Shown here: piece after piece, positions 1 to 42,035 of the stretch
How the letters are laid out: every line of letters starts with the position of its first letter
Position numbering within the stretch: the stretch's first letter is position 1
Assembly (NCBI GenBank): GCA_937983545.1
Contig: CALJZP010000080.1
Coordinates: 1 to 42,035 of the forward strand
Source: an uncultured Azonexus sp.
GTDB taxonomy: Bacteria > Pseudomonadota > Gammaproteobacteria > Burkholderiales > Rhodocyclaceae
Direction: 5' to 3'
Length of the DNA stretch: 42,035 nt
Notes under the pieces: generated by a model
What the model saw: the letters and a program-made list of their open reading frames with translations, nothing else
Databases searched by the model: none
What the model was told of the DNA's origin: nothing
Made by a program: the position numbers and the translations under genes

Positions 1-1
1 C

Positions 2-214
2 CCGCGCGTGCAATCCGTCTATCGCTGGCAGGGCAATGTCGAGTCGGCCGCCGAGATACCGCTGCTGATCAAGGCGACCACCCGCAATTACCCGGCCCTT
101 GAAGCCCGGATCAAGGCCCTGCATCCCTACGACGTGCCGGAAATCGTCGCCCTGCCGATCGCCCGCGGCCTGCCGGCCTATTTGAACTGGGTAGCCGCCG
201 AGACACACCAATGA
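2..214 (+). CDS. cutA: CutA divalent-cation tolerance protein, C-terminal part
   Basis: The gene enters from the left edge, so only the last 70 or so residues are present and the start lies outside the window. The visible part has the CutA core: SVYRWQG, then a central LLIKATTRNYPALEARI segment and the family-typical HPYDVPEIVALPI near the end. CutA proteins are small trimeric ferredoxin-fold proteins linked to copper tolerance; their molecular role is not settled. In other bacteria cutA often precedes the disulfide reductase gene dsbD, as it does here. The stop codon overlaps the dsbD start (ATGA), which points to co-translation in one operon. Confidence 0.9.
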   Translation, partial: PRVQSVYRWQGNVESAAEIPLLIKATTRNYPALEARIKALHPYDVPEIVALPIARGLPAYLNWVAAETHQ

Positions 215-1977
215 CCATCCGCGTTCTGCTTTTCCTGTTTTCGCTGCTCGTCCCGCTCGCCCATGCCGACGAGTTCCTCGATCCGGCCGTGGCCTTCAAG
301 CCTTCTGTCCGCGCCCTCGACGGACAGACCCTCGAAATCCGCTACGAAATCGCCAAGGGCTACTACCTCTATCGCGAGAAGTTCCGCTTCGCTGTCGACG
401 GCGACACGGCAACGCTCGGTGAGCCGGCTTTCCCCAAGGGCAAGGAAAAGGACGACGACACCTTCGGCAAGGTCGAGGTCTATTACAAGTCGGTCGCCAT
501 CCGCGTGCCGGTCGAGCGGAATGCCTCCGGACCGCTGACGCTCGATCTCAAGGTCACCGCCCAGGGCTGCGCCGATGCCGGCGTCTGCTACCCGCCACAA
601 ACCCAGCCGCTCAGCGTTATTCTGCCCGACCCGGCGACCACCCCGAGCGCAGCGGCGCCGACCGAAGCCGGCGAGGGCGACGAAAGCGGACTGATCGCCG
701 CCACGCTGAAGAACGCCGGCTTCTGGGCCATTCTCGCCTTCTTCTTCGTCGCCGGCCTCGGCTTGTCGCTGACCCCCTGCGTCTTCCCGATGATTCCCAT
801 CCTCTCCGGCATCATCGCCGGGCAGGGCCACAAGGCTTCGCACGCCCGCGGCTTTGCCCTGGCACTGGCCTACGTGCTGGGCATGGCCGTGACCTACGCC
901 GCCGCCGGCGTCGCCGCCGGACTGACCGGCACGCTGATCTCCAGCGCCCTGCAGAATGCCTGGGTACTCGGCGGCTTCGCGCTGGTCTTCGTCGTCCTCT
1001 CCTTCTCGATGTTCGGCTTCTACGAACTACAGCTGCCGACCGCGCTGCAGAGCAAGCTGTCGGAAGAATCGGGCCACCTGCAGGGCGGGCGCGGCATCGG
1101 CGTCTTCCTGATGGGCGCGCTGTCGGCGCTGATCGTCGGCCCCTGTGTCGCCGCGCCGCTCGCCGGGGCCTTGCTCTACATCGGCCAGACCGGCGATGCC
1201 GTGCTCGGCGGCACGGCGCTGTTCGTCATGGCGCTGGGCATGGGTGCGCCGCTGATCGCCGTCGGCGTCGCCGGCGGTTCCCTGCTGCCCAAGACCGGAC
1301 CGTGGATGGAAGGCGTCAAGAAGGCTTTCGGCGTGCTGTTGCTGGCCACTGCCGTCTGGCTGGTCTCCCCGGTCGTGCCGGCGGTCGCCAGCATGCTCGC
1401 CTGGGCGCTGCTGCTCATCGTGCCGGCCATCTACCTGCACGCCCTCGACCCGCTGCCGCCGCATGCCAAGGGTTGGCAACGTTTCTGGAAAGGCATAGGC
1501 ATCGTCATGCTGCTCACCGGTGCATCCCTGCTGATCGGCGCCCTGTCCGGCAGTCGCGATCCCTTGCAGCCGCTGGCCGGCCTGCGCGGCAACGCGGTCG
1601 CCGCCGAAACCAGGCACCTGCCTTTCACGCGCGTCGTTTCGGTGGCCGACCTGGAAGCGAAAATCGCCGCCGCCGGCAAGCCGGTGATGCTCGATTTCTA
1701 TGCCGACTGGTGCGTGTCATGCAAGGAAATGGAGAAATTCACCTTTTCCGACCCGGCGGTTCAGGCAAAACTGGCGGGGTACACCCTGCTGCAGGCCGAC
1801 GTGACCGCCAATTCGGATGACGACAAGGCCTTGCTGGCCCGCTTTGGCCTGTTCGGCCCACCCGGCATCATCTTTTTCGACGCCAGGGGCCAGGAAAACA
1901 AGACGGTTCGCGTCGTCGGCTTCCAGGACGCCGAGCACTTCATCAAATCGCTGCAAAAAACCGGCGCAACCGGCTAG
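211..1977 (+). CDS. dsbD: Thiol:disulfide interchange protein DsbD
   Basis: This 588-residue protein carries electrons from cytoplasmic thioredoxin across the inner membrane to periplasmic DsbC/DsbG and cytochrome c maturation. It begins with a signal peptide (about residues 1-19, ending LAHA). The periplasmic alpha domain follows, with two cysteines in CADAGVC. Next comes a membrane domain of about eight helices with the redox cysteines in LTPCVFPMIP and LIVGPCVAAP. A C-terminal periplasmic thioredoxin domain holds the active site WCVSC. Length and three-part order match the family. The start overlaps the cutA stop by four bases. The stop shares a CTAG with the stop of the opposing PAP2 gene, so there is no spacer between the two convergent genes. 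Confidence 0.97.
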   Translation: MTIRVLLFLFSLLVPLAHADEFLDPAVAFKPSVRALDGQTLEIRYEIAKGYYLYREKFRFAVDGDTATLGEPAFPKGKEKDDDTFGKVEVYYKSVAIRVPVERNASGPLTLDLKVTAQGCADAGVCYPPQTQPLSVILPDPATTPSAAAPTEAGEGDESGLIAATLKNAGFWAILAFFFVAGLGLSLTPCVFPMIPILSGIIAGQGHKASHARGFALALAYVLGMAVTYAAAGVAAGLTGTLISSALQNAWVLGGFALVFVVLSFSMFGFYELQLPTALQSKLSEESGHLQGGRGIGVFLMGALSALIVGPCVAAPLAGALLYIGQTGDAVLGGTALFVMALGMGAPLIAVGVAGGSLLPKTGPWMEGVKKAFGVLLLATAVWLVSPVVPAVASMLAWALLLIVPAIYLHALDPLPPHAKGWQRFWKGIGIVMLLTGASLLIGALSGSRDPLQPLAGLRGNAVAAETRHLPFTRVVSVADLEAKIAAAGKPVMLDFYADWCVSCKEMEKFTFSDPAVQAKLAGYTLLQADVTANSDDDKALLARFGLFGPPGIIFFDARGQENKTVRVVGFQDAEHFIKSLQKTGATG

Positions 1978-2648
1978 ATTTCTCTTTTCGGCGCCGTGCG
2001 CAACGCATGGCGCAAGCCGGACAGGCCGAAAGCGAAGCCGACGACAGCCCCGGCGATTACGTCGAGCACCACATGCTGACGCGTCGCGATCGTCGACCAC
2101 AGGATGGCCAGGCAATGCAGCCAGCTCAACCAGCCTACGACGGACGGCGCGCCGACACTTGCGAATACCCGCCCCAGCCAGACCGCAGCGAATACCGCCG
2201 AGGCGACATGCAACGATGGGCAGGCATTGCCGCCGGTATCGACATCCTTGATGACCGCCATTTCCGGGTACAACGACCAGTCAATGCCGGCCGGCGGCAC
2301 GCCGCTCGGCAACCACCAGAAGATGCCCAGGCAGAGCAGGCACATCATCGCCATCCACAAGCCGAACAGCAGCATGGCGCGAATGTCCTTCATGCAGGCG
2401 ACCGGCAGTGAGGCATAGATCCAGAGCGAGGCGTAGAACGGAAAAGCCAGCGAGGTGACCGGTATCGCCGTGTCCAGCCAGGTCAGCGGCATCACGGTGA
2501 CCGGATTCAACGGGTTGCGCAGGATGGCGAAATAGGCCCAGAAGAAGATCACCATGAACGCCGCCGTACCCAATGCCTTGAGCGGCCACAGGGTATATAT
2601 CCGGGCGGCAATCTGGCGATACCAGGGTAATTCGCGAAACAGATGCAT
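1974..2648 (-). CDS. PAP2-family membrane phosphatase
   Basis: A 224-residue integral membrane protein with about six hydrophobic segments and the acid-phosphatase signature split as in the PAP2 family: CPSLHVASA near the middle of the C-terminal half (SxxxH-type motif) and TRQHVVLDVIAG (SRxxHxxxD-type motif). Members dephosphorylate phosphatidic acid, undecaprenyl diphosphate or related lipid phosphates at the membrane. The ATG at 2648 was chosen because the reading frame upstream crosses the ACP and ketosynthase genes on the other strand and is only a shadow. It is transcribed away from the aryl polyene operon from the same gap and could act on a lipid carrier of that pathway, but this is inference; it may be unrelated. 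Confidence 0.85.
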   Translation of the reverse strand: MHLFRELPWYRQIAARIYTLWPLKALGTAAFMVIFFWAYFAILRNPLNPVTVMPLTWLDTAIPVTSLAFPFYASLWIYASLPVACMKDIRAMLLFGLWMAMMCLLCLGIFWWLPSGVPPAGIDWSLYPEMAVIKDVDTGGNACPSLHVASAVFAAVWLGRVFASVGAPSVVGWLSWLHCLAILWSTIATRQHVVLDVIAGAVVGFAFGLSGLRHALRTAPKREI

Positions 2649-2755
2649 CGGTGGCTCGGCGGCAGTCGGAAAGGAGGAGGTGCGGCGGTATGGTAGCAAA
2701 TCGGCCGACGCGCTGCCGGACCCATGGGCAAAGCACCACACTCCGGGGCAAGTCT

Positions 2756-2783
2756 TTGGAAAACATGGGCTTTCAGCTAAAAT
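2756..2783 (+). promoter_or_regulatory. Putative sigma70 promoter of the first aryl polyene operon
   Basis: TTGGAA at 2756-2761 and TAAAAT at 2778-2783 are separated by 16 bases and match the -35 (4 of 6) and -10 (5 of 6) hexamers. The predicted transcript start, about 2789-2792, nearly coincides with the ATG of the first ACP gene at 2793, and no Shine-Dalgarno sequence is visible there. The message may therefore be leaderless. Visual match only. Confidence 0.45.
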
Positions 2784-2792
2784 CGCGAACCT

Positions 2793-3032
2793 ATGGATTC
2801 CATTGGCCTGATTCGCGAATTTCTCAAAGACCGCCTTGGCGTCGCGCCCGACACCGTCGTGCCGGAAGCGCCGTTGGCTGACCTCGGCGTCGACTCGCTG
2901 ATGATGCTCGAGCTGATGTTCGAATTCGAGGATCGCTTCAACATCAAGCTGTCCAGCGACCTGAAGACTCCCCAGACCGTCGGCGAAATGGTCGCCTTGA
3001 TGGACGGGTTGATTGCCAGCCAGAAGAGCTGA
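2793..3032 (+). CDS. Acyl carrier protein (aryl polyene pathway, ACP 1)
   Basis: A 79-residue acidic ACP with the phosphopantetheine attachment serine at residue 35 in LGVDSLMMLE. It should carry the aryl starter or growing polyene chain as a thioester in the cytoplasm. It is the first gene of a run in which nearly every neighbour overlaps or touches the next; the ketosynthase starts three bases after its stop. Aryl polyene clusters normally encode two ACPs, and the second lies just beyond the ketosynthase. The ATG at 2793 lacks an obvious ribosome binding site and sits close behind a promoter-like sequence. Identification as ACP is firm; which of the two carries which intermediate cannot be told from sequence. 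Confidence 0.92.
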   Translation: MDSIGLIREFLKDRLGVAPDTVVPEAPLADLGVDSLMMLELMFEFEDRFNIKLSSDLKTPQTVGEMVALMDGLIASQKS

Positions 3033-3035
3033 GCC

Positions 3036-4292
3036 ATGACGAAGCGGCGGGTAGCGATCACTGGCCTCGGGCTGGTCAGTCCTTATGGCGGCGACCTCGC
3101 TGACTTCTTCGCCCGCCTGAGCACCGGCGAATCGGCCATCCGCTACCTGCTGACCGACGATCTGCCGCGCCCGCTGTCCATTCCCTTTGTCAGCTGCCCT
3201 GCTTTCGACCCGGATGCCGCGCTCGGCCGGCCGCTGGCCTCGATGATGGATCGCTTCGCCCAGCTCGGCATGGCTGCCGCGTTCAGTGCCTGGGACGATG
3301 CCGGCCTGCCGCGCAAGCGCGAAGACGATGCCGAACCGCGTGACACCTGGGGCGTTTCCTGGGGTACGGCGCTGGGCGGTACGCTGGCCTATGAGAAGGG
3401 CTATCGCGAACTGTGGCAGAAGGGCCGCGAGCGCCTGTCGCCGCTCGCTGTCGTGCTCGGCATGAACAATGCGGCCAATGCCCACATCTCGATCCAGCTC
3501 GGGCTGGGCGGCATCAGCCAGAGCCATACCGTGGCCTGCGCCTCGTCGGCCATCGCCATTGGCGAAGCCTTCCGCCGCGTCCGATCGGGCGAAGCGACCA
3601 TCATGGTCACCGGCGGCTCCGACGTGCCGCAAGCCTACGGCGTCGCCCGCGCCTGGGAAGCCCTGCGTGTCATGGCCCCCGGCGATGCCGACAGCTCGCC
3701 GTTCGCCTGCCGGCCGTTCGCGGCCGACCGTCGCGGCCTGGTGCTGGGCGAGGGCGGTGCCTCGCTGGTGCTCGAGGACTGGGACCATGCCGTCGCCCGC
3801 GGCGCCCGTATCCACGGCGAAATCGTCGGCTACGGCACCAGTTGCGACCACAGCCACCTGGTTCGCCCGGAAGTCGAAGGCCAGGTCCGCGCCCTCAACC
3901 TGACGCTGGCCGACGCCGGACTGATGCCCGACGACATCGACTACATCAATGCCCACGGCACCGCCACGGCCGAAGGCGACCCGGTCGAAGTCGGCGCCCT
4001 GAAAGCCATTTTCGGCGACCGCGCCGGGCAGCTGGCGGTCAGCGCCACCAAATCGATGCACGGCCATCTGCTCGGCGCCGCCGGCGCCATCGAGGCCATC
4101 GCCACCGTGCTCACCCTGCGCGAGCAGATCGTCCCGCCGACGGCCAATCTCGAAAACAATCTCGATCCGGCCTGTACCGGCGTCGATCATGTGACCGCCG
4201 GTCGCCGCCAGACGCTGCGCGCCGCGCTCTCCAATTCCTTTGCCTTCGGCGGCAGCAACGCGGTCCTAGCCTTCCGCGCCGTCGCCCCGTAA
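3036..4292 (+). CDS. Beta-ketoacyl-ACP synthase (KS 1)
   Basis: A 418-residue FabF-like condensing enzyme with a complete catalytic set: nucleophile Cys168 in VACASSA, His307 in NAHGTAT, and Lys339/His344 in KSMHGHLLGAAG, plus the C-terminal NSFAFGGSNA loop. It should catalyse decarboxylative condensation of malonyl-ACP with an acyl chain. It sits between two ACP genes, the usual signature of an aryl polyene or related type II polyketide locus rather than of housekeeping fatty acid synthesis. A second complete ketosynthase and a chain-length-factor-like partner lie at 20.8-22.8 kb. Which ketosynthase pairs with the partner is unknown. This one may be the initiating or accessory enzyme. Confidence 0.93.
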   Translation: MTKRRVAITGLGLVSPYGGDLADFFARLSTGESAIRYLLTDDLPRPLSIPFVSCPAFDPDAALGRPLASMMDRFAQLGMAAAFSAWDDAGLPRKREDDAEPRDTWGVSWGTALGGTLAYEKGYRELWQKGRERLSPLAVVLGMNNAANAHISIQLGLGGISQSHTVACASSAIAIGEAFRRVRSGEATIMVTGGSDVPQAYGVARAWEALRVMAPGDADSSPFACRPFAADRRGLVLGEGGASLVLEDWDHAVARGARIHGEIVGYGTSCDHSHLVRPEVEGQVRALNLTLADAGLMPDDIDYINAHGTATAEGDPVEVGALKAIFGDRAGQLAVSATKSMHGHLLGAAGAIEAIATVLTLREQIVPPTANLENNLDPACTGVDHVTAGRRQTLRAALSNSFAFGGSNAVLAFRAVAP

Positions 4293-4309
4293 ATCCCGGA
4301 AATCCCGTC

Positions 4310-4582
4310 ATGTCGCAAGCAGCCATCGAAGCCCTGTTGCCGGAAGTCGCCGAATTGATCGTATCGGCCCTCAATCTCGACCTCGCCCCCGGCGAAATCG
4401 AAGCCGACGCCCCCTTGTTCGGCGACGGTCTGGGCCTCGACTCGATCGACGTCCTCGAAGTCGCGCTCGTCGTTTCCAAACGTTACGGCGTCCAGCTCAA
4501 GTCGGATAACGAGGACAACATCCGCATCTTTTCGTCGCTGCGCGCCCTGACCACCTACATCGCCAGCCAGCGAACCCAATGA
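4310..4582 (+). CDS. Acyl carrier protein (aryl polyene pathway, ACP 2)
   Basis: A 90-residue ACP with attachment serine at residue 45 in GLGLDSIDVLEVAL. The preceding LFGDG and the longer N-terminus make it distinct from the first ACP, as in characterised aryl polyene systems where two ACPs divide starter loading and extension. The ATG at 4310 was chosen because it begins the conserved part 17 bases after the ketosynthase stop; the same frame runs far upstream through the ketosynthase only as a shadow. The stop overlaps the start of the following membrane protein (ATGA), implying translational coupling. Confidence 0.93.
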   Translation: MSQAAIEALLPEVAELIVSALNLDLAPGEIEADAPLFGDGLGLDSIDVLEVALVVSKRYGVQLKSDNEDNIRIFSSLRALTTYIASQRTQ

Positions 4583-5244
4583 CGATCACCCCGGCCCAGC
4601 TGCTGCGCGGCCTGGCCGTACTCGTCTTTCTCGTCGCCTGGGCACTACTCGCCCACTACGGTACGGCCGGCGACAGCTCTCCGGATCTGTCAGTGCTGCT
4701 CGGCGTGTCGCCGATTGTCGCGGCGGTCGGCCTGCTGTTCTGGCGTACCCGCCACCCGCTGCTGGCCGGCGGCGGCAACCTGTTGCTGCTCGGCAGCCTG
4801 ATCTGGCTGTGGCCGACCCTGCGCCTGAACGTTCCGCTGGTCTTTTTCATCCAGCACCTCGGCACCAATCTGGCGCTCGCCACCCTGTTCGGGCGCAGCC
4901 TGTTCGGCGACGGCGAGGCCCTGATCACCCAACTCGCCCGCGCGGTTTATCACGGCAAGATTTCCGAACGAAAACGGATCTACACCCGGCAAGCCACCAT
5001 CGCCTGGACACTGTTCTTCCTGACCAACGCCCTGATTTCCGCCGTGCTCTGGCTGTTTGCCCCGCAATCGGCGTGGTCGGTCTTCGCCAACCTGCTGTCC
5101 TTCCCGCTGCTCGTCTGCATGTTCGTTGCCGAACACATCTGGCGAATGTGTGCGCTGCCGCCCGAGGAAAGGCCGAGCATCGCCCAGGTCGCCCGGGCCT
5201 ATCGCATGCACGGCAAGCAGACTCCGCCAGCCAATCCGTCATGA
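4579..5244 (+). CDS. COG4648-type inner membrane protein of the aryl polyene cluster
   Basis: A 221-residue protein with about six hydrophobic segments (around residues 8-27, 38-56, 60-80, 86-106, 138-160 and 165-186) and a short polar C-terminal tail. It resembles the COG4648 membrane protein (ApeG type) that lies between the second ACP and the AMP-ligase in aryl polyene operons. Its biochemical role is not established; a scaffold or lipid-handling role at the inner membrane is a guess. It overlaps both neighbours by four bases. The assignment rests on topology and position more than on a diagnostic motif. Confidence 0.8.
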   Translation: MTITPAQLLRGLAVLVFLVAWALLAHYGTAGDSSPDLSVLLGVSPIVAAVGLLFWRTRHPLLAGGGNLLLLGSLIWLWPTLRLNVPLVFFIQHLGTNLALATLFGRSLFGDGEALITQLARAVYHGKISERKRIYTRQATIAWTLFFLTNALISAVLWLFAPQSAWSVFANLLSFPLLVCMFVAEHIWRMCALPPEERPSIAQVARAYRMHGKQTPPANPS

Positions 5245-6581
5245 ACCTTGTGCCGCTGCTCGCCCATGACGACCTTGCAGCCGTCTTCGCGTGGCGTTCG
5301 GATGGCCCGGTCAGCGTCGGCGACTATCTGGCGGATGTCCATGCACTGGCCGAACAATTGCCGGCTGCCGGCTACCTGCTCAACCTGTGCCACGACCGCT
5401 ACCGCTTCGCCGTCGGTTTCGCCGCCGGCTTGCTGTGCGGCATGACCAGCCTGCAACCGTCCTCGCAATCGCCGGAAACCTTCCGCCGCCTGCGGGACGA
5501 CTATCCCGCGCTGCTCGCCCTGTGCGACGGATCGACCGATACGCAGGACCTGCCGCGCTTCGATTTTCCCGAACTCGCCGGCGAGCGGAACACGGTATCC
5601 GACATCCCGTGCATTCCGGCCGAACACCTGGCCGCCATCCTGTTCACCTCCGGCTCGACCGGCCTGCCGCAGGCGCAGCGCAAGACCTGGGGCAAGCTGG
5701 CGCAGAACGGCCGGGCCGAAGCCGTCGCCCTGGGGCTCGACATCAAGCCGCATGTGCTGGTCGGTACCGTCCCGGTCCAGCACAGCTACGGCTTCGAATC
5801 GACCTTCCTGCTCGCCCTGCACGGCGGTTGCGCCTTCTGGGCCGGCAAGCCGTTCTATCCGCAGGACATCGTCGCCGCGCTGGCGGCCGTGCCGCAACCC
5901 CGCCTGCTGGTCACCACACCCTTCCATCTCTCGGCACTGCTGGCCTCGGGGATCGAGCTGCCGGCCATCGACATCCTGCTTTCGGCGACCGCACCGTTAT
6001 CGACGACGCTGGCCGCCGAAGCCGAAAGCCGTACCGGCGCCCCGATGCTGGAAATCTACGGCTCCACGGAATCCGGCCAGCTGGCCAGCCGGCGCACCAC
6101 CGACGGCACGACCTGGACCCTGCTGCCCGGTGTGCGACTGGAACAGGAGGGTGACGACACCGTCGCCTGCGACGGCCACGTCGAAGGACGTGTCACCTTG
6201 TCCGACGTCATCGAACTGCTGCCCGACAACCGTTTTCTGCTCCACGGTCGCCATGCCGACCTGATCAACATTGCCGGCAAGCGCACCTCGCTGGCCTACC
6301 TGAACCACCAGCTCGGGGCGGTTCCCGGTGTCGTCGACGGCGCCTTCTTCCTGCCCGACGAGGAAGGGCCGGACGGCATCACCCGCCTGACCGCCTTCGT
6401 CGTTGCCCCCGGACTGACGGCACGGCAGATCACCGTCGCGTTGCGCGAACGGATCGAGGCCATTTTCCTGCCGCGCCCGCTGGTGCTGGTCGACAAGCTG
6501 CCGCGCAACAGCACCGGCAAGCTGCCACGCAACGACCTGCAGGCCCTGTACGCCGAAAGGGTAGGGCATGGCCGAGGCTGA
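5241..6581 (+). CDS. AMP-dependent aryl-ACP ligase (ApeH-like)
   Basis: A 446-residue member of the ANL adenylating superfamily. Visible core motifs are the phosphate loop LFTSGSTGLPQ, the A5-type EIYGSTESGQ, the hinge region LLHGRHADLINIAGKR and the terminal catalytic lysine in NSTGKLPRN. In aryl polyene systems this enzyme activates 4-hydroxybenzoate or a related aromatic acid with ATP and loads it on an ACP. The ATG at 5241 overlaps the previous stop, and the next gene begins 14 bases before this one ends. It is somewhat shorter than stand-alone acyl-CoA synthetases, as is usual for this subgroup. Substrate choice cannot be read from the sequence, but a chorismatase able to supply hydroxybenzoate is encoded at 29.4-30.4 kb. 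Confidence 0.9.
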   Translation: MNLVPLLAHDDLAAVFAWRSDGPVSVGDYLADVHALAEQLPAAGYLLNLCHDRYRFAVGFAAGLLCGMTSLQPSSQSPETFRRLRDDYPALLALCDGSTDTQDLPRFDFPELAGERNTVSDIPCIPAEHLAAILFTSGSTGLPQAQRKTWGKLAQNGRAEAVALGLDIKPHVLVGTVPVQHSYGFESTFLLALHGGCAFWAGKPFYPQDIVAALAAVPQPRLLVTTPFHLSALLASGIELPAIDILLSATAPLSTTLAAEAESRTGAPMLEIYGSTESGQLASRRTTDGTTWTLLPGVRLEQEGDDTVACDGHVEGRVTLSDVIELLPDNRFLLHGRHADLINIAGKRTSLAYLNHQLGAVPGVVDGAFFLPDEEGPDGITRLTAFVVAPGLTARQITVALRERIEAIFLPRPLVLVDKLPRNSTGKLPRNDLQALYAERVGHGRG

Positions 6582-6873
6582 ATTCCACTGGACCGTGCCG
6601 GTCGACCACCCGGCTTTTCCCGGGCATTTCCCCGGCCGCCCGATTGTCCCCGGCGTCGTCCTGCTCGACCGCGCCATCCTGTTCGCCGAGGAAATGCTCG
6701 GGCGCCCGGGTCTAGCCTGGCAGGTCGGCAATGCCAAGTTCTTCAGCCCGGTCGGCCCGGAGGAAGCACTCACTTTCTTGCTGAATCAAAAAACAAGCGG
6801 AGCGATTGCCTTTACGGTACGAGCCGGCGATCGTGACGTCGCCGCCGGCAGCCTGACGCCCCCCGCGCCATGA
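6568..6873 (+). CDS. Small hot-dog 3-hydroxyacyl-ACP dehydratase (ApeI-like)
   Basis: A 101-residue single hot-dog domain with the FabZ/FabA signature HPAFPGHFPGRPIVPGV; the likely catalytic histidine is His20. The acidic residue that FabZ carries on the next helix appears as Asp34 in PGVVLLDRA, where FabZ has Glu. In reconstituted aryl polyene synthesis two dehydratases of different subtypes cooperate; the second candidate is at 22.8-23.3 kb. It would remove water from the beta-hydroxyacyl-ACP to give the conjugated double bond. The start overlaps the ligase gene by 14 bases and the stop overlaps the following acyltransferase by four bases. Confidence 0.88.
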   Translation: MAEAEFHWTVPVDHPAFPGHFPGRPIVPGVVLLDRAILFAEEMLGRPGLAWQVGNAKFFSPVGPEEALTFLLNQKTSGAIAFTVRAGDRDVAAGSLTPPAP

Positions 6874-7781
6874 GCCAGGAAAAGCCCGCCGAAGCCGCGT
6901 GGCTGCGCCAGCAGGAACGCAGCAACCTCGCCATCCTCAAACTGATGGTATGGATATCGCTGACCTTCGGCCGCGCCATCGGCCGCCTCGTGCTGCTCGG
7001 CATCGCCGCCTATTTCGTGCTGTTCTCGCCCAAGGCCCGCCGCTTCAGCCGCAATTACCTGCACCGGGCGCTGGGTCGCTGGGCTGAATGGTCGGACGGA
7101 TTTCGCCACGTTTTCAGTTTCGCGAGCACCATCCACGACCGGATCTACCTGCTCAACGACCGTTTCGACCTGTTCGACATCGAGGTGATCGGCGCCGAAG
7201 CGGTCAATGAAGCCGCCCGAACCCATCCCGGCGCGCTGCTCATCGGTGCCCACCTGGGCAGTTTCGAAGTGCTGCGCGCCGTCGGCCGGGGCAGGGAAGG
7301 GCTGCCGGTGGCGATGCTGATGTACGAGGAAAACGCCCGCAAGATCAACACCACGCTGGAAGCCATCAACCCGGCGGCCAGCCAGGACATCATTCCGCTC
7401 GGCCGCATGGATTCGATGCTGCAGGCCCGCGACAAGCTCGACGCCGGCTACGCGGTAGGCATACTGGCCGACCGCAGCCTGAGCCACGACGCGACGATCG
7501 ACTGCCTTTTCCTCGGCCAACCGGCTCCCTTCCCGCTCGGACCCTGGCGCATGGCAGCCATGCTGCGCCGGCCGGTCTTCTTCATGACCGGGCTCTACCT
7601 CGGCGGCAACCGCTACCAGCTGCATTTCGAGCCGCTGGCCGATTTTTCGGATACGCCGCGCGAGGAGCGCGACGCAGCGATTCGCGCAGCCATGCAGCAC
7701 TACGCCGACCGTCTGACGCATTATTGCCGGCAGGCCCCGTACAACTGGTTCAACTTCTTCGATTTCTGGCAGAAAAAATGA
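6870..7781 (+). CDS. LpxL/HtrB-family acyltransferase
   Basis: A 303-residue protein with a hydrophobic helix near residues 25-52 and the lysophospholipid-acyltransferase HX4E motif in GAHLGSFE (His128, Glu133). Later blocks such as ADRSLSHDA and FPLGPWRMA fit the LpxL/LpxM lipid A acyltransferase superfamily. It should use an acyl-ACP donor at the cytoplasmic face of the inner membrane. Inside this operon the natural guess is transfer of the aryl polyene chain, or a companion fatty acid, to a lipid or sugar acceptor. In enterobacterial clusters the acyltransferase is often fused to a glycosyltransferase; here it stands alone and a separate GT2 gene lies at 27 kb. Both ends overlap neighbours by four bases. 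Confidence 0.88.
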   Translation: MSQEKPAEAAWLRQQERSNLAILKLMVWISLTFGRAIGRLVLLGIAAYFVLFSPKARRFSRNYLHRALGRWAEWSDGFRHVFSFASTIHDRIYLLNDRFDLFDIEVIGAEAVNEAARTHPGALLIGAHLGSFEVLRAVGRGREGLPVAMLMYEENARKINTTLEAINPAASQDIIPLGRMDSMLQARDKLDAGYAVGILADRSLSHDATIDCLFLGQPAPFPLGPWRMAAMLRRPVFFMTGLYLGGNRYQLHFEPLADFSDTPREERDAAIRAAMQHYADRLTHYCRQAPYNWFNFFDFWQKK

Positions 7782-8347
7782 TCAAACGACTATTCGGCTG
7801 CATTTTCCTGCTCGCCTTGGCCATTCCGGCCAGCGCCGCTTTCGATATCGGCCAGCTGATGGGCGAACTGGCCAAGCACAAGGGCGGACGCGCCAAATTT
7901 GTCGAGAAAAAATATCTCGCCATCCTCGACAAACCGGTGGTGTCCACCGGGGAAATGACCTACACCGCGCCCGACCGTCTGGAAAAACGGACGTTGACCC
8001 CGAAAGTCGAGACCTTGCTGCTCGACAAGGACATCCTGTCCATCGAGCGCGAAAAGCAGAAACTGAGCATCAACCTGGCCAACCAGCCGGAGGCGCTGGC
8101 CTTCGTCGACAGCATCCGCGGTACGCTGTCCGGCAACCGGGCGGCGCTGGAAAAAAATTATGCCCTGCATCTGGCGGGCAATGCTGACAAGTGGGTGCTT
8201 ACACTCCTGCCCAGCGACCAGAAAATTGCCAGCATGGTCCAGCGCATCACGGTGACCGGCAGCAAGAATCAGGTGCGCGTCATTGAATACCTGCAGGCCG
8301 ATGGCGACCGCGCGGTTCTCAACATCGACCCGATCGACGCCAAATGA
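7778..8347 (+). CDS. LolA-like periplasmic outer-membrane lipoprotein carrier
   Basis: A 189-residue secreted protein with a signal peptide (MIKRLFGCIFLLALAIPASA) followed by a LolA/LolB-like body: FVEKKYLAILDKPVVSTGEM and KVETLLLDKD match the early strands of that half-barrel fold. LolA-like proteins of aryl polyene loci (ApeL type) are thought to carry a lipid-linked product across the periplasm. The ATG at 7778 was chosen because it begins the signal peptide and overlaps the preceding stop (ATGA). Its stop also overlaps the MMPL exporter gene, the same pairing seen in aryl polyene clusters elsewhere. Confidence 0.88.
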   Translation: MIKRLFGCIFLLALAIPASAAFDIGQLMGELAKHKGGRAKFVEKKYLAILDKPVVSTGEMTYTAPDRLEKRTLTPKVETLLLDKDILSIEREKQKLSINLANQPEALAFVDSIRGTLSGNRAALEKNYALHLAGNADKWVLTLLPSDQKIASMVQRITVTGSKNQVRVIEYLQADGDRAVLNIDPIDAK

Positions 8348-10686
8348 CCCGTCAAGCCGGCCGCGCCCTGGCAATCTGGCTGCTGGCCATGCTGGCCGGG
8401 GCTGTGATCGTCTGGAACAGCCGTTTCTCGGCCGACATGTCCTTCTTCCTGCCGGCCAAACCGAGCGCCGAGCAGCAGGTGCTGGTTGACCAGTTGAAGG
8501 AGGGGGTCGTTTCGCGCCTGCTCATGGTCGCCATCGCGGGAGGCGATGCCGCCCAGCGAGCGGAGACCTCCCGCAAGCTGCGCGCCCGCCTGGAAAAACT
8601 GCCGGAATTCGTCTCGATCCAGAACGGCGAAACCGGCAGCATGAACGCCGACCGCGACTTCCTGTTCAATCACCGCTACCTGCTCAGCCCGGCCGTCGCC
8701 CCCGAACGATTTACCGTCGACGGCTTGCGCGAGTCCATCGCCAACAGTATCGACCTGCTCGCCTCGCCGGCCGGCATGATGCTCAAGCCGCTGCTGCCGC
8801 GCGACCCGACCGGCGAACTGGTCGAACTGATTTCCGGCCTCAATGCCGGCGCCCAGCCCAACGCCCGTGACGGCGTATGGGCCTCGCGCGACGGCGAGCG
8901 CGCCATGCTGCTGATCCAGACCGCCGCCCTCGGCTCCGATACCGATGGCCAGGAACGCGCCATCGGCCTGATCCATAGCCAGTTCGCCGAGGCCGCGCCG
9001 GGCGGCCGGTTGAGCCTGCAACTCTCCGGCCCCGGCCTGTTTGCGGTCAAATCGCGGGGGACGATCAAAAGTGAAGTCAGCCTGCTGTCCACCCTCAGCA
9101 CCGTCGCCATCGTCGCCGTGCTGTTCTTCGTCTACCGTTCGCTGCGCCTGATGACCCTCGGCCTGCTGCCCGTCGTCAGCGGCGCGCTGGCTGGCGTCGT
9201 GGCGGTCAGCCTCGCCTACGGAACCGTCTTCGGCATCACCGTCGGCTTCGGCTCGGCGCTGATCGGCGAAGCCGTCGATTACTCCATCTATTACTTCGTG
9301 CAGTCCGGCCGGCTCGGGGTCAATCACTGGCGCGCCCGCTTCTGGCCGACCATCCGCCTCGGCGTGCTGACCTCCGCCTGCGGCTTCGGCGCGCTGCTTT
9401 TCTCCGGCTTCCCCGGCCTCGCCCAACTCGGCCTCTACTCGCTGAGCGGCGTCGTCGTCGCCGCGCTGGTCACCCGCTTCATCCTGCCGCCCCTGGCCGG
9501 CGACAACCTGGGCATGCGCGACCTGAGCCACATCGCTCCCCGCCTCAAGAGCGGCATCGCGCTGCTGCAAGGTCTGCGCTGGCCCATCCTGCTGCTGGCG
9601 CTGGCGGCCGCCACCCTGCTCGCCGTCAATCGCGACCGCCTGTGGCACCCTAACCTGTCGGCCTTGAGCACGGTCAGCGCGGCCGACGGCGAAATCGACC
9701 AGGCTTTGCGCGCCGACATCTCCGCTCCCGACGCCCGCTACATGGCGGTGATCACGGCACCCGACCGCGAATCGGCGCTGCAGGCCGCCGAGCGAGCAGG
9801 GCAGAAGCTCGACCGGCTGATCGTCGACGGCATTATCGGCGGTTACGACAGCCCGGCCCGTTTCTTGCCCAGCGAGGCGATGCAGGCCAGTCGGCGCGCC
9901 AGCCTGCCGCCGACGGCCGAACTGCAAGCGCGCCTGCTGGCCGCGCAGGCCGATTCGCCGCTGGCCGCCGGCAAACTCGGCGGTTTCATCGACGATGTGG
10001 AAGCCACCCGCAGCCAGGGCCGGGTCAGCCGCGAATCGCTGGACGGAACCGGCCTGGCGCTGGCCGTCGATTCGCTGCTGCTGCAGCGCCCGAACGGCTG
10101 GAGCGTCCTGTTGCCGCTGCGCCCGCCCGGCGGCGACAAGGGGGTCGATATCGCCATCGAACCGGTGCGCGCCGCGCTGGCCGGGTCCGGCGCCCTGTTC
10201 GTCGACATGAAGAATGAATTCGACACGCTGTACAACGACTACCTGCACGAAGCGACGCTGCTGTCGCTCGCCGGCTTCGTCGCCATCGTCGGCCTGCTCG
10301 CCGTCACGCTGCGTTCGCCGCAACGCCTGGCCCGGCTGCTGCTGCCACTGCTGCTGTCGGTCGTACTCGTCGTCGCCGGCCTTCACCTGATCGGCCAGCA
10401 ACTGCATCTGCTGCACCTGATCGGCATGCTGTTGATCGTCGCCGTCGGCTCCAACTACGCACTGTTCTTCGACGATGCCAGCCAGTCCACCCGGCGCTTC
10501 GAGGATTTCGACGACGCGACGCTGGTGTCGATGGCCGTCGCCAACCTGACCACCGCCATCGGCTTCGGCACACTCGCCCTGTCCAAGGTGCCGGTGCTGC
10601 ATGCCGTCGGCGTCACCGTGGGGCCGGGTGCGATCCTTGCCCTGCTGCTCTCGGCCTGCTTTGTCAGCAGGAAGGGCAGGGCATGA
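8344..10686 (+). CDS. MMPL/RND-type exporter (ApeM-like)
   Basis: A 780-residue inner membrane transporter with the expected internal duplication: one helix at about residues 8-24, a large periplasmic domain, five helices around residues 245-395, a second helix near 415-430 and periplasmic domain, then five helices from about 640 to the end. The C-terminal helical bundle includes LIVAVGSNYALFFDDA, the kind of acidic membrane segment used for proton coupling in MMPL proteins. Members export lipids and glycolipids. With the adjacent LolA-like carrier it probably moves the finished aryl polyene lipid out of the inner membrane. An 830-codon open frame on the opposite strand here is only a high-GC shadow. 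Confidence 0.93.
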   Translation: MTRQAGRALAIWLLAMLAGAVIVWNSRFSADMSFFLPAKPSAEQQVLVDQLKEGVVSRLLMVAIAGGDAAQRAETSRKLRARLEKLPEFVSIQNGETGSMNADRDFLFNHRYLLSPAVAPERFTVDGLRESIANSIDLLASPAGMMLKPLLPRDPTGELVELISGLNAGAQPNARDGVWASRDGERAMLLIQTAALGSDTDGQERAIGLIHSQFAEAAPGGRLSLQLSGPGLFAVKSRGTIKSEVSLLSTLSTVAIVAVLFFVYRSLRLMTLGLLPVVSGALAGVVAVSLAYGTVFGITVGFGSALIGEAVDYSIYYFVQSGRLGVNHWRARFWPTIRLGVLTSACGFGALLFSGFPGLAQLGLYSLSGVVVAALVTRFILPPLAGDNLGMRDLSHIAPRLKSGIALLQGLRWPILLLALAAATLLAVNRDRLWHPNLSALSTVSAADGEIDQALRADISAPDARYMAVITAPDRESALQAAERAGQKLDRLIVDGIIGGYDSPARFLPSEAMQASRRASLPPTAELQARLLAAQADSPLAAGKLGGFIDDVEATRSQGRVSRESLDGTGLALAVDSLLLQRPNGWSVLLPLRPPGGDKGVDIAIEPVRAALAGSGALFVDMKNEFDTLYNDYLHEATLLSLAGFVAIVGLLAVTLRSPQRLARLLLPLLLSVVLVVAGLHLIGQQLHLLHLIGMLLIVAVGSNYALFFDDASQSTRRFEDFDDATLVSMAVANLTTAIGFGTLALSKVPVLHAVGVTVGPGAILALLLSACFVSRKGRA

Positions 10687-10694
10687 ACGCCACC

Positions 10695-10708
10695 GTTTCA
10701 CGTGGAAC
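10695..10708. promoter_or_regulatory. parS-like ParB binding site
   Basis: GTTTCACGTGGAAC differs by one base from the core palindrome GTTTCACGTGAAAC of the bacterial parS site. It sits in the 28-base gap between the MMPL exporter and the alpha/beta hydrolase genes. Two more copies occur at 30386 and 41952, and the window contains the origin genes, which is where parS sites normally cluster. Confidence 0.75.
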
Positions 10709-10714
10709 CACGGC

Positions 10715-11356
10715 ATGAGCGGTCCTTTACGCACCGTCGGCCGCGCTAGCGGCGCCGACACCTTGCTGGTGCTGCTGCCGGGCGCCTACATGACGGCCGA
10801 CGACTATGCCGCGCAATTCTTCCCGGCCGTGGAACGGCGGGGCTTGAGGCTTGACCTGGCGGCCGTCGATCTCGGCCTCGATGCCGTCTCGGCCGGCGAT
10901 GCCTTGCCGGCCGTGCTCGAACAGATTCTTCGCCCGGCGCGGCAGACCCATCGGCAAGTCTGGCTCGGCGGCATCTCGCTTGGCGGCCTGCTGGCTCTGG
11001 GCCTGACCGCCGACCACCCCGGGGCCGTCGACGGTCTATGCCTGATCGCCCCCTATCCGGGCAGCCGGCTGACCACCAACGCCATCGCCCGCAGCGGCGG
11101 TCTCGATGCCTGGCAGCCGACTGCGGAAGAACTCAACGACCCCGAATTCCGCGTCTATCGCTGGCTGAAGGCGCCGCCGGCGGCATTGCCCGCTTTTGTC
11201 GGCTACGGCAGCGAAGACCGCTTCGCAACGGGCATGCGGGCCATCGCCGAACGCTTTCCCCCCGCTGCCCGGTGCGCCGTTGCCGGCAACCACGACTGGC
11301 CGGCCTGGTGCAATTTGTGGGAACATTTTCTGGATTCCGGCCTCATTCCCGCCTGA
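10715..11356 (+). CDS. Alpha/beta hydrolase in the aryl polyene operon
   Basis: A 213-residue alpha/beta hydrolase. The nucleophile elbow is GGISLGG (Ser near residue 90), the acid is probably Asp in YGSEDRF, and the histidine lies in AGNHDW near the C-terminus. No signal peptide is visible, so it should act in the cytoplasm. Aryl polyene clusters usually encode a small thioesterase in a similar place; this could fill that role by releasing or editing stalled thioesters, but a carboxylesterase or deacylase activity is equally possible. The ATG at 10715 follows a parS-like sequence. An 11-codon reading frame starting at 10683 overlaps the exporter stop and ends at the hydrolase start, which may couple their translation. 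Confidence 0.85.
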   Translation: MSGPLRTVGRASGADTLLVLLPGAYMTADDYAAQFFPAVERRGLRLDLAAVDLGLDAVSAGDALPAVLEQILRPARQTHRQVWLGGISLGGLLALGLTADHPGAVDGLCLIAPYPGSRLTTNAIARSGGLDAWQPTAEELNDPEFRVYRWLKAPPAALPAFVGYGSEDRFATGMRAIAERFPPAARCAVAGNHDWPAWCNLWEHFLDSGLIPA

Positions 11357-11358
11357 CC

Positions 11359-12159
11359 ATGCCGCCCCCCTGGAAACCCACCCCTGCCATCCACGCCACG
11401 CTCGCCATTCATGCCGGTGCGGCGGTCGGCTGCCTGCTGGCACCGGCCCTCTGGCCGTGGGCGCTTGGTGCACTGGTCATCAACCATGCGGTGATCACCA
11501 CCGCCGGCCTGTTGCCGCGTTCGACGCTGCTCGGTCCCAACCTGACCCGCCTGCCGCCGGCCGCCATCGCCCACCGTGAGGTGGCCATCACCATCGACGA
11601 CGGCCCCGACCCCGAGGTCACGCCCCAGGTACTCGACCTGCTCGATGCCGCCGGCGCCAAGGCCACCTTTTTCTGCATCGGCTGGCGCGCCCGCGAGAAC
11701 CCCGGGCTGTGCCGGGAAATCGTCGCCCGTGGCCATCAGGTCGAGAACCACGGCGACAGCCATTCCAAGGCTTTCGCCTTTTTCGGGCCGCGCCGCATGC
11801 AGGCCGACATCGCCGCCGGACAGGCCACACTGGCCGACATCACCGGGCAGACGCCACGCTACTTCCGCGCCACCGCCGGCCTGCGCAACCCCTTCCTCGA
11901 CCCGGTGCTGCACCGCCTCGGCATCAAGCTTGCCGCGTGGACGCGCCGTCCCTACGACACCCGTTGCGGCGATCCGGATACGGTGCTCGAACGCCTGACC
12001 CGCGACCTGGCGCCCGGCGACATCCTGCTCATGCACGATGGTCACGCCGCCCGCACGGCGGAAGGCCAACCCGTTATCCTCGCCGTCCTGCCGCGTTTAC
12101 TCGCCACGCTGCACGAAAAACAACTCAACCCCGTCACGCTGAACGACGCCACCACATGA
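11359..12159 (+). CDS. Polysaccharide deacetylase (NodB-domain) protein
   Basis: A 266-residue carbohydrate esterase family 4 protein. After two N-terminal hydrophobic segments (about residues 12-32 and 34-52) that probably anchor it, the NodB domain carries the metal and catalytic motifs TIDDGPD (Asp80, Asp81), the histidine pair in ENHGDSH (His131, His135) and LLMHDGH near the end. The family removes N- or O-acetyl groups from sugars. Its place between the hydrolase and the methyltransferase, with a four-base overlap into the latter, suggests it deacetylates a sugar on the aryl polyene carrier; that substrate is inference. Confidence 0.9.
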   Translation: MPPPWKPTPAIHATLAIHAGAAVGCLLAPALWPWALGALVINHAVITTAGLLPRSTLLGPNLTRLPPAAIAHREVAITIDDGPDPEVTPQVLDLLDAAGAKATFFCIGWRARENPGLCREIVARGHQVENHGDSHSKAFAFFGPRRMQADIAAGQATLADITGQTPRYFRATAGLRNPFLDPVLHRLGIKLAAWTRRPYDTRCGDPDTVLERLTRDLAPGDILLMHDGHAARTAEGQPVILAVLPRLLATLHEKQLNPVTLNDATT

Positions 12160-12878
12160 CCAAGCGTTTCCTGAGAACACTGCTCGACGAAGCCAGCCGC
12201 CCCTTCCAGACTGGCGGCCATTTCGCCTACCACTATGCGCGCGGCAAGCTGTCCTCCGACAGCATCTTCCGCGAAATCCTCAAGCGCGGCCTGTTCCCGG
12301 CCGAAGGCCGCTACCTCGACCTCGGCTGCGGCCAGGGCAGCCTGTTCGCCTGGCTGCTCGCCGCCCGCAAACTCTATGAGGCCGGCAACTGGCCCAAGGA
12401 CTGGCCCGCCGCGCCCAAGGCCTTGCGCCTGCACGGCATCGAACTGATGCAGAAGGATGTCGACCGCGCCGCCCATGCCTTCGGCCGCGATCACCCGATC
12501 GTCCGCATCGAACAGGGCGACATGACCAAGGCCGATTTCGGCCAGGCCGACGTGATCACCATCCTCGACGCCCTGCATTATTTCGACCACGCCCACCAGA
12601 AGGACGTACTCAAGCGCATCCGCGCCGCACTGCCGCCGGGCGGCCTGTTCCTGACCCGCGTCGGCGACGCCTCGGCCGGCCTGCCGTATCACCTGTGCAA
12701 CTGGGTCGACCACGCGGTCACCTTCGTACGCGGCCATCGCCTGCCACGCCTCTATTGCCGGCCGCTGGCCGAGTGGGTCGCGCTGCTGCAAAGCCTGGGT
12801 TTCAGCGTTGAAACCGACCCGATGAACGAAGGCAAACCCTTCGCCAACGTCATGCTGGTCTGCCGCGTACCGGCCTGA
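12156..12878 (+). CDS. Class I SAM-dependent methyltransferase (aryl polyene tailoring candidate)
   Basis: A 240-residue methyltransferase with motif I LDLGCGQGS (about residues 54-62), the acidic loop HGIELM and the post-I region TILDALHYFDH. It would transfer a methyl group from S-adenosylmethionine. Known aryl polyenes are often O-methylated on the aromatic head, and a methyltransferase is a regular member of their clusters, so head-group methylation is the first guess. The start overlaps the deacetylase stop by four bases and a lipoprotein gene follows nine bases after its stop, placing it firmly in the operon. Substrate is not visible in the sequence. Confidence 0.87.
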   Translation: MTKRFLRTLLDEASRPFQTGGHFAYHYARGKLSSDSIFREILKRGLFPAEGRYLDLGCGQGSLFAWLLAARKLYEAGNWPKDWPAAPKALRLHGIELMQKDVDRAAHAFGRDHPIVRIEQGDMTKADFGQADVITILDALHYFDHAHQKDVLKRIRAALPPGGLFLTRVGDASAGLPYHLCNWVDHAVTFVRGHRLPRLYCRPLAEWVALLQSLGFSVETDPMNEGKPFANVMLVCRVPA

Positions 12879-12887
12879 CCTCGACCC

Positions 12888-14060
12888 ATGCGCCGCGCCA
12901 TCCTGCCTGCCTTGCTGACCGCCGCGCTGCTGGCCGGCTGCTCGACCTTCGACGAAGGCGAGGGCGAGGGACCGGCCCTGCCGCCCGACATGGCCCGGCG
13001 CGCCGATGGCAAGACGGCCACCGCCTGGCCAACCTCGCTGGGTGATGTCGAAGTCAGGAAGCGCATCGCCCGCCTGCTGCCAGGCACCGTCAAGGACAGG
13101 GCCGGCTGGGCTGAAGACCTGCACACCGCCTTCAAGACACTGGAAGTGCCGCACGCGACCCAGACCTATTGCGCCGCCATGGCCATCATCGAACAGGAAT
13201 CCGGTTTCCAGGCCGACCCCGTGGTCCCCGGCCTGCCCGGCATCGTGCGCAAGGAACTGGAAACGCGGGCCGGCCGCTACGGCGTACCGTCGCTGCTCGT
13301 CACCGCCGCGCTGAGCAAGAACTCGCCGACCGGCAAGAGCTACAACGAGCGCATCGACGCGCTGAAGACCGAAACCCAGCTCAACGACCTGTTCGAGGAC
13401 ATGATCGGCGAACTGCCCTTCGGCCGGCAGTTGTTCGCCGACTACAACCCGGTACGCACCGGCGGCCCGATGCAGGTCAGCGTCGAATTCGCCGCCCAGC
13501 ACGTCAAGGAACGCAGTTACCCGTACCCCATCGCCAGAAAACTGCGCAACGAGGTCTTCACGCGGCGCGGCGGCGTCTATTTCGGCAGCGCCATCCTGCT
13601 CGACTACGAAGTGCCCTACGACGCCGTCGTCTATCGCTTCGCCGACTTCAACGCCGGCCGTTACAGCAGCCGCAATGCCGCCTTCCAACTCGCACTGGGC
13701 AAGCTCAGCGGCAAGCCCCTGACGCCGGACGGTGACCTGCTGCGCTACGAAAACGGGCTGCCGGCCAACGTCGCCAGCAGCGTCGAGGATGCCGCACTGA
13801 GCATCGCCTACAGGCTCGACATGAGCCGCCCGCAAATCCGCCGCGACCTGCTGCTGGAAAAAAGCGCCGCCTTTGGCCGCAGCCCGCTGTTCAACCGCGT
13901 CTTCGAACTCGCCGACAAGCAGGGCAAGCCCATGCCCCGCCAGGCCATGCCGCAGATCGACCTGAAAGGCCCCAAGATCACCCGCAAGCTGACCACCGAA
14001 TGGTTCGCCAAACGAGTCGAAGGGCGCTACAAGACGTGCCTGGGACGCGGCGTCTCCTGA
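12888..14060 (+). CDS. DUF1615 outer-membrane lipoprotein
   Basis: A 390-residue lipoprotein: a short signal peptide with lipobox LLAGC (acylated Cys18) and then a DUF1615 body with AMAIIEQESGFQADP and GGPMQVSVEFA, resembling the active-site region of lytic transglycosylase folds. Escherichia coli YaiW belongs to this family. The residue after the lipid cysteine is Ser, which favours sorting to the outer membrane. The gene is the last of the run that begins at 2793, nine bases after the methyltransferase. It may help the pigment or peptidoglycan fit together at the outer membrane, but no function is established. Confidence 0.88.
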   Translation: MRRAILPALLTAALLAGCSTFDEGEGEGPALPPDMARRADGKTATAWPTSLGDVEVRKRIARLLPGTVKDRAGWAEDLHTAFKTLEVPHATQTYCAAMAIIEQESGFQADPVVPGLPGIVRKELETRAGRYGVPSLLVTAALSKNSPTGKSYNERIDALKTETQLNDLFEDMIGELPFGRQLFADYNPVRTGGPMQVSVEFAAQHVKERSYPYPIARKLRNEVFTRRGGVYFGSAILLDYEVPYDAVVYRFADFNAGRYSSRNAAFQLALGKLSGKPLTPDGDLLRYENGLPANVASSVEDAALSIAYRLDMSRPQIRRDLLLEKSAAFGRSPLFNRVFELADKQGKPMPRQAMPQIDLKGPKITRKLTTEWFAKRVEGRYKTCLGRGVS

Positions 14061-14067
14061 ACAGCGA

Positions 14068-14086
14068 CGCCGCCGATTATGCGGCG
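14068..14086. terminator. Weak hairpin between convergent genes
   Basis: CGCCGC at 14068-14073 pairs with GCGGCG at 14081-14086 around a seven-base loop. It lies between the stops of the DUF1615 gene and the opposing small secreted protein. There is no clear T-run, so it is only a possible terminator. Confidence 0.3.
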
Positions 14087-14087
14087 C

Positions 14088-14534
14088 TCACTTGGCCGGA
14101 AAGGCGGCCTCGATCTTCCGCCGATCCATATATTTTTCGAAGGCGCTGAACGCCACCGTCACGTCCGGGTTGGACATCAACTCCTGCATTGCCAGTCCGC
14201 CCAGAGCACGGAAGGCAGCCTGCATCGCCACCTGACCCTCGTTACGGATTGCCGCATTCGCCTGCTTCGCACAACTCTCGCTCATCAGGCGGGTAACCAG
14301 GACCCCCGTGGTATTCGAGGTCTGCTCCCGCACCTTGTCACTTACCTGGGCAAATTCGCGAATCTCCGGATGTGTCGACATCGCGGCAAAAACCCACTTG
14401 GCCAGATCCTTGCGGTCCTTGCCGCTGGTGTTGTCGCTCAGGCAGCTGGTCAGCGCCACCGCATCCGGTCCGGCCAATGCGGGCAGCGATACAGTCAGGG
14501 AGAGGAGGCCGAGCAGGAGCACTTTTCGTTTCAT
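14088..14534 (-). CDS. Small exported protein of unknown function
   Basis: A 148-residue protein with a clear Sec signal peptide (MKRKVLLLGLLSLTVSLPALA, cleavage near residue 21). The mature part is mostly helical, with two cysteines (in LTSCLSDN and MSESCAKQ) that could form a disulfide. I do not recognise a named family. It faces the end of the aryl polyene operon and is upstream-adjacent to a serine hydrolase gene on the same strand (about 50 bases). A periplasmic location is the only thing the sequence supports. Confidence 0.75.
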   Translation of the reverse strand: MKRKVLLLGLLSLTVSLPALAGPDAVALTSCLSDNTSGKDRKDLAKWVFAAMSTHPEIREFAQVSDKVREQTSNTTGVLVTRLMSESCAKQANAAIRNEGQVAMQAAFRALGGLAMQELMSNPDVTVAFSAFEKYMDRRKIEAAFPAK

Positions 14535-14583
14535 GTTTCAGATTCCGGTTGCAGCCCCGGGGGGCCGTCTGGTTAGCAAAAAA

Positions 14584-15921
14584 TCAAAGAGGGTTCTTGC
14601 CCATCAGGTGGCGGGCGATGGCCTCATAGGCAGGCAAGGAAGTCGGGTCGATAGCCGCGTTCCCTGCTGCCGGATGGCTCGCAAACCGTGCAATGACCAT
14701 CTCCGCGACAGGATCGATATACAGCGCCTGACCATGTACGCCACGCGCCATGAACGCCCCGTGCGCGTTGTGAGTCACCCACCACATGTTTCGATAGCTC
14801 CAGCCTGGCAACTGCGTATAACCCGCCTTGGCGAAATCCTCACGCTTGCCTCCTCGGCGAATATCCGCCACCACTTTTTCCGGCAGAATCTGTTGCCCGT
14901 TGTAGCGACCCTTGTTGCGCACCATCTCGCCAAAACGGGCAAGATCGCGCAAACCCATATTGAGACCGCCACCGGCAAAGGGAGTACCGATCGAATCCAC
15001 CGACATGTACGCATCCTGTTCGGCGCCCAGCTTGCTCCAAACCCGTTCGGACAACAATTGCGCCACGCTGCGGCCGGTCACCCGCGCCAGAACCCAGCCC
15101 AGCGCATCGGTATTCGCCGTTCGATAATGGAACGCCTCGCCATGTTCACCTTCCTGCCGCACCGTTGCCAGGAACTCATAGTAGGAGCGCGGCCCTTGGT
15201 AATCGGCCGGCTTGGGCAAGGGATTGCCGGCCGCCGCATGCGCCCAGACCTCCGCCGCAGGATTTGCGTAGTCTTCGCTGAAGCGAATGGCCGCGGTCAT
15301 GTCCATCAACTGGCGCACCGTTGCGCTGCCAAATGCGGACTGGGCAAGTTCCGGAACGTAATCCGCCACCTTGCGTTGCGGGTCCAGCTTCCCCTCTTCG
15401 GCCAGCAGGGCAGCCAGCGTACCGACGAAGGTCTTGGTCACCGACATTGCTCCGTGCTGCCCTTCCGGCTTCAGTACCCCGAAATAACGCTCGTAGACCA
15501 AGTTGCCACGATGGAGGATGACGATCCCGTCGGTGTAATTCTCCTGAAGCGACTGCGCCCAGGTCATCGGTTGGGTGCCACCCAGCGGCATGAACGTCAC
15601 CCTGTCGATCGCGTCGCGCAACTTCCGTTTGAGGGGTGACGGGCTGCCTATCCCGCGCGACACATTGACCGTTGGCATGAGCTGACGGAAGTTCGAGACA
15701 CTCCAGCGCCACTGCGGAAAACGAAAGTAACTGCCGTCATCGAAACGAATCACACGCTCAGCCGGTGGCGGTGAACCGACCATCCAGCCAAGCATTGCCG
15801 GATCGCTCGCCGACGCATCGGGCAACTGAGCAGGTGTATCGGCTGAAGCCATCGTCCGCATGAAAGCCAGCGCAAACCCGGCCAGCAGCAGGACTCCCCT
15901 CTTCGACAAACTGACATTCAT
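14584..15921 (-). CDS. Serine hydrolase of the beta-lactamase/NylB fold, exported
   Basis: A 445-residue protein with a signal peptide (about residues 1-27) and the class C beta-lactamase/DD-peptidase fold. The catalytic SxxK is SVTK (Ser160, Lys163) and the second motif is Y266 in HYRTANTDALGW, the form typical of 6-aminohexanoate-dimer hydrolase (NylB) and EstB-like esterases rather than true AmpC enzymes. It probably cleaves an ester or amide in the periplasm. GGAGAG lies just upstream of the ATG at 15921. It belongs to the accessory block between the two aryl polyene segments. There is no reason to call it an antibiotic resistance gene. Confidence 0.88.
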   Translation of the reverse strand: MNVSLSKRGVLLLAGFALAFMRTMASADTPAQLPDASASDPAMLGWMVGSPPPAERVIRFDDGSYFRFPQWRWSVSNFRQLMPTVNVSRGIGSPSPLKRKLRDAIDRVTFMPLGGTQPMTWAQSLQENYTDGIVILHRGNLVYERYFGVLKPEGQHGAMSVTKTFVGTLAALLAEEGKLDPQRKVADYVPELAQSAFGSATVRQLMDMTAAIRFSEDYANPAAEVWAHAAAGNPLPKPADYQGPRSYYEFLATVRQEGEHGEAFHYRTANTDALGWVLARVTGRSVAQLLSERVWSKLGAEQDAYMSVDSIGTPFAGGGLNMGLRDLARFGEMVRNKGRYNGQQILPEKVVADIRRGGKREDFAKAGYTQLPGWSYRNMWWVTHNAHGAFMARGVHGQALYIDPVAEMVIARFASHPAAGNAAIDPTSLPAYEAIARHLMGKNPL

Positions 15922-15989
15922 GTGTCGGCTCTCCTTTCACTCAGATGGCGCACATCATCTCGGCATTTCCCCGGCAGCCCCTTCTCACA

Positions 15990-16466
15990 TCAATCCTTCT
16001 CCATCGTATTCATCTCGGCCCCCGTGCTCCATATCCGGTAGCGCACCTCAGCCCCCTCCGGAACGTACACCACCACAGGCAGACGGCTGTTGTAGCGAAT
16101 CAGGTAAGGCTCTCCACCGACTGCCACAAAACTATCGACCTTGGGTGCATGGGGGTCGCCCGCCATCAGCGTTCCCGCCATCGGACCCAATTCGCGGAGC
16201 GTATACCGGGTATATCCCCACCCCTCGATGGTCTGCGCCTCAAGCTTGCCTACGAAAAAGTACCGGTTCTCCCTGTCGACCTGAACTGTCTTACCGACAA
16301 TCAATTCAAGCTTGAACAGGGATTCATCACTCAGCCCGGGCAATTGCAGGACATGGCGCGCCATTCCCTGTTCAGCAGCGGGAAAAGCCTTCAGGGTGTC
16401 CGCACCATGGGCTGACAGGCCCGCACCCAGCATCAGGGCTGCCACAATCGGGGTGACCTTCTTCAT
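15990..16466 (-). CDS. eco: Ecotin, periplasmic serine protease inhibitor
   Basis: A 158-residue protein with a signal peptide ending around SAHGA and a mature part aligning with Escherichia coli ecotin along its length: FPAAEQGMARHVLQLP, LEGWGY-like IEGWGYTRY, and RYNSRLPVVVYVP near the end. Ecotin dimers inhibit trypsin-fold proteases in the periplasm. Two oddities: the two cysteines that form the Escherichia coli disulfide are replaced (by Arg in VQVDREN and Gly in LMAGDP), and the P1 position of the reactive loop appears to be Leu instead of Met. The ATG at 16466 was preferred over one 60 bases upstream because it begins the signal peptide and has GGAGAAGGAG ahead of it. Confidence 0.92.
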   Translation of the reverse strand: MKKVTPIVAALMLGAGLSAHGADTLKAFPAAEQGMARHVLQLPGLSDESLFKLELIVGKTVQVDRENRYFFVGKLEAQTIEGWGYTRYTLRELGPMAGTLMAGDPHAPKVDSFVAVGGEPYLIRYNSRLPVVVYVPEGAEVRYRIWSTGAEMNTMEKD

Positions 16467-16550
16467 CTCTGGCTCCTTCTCCAACCCAAGGTTCGGCGAG
16501 CGCGACTGTTTCAGACGGGTGTGCACACGCGAATTCCAAAAGAGGAATCC

Positions 16551-16842
16551 ATGGATATTGTCGCGGTTGGCATTGATTTCGCCAATAAGTTATTCGCTTT
16601 GCATGACCTTGAGCAATCTGGCAAAGCGCTACTGATCAAGCCGAGGGTAGCGTGTAGCCTGTTGCTGGAAGCGGTAACGCAAACGCCGCTTCGCCTGAGC
16701 GGCACGAAGGCCTGCACAGGCGCGCGGCACGCGGCACGCGGCGCAGGGCGAGGCGATTTATCCGCTACGGACAAACCGTCAATCTGGTTGCCCCGAAGTT
16801 CGTGGCATCGTATCGCTTGGACGGCAAGAACCGGATAGTAGT
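16551..16842 (+). pseudogene. IS110-family transposase, N-terminal remnant
   Basis: The frame from ATG 16551 begins MDIVAVGIDFANKLFALH, the N-terminal DEDD-domain start of IS110-type transposases, and continues through LIKPRVACSLLLEAV and KACTGARHAAR. Near 16735 the match shifts to another frame (RYGQTVNLVAPKFVASYRLD) and then is lost by about 16842. At least one frameshift and loss of the C-terminal two thirds make this a dead remnant. A good ribosome binding site (AGAGGAA) still precedes the start. It lies at the edge of the accessory block, just after ecotin. Confidence 0.8.
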
Positions 16843-16926
16843 TGGCCTGATCACCGAACCCGGCATTGCCCTGACCACGGCCAAGCTTGATGTGAACCGG
16901 GTTGGAGCCGCGCAGGAATTGCCTGA

Positions 16927-17496
16927 TCAGGTTGCTTTACGGTACCTGTTGACAACAATGCCGCATGAAAAGGCTGTTGACGACTCAAGCACCATCTTCT
17001 GGAAATTATCGAGCGTTTTAAATATGGACATCCCGTTACCGATCGCGATTGGATTGATGAACAAATGAAATTCGTCAATCAATCCTTGTTTTATCAGGGA
17101 TGACACAAAGGCAGCACCGCCATAAACGATGATGTCTTTACCTTGTTGTTCTTTGAGCCGGGAAATTTCGTCAACAAGATCGCCCTTTGCTAATACTGTA
17201 TTTTCCCATTCTGACTCGCCAAGCGTTTTAGGAAAAACGACTTTGTGCGTATTCGTATATTTTTTCCCTGCCGCAACTTCCGGAGCATCCGGGTTCGCGG
17301 CCACCGCAGCCCAATAAGGAATGAAACCCTGGGCTAGATTTCTGCCAAGGACGATACAGTCAACTGGCTCCGTTATTTCTTCTACATACCTCTTTAGATC
17401 ATCATCCCAGTCCCACAGCATCCAATCCATCTCGCCTTTGGGGCCGGCAACAAAACCGTCAATGGACATTTGCACCTGGAGCTTTAACTTTCGCAT
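16927..17496 (-). CDS. Dihydrofolate reductase/RibD C-terminal family reductase
   Basis: A 189-residue protein of the RibD-C/DHFR-like fold: MRKLKLQVQMSIDGFVAGP at the start, DCIVLGRNLAQGF in the first third, and IVYGGAAFVSSLIKQGLIDE near the C-terminus, the NADPH-binding glycine pair of this family. Such proteins are common small reductases of unknown substrate; they are not the folA housekeeping enzyme. The ATG at 17496 has GGAAAGGAAGG ahead of it. Its base composition is clearly lower in GC than the flanking operons, and it lies between two IS110-type remnants, so recent transfer is likely. Confidence 0.85.
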   Translation of the reverse strand: MRKLKLQVQMSIDGFVAGPKGEMDWMLWDWDDDLKRYVEEITEPVDCIVLGRNLAQGFIPYWAAVAANPDAPEVAAGKKYTNTHKVVFPKTLGESEWENTVLAKGDLVDEISRLKEQQGKDIIVYGGAAFVSSLIKQGLIDEFHLFINPIAIGNGMSIFKTLDNFQKMVLESSTAFSCGIVVNRYRKAT

Positions 17497-17603
17497 GTAG
17501 CACCTTCCTTTCCTGAATAATCGGACACCGCACAAGGCCGATAGTTCACGCGATACCGGTACTCATGGGAATGGAAAGAATGCATTTCAGATTGCCGTGA
17601 GAG

Positions 17604-17815
17604 ATGACCAGCGACTCTGCCCGCCACTGGGGCCGCGTCCTCAATGGGCGGGAAATTGAAGTGAAACTGCTGCCTGCAGCCAACAACATCCGGGCCTACG
17701 TGAAACGGAACAAGGCCGATGACGCCAATCCCCGCGCTTTGCTAGAAACAACCTGCTGCGCCGATAGCCCGCCGGTGCGAGTGAAATCCGTCGAGCAACT
17801 GGCGTTGGATGGCTG
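17604..17815 (+). pseudogene. IS110/IS1111-type transposase fragment
   Basis: About 70 codons match the middle of an IS110-family transposase: ARHWGRVL, IEVKLLPA, IRAYVKRNKADDANP and VKSVEQLALDG. Both ends of the gene are missing and the frame runs out of homology at about 17812, next to the 3' end of the opposing methyltransferase gene. The fragment is not continuous with the remnant at 16551. Some IS1111-group elements specifically target integron attC sites, which is of interest because an attC-like site lies 400 bases away, but this piece is too short to place in that group. Confidence 0.7.
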
Positions 17816-17821
17816 CCGGAC

Positions 17822-18208
17822 TCACTTTCCTTGCGGCTCGTCGTATTGAACGAATAATTTCCCATTCGGCGCCAGCCATCGCATTGCAAGTTGTTGGGCT
17901 TGCCTTGGCTCTGAATGGAAGAGGCGGACACGCATGGCAAGGACTTTGTCGAACTTTCTGTCACCTAGATCGGCCAACTCAAGCTCGGCCATTATGAATT
18001 TCGCGAGGCCAGCCTTCACGAATGCCTCGTTTCGCTTGACCGCCGCATCGATCATCTTCTGCGAGCGATCTATTGCCAGGAAACTGCCACTGACAAGCTT
18101 GCTGCAGATCAGCGTTGCAGCTACTCCGTGCCCGCAGCCGATCTCCAGAATCCGGTCGCCCGGCTGAATCTTCATTGATTCGACGAAATCTTCAATGCGG
18201 TCGGACAT
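17822..18208 (-). CDS. Short class I SAM methyltransferase (possible gene cassette)
   Basis: A 128-residue protein with motif I RILEIGCGHGVA and the motif II region SFLAIDRSQKMID, ending after NGKLFVQYDEPQGK. Typical relatives are 180 residues or longer, so the C-terminus may be truncated; the stop lies beside the IS110-type fragment. It starts 10 bases after a GTTAGAC core site of the attC-like element, the spacing expected of a promoterless integron cassette gene. GC content is lower than in the neighbouring core genes. Substrate unknown. Whether it is still functional depends on whether the last strands of the fold are dispensable. Confidence 0.75.
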   Translation of the reverse strand: MSDRIEDFVESMKIQPGDRILEIGCGHGVAATLICSKLVSGSFLAIDRSQKMIDAAVKRNEAFVKAGLAKFIMAELELADLGDRKFDKVLAMRVRLFHSEPRQAQQLAMRWLAPNGKLFVQYDEPQGK

Positions 18209-18218
18209 GAGTAGCAGT

Positions 18219-18466
18219 GTCTAACGAAGCTGTAGAAAAACTAAGCCCGAAATATTTAGGGGCGAATTTCGGGAATGATTTATCTCTCCCGAGACGGCGA
18301 TCATCGATTCTGAAGCGATTGTGCAAGTCGGGGGATTCTGAATTTTGGGCATTTTGTGCGGAAATTAGTTTTTCTACAGCCTCAACGTGCAAGGTGAGGG
18401 GCGCGGAGCCGGCTTGCCGGCGTAGCGTCCCAGCGGCGAAGCCGCGCCTCGACCGGGATGTTAGGT
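18219..18466 (-). repeat. attC-like integron recombination site, interrupted by a MITE
   Basis: Read on the minus strand, ACCTAAC (18460-18466, overlapping the stop of the GNAT gene) and GTTAGAC (18219-18225, just before the methyltransferase start) fit the RYYYAAC and GTTRRRY outer core sites of an attC. Between them a GC-rich imperfect dyad (GAGGCGCGG against CCGCGCCCCTC, with smaller GCCGGC and GCGGC hairpins inside) fits the palindromic body. A 152-bp inverted-repeat element at 18229-18380 interrupts the site four bases inside the GTTAGAC end. Without it the site would be about 96 bases, within the normal attC range. This is a visual assignment. Confidence 0.55.
18229..18380. mobile_element. 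MITE-like element with 16-bp perfect terminal inverted repeats
   Basis: GCTGTAGAAAAACTAA at 18229-18244 is the exact reverse complement of the sequence at 18365-18380. The 152-bp interior is AT-richer than its surroundings and encodes nothing convincing, so the element would need a transposase in trans. No clear target-site duplication is visible at the ends. It lies inside the attC-like site between the GNAT and methyltransferase genes. Confidence 0.7.
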
Positions 18467-18946
18467 TGCATTTCGTGGCAACCGCATGTGAATGAGTGCA
18501 ACCGGGTTTCCTTCCTTGTTTTTCCGTTCCTCGATGGCGTATGGCTGAAACCCAAGTTTTGGGTAAAGCAGCAAACCTGCGATGTTTTGATTGAAGCAGG
18601 ACACTGTTACCTCTGATGCCAGATGTTTTGAGAAAGCGAGGTGCGCCATGTGCTTGATGAGATAGCTACCGACTCCAAGCCCTCTGGTCGCTGGGGAAAC
18701 GATGACGTTTCCGATTGAGCAGACGCCACCGGTTTCACTACGGTAGAAATTTGCAAAGGCGACCACTTCACCGTCAAGTTCAACTACCGTTGAGTCGGAG
18801 CGCTGCGCAATTGCCTCCTGAAGCTGTGACGGGGCTAACGGAAAATCTGCCTTTGGAAATAAGAAAAACAACTCAGACGCATTTTGCGGAAAACCACAGA
18901 TGATCTGAAGATCGTTTTCGGTAATTGGGCGGTGACTCAGCGACAT
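18461..18946 (-). CDS. GNAT-family N-acetyltransferase (possible gene cassette)
   Basis: A 161-residue single-domain GNAT protein with the acetyl-CoA loop in VSPATRGLGVGSYLIKHM and the family beta-bulge region before it (GGVCSIGNVIVSP). It should acetylate an amine of a small molecule or protein; the substrate is unknown. GNAT genes are among the commonest integron cassette genes. Here the gene is flanked by core-site sequences in the right orientation: GTTAGGT 10 bases ahead of the ATG, and ACCTAAC containing its own TAA stop codon. GC content is low for this genome. Confidence 0.88.
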   Translation of the reverse strand: MSLSHRPITENDLQIICGFPQNASELFFLFPKADFPLAPSQLQEAIAQRSDSTVVELDGEVVAFANFYRSETGGVCSIGNVIVSPATRGLGVGSYLIKHMAHLAFSKHLASEVTVSCFNQNIAGLLLYPKLGFQPYAIEERKNKEGNPVALIHMRLPRNAT

Positions 18947-18956
18947 GCTTCAAGCA

Positions 18957-18963
18957 ACCTAAC
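18957..18963 (-). other. Integron core-site half (GTTRRRY) upstream of the GNAT gene
   Basis: On the minus strand AAGTTAGGTTGC places GTTAGGT 10 bases before the GNAT start, matching GTTRRRY. No partner RYYYAAC site is visible within the next 100 bases upstream, so this would be the end of a truncated attC or an attI-type site. Confidence 0.45.
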
Positions 18964-18985
18964 TTGAAATAGACGGCACATTCAT

Positions 18986-19054
18986 ATATCCATTTGTTAC
19001 CAAATATGGATATTTATTTCCAATAATGGACAGGCCGTGATTGCCATTATTGGA
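18986..19054. repeat. Pair of adjacent perfect inverted repeats
   Basis: ATATCCAT (18986-18993) pairs with ATGGATAT (19006-19013), and TCCAATAATGG (19019-19029) pairs with CCATTATTGGA (19044-19054). The second dyad overlaps the stop codon of the unknown gene at 19047. The stretch is strikingly AT-rich for this genome. It could be a transcription end, a protein binding site, or the edge of a mobile element. Confidence 0.6.
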
Positions 19055-19469
19055 CATCTTTAACGATGCGCCTTTGCAGCGTCAGGGCGCGGGCGATGTA
19101 GCCGGAGACGCGCCACAGTTTGCGTTCGGCATCCCATACTCCGCCGGATTCCTTGATCTGCCGGCGCACTTCCGTTTCGCCGTAGCCCACCCGAACCCAC
19201 ACCATGGCTGCCGGAGGGCCGGCGCGCTCTTCGACGAGCAGTTCTACGGTGGTAAAGCGTTTACCGGTACTACGGTCGATACGGTAGCGAACACAGAGGA
19301 GGTCTGCGCCGTAACGCTGAAGCAGTCTCCGGGTTCCTGGGTTTCCCGGTTTCAGGCGCTTGGTTGTGGTCGAGCGCAGGAGCGCGGCGACCGCCTCGGT
19401 GGCGGCAACGGGCGCGCCGTGGAACAGCGCGATTTCGTCAGGAGAATGGCGGCTAGGCTTATGAACCAT
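19047..19469 (-). CDS. Conserved-looking protein of unknown function
   Basis: A 140-residue basic protein with no signal peptide or membrane segment. Its C-terminal half, VWVRVGYGETEVRRQIKES followed by GGVWDAERKLWRV and a final ALTLQRRIVKDV, resembles a small family I associate with mobile regions of proteobacterial genomes, but I cannot name it. The ATG at 19469 was chosen; a TTG 39 bases upstream would overlap a terminator hairpin. It lies between the cassette-like genes and the substrate-binding protein gene, and its GC content is higher than that of the cassette genes. Confidence 0.6.
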   Translation of the reverse strand: MVHKPSRHSPDEIALFHGAPVAATEAVAALLRSTTTKRLKPGNPGTRRLLQRYGADLLCVRYRIDRSTGKRFTTVELLVEERAGPPAAMVWVRVGYGETEVRRQIKESGGVWDAERKLWRVSGYIARALTLQRRIVKDVQ

Positions 19470-19504
19470 GCTCGGCAGCTTACTGCCGATGCATGACACG
19501 AGCA

Positions 19505-19542
19505 ACAACGGACCCGCACGTCATTTCCGGCGGGTCCGTTGT
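19505..19542. terminator. Strong hairpin after the substrate-binding protein gene
   Basis: ACAACGGACCCGC at 19505-19517 pairs perfectly with 19530-19542 across a 12-base loop, giving a 13-bp stem. It lies 20 bases beyond the stop of the minus-strand binding-protein gene. There is no long T-run on either side, so it may work as a terminator only with help or as an mRNA-stabilising hairpin. Confidence 0.65.
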
Positions 19543-19562
19543 CGGGCAGACTTGCCGGGCTG

Positions 19563-20687
19563 TCAGCGCATCAGCCGCCCGGAACTGCCGACGATGGTGA
19601 CTTCGACGAAGCTCGAGCCGAGGCGGTTCTTGCTGTAATCGACGACGAAATTGCCGGCATCGTATTTCTGCAGGCTGGCCAGGGCGCTGACGAGTTTGTC
19701 GCGAGTCGGTTGCGGGCCGGCCCGGCGCAGGCCTTCGGTCATGACCTTGGCGGCGATGTAGCCTTCGAGGACGGTATAGGTCGGGCCGCTCTTCGGGGCG
19801 AATTCAGGGGGCAAGGCCTGGAATTCACGGACGATGGTGGTGACGCCGCTCCACGGGTAGGGAACGACCTGGGCAATGGCGATGCCCGCCGCCGTTTGTC
19901 CCATTTCGGCCTGCAGCGCCTTGTAGCCGACAACGGAGAGGGCGAAGAACTGCGATTGCTTGCCGGCCTGGCGCATTTCACGCACGAAGGCGGCGGTCGG
20001 CTTGTAGGTGCTGATCATGACGACACCTTGCGGATCGGCGGCACCGATGCTCTTCACCGCATCGCGCACGTCGTTCTTGGTCTTGTCGAAAGCGCCGACG
20101 GCGACCATTTTCAGGTTGCGCTTGGCGAGGGCTTTTTCGACCCCGGCCAGTCCGGATTTGCCGAAGGCGTCGTCCTGGTAGAAGACGGCAATCTTGTTGA
20201 TGCCCAGTGTGGTCAGCTGGTCGATGATCTTTTCGGTTTCATCGCCGTAACTGGCACGCAGCCAGAAGGTCGTCGGCGATTTCTGGGCACGCAGCTCGTC
20301 GGACCCGGTGTAGGGAGCCAGCGAAGGAATGGCCCGCTCGTTGATCAGCGGCAGCAGGGCGCCATAATTGGCCGAACCGAACATGCCGAGGAAGGCCAGT
20401 ACGTCCTCCTGATCGATGAGCTTCTTCGCGTTTTCCACGCTGCGTTCGACCACATAGCCGTCGTCGAGCGTCAGCAGTTCGACACGGCGGCCGTTGATGC
20501 CGCCCTTGGCGTTCAAGGCATTGAAGTAGGCGAGCATGCCGTCGCGGTACTCGCTGCCCAGTTCGGCCAGCGGGCCACTCAGAGGCAGGGACTGGCCGAG
20601 GCGGATCGGACCATTCTGGGCGTGAGCGGTCAGCGCGAGCAGCGACAGGCCGGCCACTACCAGCCATTGCTTCAGGTTTGCAAACAT
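19563..20687 (-). CDS. Branched-chain-amino-acid-type ABC substrate-binding protein (orphan)
   Basis: A 374-residue periplasmic binding protein of the LivJ/Peripla_BP_6 class: signal peptide (residues 1-22, ending TAHA), then IRLGQSLPLSGPLAELG, an FLGMFGSANYGALLPL hinge region and IAVFYQDDAFGKSGL in the second lobe. It would bind an amino acid or small carboxylate for an ABC importer or a sensor. No permease or ATPase gene is next to it. GAGGAGA precedes the ATG at 20687, which was preferred over a longer frame because it begins the signal peptide. It diverges from the second aryl polyene block and shares its 136-base upstream gap. Confidence 0.93.
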   Translation of the reverse strand: MFANLKQWLVVAGLSLLALTAHAQNGPIRLGQSLPLSGPLAELGSEYRDGMLAYFNALNAKGGINGRRVELLTLDDGYVVERSVENAKKLIDQEDVLAFLGMFGSANYGALLPLINERAIPSLAPYTGSDELRAQKSPTTFWLRASYGDETEKIIDQLTTLGINKIAVFYQDDAFGKSGLAGVEKALAKRNLKMVAVGAFDKTKNDVRDAVKSIGAADPQGVVMISTYKPTAAFVREMRQAGKQSQFFALSVVGYKALQAEMGQTAAGIAIAQVVPYPWSGVTTIVREFQALPPEFAPKSGPTYTVLEGYIAAKVMTEGLRRAGPQPTRDKLVSALASLQKYDAGNFVVDYSKNRLGSSFVEVTIVGSSGRLMR

Positions 20688-20823
20688 TTTGTCTCCTCGA
20701 ATCATTTTTATGAACCCGCAGTCTAGGTCGCAACCTGCGCGACGCATTGTCATCCGGATGACAAACAGGGGCTTTTCGGGGGCCTCTGGTAAAATCAGCT
20801 TTTGCCGATACGGACCGCAAACC

Positions 20824-22014
20824 GTGACTCCGCTGCTACTTTCTGCCTACACCGCCACGACCTGTCTCGGGCGTGGCCTGGACGCCACGCGTTCGGCCTT
20901 GCGTGCCGGCTACAGCGGGCTCGCCCCCTGCGCGTTCGAGACGGTGCAACTGGACACCTGGCTCGGCGAAGTCGCCCACGTCGACGACGAGAAACTGCCT
21001 GCCGCGCTGGCCGCCTACGATTGCCGCAACAACCGGCTGACGCAGATGGGGCTGGAAACCGACGGTTTCGCCGACCGTGTGCGCGAAGCCATTGCCCGCT
21101 ACGGCAAGACGCGGGTCGGCGTTTTCCTCGGCACGAGCACGGCCGGCATCCTGCAAACGGAACTGGCCTACCGCCGGCGCGATGCGGAAACCGGCGCGCT
21201 GCTCGACGATTTTCACTACCGCACGACGCACAATTCGTTCTCGCTGGCTGAATTCACCCGCGACTACTTCGGGCTGGAAGGCATGGCGATGGCCATTTCG
21301 ACCGCCTGTTCGTCGAGTGCCAAGGTCTTTGCCGCCGCCGCCCGCCAGCTTGAACTGGGCACCATCGACGCGGCCATCGTCGGTGGCGTCGATACGCTGT
21401 GCCTGACCACGCTGTACGGTTTCGCCTCGCTGCAACTGACCTCCACGCAGCCGTGCCGCCCGTACGACGCCGAGCGCAACGGCATCTCGATCGGCGAGGG
21501 CGCCGCCTTCGCGCTGCTGGAACGCACGGATGCGCCGGCGGCGGGTTCGATCCTGCTGCTCGGCACCGGCGAATCGAGCGATGCCTATCACATGTCGTCG
21601 CCGCACCCGGAAGGGCTGGGCGCCAGGCTGGCGATGGAAGCTGCACTGCGCTCGGCTGGCCTGAATACCGCCGATATTGACTACATCAACCTGCACGGTA
21701 CCTCGACGCCGGCCAACGATGCCGCCGAGGGCAAGGCGGTCGCCGCACTGTTTGGCACGACGGTCCCGTGCAGCTCGACCAAGGGTGCCACCGGCCATAC
21801 GCTGGGTGCCGCCGGTGCCGTCGAGACCATTGTTTGCGCGCTGGCAATCACGGACGGCTTTCTGCCCGGCAGCCCCGGTACGCAAAACCTCGACCCGGCC
21901 ATCTCGGTCGATTACCTGAAGCAGGGCAGGGCTGGCAGCGTACGTCGCGCCCTGACCAATTCCTTCGGCTTCGGCGGCAGCAACTGCAGCCTGATCCTCG
22001 GAGTCGCCGCATGA
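20824..22014 (+). CDS. Beta-ketoacyl-ACP synthase (KS 2, ApeO-like)
   Basis: A 396-residue ketosynthase starting at GTG 20824. The triad is complete: Cys162 in STACSSSAK, His291 in NLHGTST and His325 in KGATGHTLGAAG; the terminal NSFGFGGSN loop is present. It is followed with a four-base overlap by a truncated ketosynthase-like protein, the arrangement of the ketosynthase/chain-length-factor heterodimer in aryl polyene synthesis, so this is the likely chain-extending enzyme. A TAAAAT at 20790-20795 could be a -10 element but no convincing -35 is visible. It opens the second pathway block after 6.7 kb of accessory DNA. Confidence 0.93.
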   Translation: MTPLLLSAYTATTCLGRGLDATRSALRAGYSGLAPCAFETVQLDTWLGEVAHVDDEKLPAALAAYDCRNNRLTQMGLETDGFADRVREAIARYGKTRVGVFLGTSTAGILQTELAYRRRDAETGALLDDFHYRTTHNSFSLAEFTRDYFGLEGMAMAISTACSSSAKVFAAAARQLELGTIDAAIVGGVDTLCLTTLYGFASLQLTSTQPCRPYDAERNGISIGEGAAFALLERTDAPAAGSILLLGTGESSDAYHMSSPHPEGLGARLAMEAALRSAGLNTADIDYINLHGTSTPANDAAEGKAVAALFGTTVPCSSTKGATGHTLGAAGAVETIVCALAITDGFLPGSPGTQNLDPAISVDYLKQGRAGSVRRALTNSFGFGGSNCSLILGVAA

Positions 22015-22814
22015 ACGCCAAACCCCTGACAGCCTGGATCGAAGGCATCGGTTTCCTGGCCCCCGGCCTGCCGGACTGGCCGACCGCCCGCGCCGTACTG
22101 CGCGGCGAGCAGGCCTACGAAAACGCACCGTCGGTGTTGCCCGCGCCGGCCATCCTGCCGCCGGCCGAACGCCGTCGCGCCAGCCGTGTCGTCAAGTTGA
22201 CGCTGGCTGTCGGCCTCGAAGCCGCCGCCCATGCCGGGAGCGATGTCGCGCAACTGGCGACCGTGTTCTCCGCATCTGGCGCCGACGGTCACAACTGCCA
22301 CGCCCTGTGCGAGCAATTGGCCGGGGAAGACCGCCAGATTTCGCCGACCCGCTTCCATAACTCGGTGCATAACGCGGCGGCCGGTTATTGGGGCATCGCC
22401 ACCGGCGCCATGGCGCCCTGCCAGGTGATCTGTGCCTACGACGCGAGCTTCGGTGCCGGCCTGATCGACGCACTCGGCCAGGTCGTTCTCGACCGCCAGA
22501 CGACCCTGCTGATCGCCTACGACAGTGAATACCCGGAGCCGCTGTTCGCCAAGCGCCCGGTTCCCGACGTGGCCGGCATCGGATTGGTACTGACACCGGA
22601 ACGCAGTGAGCGCTCGCTTGCCAGCATCACGGTGACACCGGAGACGACCCCGGCGGATAGGCTGACAGATGGCGCACTGGAAACCCTGCGTACGGCCATT
22701 CCGGCCATGCGTGCCTTGCCTTTGTTGCGCAAGCTGGCGCTGGGCGAGGGCGGTACCGTATGCCTCGACTACTTGCCTCCGATGCAACTGTGCGTCGCCA
22801 TCCAACCGTGCTAG
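22011..22814 (+). CDS. Chain-length-factor-like truncated ketosynthase (ApeC-like)
   Basis: A 267-residue protein related to the N-terminal half of ketosynthases (Ketoacyl-synt_2 type). It keeps the framework, for example TVFSASGADGHN and the dimer-helix stretch SVHNAAAGYWGIA, but has no active-site cysteine in the expected place and lacks the C-terminal His-containing half. In aryl polyene systems such a protein pairs with the complete ketosynthase and is thought to set chain length. It overlaps the ketosynthase stop (ATGA), and a GTG start for the next gene overlaps its own stop. Catalytic inactivity is inferred from the missing residues. Confidence 0.82.
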   Translation: MNAKPLTAWIEGIGFLAPGLPDWPTARAVLRGEQAYENAPSVLPAPAILPPAERRRASRVVKLTLAVGLEAAAHAGSDVAQLATVFSASGADGHNCHALCEQLAGEDRQISPTRFHNSVHNAAAGYWGIATGAMAPCQVICAYDASFGAGLIDALGQVVLDRQTTLLIAYDSEYPEPLFAKRPVPDVAGIGLVLTPERSERSLASITVTPETTPADRLTDGALETLRTAIPAMRALPLLRKLALGEGGTVCLDYLPPMQLCVAIQPC

Positions 22815-23257
22815 ACCACGCCTGGATCGCCGCCCACATCCCGCACCAGGGCAGCATGTGCCTGCTGGATGCGGTGGGTGACTGGTCGACCGAGGCCATC
22901 ACCTGCACCGCCAGCAGCCATACCGAACCGGCCAACCCGCTACGCGCCAATCACCGACTCGGCGCCGCCAACGGCATCGAATACGCCGCGCAAGCCATGG
23001 CCATTCATGGCGCACTGCTGGCCGGCAACGACGACCAGCCCCGGCAGGGCTACCTGACCAGCGTGCGCAGCGTGACCCTGCATGTCGCCCGTCTCGACGA
23101 CCTGCCCGGTGAATTGCTGGTCCGCGCAGAGCGCCTGTCCGGCGACGCCAACAACATCCTCTACCAGTTTTCCGTCAGCCACGCCGGCCGCTGCCTGCTC
23201 GAAGGCCGCGCCGCCGTGGTCCTTGATGCGAGTGCGATCAGCAAGGAAAAACCATGA
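22808..23257 (+). CDS. 3-hydroxyacyl-ACP dehydratase, hot-dog fold (ApeP-like)
   Basis: A 149-residue protein if started at GTG 22808, which overlaps the previous stop and begins the conserved part; an ATG at 22760 would add 16 residues that lie inside the upstream gene and look unconserved. The hot-dog motif IPHQGSMCLLDAV holds the probable catalytic histidine, and GIEYAAQAMAIHG is the helix with the acidic residue. It should pair with the 101-residue dehydratase of the first block in forming the polyene double bonds. The stop overlaps the ketoreductase start by four bases. Confidence 0.85.
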   Translation: MLDHAWIAAHIPHQGSMCLLDAVGDWSTEAITCTASSHTEPANPLRANHRLGAANGIEYAAQAMAIHGALLAGNDDQPRQGYLTSVRSVTLHVARLDDLPGELLVRAERLSGDANNILYQFSVSHAGRCLLEGRAAVVLDASAISKEKP

Positions 23258-23973
23258 AACGTGCCCTCGTGACCGGCGGCAGCGGCGGCATCGGTGCCGC
23301 CATCTGCCGACGACTGGCCGCCGACGGCCATCACGTCATCGTCCATGCCAACCGTAGCCTGGAAAAAGCCGAGGCCATCGTCACCACCATCCGCGAGGCT
23401 GGCGGCAGCGCCGAGGCCGTTGCCTTCGACGTTACCGATCGTGCCGCCACGGCTGCTGCACTGGAAAAACTGCTTGAAGCTGGCCCCATCCAGATCCTGA
23501 TCAACAACGCCGGCATTCACGCCGATGCCGTCTTCCCCGGCATGTCGGGCGAACAGTGGGATTCGGTGATCGCGGTATCGCTGAACGGTTTCTACAACGT
23601 GACCCAGCCGCTGACCATGCCGATGATCCGGACCCGCTGGGGCCGCATCGTCACCGTTTCGTCGATTGCCGGCATCACCGGCAATCGCGGTCAGGTCAAT
23701 TACTCGGCGGCCAAGGGCGCGCTACACGCCGCCAGTAAATCGCTGGCACTGGAACTGGCCAGTCGCGGCATCACGGTCAATGCCGTGGCGCCGGGCATCA
23801 TCGCCACCGACATGATCGAAGGCGCTTTCGACGCCGACGCGATCAAGCAGCTGGTACCGATGAAGCGGGCCGGCAAGCCGGAGGAAGTCGCCGACCTCGT
23901 CGCCTTCCTCGCCTCGGATAGCGCCGCCTATATCTCCGGACAAGTCATTTCGATCAATGGCGGGATGATCTGA
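23254..23973 (+). CDS. 3-ketoacyl-ACP reductase, FabG-like (ApeQ-like)
   Basis: A 239-residue short-chain dehydrogenase with the NADPH-binding TGGSGGIG (residues 7-14), NNAG (84-87), catalytic Ser137 in VSSIAG and Tyr150/Lys154 in YSAAK, ending in the FabG-like ISGQVISINGGMI. It would reduce the beta-keto group of each extended intermediate. Its place directly behind the ketosynthase pair and dehydratase, with a four-base overlap, marks it as the pathway-specific reductase rather than the housekeeping fabG. It is the last gene of the second block. Confidence 0.93.
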   Translation: MKRALVTGGSGGIGAAICRRLAADGHHVIVHANRSLEKAEAIVTTIREAGGSAEAVAFDVTDRAATAAALEKLLEAGPIQILINNAGIHADAVFPGMSGEQWDSVIAVSLNGFYNVTQPLTMPMIRTRWGRIVTVSSIAGITGNRGQVNYSAAKGALHAASKSLALELASRGITVNAVAPGIIATDMIEGAFDADAIKQLVPMKRAGKPEEVADLVAFLASDSAAYISGQVISINGGMI

Positions 23974-24045
23974 CGTCCGGGATATTTACACGGCATTACC
24001 CGCTCCCCTAGAATGCGTCGGTCACTCGATGGGAAACGTATAAAA

Positions 24046-24369
24046 ATGAATGCCGGAAAATGGCTCATGGGGTCAGCGTTGGTGATCGCCTGTTCGGGTG
24101 GTGCCGTCGCCGAAACCTATAAATGCACGCAGAACGGCAAGACCGTGATTTCCGATGCGCCATGCGCCCACAATGCAAGCCGTGTTGACCAGCAGCATGA
24201 CAAGGTCGACCGGAGCCAGCAGCGCCAGGCGGAATCCACCCATATCCGCAACAGCACCCAGTTGAACGAGCTGGAATCGAAGGCCCGCTATGACCGTTCC
24301 ATTCCAGGCGGCGTGCAAATCGTACCCGGCCCGGCCAGCCCCGCCGACACCCCGCGTCGTAGCCGTTGA
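24046..24369 (+). CDS. DUF4124-type small exported protein
   Basis: A 107-residue protein with a signal peptide (cleavage near AVAETYKC) and the short DUF4124 motif ETYKCTQNGKTVISDAPC, in which two cysteines flank a small beta unit. The remaining part is polar and low in complexity. Proteins with this motif are common in Betaproteobacteria and have no assigned role. The ATG at 24046 begins the signal peptide; the frame upstream is short and has no better start. A J-domain-like gene follows nine bases after the stop, so the two may be co-expressed. Confidence 0.75.
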   Translation: MNAGKWLMGSALVIACSGGAVAETYKCTQNGKTVISDAPCAHNASRVDQQHDKVDRSQQRQAESTHIRNSTQLNELESKARYDRSIPGGVQIVPGPASPADTPRRSR

Positions 24370-24378
24370 GAATTGAAC

Positions 24379-25074
24379 ATGCAGAAAAGCCTCTACGATC
24401 TGCTCGAAGTGAGCGCTACCGCCAGTCAGGACAGCATTGCCGTCAGCTACCATCGCCTGCACGCCAAATTCGCCGAATTACAAAGCAGCAGCGACAACGA
24501 GGACGCCACGAATCAGCTGATCGCGCTCCGCGAAGCCTATTCGACACTCTCCAACCCCGAACGGCGGGCAGCCTACGACGAAAAGCTAGCCGCCCGCGCC
24601 ACGGTCGAACAGAGTCAGGATGGCGAACCACGCTCCTATGCCAAGCTGCTGGTCCTGCTCGCCCTCATTGGCGCCTGCGGATTCGGCTACGCCCGATATC
24701 AATCCAACCAGGCGCAACAGGCAGCCCTTGAACGGGAGAAGGCAGCCGCCGAGGTGCGGCTTGCCGAAATCGAGGCGCAGCGTGAACGGGAGCGGCTGGC
24801 GCAGGAGCGCCATGCTGCCCGGCAGGAAGAAAGCCAGCGCGAGCAGGAAGAACGGCGCGCCCGGTACGAGCGGGAACGCGATCAGGAATACGGCCGGCAG
24901 ATATCCCGCGACCTGCAGCGGCAGGAAGCGGCCGCGCAGTACGAAAAACAGCGCGAGGACCAGCGCAAGCTGCGTGAAGAGCAACAGCGCCAAAGCGATG
25001 CCGAACGCCGCCTGGCCCAGGACAAGGCCACCTTGCGCCGGATGGAAGCCGAGAACGCCCGTCGCTATTATTGA
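24379..25074 (+). CDS. J-domain-like membrane protein with coiled coil
   Basis: A 231-residue protein. The first 65 residues fit helices I, II and III of a J domain (SLYDLLEVSATASQ ... LREAYSTLSNPERRAAYD), but the HPD tripeptide that stimulates DnaK is absent: the position after helix II reads KFAELQ. A single hydrophobic helix (about residues 89-106) follows, then a long, highly charged coiled coil rich in Arg, Glu and Gln to the end. Without HPD it probably does not activate Hsp70 and may serve as a scaffold. The ATG at 24379 was chosen over a TTG six bases earlier. Confidence 0.8.
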   Translation: MQKSLYDLLEVSATASQDSIAVSYHRLHAKFAELQSSSDNEDATNQLIALREAYSTLSNPERRAAYDEKLAARATVEQSQDGEPRSYAKLLVLLALIGACGFGYARYQSNQAQQAALEREKAAAEVRLAEIEAQRERERLAQERHAARQEESQREQEERRARYERERDQEYGRQISRDLQRQEAAAQYEKQREDQRKLREEQQRQSDAERRLAQDKATLRRMEAENARRYY

Positions 25075-25158
25075 GGCGTCGGCGTTTCCCGCTCGGCCGG
25101 GGCAAGGTCGGCGGCGCATCTGCTACATTGGCAGTTCACCACCGCCACGGAGACGATC

Positions 25159-25407
25159 ATGAGCGAGAAATCCATGCTGAACCTGCACGAAGCGGCGCTG
25201 GCGTTGTGCGCGGCTTCCGACGATCCGCATGCCCTGGAGGTCGAACTGGCTCACGCCATCGAACATGGCGACCTCCGCGCCAACGTCAAACGCTGGGCAA
25301 CCGAACAGTGGGAAAGCAAGCAGTTGCCGGGCAACATCAACCGACTGGAAACCTGGATCGAGCGCTCGGAACTCGACGCTTGGCAGCAACGGCGCCAGCC
25401 GGCCTGA
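25159..25407 (+). CDS. Small soluble protein of unknown function
   Basis: An 82-residue, mostly helical, acidic protein without signal peptide, membrane segment or recognisable motif; it is rich in Ala, Glu, Trp and Leu (for example VKRWATEQWESKQL). ACGGAGACGATC ahead of the ATG gives a reasonable ribosome binding site. It ends three bases before the stop of the opposing thioredoxin-like gene. Coding status rests on codon use and the ribosome binding site only. Confidence 0.55.
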   Translation: MSEKSMLNLHEAALALCAASDDPHALEVELAHAIEHGDLRANVKRWATEQWESKQLPGNINRLETWIERSELDAWQQRRQPA

Positions 25408-25410
25408 TCG

Positions 25411-25740
25411 TCAGCCGGCCGACAGCCGCCTGAGGGCCGCCACGACTTCGGCCTCGGCGGCCGGCCGGACCAGGCGTTCGATCTCCTGACCGTCACGCAG
25501 GAAGATCAGTGTCGGCCACAACTTGACCCGATACGTGCGCCCGAGTCGACGGCCCGGGCCATCTTCGATCTTGATATGCGCCAGATCGGGGTAAGCGACC
25601 ATGGCTGCGGCAATGGCCGGCTGCGCGCCCTGGCAGTGGCCGCACCAATTGGCGCCGAATTCGAGCAACGCCAGACCGCTGCGGGCCTCGATTTCCTCGC
25701 GCGGCGGTGCCTGTTCGGCGTAGGTCGCGACATAGGCCAT
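25411..25740 (-). CDS. Thioredoxin-family protein
   Basis: A 109-residue cytoplasmic thioredoxin fold with active site WCGHC (Cys33, Cys36), the cis-proline strand KLWPTLIFLRDG and the final helix. WCGHC is the protein-disulfide-isomerase-like form, not the WCGPC of housekeeping TrxA, which suggests a more oxidising potential. It is the last gene of the minus-strand run and starts 10 bases after the antiporter stop. Partner unknown. Confidence 0.88.
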   Translation of the reverse strand: MAYVATYAEQAPPREEIEARSGLALLEFGANWCGHCQGAQPAIAAAMVAYPDLAHIKIEDGPGRRLGRTYRVKLWPTLIFLRDGQEIERLVRPAAEAEVVAALRRLSAG

Positions 25741-25750
25741 ATTCGTCTCC

Positions 25751-26950
25751 TCAGGCGGAACGCTGGATCAACGACTGCATGCGGGCCAGCTGCGGCGCCA
25801 CCTTCGGCACGGTCAGCATGGTGCTGGCGACGGCCATCAGCAACAGGGCGGTGAAGGTTTCGCTGGTGATGATCTGCTTGTCGAGCAGAATGTTGGCGAA
25901 GATGATCATGATCAGCGCCTTGGTCTGCAGCAGCCAGCCGATAATGCCGGCTTCGCCCGGCGCCCAGTGCAGGATGCGGCCGGCAAGGCGCACGCCGATG
26001 AGCTTGCCGGCAATCGAGGCGAACAGGAGCAGAGCGGCGGCGATGAAGACGGCGGCCCCGCCGACATTCCAGTTGGTGCGCAGGCCGGTGGACAGGAAGA
26101 AGACGGGCATGATGACGAGCAGGACATGGTGGCGCAGCATGTCCATTTTTTCCTGATCGAACCATGCAGCCTCCATGCTCGCCCCGGCCAGGAAGGCACC
26201 GACCATGAAATGCAGGCCGGCCCAATCGGCGCCGAAGGAAACGGCCGCCAGCCAGATCAGCGCGACGAACCAGCGATCGCGCTCGGCCAGACGCACCATC
26301 AGCTGGTGGAAAAGCCAGGCCGCGATCACGAAGCCAGCGAGAAAGGCGCCCTGGCGGCCGATACGTTCCCAGTCCATCAGGATCAATGCCAGCACACCCC
26401 AGATGGCGATATCGTCCAAGCTGGCGTAGCGCAGGATGCGCTGGCCGATCGGGGCGCGCAGAATGTCCAGTTTTTCCATGAGCAGGATCAGGATGGGCAG
26501 CGCTGTCACCGCGCAGGCCATGCCGACACCGACGACGAATTGCCAGGTCAGCGCCTTCGGCCCTATCCAGCCGTCGAAGCCCATCATCAGCGCTGCCGCC
26601 GCGCAGCCGAAGAGCAAGGGCACACCCAGCGCCAGGCCGGCGGTAATGCCACTTTCCCGGCGATGCGCCCAGGCCTTCTTGAGATCGAGCTCAACGCCGG
26701 CGATCATCACGAACAGCATCACCGCCCACCAGGCGATGCCGTTCAGCGACTGGATCACGGCCGGGTTGAAGACGAAGGCGTAATAGTCGGGAAATGCCTT
26801 GCCGAGAATGCCCGGCCCGAGCAGGATGCCGGTGATGATCTGGACAACGACCAGCGGCGCGTAATAGTCGGTCTTGCCGAGCCGCCAGATCAGGTAGGGC
26901 ACGGTGAAGATGATCGTCATCGCGATCAGGAAGATTTCAGTGGTATTCAT
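25751..26950 (-). CDS. CPA2-type cation/proton antiporter
   Basis: A 399-residue membrane protein with about 12 hydrophobic segments fitting the Na_H_Exchanger/KefB-like CPA2 family. Visible landmarks are GILLGPGILG near residue 45, the central YASLDDIAIWG with the paired aspartates expected at the ion site, and HFMVGAFLAGASM. It lacks the C-terminal TrkA nucleotide-binding domain of KefB/KefC. It probably exchanges Na+ or K+ for protons. It follows the glycosyltransferase gene after 88 bases and may be a passenger rather than part of the pigment pathway. Confidence 0.9.
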   Translation of the reverse strand: MNTTEIFLIAMTIIFTVPYLIWRLGKTDYYAPLVVVQIITGILLGPGILGKAFPDYYAFVFNPAVIQSLNGIAWWAVMLFVMIAGVELDLKKAWAHRRESGITAGLALGVPLLFGCAAAALMMGFDGWIGPKALTWQFVVGVGMACAVTALPILILLMEKLDILRAPIGQRILRYASLDDIAIWGVLALILMDWERIGRQGAFLAGFVIAAWLFHQLMVRLAERDRWFVALIWLAAVSFGADWAGLHFMVGAFLAGASMEAAWFDQEKMDMLRHHVLLVIMPVFFLSTGLRTNWNVGGAAVFIAAALLLFASIAGKLIGVRLAGRILHWAPGEAGIIGWLLQTKALIMIIFANILLDKQIITSETFTALLLMAVASTMLTVPKVAPQLARMQSLIQRSA

Positions 26951-27038
26951 GCGCTGTTCAATGGCGGGCCGCCGCTGCCGGCACGGTGTGGATCGGCCTT
27001 CAGGGCCGCATTGCGAACGGGAGGCTGGGTCATGTCGC

Positions 27039-27797
27039 TCAATTCATCAGGTAACGGACGAGAAGCTTCGGCAGGCGGAGCACGAAACCGATGAACAGGC
27101 GGGTGTGCATCCAGGTCAGCAGGGTGTTGTCGCGCAGGTATTTGAAGTGCGACACACCGCCTTCCTCGGCGCTCAGGTAGCGTACCGGCGCATCGATGTT
27201 GATCGGGCGAACCCCGGCCCAGCAGAGCCGCACAACGGCCTCGGGATCGAAATCGAAGCGGCGCATGAAGCGGTTTGCCCGCATGATCTTGATCAACGGA
27301 GCGATGGGATACACACGGAAGCCGTACAGCGAGTCGCCAATACCCATCCACAGGGTTTCCAGGTTGGCCCAGCCGTTCGAGACCTTGCGGCCATTGACGC
27401 GCAGGGCCGGGGCCTCGGGGCCGAAAACCGGCTTGCCGAGCACCATCTTCTCCGGTGCGGCCAGAGAAGCTGCCATGAAGGCGGGGATCAGGTCGGCCGG
27501 GTGCTGGCCGTCCGAATCCATGGTCAGCGCATGGGTGTAACCCTGAGCCGCGGCCCGGGAGATGCCTTCGAGCACCGCCGAACCCTTGCCGCGGTTTTCG
27601 GGCAACACGATGACCGTCAGGTCGTCGTCGCCGGCCGCCAGCGCCTCGAGCTGCGCGGCCGTGCCATCGGTGCTGCCGTCGACCACCACCCACACCGGCG
27701 CCCATTGCGCTCGCGCGGCGCGCACCGTATCGAGCACCCCGGGGCCGGGGTTGTAGCTGGGAATCAGGACGAGATGGGTCGATGAACGGGACGGCAT
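27039..27797 (-). CDS. Family 2 glycosyltransferase
   Basis: A 252-residue GT-A fold enzyme. LIPSYNPGPG opens the nucleotide-binding part, the metal-binding DxD is MDSDGQH (Asp94, Asp96), and FDFDPEAVVRL with the following acceptor region is typical of GT2 enzymes that use lipid-phosphate acceptors. There is a hydrophobic C-terminal end (about residues 225-250) that may touch the membrane. It starts eight bases after the acyltransferase stop. In enterobacterial aryl polyene clusters a glycosyltransferase is fused to an acyltransferase; here the two are separate genes. It would add the sugar of the lipid carrier, a role inferred from context. Confidence 0.9.
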   Translation of the reverse strand: MPSRSSTHLVLIPSYNPGPGVLDTVRAARAQWAPVWVVVDGSTDGTAAQLEALAAGDDDLTVIVLPENRGKGSAVLEGISRAAAQGYTHALTMDSDGQHPADLIPAFMAASLAAPEKMVLGKPVFGPEAPALRVNGRKVSNGWANLETLWMGIGDSLYGFRVYPIAPLIKIMRANRFMRRFDFDPEAVVRLCWAGVRPINIDAPVRYLSAEEGGVSHFKYLRDNTLLTWMHTRLFIGFVLRLPKLLVRYLMN

Positions 27798-27805
27798 GGT
27801 GCGAT

Positions 27806-28588
27806 TCAGGCGGATACGGGAATGGGCGCTGCGGTGGTTTGGCCCAGTTCGCTCCGGAAATAGGCTTCGATCTCGGTCGTGAAGGCTTGTACGTTGGTTG
27901 GCGGATCGAAACGGCGGCCCAGACGCACGCGACAGGTCAGGGGCAGGGTTGGCCGGCGAAACAGCGGCCAGGCCTTGCCCAGGTAAGGCGTCGAGAACTC
28001 GATGAGCACCGTCTGCACCGGCACCTTGGCACGGTTGGCAACCAGACCGGTACTCGGCGAGCAGGGATCGAGCGGAAAATTCCCGGTGCGCGTGCCTTCC
28101 GGAAAAATCACCAGCCGGGCGCCATCCTGCAGGGCCTGCCGCGAATTGAGGATCATCTCGAGCGGCGCATCGTTGCGGATGTAGCGCGCCAGGCGGGCGG
28201 CGGCGCCGAACAACAGGTTATCCATCAGCGAGGCCTTCATGACGCAGACGGCGTTGGGCAGGCGGGAAACGATCATCACCGCGTCAAGCAGCGAGGGGTG
28301 GTTGGCGGCCACGATCAGCGGCCCGGAATCGCGCAGTTTGTCGAGTTCCTGCAGGTCGAAGCGACAGGCACAGAAAATTTCAAGGATGCGCAGGTAGAAA
28401 CGAAAGCCGTTGGAGATGAAGCCGCGCCCGATCGGCTGGCCCCATGCTTGCGGCAGCAGGGGCTTGAAGATCAGCGCGAAGGGCAGCCAGCCAAGGCAGA
28501 TAAGCGCCAGCACGCCCAGGCCGACGACCATGGCAAGGATTTCATAGGCAATCCACAGCGGATTGCCGGAGTGGCCGCGATCAGTCAT
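27806..28588 (-). CDS. PlsC-type 1-acyl-glycerol-phosphate acyltransferase-like protein
   Basis: A 260-residue membrane-associated acyltransferase with an N-terminal hydrophobic hairpin (about residues 11-45) and the PlsC motifs NHPSLLD (His97, Asp102) and FPEGTR (162-167). It should transfer an acyl chain from acyl-ACP to a glycerol-phosphate-like or sugar acceptor. Its start overlaps the MipA-like gene by eight bases, so they are co-translated. Aryl polyene clusters normally include a glycerol acyltransferase of this type, thought to build the lipid anchor. Confidence 0.9.
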   Translation of the reverse strand: MTDRGHSGNPLWIAYEILAMVVGLGVLALICLGWLPFALIFKPLLPQAWGQPIGRGFISNGFRFYLRILEIFCACRFDLQELDKLRDSGPLIVAANHPSLLDAVMIVSRLPNAVCVMKASLMDNLLFGAAARLARYIRNDAPLEMILNSRQALQDGARLVIFPEGTRTGNFPLDPCSPSTGLVANRAKVPVQTVLIEFSTPYLGKAWPLFRRPTLPLTCRVRLGRRFDPPTNVQAFTTEIEAYFRSELGQTTAAPIPVSA

Positions 28589-29429
28589 CGACCTTAACGC
28601 GGGTCGACGATTCTCCGAGAATCCAGGTGATGGCGAGGCCGCCGGCTACATAGTCCTTCTGGCGCACCAGCGGGCTGTTTTCGAAGGTTGCGCCGCTCAG
28701 GTTGTCGTAGCGGACAAAGGCGCCGACCCAGTATTTCGGAAAGCGCTTGGACAGGGCAGCCAGATACTGCATGCCGGCATAGCCGGAACCGGCCTCGTAG
28801 GCCGGACGGGCAGCCGTCGCATATTGCGGCGCCACCGAATAATAGTAGGCGTGCTGGCGCTTGTCGCCGAACAGCGGTCCGGCCAGCAGGCCGAGGTTCC
28901 AGCCGGCCATGCCAGGAATGTCGGTGACGTCCACGTTCAACTTGGGGTGAAAGACCCAGCCGATATCCTTGGGCGAACCCTCGACGGTGAAAGCGGTGCG
29001 CAGGGGCAGCAGCAGCTTGACGAAGCGGGCGCGGTTTTCGGAACGCCACAGGGTGAGGTCGATCTGCGGACCGATCTCGAAGCTTGCCTTGAGGTCGGGC
29101 ATACCGCTGCGCGCCGCGATGTCATTGCTGTTGGCAGGTGGCGACAGGGCAGCGGAAACCGTCAGGTCGATACGGTCGGAATCGAAAAAACTGCCGCGGA
29201 TGCCGTGCCGGTCGGCCTTCAAGAAGTCACCGTGGTAGGTGAAATGCGGCACCGGCATCAGGAAGTTGTTGGTCTGGTCGGAACCGCGGTAGGAAGGAAA
29301 ACTGAATGCCGCGACACCGGCGCCCACTTCCCACAGCGGCTTTTCCTCGACGGCCTGTGCCGCTCCCGTTACGGCGAGCATGGTCGCAACCACCCGGCCC
29401 CATTTACCTGTAAAACACCCCTTGGCCAT
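28581..29429 (-). CDS. MipA/OmpV-family outer membrane protein
   Basis: A 282-residue protein with a signal peptide (from MAKGCFTGKW, cleavage near GAAQA) and a beta-barrel body of alternating strands: PLWEVGAGVAAFSFPSYRG near the start is the MipA/OmpV opening, and the C-terminus ends with AGGLAITWILG. The ATG at 29429 was preferred because GGAGAA precedes it and it lies one base after the chorismatase stop. MipA-type proteins have been linked to murein enzymes, but most are of unknown function. In this operon it could be an outer membrane partner for pigment placement; that is inference. Confidence 0.87.
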   Translation of the reverse strand: MAKGCFTGKWGRVVATMLAVTGAAQAVEEKPLWEVGAGVAAFSFPSYRGSDQTNNFLMPVPHFTYHGDFLKADRHGIRGSFFDSDRIDLTVSAALSPPANSNDIAARSGMPDLKASFEIGPQIDLTLWRSENRARFVKLLLPLRTAFTVEGSPKDIGWVFHPKLNVDVTDIPGMAGWNLGLLAGPLFGDKRQHAYYYSVAPQYATAARPAYEAGSGYAGMQYLAALSKRFPKYWVGAFVRYDNLSGATFENSPLVRQKDYVAGGLAITWILGESSTRVKVDD

Positions 29430-29430
29430 T

Positions 29431-30429
29431 TCAGTTCTCCAGCGCGTGCGAGGCAAAGGCCTCGATTTCGAGCAACAAGTCGTGCCTGCAAATATCGGCC
29501 TGCAGATAGACGATTTCGGCTTCGCCGATCAGCGGTTTCAGCGTGTCGCGAACCTTCTGGAAGTCCCGGGCGTGACGAATATAGACCCGATACGACAGTT
29601 CGGCGAGGACAAAGGCCGGCGAGCGGCACAGGCGGGCAGCCTCGCCAACCACCGCGCCAATATTGGCCATGGACTCACGCGTCTGTCCGACGACATCTCC
29701 GGGATGCACCGTCTGATGTCCGACGATGCTGGCCGTACCGGAAACAAACAGGATTTCCTGCCCTTCGGGATGGACCAGCACGGCGCGCGAGAAAGTCGGG
29801 CTGCGCGGACCATAGTCGGCGGGGTAGTTATAGGCGCTGACCTGGCGCGGGTTTTCGACCGGAACAGCCGGCGTCGCACCGGCCATGAAGGCAATGTTCA
29901 GCGATCCGCCAATCAGGCCGATGGCACAGGCGGCCGGCACGTTACCGGTGGCCCCCCGATGGCATTCGAGAAAAGCATCCTGCCGGCCGATATTGAACTG
30001 GCGATAGCGTTCAAGTCCGCCGGTTTCCAGGTTGATGTTGCCCAGGTAATTCCATACCCGCCACAGGTGCGGCATGCCTTGCTCATCGAGCAGCCGGAAA
30101 ATCCGGCGATAAGCCTCCGCACTCGCGGCCTGCAACGACGAGCAGCCCGGCGTATCCGGGAAATCGACCTCGTTCAGCTCGATTGTCCCGTAAAGCACGC
30201 CATCGGCGCGATGCCAGCCGATCCCGTCGCTCCGGCCGGCCCGCACTGGCTGATCGGTCAGCCAGGTTTCATGGATGGCAGCCGAAGTAGCGCCAAGCAG
30301 GGGCGCGAAAACCCGTTGTACCGGCCAGGCAGGCAGGACACCGTTCGATGGTTCGCCGACCACGGCACCACCCAATTCTCCGTCGGTTTCACGTGAAACC
30401 GCAGAGGGTGAGGAGACAAATCGAAGCAT
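29431..30429 (-). CDS. Chorismatase of the FkbO/Hyg5/XanB2 family
   Basis: A 332-residue protein with the family hallmarks: LWRVWNYLGNIN, GLERYRQFNIGRQDAF, the strongly conserved ENPRQVSAYNYPADYGPRSP and FVSGTASIVGHQTVHPGD. Chorismatases hydrolyse chorismate to pyruvate plus a dihydroxy-cyclohexadienoate or a hydroxybenzoate. XanB2 of Xanthomonas makes 3- and 4-hydroxybenzoate for the aryl polyene xanthomonadin and for ubiquinone. The gene touches the halogenase upstream (2 bases) and the MipA-like gene downstream (1 base). The product subtype depends on a few active-site residues I cannot align reliably here. A parS palindrome lies inside codons 11-15, where it encodes VSRET. Confidence 0.9.
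   Translation of the reverse strand: MLRFVSSPSAVSRETDGELGGAVVGEPSNGVLPAWPVQRVFAPLLGATSAAIHETWLTDQPVRAGRSDGIGWHRADGVLYGTIELNEVDFPDTPGCSSLQAASAEAYRRIFRLLDEQGMPHLWRVWNYLGNINLETGGLERYRQFNIGRQDAFLECHRGATGNVPAACAIGLIGGSLNIAFMAGATPAVPVENPRQVSAYNYPADYGPRSPTFSRAVLVHPEGQEILFVSGTASIVGHQTVHPGDVVGQTRESMANIGAVVGEAARLCRSPAFVLAELSYRVYIRHARDFQKVRDTLKPLIGEAEIVYLQADICRHDLLLEIEAFASHALEN
30386..30399. promoter_or_regulatory. Perfect core parS site inside the chorismatase gene
   Basis: GTTTCACGTGAAAC is the exact 14-base core palindrome of bacterial parS, the ParB loading site. It falls within the first 15 codons of the minus-strand chorismatase gene. Only the two outermost bases of the 16-base consensus differ (G and C in place of T and A). 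It is the best of three such sites in the window. Confidence 0.85.
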
Positions 30430-30431
30430 TG

Positions 30432-31766
30432 TTAAGCGTTATAGACGACGTTGTCGTCGACCTTGCGGATATTGAACTTCCGGCGTTTCCAGCCCATGAA
30501 AGCCCGCTTGGGCTGCATGATGTTGGCGACGTAGTAAAGCATCTTGAATGCCCAGATCGACGACCAGATCGGTGTCTTGCCGAAGATATCCCCGGCCAGC
30601 ATGGACAGCACGGCTTCCTTGGTACGGAACAGGTTGCGCGGCCCCATGAAAAAATCGCGCATGATGGGATTGGTCACGCGATAGATGAACCACGAGAATT
30701 CCTTCGGCCCGTGTTTCATCAAGGCATCGAATTTTCTCAGCGCAGAGGCTGCCTTGGCCGGTGTTTTCAGGCAGGTATCGATCGCTTCGGCAGCGATGAC
30801 ACCGCTGTTCATGGCCAACAGGACGCCGGACGAGAATACCGGATCGATGAAGGCATAAGCGTCGCCGAGCATGACGTAGTTGTCGCCGTGGTTACGCTCG
30901 GACACGTACGAAAAGTTGCCGGTCGCTTCGACCTCGTTGATCAGCCTGGCCTCGGCCAGCCGCTCGGTCAGTTTGGGGCATTGGGCAAAACCGTCGCGCA
31001 GAAACTGTTCGAGGCTGCGCTCGCCCTTGGTCTTCATGTAGTAAGGCCAAGTCACCATGCCGATGCTAGTGATGTCGTTCTGCATCGGTATGAACCAGAA
31101 CCAGCCGTGATCGAACCAGAAGATGGAAATGTTGCCGGCTTCCTGCCCCGGATTGCGGCGCACGCCGGTGAAATGACCGTAGATGGCCGAACTGTTGTGC
31201 TTGGGGTTGCGGTGCTTGATCTGGAAGCGGTTGGCCAGGAAGGTATCGCGGCCCGAGGCGTCGACCAGAAAACGGGCATGCCACTCGGTTTCACGCCCGT
31301 CGTCATGCAGGGCGCGAACAACGACCGTGTTGTCGGGCTGGAAATCCACCGCCTTCGCCTTGCAGCCTTCGTGCACCTCGACACCCTTGCGCGCGGCGTT
31401 GCGGATCAGGATGGTATCGAACTGGTCGCGCTTGACCTGGTAGGCATGCGGCATCGACTTGTCCCATGCCTCGGCGAACCAGAATACCGACGACTGGTCG
31501 TGGTTCGGCGAAACGAACTCGGCACCCGGCTTGTGCATCCCGATGGCCTTCACCTCCTCGGCGATGCCCATGCGCTCAAAGAGCGGCAGGTTGGCCGGCA
31601 GCAGGGACTCCCCTATGTGAAAGCGCGGATGATGCGCTTTTTCGAGGATCACCACCCGGTGGCCCTTTTCGGCCAGCAACGGCGCTACTGTCGTGCCGGC
31701 CGGCCCGCCGCCGATGACCAGCACGTCGCATTGCCGACGTTCAATCGTCTGTGCCTGCTGTTCCAT
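30432..31766 (-). CDS. Flavin-dependent halogenase-like oxidoreductase
   Basis: A 444-residue FAD protein. The dinucleotide-binding GGGPAG is at residues 19-24, RFHIGESLLP at 48-57, and LGDAYAFIDPVFSSG in the C-terminal FAD part. Two features favour a true halogenase: the WxWxIP-type motif WFWFIP at 222-227, and Lys79 in HKPGAEF, where flavin halogenases keep the lysine that holds hypohalous acid. The KPGA context matches phenol/pyrrole-type rather than tryptophan-type enzymes. It would need a flavin reductase from elsewhere. Neighbouring chorismatase supports a hydroxybenzoate-derived substrate, as in the brominated pigment xanthomonadin. Related non-halogenating reductases exist, so activity is not proven. 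Confidence 0.85.
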   Translation of the reverse strand: MEQQAQTIERRQCDVLVIGGGPAGTTVAPLLAEKGHRVVILEKAHHPRFHIGESLLPANLPLFERMGIAEEVKAIGMHKPGAEFVSPNHDQSSVFWFAEAWDKSMPHAYQVKRDQFDTILIRNAARKGVEVHEGCKAKAVDFQPDNTVVVRALHDDGRETEWHARFLVDASGRDTFLANRFQIKHRNPKHNSSAIYGHFTGVRRNPGQEAGNISIFWFDHGWFWFIPMQNDITSIGMVTWPYYMKTKGERSLEQFLRDGFAQCPKLTERLAEARLINEVEATGNFSYVSERNHGDNYVMLGDAYAFIDPVFSSGVLLAMNSGVIAAEAIDTCLKTPAKAASALRKFDALMKHGPKEFSWFIYRVTNPIMRDFFMGPRNLFRTKEAVLSMLAGDIFGKTPIWSSIWAFKMLYYVANIMQPKRAFMGWKRRKFNIRKVDDNVVYNA

Positions 31767-31807
31767 GATTGCAACCTTTTATCGATCTCTGCGGCGGCGA
31801 AGAATTC

Positions 31808-32458
31808 TTATTTGCCCTTGTAGGTCATGTAACCCACGGTTTCGGAGTGACCTTCGATCTTGCTGACCGATCCCTTGGCCCAATAGACATAGTACGGACC
31901 GAAACTCGACCACCAGTAACGCCAGTACGGACCGTCCAGCTTCGGATTTTCGTTCGTCTGCGGGTGACCGACCGACATAATGACCTGTTCCTTGGTCATT
32001 CCTTTCAACAACTGGCCCTTGGCGATCGCATTGCGGATGGCGGGCGAAAACTTGGCGATCTTCGGTTTGGGATCGTCAAGAACGACGATCTTGCTGACCC
32101 ATTGTTCGGTCGTTTCTTCGGCCCGGCCATAGTCATGCCCCAGGCGCATCGGCTTGCCGTCGATTTCCACGTAAGCGCGGTAGCCATCGATCTTCTTGAC
32201 GCTGATCGGCGTACCGGCCGCGATGAAGGGCAGTTGGGCCAGATTCGAATCGCTGATCCAGTCGCCGGAGTAGTGGAGGTTGCAACAGGCATAGCCGTTA
32301 CGGATCCCGGATTCCTTCTTTGCCGGTTCGGAGGCAGCAGCGGCCGGCTTGCCTTCCTCCGGTTTGCTTTCATTACTTTTGCAGGCCCCCAGCGCAAATG
32401 CCAGGCAACAGACGACAGCCAGCAGACGAACGTTTCCGAGCTTTGCGAATTCCTCCAT
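31808..32458 (-). CDS. Lipoprotein of unknown function in the halogenase operon
   Basis: A 216-residue lipoprotein: signal peptide with lipobox ALGAC (Cys26), then a low-complexity Lys/Glu/Pro/Ala linker (about residues 27-50) and a globular part. The C-terminal third, LLKGMTKEQVIMSVGHPQTN, resembles the SmpA/OmlA (BamE) repeat in which one protein segment recognises partners at the outer membrane. The ATG at 32458 was chosen because it begins the signal peptide; a start 48 bases upstream adds an unlikely leader. It lies 34 bases after the radical SAM gene and 41 before the halogenase. Confidence 0.82.
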   Translation of the reverse strand: MEEFAKLGNVRLLAVVCCLAFALGACKSNESKPEEGKPAAAASEPAKKESGIRNGYACCNLHYSGDWISDSNLAQLPFIAAGTPISVKKIDGYRAYVEIDGKPMRLGHDYGRAEETTEQWVSKIVVLDDPKPKIAKFSPAIRNAIAKGQLLKGMTKEQVIMSVGHPQTNENPKLDGPYWRYWWSSFGPYYVYWAKGSVSKIEGHSETVGYMTYKGK

Positions 32459-32492
32459 GACCGGCCCCCATTCCTGTACGAAAGACCGGCAA

Positions 32493-34139
32493 TTATACCG
32501 CTGCACTCACAGGCGACGGCGTGCCGCACGAACTGCCTTCATATACGACCGGAATGATCAGCTTGGCGGCGTCGCGCCGTTTCATTTTGACGCCGGACAT
32601 CGAAACGATGTTGTCGATCTGCAAATCCGTCGACAGTTGCGGCTTGAGTCCGACCGGCTGGCGTGGATGAAGCTTGAATTCGCGTTTGGCTTTTTCCAGC
32701 TGTTCCTTGTTGGAGCTGAAATAGCGGGCCGCGGCAATGGTTTCCGGCAGGTGCTTGAGGACGTGCCACAAACTCCAGCGGTGCTGCCATAGCCGTTTGA
32801 CAAAGCGCCGACGGTAGCCCTTGCTGTCGTAGAAACGTTTGACATGCCAGTTGTACAGCGCATCCATTTCCTCGCGCGTCTCGAAACCTTCCGGCTTGTA
32901 GACGAAATTCAGGCAATTCATCAGGCGCCAGTCCTCGATGAAATCGCCGGTCGGGTCATTGACGCATTCCTCCCAGATCGGCGCACCGTGCAAGGGGCTG
33001 AACTTGGTCATGTTCATTTCGTCCAGGCCGAGCGAGAGAATGAAATCGCTGGTCGTGCGCACGGTTTCCGGCGTCTCGCCGGGCATGCCGAAAATGAACA
33101 AGCCCTTGGCGCGCAGGCCGGCAGCGTGTATCTGGCGCACCGTGTCGCGCACCGCATCCAGCGTGACCCCCGCCTTGTGACGCTCCATCATGCCCGGGTC
33201 GGCCGACTCGATGCCAATCGATACCATCAGCGCACCGGCTTTCTTCAACTGGACGAGCATTTCGTCGGAGGTATGTCCGGCCCGGATGGCACAGTTGAAT
33301 TGCATGCCGAGCGGCTTGGCGATCAACAATTCACATAGATCGAAAACGCGCTGTTTCTTGGCGGTAAACAGGTCGTCGTACATGTTGATATGCCAGACGC
33401 CGAACTTGTCCCGCAAATACTTCATGTGATCGTAGATGTATTGCGGCGAGTTGGTCTTGTACTGCCGCTCGAACACGGTGCGATCGCAGAACGAACAGGT
33501 GTAGGGACAACCGCGCGACGTGATCATTGTTGCGCCGTGCTTCTTTTCGTAGGCGAAGAGCGGCAGGTGGTAATCGTGCGGAAAGCCGGCCAGCTTTTCG
33601 TAGGCCGGGAAGGGCAGTTCGTCCAGATCGACAATGCGATTGCGTCGTGGGTTGACGATGATCCGTCCCGCTTCATTGCGCCAGATCAGGTTCCCGATTT
33701 CAGCCATCGGTTTGCCGTCGGCCAATTCGAGCATGGCACCTTCGCCTTCGCCCATGACCAGACAGTCGATTTCCGGAAACTTATCCAGAATCGGGGCGCC
33801 GAGCGACGATACATGGACGTTGCCGAACACGATTTTGACCTCGGGCCGGCGTTCGCGGATATAGGCGGCAATTTCGAACGCATCCATGAAACCCGAGGTC
33901 GTTGCCGAAAATCCGACCATCTCGGGATCGGTCGCTAGCACGATTTCGGCATTTTCAGCCGTTGTCGGCGGTGCGTATGGTCCGAGGCAGTCGTGCAGTT
34001 GCACGACATGGCCAAATTTTTCCAGCCATGAAGCCAACTGCATGATGCCGATGGGCGGCATTCGGTTGGCCAGTACCGAAAAGTCAGGTTGTCCCGGTAC
34101 AAAATTGAAACCAGCTGGATGGACAAGTGTGACGCGCAT
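32493..34139 (-). CDS. B12-binding-domain radical SAM protein
   Basis: A 548-residue enzyme. Residues 1-150 form a cobalamin-binding-like Rossmann domain (PPIGIMQLASWLEKFGH, VFGNVHVSSLG) without the DxHxxG histidine motif of methionine synthase, as is usual for BchE-type members. The radical SAM cluster is CPYTCSFC with Cys211, Cys215 and Cys218, followed by a long barrel (GIESADPGMMERH, IFGMPGETPETV). Such enzymes methylate unreactive carbons or rearrange rings. It is the first gene of the minus-strand operon that contains the halogenase and chorismatase, so an action on the pigment or its lipid is plausible. The extreme C-terminus (SSCGTPSPVSAAV) looks unstructured. Confidence 0.87.
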   Translation of the reverse strand: MRVTLVHPAGFNFVPGQPDFSVLANRMPPIGIMQLASWLEKFGHVVQLHDCLGPYAPPTTAENAEIVLATDPEMVGFSATTSGFMDAFEIAAYIRERRPEVKIVFGNVHVSSLGAPILDKFPEIDCLVMGEGEGAMLELADGKPMAEIGNLIWRNEAGRIIVNPRRNRIVDLDELPFPAYEKLAGFPHDYHLPLFAYEKKHGATMITSRGCPYTCSFCDRTVFERQYKTNSPQYIYDHMKYLRDKFGVWHINMYDDLFTAKKQRVFDLCELLIAKPLGMQFNCAIRAGHTSDEMLVQLKKAGALMVSIGIESADPGMMERHKAGVTLDAVRDTVRQIHAAGLRAKGLFIFGMPGETPETVRTTSDFILSLGLDEMNMTKFSPLHGAPIWEECVNDPTGDFIEDWRLMNCLNFVYKPEGFETREEMDALYNWHVKRFYDSKGYRRRFVKRLWQHRWSLWHVLKHLPETIAAARYFSSNKEQLEKAKREFKLHPRQPVGLKPQLSTDLQIDNIVSMSGVKMKRRDAAKLIIPVVYEGSSCGTPSPVSAAV

Positions 34140-34340
34140 GAATCTTCCCCTGACGAAGTGGCTGAATTCTATTAGAAATGACTCAATGAAGCTTTGTCAT
34201 CAATAGTCCGTTTCACGGTCTTGGCAAACATTCCTGATCATCGTTTCCGGGAAAAACTGCTTCCTCGATAAAAACATTTGCATAATCCGAACGAATATTT
34301 ATGCCATCATACTGATTGCCGAATTCTCGATCTCGTACCA

Positions 34341-34949
34341 ATGGATCTGTTGACCGTTGCCATCATCGCCGCATCAGCCATTCTGGTCTATGTGCTGTTG
34401 CGAGGCCGCGACCGGTATTCGCTTGATAGAAAAGCGGAGGCATCCTTGATGCCTCCCGTCGCGCATCCCAGAAATTCCCGATGGCCTGCATCAACGCTAG
34501 GGCTCGATCCGCAAACACGGAGTGCCGATGCACCCACTCAAAAGCCGTACCGTCTCCTCAACGATGCCGAGCAGATTCTGTATTTCCGCTTGTGCGAAGC
34601 CATGCCCAGGATGCTGGTATTTGCCCAGATTGGCGTGGCTCAGCTGGCGCAGTTGAGAGGACGCAGGGAAGCCCGAAAATTGAGTTCGATGCTTGGCAGA
34701 GGCGTCGATTTCGTTATCTGTGACAGCGATTTCAGAATCGTGGCAGCCATCGACCTTGCATGGCCAGCAGATGACGGTACTGAAAACTCGCCCCAGGAAG
34801 AAAAGCGGCGGGCATTGCAAAACCTGGGTATTCCGCTGATTGTGTATCGTCCCAACCAGTTGCCGGATGCCAATACGCTGAGCAACGAGGTGGCCAATGC
34901 CATCGTTCACCGAAAACGTCTTGAAGCCGAGCGTAGCTCAGTCCAATGA
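34341..34949 (+). CDS. DUF2726 protein with N-terminal membrane anchor
   Basis: A 202-residue protein with one transmembrane helix (about residues 2-20) and a DUF2726 domain from about residue 68: RLLNDAEQILYFRLCEAMP, VDFVICDSDFRIVAAIDLAWP and RALQNLGIPLIVYRPNQLP. The fold is related to restriction-endonuclease-like nucleases, and DUF2726 is found alone or fused to topoisomerase-type zinc fingers and helicases. Activity is unproven. The ATG at 34341 was chosen because it begins the anchor helix; a TTG 63 bases upstream is less likely. It diverges from the radical SAM operon across a 200-base AT-rich gap. Confidence 0.8.
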   Translation: MDLLTVAIIAASAILVYVLLRGRDRYSLDRKAEASLMPPVAHPRNSRWPASTLGLDPQTRSADAPTQKPYRLLNDAEQILYFRLCEAMPRMLVFAQIGVAQLAQLRGRREARKLSSMLGRGVDFVICDSDFRIVAAIDLAWPADDGTENSPQEEKRRALQNLGIPLIVYRPNQLPDANTLSNEVANAIVHRKRLEAERSSVQ

Positions 34950-35206
34950 GCCGACGGGCGTTCCAGTGGGTTTACATATTTAAACTGTTTACACAGTTAC
35001 TACTGAGAATATATCAGCGACAACTCTGTGAATAAAATAGTTTTTCGGTTAATTATCAGTTAGTTGAATCAATAAACCGGATTCTGTAAACCCTCTGGAT
35101 TGCCTGTGGACAAAATCGGGATAGTTTTCGGGAATTTCGAAAACGCCGATTTACCCACATTGCGCGGACAGTTTGTTCACAGGCTTATCGACAGCCGGAA
35201 GCAGGC
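34950..35206. other. AT-rich gap with DnaA-box-like sites, candidate oriC element
   Basis: This 257-base gap between the convergent DUF2726 and mnmE genes holds no gene. It carries TGTGAATAA at 35027-35035 (a full match to the TTATNCACA DnaA box on the minus strand), and near matches TGTGGACAA (35105-35113), TTACCCACA (35151-35159) and TTGTTCACA (35173-35181). An AT-rich tract at about 34970-35095, suitable as an unwinding element, lies next to them. Convergent genes do not need a promoter region, so the box density calls for another explanation. Confidence 0.5.
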
Positions 35207-36553
35207 TTATTTTCCGATGCAGAAACGGCTGAAAATAACCCCCAGCAGGTCATCGGCAGTGAATTCCCCGGTGATTTCACCAAGGGCGTGCTGAGCCAGC
35301 CGGAGTTCCTCGGCAAACAGTTCAAGCGCCGGAAGAACGCCTTCGACGACGCTTCGTGCCGCAGCAACGTGTTCCTGTGCCGTAGCGAGGGCCCGCAGAT
35401 GGCGTTCGCGGGCAATGAATACGTCTTCGGCTTGGTGCCAGCCGGCGATTCTCAACAGTTCCTGGCGCAGCAAATCGATGCCCCGATTGGCCTTGGCGGA
35501 TAGCGAGATCGCCACGCCGTTGGGTTCGTCATGCCGCTCGGCCTCGCGTTGGGCCAGATCGATCTTGTTGTAGAGCGTGATCCGTTGCAGGGCCTTCGGC
35601 AGTCGGTCAAGAATCTCCCGGTCGGCGTCGCTGACACCTGTTCGTGCATCGACAAGGAGAAGAACGACGTCGGAGCGTTCGATTTCTTTCCAGCTGCGCT
35701 CTATGCCGATACGCTCGACTTCGTCGTCTGTCTCGCGCAGGCCGGCGGTATCGATGATATGCAGCGGAATGCCCTCGATCTGGATGGTCGAGCGCAGGGC
35801 GTCGCGTGTGGTGCCGGCAATGGGCGTGACGATGGCCAAGTCATCGCCAGCCAGGCGGTTAAGCAGTGAGGACTTGCCGACGTTGGGTTGGCCAGCGAGC
35901 ACGACGTGCAGGCCGGATTGCAGCAGCTTGCCCTGGCCGGCGCGGTCGAAAATTTCGGCCAGCTTCAGTTGCAGGCGTTCGAGGCGGCCGAAGGCATCCG
36001 CTGCCTTGAGGAAGTCGATGTCTTCCTCGGGGAAATCGAGCGTGGCTTCAACCAGCATGCGCAGGTTGATCAATTCCTCGTTCAGCTCGCCAATGGCCCG
36101 CGAGAACTCGCCCTGCAGCGAACGCACTGCAGAGCGGGCTGCGCTGGCCGTTGCGGCATCGATCAGATCGGCGACTGCTTCGGCCTGGGCAAGGTCCATC
36201 TTGCCGTTGAGGAAGGCGCGACGGCTGAATTCGCCGGGTTCGGCCAGACGGGCGCCAAGATCAAGGCAACGGGCGAGTAGCATCTGCATGACCACCGGAC
36301 CACCATGGCCTTGCAGTTCGAGCACATCCTCGCCGGTAAAAGAGTGGGGGTTAGGGAAGTAAAGCAGCAGACCGGTATCGATCGTGCCGCCGTCGGCAGT
36401 CTTGAAATCGGCCAGTGTCGCGTAGCGCGGCCGGGGCGTCTTGCCGGTCAGCGCAAAAGCAAAGGGCAGCAAATTGCTGCCCGAGATGCGGATGACACCG
36501 ACACCGCCGCGGCCGGGGGCCGTGGCGATGGCGGCGATGGTGCCCTTGTTCAC
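35207..36553 (-). CDS. mnmE: tRNA modification GTPase MnmE
   Basis: A 448-residue protein with the N-terminal tetrahydrofolate-binding domain ([21 protein letters not shown]), helical domain, inserted G domain (P-loop [21 protein letters not shown]) and the invariant C-terminal FCIGK with the catalytic cysteine. With MnmG it installs the carboxymethylaminomethyl group on U34 of certain tRNAs. It follows yidC by three bases in the conserved rpmH-rnpA-yidD-yidC-mnmE order. MnmG is not next to it; the gene downstream points the other way. Confidence 0.97.
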
Positions 36554-36556
36554 ACT

Positions 36557-38200
36557 TTAGGCTTTCGCATCGTTGGCAGCCTTGCCGCCAGCGTCGATCA
36601 TGCGGGTGATCTGCCACTGCTGGGCGATGGACAGCACGTTGTTGACCACCCAGTAGAGCACCAGACCGGCCGGGAACCAGAAGAACATCACGCCGAAGAT
36701 CAGCGGCATCATCATCATGACCTTGGCCTGGATCGGGTCCGGCGGGGTCGGGTTCAGCTTGGTCTGCACGAACATCGACACCATCATGATGACCGGCAGG
36801 ATGTAGTAGGGGTCGGCCGAAGCGAGGTCGGTGATCCAGCCGATCCAAGGCGCATCGCGCATTTCGACGGCGCCGAGCAACACCCAGTAGAGCGCGATGA
36901 AGACCGGGATCTGGACCAGGATGGGCAGACAGCCGCCGAGCGGATTGACCTTCTCGGTCTGGTACAGCTTCATCATTTCCTGGTTCAGGCGCTGCTTGTC
37001 GTCGCCGAAACGTTCCTTGAGCTGCATCAGGCGCGGCGTCAGCACCTTCATCTTGGCCATCGACTTGTACGAAGCGGCCGACAGCGGGTAGAAGACTGCC
37101 TTGATCATGATGGTCAGGATCACGATCGCCCAGCCCCAGTTGCCGACCAGCTTGTGGATGGCTTCCAGCGCCCAGAAGATCGGGGCGGCAACCACGGTCA
37201 GCCAGCCGTAGTCGACCACCAAATCGAGGCCGGTGGCGACTTGCTTGAGGGAAGACTGTTCCTGCGGGCCCGCGTAGAGGCCGACCGAGGTTTCTCCCTT
37301 GGCGCCCGGCGCAATTTCAGCGACCGGAACGATCACGCCGGCCTGGAAGATATTGCTGCCATCGACCTTGCGCATGTAAAACTCGCGCTGGGTCTTGTCC
37401 TTCGGTACCACGGCGGCAACGAAATAGTGCTGGACCATGGCCAGCCAGCCATTATCGGCTGTCTTGGCAAACTTGGCCTTGTTGTCGGCAATGGCGCTGA
37501 AATCAACCTTCTGATACTTGTCGGTTTCGGTATAGACGGCAGGACCGGTGAAGGTCGACACCATCTTGCTTTCGCCGGCCGGCGCGACATCGTCACGCTG
37601 CAACTGGAAGTAAGCATGCGGTGCGATGGCCTTGTCGCTGCCGTTGGCGATTTCCCAAGCAACATCGACCAGATAGGAACCACGCTTGAAGGTCAGGATC
37701 TTGGCGACCTTGACGCCATTCTGTTCGGCTTCAAGGCGCACCTTCAATTCGTCGCTGCCGTCGGCCAGCTCGCTGGCGCCGGCAACGCGCTTGAAGGTGG
37801 TGCGATGGGTCGGCAGGCCTTCGCCGATCAGGCCAGCCTGGGCCATATAGTGATGTTTGGCGTCGAACAGGACGAAATGCTTGTCCTTCTGATCCTGTTC
37901 CCGGTACTTCAGCAACTCCAGACCGACCAGGTCGCCGCCTTGGGTGGAAATGGTGGCCTTCAACAGGTCGGTGCTGACCGTGAAGGTTTCGGCGGTCGAT
38001 GCCGGCGCAGCTGCCGTCGGCGTTACCGGAGCAGCCTTGCCCTGCAGTCCGAGCGACGGCGTCGGTACAGAGCCGGTGGATTGGCCTGCAACCGCAGCTT
38101 CCACGGCGGGTTTCGGCTGATTGTATTTCTGCCAGTTTTCCCACAGCATGAAGCTGGAGAAGGTGAAGATCAGAACCAGAATAAGGCGTCGAGTGTCCAT
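36557..38200 (-). CDS. yidC: Membrane protein insertase YidC
   Basis: A 547-residue insertase that folds proteins into the inner membrane with or without SecYEG. The N-terminal helix (MDTRRLILVLIFTFSSFMLW) is followed by a Pro/Ala-rich linker, a large periplasmic beta-sandwich (about residues 60-330) and the conserved five-helix core including NPLGGCLPILVQIPVFIALY and the final hairpin WFPAGLVLYWVVNN. Length matches Gram-negative members. It sits between yidD and mnmE. Confidence 0.98.
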   Translation of the reverse strand: MDTRRLILVLIFTFSSFMLWENWQKYNQPKPAVEAAVAGQSTGSVPTPSLGLQGKAAPVTPTAAAPASTAETFTVSTDLLKATISTQGGDLVGLELLKYREQDQKDKHFVLFDAKHHYMAQAGLIGEGLPTHRTTFKRVAGASELADGSDELKVRLEAEQNGVKVAKILTFKRGSYLVDVAWEIANGSDKAIAPHAYFQLQRDDVAPAGESKMVSTFTGPAVYTETDKYQKVDFSAIADNKAKFAKTADNGWLAMVQHYFVAAVVPKDKTQREFYMRKVDGSNIFQAGVIVPVAEIAPGAKGETSVGLYAGPQEQSSLKQVATGLDLVVDYGWLTVVAAPIFWALEAIHKLVGNWGWAIVILTIMIKAVFYPLSAASYKSMAKMKVLTPRLMQLKERFGDDKQRLNQEMMKLYQTEKVNPLGGCLPILVQIPVFIALYWVLLGAVEMRDAPWIGWITDLASADPYYILPVIMMVSMFVQTKLNPTPPDPIQAKVMMMMPLIFGVMFFWFPAGLVLYWVVNNVLSIAQQWQITRMIDAGGKAANDAKA

Positions 38201-38224
38201 GAACTGCCTACAAAGAATTGTTCG

Positions 38225-38434
38225 TCAGGGTACGGGATCATACCCGCCGGGATGCCACGGGTGACAGCGGCAGATGCGTTTTGCACCCAGCCAGCCGCCG
38301 CGAATGGCGCCATATTTCTGTACTGCTTCCACCGTATATTCCGAACAGCTCGGAAAATATCGGCAACGTCGTCCGAGAAAAGGACTGATAGCATATTGAT
38401 AGATACGAACCAGTCCGATCAACAGCCGCTTCAT
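38225..38434 (-). CDS. yidD: Membrane protein insertion efficiency factor YidD
   Basis: A 69-residue protein with the full family signature: [13 protein letters not shown]-like opening, then [19 protein letters not shown] and [17 protein letters not shown]. It assists YidC-dependent insertion at the inner membrane. The start overlaps the rnpA stop by four bases, and yidC follows 24 bases after its own stop. Confidence 0.96.
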
Positions 38435-38802
38435 CCTGTTTCCCGCTTTGGCCGGGGTCGTTGCAGCTTGTCGAGCAGAATGAGGAAATCATCGGCCAAC
38501 ATTTTGCCATCCAGCGGAGACGGTTTTGTTGCAAGCCGGACGACCAGATCGACTGCCGGCAACGATGGGCGACGCAAACGGAACTGTTCGCGGACGACAC
38601 GCTTGACGCGATTACGGTCTACGGCCCGCTTCAATTGCTTCTTGCCGACAACCAGACCCAGGCGCGCTTCGGTATTCCCTTCGGGGCGCGGCTGGTAGTG
38701 CAACATCAGCCACTTCCCGCGAATCGCCCTCCTGAAACCAAAAACGGATGAAAATTCATCCGTTTTGGTCAGGCGATAGCGTCTGGCGAAGCTTTGATTC
38801 AC
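38431..38802 (-). CDS. rnpA: Ribonuclease P protein component
   Basis: A 123-residue basic protein that binds the catalytic RNA of RNase P and helps cleave the 5' leader of tRNA precursors. The signature [18 protein letters not shown] is present in the middle, with [14 protein letters not shown] just before it. It starts 15 bases after the rpmH stop, the classic pairing, and overlaps yidD by four bases. Confidence 0.97.
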
Positions 38803-38817
38803 CTCGCCGTGTCCGGC

Positions 38818-38952
38818 TTAAACAGCCAGACGCTTGCGGCCCTTGGCGCGGCGAGCGGCGAGAACGGCACGGCCGCCCTTGGTGCGCGAACGGACCAGGA
38901 AGCCATGGGTGCGCTTGCGGCGCACGACCGACGGTTGATACGTGCGTTTCAT
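38818..38952 (-). CDS. rpmH: 50S ribosomal protein L34
   Basis: Forty-four codons translate to [20 protein letters not shown] followed by the Arg/Lys/Ala-rich tail ending RKRLAV, a full-length L34. L34 is a small basic protein of the large ribosomal subunit near the exit tunnel. It is the first gene of the minus-strand rpmH-rnpA-yidD-yidC-mnmE run and diverges from dnaA, the common proteobacterial arrangement. Confidence 0.98.
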
Positions 38953-39187
38953 GTCGTAATCCCTTGATGTGCTAAGAAAAACACGCGATTAGACTCCGTT
39001 GAGAGGGGGTTTGTCAAGATCAATTATTTTTCAAAGCTGTGGATAACTTGAATGATGGCGGGTAAAATTGCGTGTTCGTCAGTCACCGAACGGTTTTTGA
39101 CGTATCCAGAAAATTGCAATCAAATCATAGATCTAATAACCGCCATCGAATGATTGTTCGAATGCGCGGGGAGGAGTTTTTTCGTCG
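38953..39187. promoter_or_regulatory. rpmH-dnaA divergent regulatory region with a DnaA box
   Basis: The 235-base gap must hold the promoters of rpmH and dnaA. TGTGGATAA at 39038-39046 is a perfect DnaA box (TTATCCACA on the minus strand), fitting autoregulation of dnaA by DnaA. AGGAG at about 39171-39175 is the dnaA ribosome binding site, 12 bases ahead of the ATG. I saw no second strong box here. Confidence 0.8.
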
Positions 39188-40582
39188 ATGGCCGGTTTTT
39201 GGGAATCCTGTTTGCAACGCTTCGAGCAGGAACTGCCCGCGCAGCAATTCAACACCTGGATCAGGCCGCTTCGGCTCGAAGGTGAAACCACGGCTCTGGA
39301 AAACGGTTTGCGCCTCATCGCGCCCAACGGATTCATCCTGAAGTGGGTACGCGATCGCTATCTGTCGCGTATCGAAGATTACAGCCGCAATTTTTTTGCC
39401 GGCCCGGTGACCATTGCCTTGGTTATTGGTTCGGGCAAGGTCGCACCGACGCGTGTCGAGGCGACTGCGGAAGCTGTTGAAAGCGCCCCGGCAAAGCCGA
39501 GCGGCCCGGTGGAACGCAAGGGCAGCGCCCAGGAAAAACCGGGGACCCGCAAGAACAATTACGAAAAATCCCGCCTGTTCCCGACTTTCACCTTCGACAA
39601 TCTCGTCGTCGGCAAGGCCAACGATCTGGCCCGGGCAGCGGCGGTGCAAGTTGCCCACAACCCGGGCGGTGCCTACAACCCGCTGTTCATTTATGGTGGC
39701 GCCGGCCTTGGCAAGACCCACCTGATCCACGCCATCGGCAATACCATCCTGGCGGAAAACCCGGAAAAGGTCGTCCGCTACGTACACGCCGAGGACTATT
39801 ACTCGGACGTCGTCCGCGCCTACCAACAGAAGTCCTTCGACACCTTCAAGCGCATGTACCGCTCGCTTGATGTGCTGTTGCTCGACGACGTGCAGTTCTT
39901 CAACGGCAAGAACCGTTCGCAGGAAGAGTTCTTCTTCCTGTTCAACGCGCTGATTGAGGCGCGCAAGCAGATCATCATCACCTGCGATACCTATCCGAAG
40001 GATATCAACGGCCTGGACGACCGGCTGGTCACCCGTTTCGACTGGGGCCTGACCGTGCAGATCGAACCGCCGGAACTGGAAATGCGCGTCGCCATCCTGA
40101 AAAAGAAGGCCGAGGCGGAAGGCATCCAGCTCGATGACGAAGTTGCCTTCTTTATTGCCAAGCATCTGCGCTCCAATGTGCGCGAGCTGGAAGGGGCGCT
40201 GAAGAAGGTTCTGGCCTATTCTTCCTTCCATGGCCGCGCCATTGCGCTGGACCTGGCCAAGGAAGCACTGAAGGATGTCATCGGCTCGGTACGCAACGTC
40301 GGTATCGACAATATCCAGAAGACTGTCGCCGACTATTACAAGATCAAGGTCGCCGACCTGTTCTCCAAGAAGCGTACGCGCGCCATTGCCCGGCCGCGTC
40401 AGGCGGCGATGTGGCTATGCCGCGAAGTGACCTCGCACAGCTTCCCGGAAATCGGCGATGCCTTCGGTGGTCGCGACCATACGACGGTCATTCATGCGGT
40501 AAAGACCATCGACAGCTTGCGCACCAAGGAAAACGAGTTGAATCACGATCTGCATGTCTTGCTGCAAGTATTGAAAGGATGA
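39188..40582 (+). CDS. dnaA: Chromosomal replication initiator DnaA
   Basis: A 464-residue initiator with all four domains: the N-terminal DnaB-interaction domain (residues 1-75), a short Pro/Ala/Lys linker (about 85-130), the AAA+ domain with Walker A GGAGLGKTH and Walker B LLLDDVQF, and the C-terminal helix-turn-helix with the signature CREVTSHSFPEIGDAFGGRD that reads DnaA boxes. It opens oriC and loads the helicase. dnaN follows after 209 bases that also carry DnaA-box-like sites. Confidence 0.99.
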   Translation: MAGFWESCLQRFEQELPAQQFNTWIRPLRLEGETTALENGLRLIAPNGFILKWVRDRYLSRIEDYSRNFFAGPVTIALVIGSGKVAPTRVEATAEAVESAPAKPSGPVERKGSAQEKPGTRKNNYEKSRLFPTFTFDNLVVGKANDLARAAAVQVAHNPGGAYNPLFIYGGAGLGKTHLIHAIGNTILAENPEKVVRYVHAEDYYSDVVRAYQQKSFDTFKRMYRSLDVLLLDDVQFFNGKNRSQEEFFFLFNALIEARKQIIITCDTYPKDINGLDDRLVTRFDWGLTVQIEPPELEMRVAILKKKAEAEGIQLDDEVAFFIAKHLRSNVRELEGALKKVLAYSSFHGRAIALDLAKEALKDVIGSVRNVGIDNIQKTVADYYKIKVADLFSKKRTRAIARPRQAAMWLCREVTSHSFPEIGDAFGGRDHTTVIHAVKTIDSLRTKENELNHDLHVLLQVLKG

Positions 40583-40791
40583 GGCTGTCGATAATCCTGT
40601 GAACAAGTTGTCGACGCTTTGTGAGTCATCTGGTGAAACCCGCTTTGTGGGAAAATTATCCGGATTTCATCCACAGGCAATCCAGAGACTTTCGCAGACA
40701 GCCAAATCAATTTTAAATTGTTGAAACAAAATAGAAATTTTCAGTTGTCCACAGAATTGTTCCCGATATAGTCTATAAAGGAATTTAATTT
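40583..40791. promoter_or_regulatory. dnaA-dnaN intergenic region with DnaA-box-like sites
   Basis: This 209-base AT-rich gap contains TCATCCACA (40667-40675) and TTGTCCACA (40745-40753), each one base away from the consensus box, and a T/A-rich tract at about 40700-40745. The dnaN ribosome binding site AAAGGA is at its right end. In many bacteria this gap is part of the origin or regulates dnaN. Confidence 0.65.
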
Positions 40792-41898
40792 ATGGTTCTT
40801 ATTAAAACCCAAAGAGACACGCTTCTTGCCCCGCTGCAGTCTGTGTCGGGAATTGTCGAACGTCGTCATACGCTGCCTATCCTCTCCAACGTCCTGCTGG
40901 AAAAGAAGGGCGATCGGCTGACGCTGCTGGCGACCGATATCGAAATCCAGATCACGACGGCGACTGAAGGTGCTGGTGGTGATGGCGATGGCGCCGTGAC
41001 GGTGGGTGCCCGCAAATTGCAGGAAATTTTGCGTTCGCTGCCGGATACCACCGAAGTCAGTCTGGTTCTTGAAGACAAGCGCCTGCAAGTGCGGGGCGGC
41101 AAGAGCCGTTTCAGCCTGCAGACCTTGCCGGCCGACGACTTCCCGCGCATGACGATCAGCGAAGGCGAGACCAAGCAGTTCTCGATTTCGCAGAAGGCCT
41201 TCCGCCAACTGATCGGCAAGACCCAATACTCGATGGCGGCGCAGGACGTGCGCTATTACCTGAACGGCCTGCTGCTGCTGGTCGAAGGCAAGGAACTGCG
41301 TGCCGTGGCCACCGACGGCCACCGCCTGGCCTTTGCCAGCGTCGAGATTGAAACCGAACTGCCGCGCCAGGAAATGATCCTGCCGCGCAAGACGGTTCTC
41401 GAACTGAACCGCCTGCTGGTCGATACCGACGATGCGCTGAACATTACGCTGACCCCGAACCAGGTCCGTTTCGCTTTCGGTTCCGTCGTTCTGGTTTCGA
41501 AGCTTATCGACGGCAAGTTCCCGGATTACGAGCGTGTCGTTCCGGCGACCCTGAAGAACCACATGAAGGTCGGCCGCCAGACGTTGATGCAAGCCATGCA
41601 GCGCGCCGCCATTCTGACCAACGAAAAATTCCGCGGCGTCCGTGTTGTGCTCGGTGAAAACAGCCTGAAGCTGATCGCCGCCAACGCCGAACAGGAAGAA
41701 GCGCAGGAAGAAATCGAAGTCGACTACACCGGCGACGTCATCGACGTCGGTTTCAACGTCGGCTATCTGCTGGATGTGCTGAACAACGTCCATGCCGATG
41801 AAATCCAGTGGAGTTTCAACGACGCCAATTCGAGCGCGCTGATTACCTTGCCGGGTAACGACCGCTTCAAGTACGTCGTGATGCCGATGCGCATCTGA
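40792..41898 (+). CDS. dnaN: DNA polymerase III sliding clamp (beta subunit)
   Basis: A 368-residue protein built of three repeated clamp domains; landmarks are RRHTLPILSNVLLE near the start, the central YYLNGLLLLVEGKELRAVATDGHRLA, and the C-terminal VMPMRI that forms part of the partner-binding pocket. The dimeric ring tethers polymerase III to DNA. It lies between dnaA and gyrB as in most bacteria. A hairpin terminator follows its stop. Confidence 0.99.
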   Translation: MVLIKTQRDTLLAPLQSVSGIVERRHTLPILSNVLLEKKGDRLTLLATDIEIQITTATEGAGGDGDGAVTVGARKLQEILRSLPDTTEVSLVLEDKRLQVRGGKSRFSLQTLPADDFPRMTISEGETKQFSISQKAFRQLIGKTQYSMAAQDVRYYLNGLLLLVEGKELRAVATDGHRLAFASVEIETELPRQEMILPRKTVLELNRLLVDTDDALNITLTPNQVRFAFGSVVLVSKLIDGKFPDYERVVPATLKNHMKVGRQTLMQAMQRAAILTNEKFRGVRVVLGENSLKLIAANAEQEEAQEEIEVDYTGDVIDVGFNVGYLLDVLNNVHADEIQWSFNDANSSALITLPGNDRFKYVVMPMRI

Positions 41899-41920
41899 TT
41901 TTCCAGCAGTAACCCGAAAG

Positions 41921-41948
41921 AAGGTCTGTCCAGCCGGGCAGACCTTTT
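41921..41948 (+). terminator. Intrinsic terminator after dnaN
   Basis: AAGGTCTG at 41921-41928 pairs with CAGACCTT at 41939-41946 across a 10-base loop and runs into TTTT. It lies 22 bases past the dnaN stop and before gyrB, so gyrB probably has its own promoter or depends on read-through. Confidence 0.75.
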
Positions 41949-41951
41949 GCA

Positions 41952-41965
41952 GTTTCACGTGGAAC
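41952..41965. promoter_or_regulatory. parS-like ParB binding site ahead of gyrB
   Basis: GTTTCACGTGGAAC, one base off the core parS palindrome and identical to the copy at 10695, lies between the dnaN terminator and the gyrB start. Its position beside the origin genes is the usual place for parS. Confidence 0.75.
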
Positions 41966-41972
41966 CAAAACA

Positions 41973-42035
41973 ATGAGTGAAGAGAACGTCCCGCAAAGCG
42001 CCTCGCCGGCCTATGGCGAATCCAGCATCCAGATC
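41973..42035 (+). CDS. gyrB: DNA gyrase subunit B, N-terminal end
   Basis: Twenty-one codons (MSEENVPQSASPAYGESSIQI) run off the right edge. The sequence YGESSIQI and the position after dnaN identify the start of GyrB, the ATPase subunit of DNA gyrase. The rest of the gene is outside the window. Confidence 0.9.
   Translation, partial: MSEENVPQSASPAYGESSIQI

Follow-up and report, generated by a model that had tools for sequence, protein, structure and literature searches.

A probable arcuflavin-type aryl polyene locus and a candidate accessory cobalamin-dependent radical SAM enzyme in a Dechloromonas/Azonexus-like bacterium

Comparison with described pigment loci

The arc (arcuflavin) gene set, which underlies an aryl polyene, a kind of yellow membrane pigment, was described in 2014 in Azoarcus sp. 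BH72, and Dechloromonas aromatica was named in the same study (PMC3949708). Arcuflavin from BH72 is a non-brominated aryl-heptaene joined to DAR, and its methionine-derived methyl label is consistent with one group. Given the lack of halogen and this label, the pigment gives no sign of ArcA activity or of C-methylation by a radical SAM enzyme. The locus at 2793-34139 of the window (the whole 42,035-nucleotide stretch of DNA that was analysed) is very probably this arc gene set, since its domain content and gene order match Table 1 of PMC3949708; the combination, which the preliminary description set apart from the compact enterobacterial cluster, is therefore not a new one. Counterparts of arcA-arcE, arcG-arcK and arcM-arcV are all present, with arcI and arcU recognized by position and conservation. 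By contrast, scanning the frames here revealed no arcF, arcL, arcW or arcX, which are found in BH72. The arc genes occupy one 31-kb stretch rather than the two unlinked loci of BH72, and the set begins with a FabF-like ketosynthase and an acyl carrier protein (ACP), an arrangement shared with several relatives but not with BH72. A dar locus elsewhere in the genome is common to both. Finally, next to the arcA end lies a radical SAM gene that the published BH72 table does not list (PMC3949708). Genome G066, which has the same arc and dar layout as BH72, carries this gene between arc and dar, and judging from this one look-alike genome BH72 itself may have it too.

Xanthomonadin clusters of Xanthomonas and Lysobacter share with the present locus a type II ketosynthase (KS) and chain-length-factor (CLF)-like partner, a ketoreductase, two dehydratases and an ACP, as well as a chorismatase-type gene, LolA, exporters and, in Xanthomonas, a halogenase (available parts of PMC3691225 and PMC3949708). 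Unlike the locus described here, the Lysobacter cluster is without a halogenase in the available part of PMC3691225. What distinguishes the present genome from the xanthomonadin clusters is its resorcinol locus and its radical SAM gene. The Escherichia coli ape cluster, which also has LolA and an exporter, differs from the present locus in gene order. In the available part of PMC8253772, it shares KS/CLF, a ketoreductase, two dehydratases, ACPs, an acyl-ACP synthetase, acyltransferases and a methyltransferase, but its genes apeA to apeK include neither the chorismatase nor the halogenase found here.

Gene content and predicted pathway

Pfam and NCBIfam scans of the open reading frames placed the pigment enzyme set across 2.8-34.1 kb (Table 1). 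The enzyme classes named in the preliminary description were all recovered, among them KS and CLF-like partner, ketoreductase, dehydratase, ACP and AMP ligase, together with the MMPL exporter, LolA, GT2 glycosyltransferase and acyltransferases. The second dehydratase was assigned by position and conservation only. The same range holds several genes absent from that list, namely arcG (Na/H exchanger), arcC (MipA), arcN (polysaccharide deacetylase), arcO (alpha/beta hydrolase), the B12-binding radical SAM protein and a 232-aa lipoprotein-like frame. Two congeners that lack the radical SAM gene also have this last frame near or beside ArcA. It had no Pfam or NCBIfam match, nor did the ArcU-like and ArcI-like frames, and the ArcQ-like carrier scored 59.5 bits against NF053544 (LolA2_flexi), under the cut-off of 125. 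KS1 is present in further arc clusters (e.g. L162, L173 and L181), and an ACP resembling ACP1 adjoins KS1 in other arc clusters. Within the window, neither Rfam at gathering scores nor a tRNA search gave a match.

Table 1. Features assigned in the window, with the evidence for each
Feature	Position	Strand	Evidence
ACP1, acyl carrier protein	2793..3032	+	PF00550 3.7e-13
KS1, FabF-like ketosynthase	3036..4292	+	PF00109/PF02801
ACP2, ArcV-like acyl carrier protein	4307..4582 (start approximate)	+	PF00550; NF006617 135.8 bits (cut-off 70)
ArcU-like membrane protein	4579..5244	+	position; 32-49% identity in other arc clusters
ArcT-like AMP ligase	5241..6581	+	PF00501; 55% to G066 protein at ArcT position
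ArcS-like dehydratase, FabA/ApeI-like	6568..6873	+	FabA-like match 1.1e-6
ArcR-like LPLAT-type acyltransferase	6870..7781	+	PF03279 7e-10
ArcQ-like LolA-like carrier (LolA_3)	7775..8347 (start approximate)	+	PF19574 8.2e-22
ArcP-like MMPL exporter	8344..10686	+	PF03176 2.9e-16
ArcO-like alpha/beta hydrolase	10715..11356 (start approximate)	+	PF12697 6.9e-7
ArcN-like polysaccharide deacetylase	11356..12159 (start approximate)	+	PF01522 7.2e-28
ArcM-like SAM methyltransferase	12156..12878 (start approximate)	+	PF08242 1.5e-11
ArcK-like ketosynthase	20830..22014 (start approximate)	+	NF006618 540 bits (cut-off 407)
ArcJ-like KS-like partner, chain-length-factor-like	22011..22814 (start approximate)	+	PF13723 7.1e-24
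ArcI-like second dehydratase	22790..23257	+	position; conserved between ArcJ and ArcH in relatives
ArcH-like ketoreductase	23254..23973	+	NF004200 380.6 bits (cut-off 273)
ArcG-like Na/H exchanger	25751..26950	-	PF00999 1.7e-26
ArcE-like GT2 glycosyltransferase	27039..27797	-	PF00535 4.6e-20
ArcD-like acyltransferase	27806..28588	-	PF01553 1.4e-15
ArcC-like MipA outer-membrane protein	28581..29429	-	PF06629 3.9e-40
ArcB/XanB2/Hyg5-like chorismatase	29431..30429	-	PF21168 3e-38 (FkbO/Hyg5 N-terminal domain)
ArcA-like flavin-dependent halogenase-type protein	30432..31766	-	PF04820 1.8e-31
232-aa lipoprotein-like frame	31808..32506	-	beside ArcA in G066
B12-binding radical SAM protein	32493..34139	-	PF02310 4.8e-17 + PF04055 1e-21

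The arc set spans at most 20 kb in half of 40 arc regions from relatives of the same family, so the three blocks proposed earlier are this cluster split by unrelated genes. The Rhodocyclaceae setting itself was borne out, and we take the genome to be Dechloromonas/Azonexus-like because its radical SAM gene is closest to that of Dechloromonas sp. CZR5, its nearest named relative (98%). Using ArcP, the MMPL exporter, as the pathway marker in genome counts, we checked two genes of the third block in 160 family genomes. All 27 ArcA carriers and 35 of 36 ArcB carriers also had ArcP, indicating that these two genes do not routinely occur without aryl polyene genes.

Alignment of ArcB with 5ag3 revealed the Hyg5-type Gly and Cys and the catalytic Glu of the 3-hydroxybenzoate (3-HBA)-forming type, residues named in PMC7170507. 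Here they do not separate Hyg5-type from XanB2-type enzymes; the protein scored 236.7 bits against TIGR04444, under the cut-off of 325. The locus thus contains a XanB2/Hyg5-type chorismatase, and the sequence data support the earlier proposal of an aryl polyene pathway starting from hydroxybenzoate. By homology, ArcB would convert chorismate to 3-hydroxybenzoate and ArcT would activate it, reactions that the Azoarcus proteins carried out in vitro (PMC3949708). Also by homology, the ACPs would hold the growing chain, ArcK/ArcJ with KS1 would elongate it, and ArcH would reduce and ArcS/ArcI dehydrate each unit to yield a conjugated aryl polyene. The ring is probably O-methylated by ArcM and may be halogenated by ArcA, and the acyltransferases and the LolA-like and MMPL proteins would bring the product to the outer membrane. 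There is a dar locus in this genome: a darA homologue lies on contig C30 (E 1.5e-127), together with homologues of darB, D, E, F and I (55-68%). The preliminary description had envisaged a lipid-anchored product. Because of the separate dar locus, the data suggest, rather than a simple anchor, an arcuflavin-type aryl polyene-DAR ester, in which the product is probably joined to dialkylresorcinol. The radical SAM enzyme would alter a C-H bond in one of the pathway's molecules, an accessory change that is dispensable for the basic pathway.

Features and genomic association of the radical SAM gene

The radical SAM protein passed both Pfam cut-offs, placing it in the cobalamin radical SAM superfamily, and the CxxxCxxC cysteines (211, 215 and 218) are invariant in 24 sequences. 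HpnJ, BchE and ladderane-type proteins likewise combine B12-binding and radical SAM domains. Among the 23 NCBIfam matches listed, no cut-off was reached. HpnJ and BchE were within the three best, and all 24 aligned members matched both HMMs, but scores of 170.9 bits for HpnJ (577.6 needed) and 150 for BchE (481.35 needed) argue against either identity; the ladderane-type HMM gave 93 of the 360 bits needed. The HMMs of B12 radical SAM C-methyltransferases likewise stayed under their cut-offs (KedN5, 82 of 700 bits; HpnR, 61 of 650; TIGR03975, 100 of 282). Structure prediction from 24 aligned relatives produced a poor model, with a mean pLDDT of 53.8.

The radical SAM gene was present in 22 of 160 family genomes. 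ArcP was found in 21 of these 22 carriers compared to 20 of 138 non-carriers (p = 5e-14), and the association held when counted by genus (p = 2e-6), neither value being corrected for phylogeny. The negative control NrdD showed no association, with ArcP in 7 of 23 carriers (p = 0.6). In 66 of 80 loci the radical SAM gene had arc genes among its neighbours, and the arc neighbour varied with lineage, including Chromatiaceae and a Verrucomicrobia MAG. At 22 loci the flanks covered held at most one arc-type match. Whole-genome searches of 17 genomes with such unlinked or nearly unlinked copies, a set partly overlapping the family genomes counted above, found ArcP elsewhere in 14. The three in which ArcP was not found are all metagenome drafts: L057 (G200, by coordinates also G013), L093 (G213, also G081) and L084 (G208). 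The gene is also strikingly conserved, its identity to the window's copy being about as high as for MnmE and DnaA. Collectively, these patterns suggest that the radical SAM enzyme is likely to have a role in the arc pathway. It looks like an accessory enzyme, because about half of the exporter-bearing genomes (20 of 41) are without the gene, and is probably a tailoring one. Two congeners are without it at an otherwise syntenic locus.

We considered whether the gene is tied to the resorcinol half of the molecule. DarA was found in 11 of 22 radical SAM carriers and 10 of 138 non-carriers (p = 4e-6), but the excess was not clear within ArcP-bearing genomes (11 of 21 versus 6 of 20, p = 0.2), so we do not link the gene to that half. 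Comparison of the arc regions of 20 genomes without the gene and 20 with it, by crude ORF calling of regions cut at 20 kb or contig ends (in L183 not reaching block 1), revealed no clear gene standing in for it. ArcM was seen in 16 of the 20 regions carrying the radical SAM gene and in 10 of the 20 lacking it, a difference from which we conclude nothing because the regions are truncated. One small family was called by the crude ORF caller in five regions with the gene and in none without.

A rather improbable alternative is that the protein serves another membrane or cofactor pathway and lies near arc through proximity to the origin or joint transfer. The gene adjoins mnmE-yidC-dnaA in the window, and its conservation, on a par with MnmE and DnaA, is of housekeeping grade. 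The three genomes in which ArcP was not found and the 20 ArcP-bearing genomes without the gene also fit this explanation. By contrast, it does not account well for neighbours that vary by lineage yet so often include arc genes, or for ArcP in most genomes with an unlinked copy. In a search of largely open-access literature, we found no report that assigns a radical SAM enzyme to an aryl polyene pathway; the available part of PMC9902471 mentions both, but apart from each other.

Halogenation, oxygen and implications

ArcA has the FAD motif, WxWxIP motif and catalytic lysine that mark flavin-dependent halogenases. All 61 aligned rows (61 of 61) keep Lys79 and WxWxIP intact and halogenases are its best PDB matches, making halogenation of the pigment possible. 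These features would also fit a xanthomonadin-like pigment, as first proposed, that carries bromine or chlorine and has a simple lipid anchor, the radical SAM gene being unrelated. In the available part of PMC3691225 the halogenase gene of Xanthomonas clusters goes with brominated pigments, and the pigment of Lysobacter, which has no such gene, is non-brominated. We consider this unlikely: BH72 encodes ArcA although its aryl-heptaene-DAR pigment is non-brominated (PMC3949708), the dar locus argues against a simple anchor, and across genomes the radical SAM gene goes with ArcP. The radical SAM enzyme might also take over, without O2, an oxygen-dependent pigment step, as BchE does for AcsF. This would fit its HpnJ and BchE matches but is very doubtful, since all HMM scores are far under cut-off and so give no membership, ArcA and the radical SAM gene do not replace one another (among ArcP-bearing genomes, 17 of the 21 carriers and 10 of the 20 non-carriers have ArcA), NrdD, a rough and indeed poor marker of anaerobic growth because B12-dependent NrdJ is left out, is not enriched (2 of 21 versus 5 of 20), and no replacing gene was noticed in the crudely called 20-kb regions.

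Taken as a whole, this is likely an aryl polyene locus of the arcuflavin type to which a cobalamin-dependent radical SAM enzyme has been added as an accessory. The gene of most interest in the range is the radical SAM gene, which the earlier list had passed over. Tentatively, it may belong to a new cobalamin radical SAM subfamily that modifies either the polyene or the aryl head of arcuflavin-type pigments in Rhodocyclales, Gallionellales, purple sulfur bacteria and some Verrucomicrobia, giving undescribed carbon-modified aryl polyenes. By analogy with HpnJ, BchE and the ladderane enzymes, which are non-methylating, one could speculate that it is a cyclase, cross-linker or oxidase, possibly acting only at low oxygen. 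If the enzyme does tailor aryl polyenes, these bacteria would make a pigment of undescribed structure, perhaps solely under low oxygen, and the B12 radical SAM reaction involved would be a new one whose class of substrate can be predicted.

The arc gene set of the window

The window, contig C80 of a 3.66-Mb draft genome in 326 contigs, had been described in a preliminary description as carrying a three-block, halogenated, xanthomonadin-like aryl polyene pathway. We compared its genes with the arcuflavin-type (arc) set of Azoarcus sp. BH72, listed from arcA to arcX in Table 1 of PMC3949708. That set comprises genes for a halogenase, a chorismatase, MipA, an acyltransferase, a glycosyltransferase, a Na/H antiporter, a ketoreductase (KR), a dehydratase (DH), a chain-length-factor (CLF)-like protein and a ketosynthase (KS), together with a methyltransferase, a deacetylase, an exporter, LolA, a further acyltransferase and DH, an AMP ligase, an ACP and two unknown proteins (PMC3949708). 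The listed functions, from halogenase through ACP, were matched in the window, whose scanned frames showed no arcF, arcL, arcW or arcX. The window locus is the arc set of PMC3949708. Domain scans bore out the enzyme classes first proposed, the second dehydratase being placed by position only. According to the same source, insertions in arcK or arcT abolish the BH72 pigment, BH72 ArcB forms 3-HBA and ArcT activates it in vitro, and similar clusters occur in Dechloromonas aromatica.

We compared 40 arc regions, none longer than 20 kb, from family genomes, 20 with and 20 without the B12-binding radical SAM gene that the preliminary description had missed. Matches to ArcP, ArcK and ArcE occurred together in 20 of the 40 (ArcE weakly in one, L180), indicating that the three blocks are an arc cluster split by other genes. 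In some relatives (L173, L194) nearly the whole set lies inside a single region. The aryl polyene assignment stood, and the blocks are one cluster with other genes interposed. Like many Dechloromonas-like loci, the arc set of the window adjoins what is probably the region of the replication origin.

Arrangement of genes in the window
Feature	Position	Strand	Content
Leftmost block		+	ACP1, KS1, ACP2, ArcU, T, S, R, Q, P, O, N, M
Between ArcM and ArcK			DUF1615, beta-lactamase-like, ecotin, RibD-like, methyltransferase-fragment, GNAT and binding-protein genes
Ecotin-type protease inhibitor	15993-16526	-	PF03974, 1.2e-42
128-aa frame	17825-18208	-	Match limited to the core of a SAM methyltransferase domain; may be a fragment
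Second block		+	K, J, I, H
Between ArcH and ArcG			DUF4124, DnaJ-like and thioredoxin-like genes
Rightmost block		-	G, E, D, C, B, A, 232-aa frame, radical SAM gene
232-aa lipoprotein-like frame	31808-32506	-	No family match
Radical SAM gene	32493-34139	-	B12-binding and radical SAM domains, each above the Pfam cut-off
Origin side	34278-42035		DUF2726, then mnmE and yidC; dnaA-dnaN in the opposite direction

Window ArcB aligned with FkbO and Hyg5, and retains the catalytic glutamate together with the glycine and cysteine that mark 3-HBA-forming chorismatases of the Hyg5 type (PMC7170507). The best PDB matches of ArcA were halogenases, and its lysine and WxWxIP motif were retained in 61 of 61 aligned rows, near-copies possibly among them, making halogenation by ArcA plausible. 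BH72 arcuflavin, however, is described as C41H52O4 with a non-brominated aryl-heptaene (PMC3949708), so the halogenated product first proposed is only a possibility. Contig C30 of the same genome carries homologues of darA and of darB, D, E, F and I of the dialkylresorcinol (dar) locus, ordered as in G066, a 4.45-Mb genome with the BH72 arc and dar layout and the radical SAM gene between the two. This gene content suggests that an arcuflavin-like ester is a more likely product than free xanthomonadin.

Co-occurrence of the radical SAM gene with the pathway

The radical SAM protein scored under the cut-off with every one of the 23 NCBIfam models listed. Its best matches, all below cut-off, were HpnJ, ApyD and BchE, and these models matched all 24 aligned relatives. 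A pattern-based search, biased to close relatives, of the genome_contigs database (one genome per species, 84,980 species) found 113 relatives; the nearest named ones were Dechloromonas and Azonexus, with 98% identity to Dechloromonas sp. CZR5. We retained the best 80 of the 113 (66-98% identity) and required an arc match to reach 40% identity or more across 40% or more of the query. At least one arc gene lay in the available flanks of 66 of these 80 loci and at least two in 58, including 39 of the 48 loci of at least 20 kb. The gene neighbors ArcA in most Rhodocyclales loci, lies between KS and ACP2 in Azoarcus relatives, follows ArcE in Gallionellales-type loci, is oriented divergently from ACP2 in Chromatiaceae, stands beside ArcN in Rubrivivax MAGs and, in a Verrucomicrobia MAG, forms part of a divergent aryl-polyene-like cluster. 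In that MAG (L097), genes for a GT2, an acyltransferase, a KS, an ACP, an AMP ligase and a chorismatase surround a radical SAM gene of 71% identity. On a tree of 79 radical SAM sequences these hand-labelled arrangements require 12 changes, with 7 for the unlinked state by itself.

Across 160 family genomes, six markers (E-value thresholds 1e-150, 1e-60, 1e-80, 1e-20, 1e-15 and 1e-30) gave 22 carriers of radical SAM, 41 of the exporter ArcP, 27 of ArcA, 36 of ArcB, 21 of DarA and 23 of the control NrdD. Radical SAM and ArcP occurred together in 21 genomes, and radical SAM without ArcP in one (G081). Uncorrected for phylogeny, the association had a Fisher p of 5e-14 by genome and 2e-6 by genus (12 and 21 of 68 genera), compared with 0.6 for NrdD and ArcP. 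In a nearer set of 41 genomes, 17 of 18 radical SAM carriers had ArcP, and 5 of 22 ArcP carriers lacked the radical SAM gene. Finally, 22 loci had at most one arc-type match in their flanks; leaving aside L022, L046, L058 and L059 (ArcA adjacent) and L097, we searched the other 17 genome-wide and found ArcP elsewhere in 14. The 17-locus and family tests are not independent, since some genomes are common to both (by coordinates, for example, G081 is G213 and G106 is G201).

The genome-wide search found no ArcP for the remaining three loci, L057, L084 and L093. ArcK matches in these genomes reached only 34-41%, and none of ten neighboring frames tested was a pathway gene. The L097 genome, which has the divergent cluster, gave no better ArcK match, so the Akkermansiaceae genome of L084 may hold such a cluster too. 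On this MAG contig no arc match lay near the radical SAM gene, which groups with the Gallionellaceae type on the tree; transfer or mis-binning may account for it.

Probable accessory status and possible reaction

The radical SAM gene was absent from 20 of 41 ArcP-bearing family genomes, and it is missing from congeners G020 and G021, where the order of dnaA-yidC-mnmE, the 232-aa frame and arcA-B-D-E-G is preserved. The gene thus looks accessory to the pathway and not core. The 232-aa frame, conserved beside ArcA in G066, is present in congeners lacking the radical SAM gene and absent from many Dechloromonas-like loci.

Of the reactions considered, we rank first an accessory step of some kind that modifies a C-H bond in a molecule of the pathway. 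The few non-methylating members of this enzyme class are named in PMC13142503 (OxsB, HpnJ, PbsB, BchE and ladderane synthase), and two of these, HpnJ and BchE, are among the best HMM matches here. A C-methyltransferase is a weakened reading. BH72 arcuflavin is described with a methionine-derived methyl (PMC3949708), which by our own reading of m/z 317.2 and 121 sits on a methoxyphenyl-heptaene; if BH72 has the gene, no C-methyl from this enzyme is visible in that arcuflavin extract. Methylation keeps some likelihood above all because the enzyme may need low oxygen.

We regard an arcuflavin-type locus with an accessory radical SAM enzyme as a probable overall reading, and rate it no higher because the exceptions and the genome-set overlap weigh on its radical SAM half. 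Identity to the window copy was higher for radical SAM than for ArcA in 44 of 52 loci, ArcB in 50 of 51 and ArcP in 15 of 15. It was on a par with that of MnmE (exceeding it in 15 of 33) and DnaA (9 of 25), and ArcH was the closest arc gene in conservation (15 of 23). Slow evolution and dispensability in a gene that follows the pathway would fit a tailoring enzyme whose substrate is fixed.
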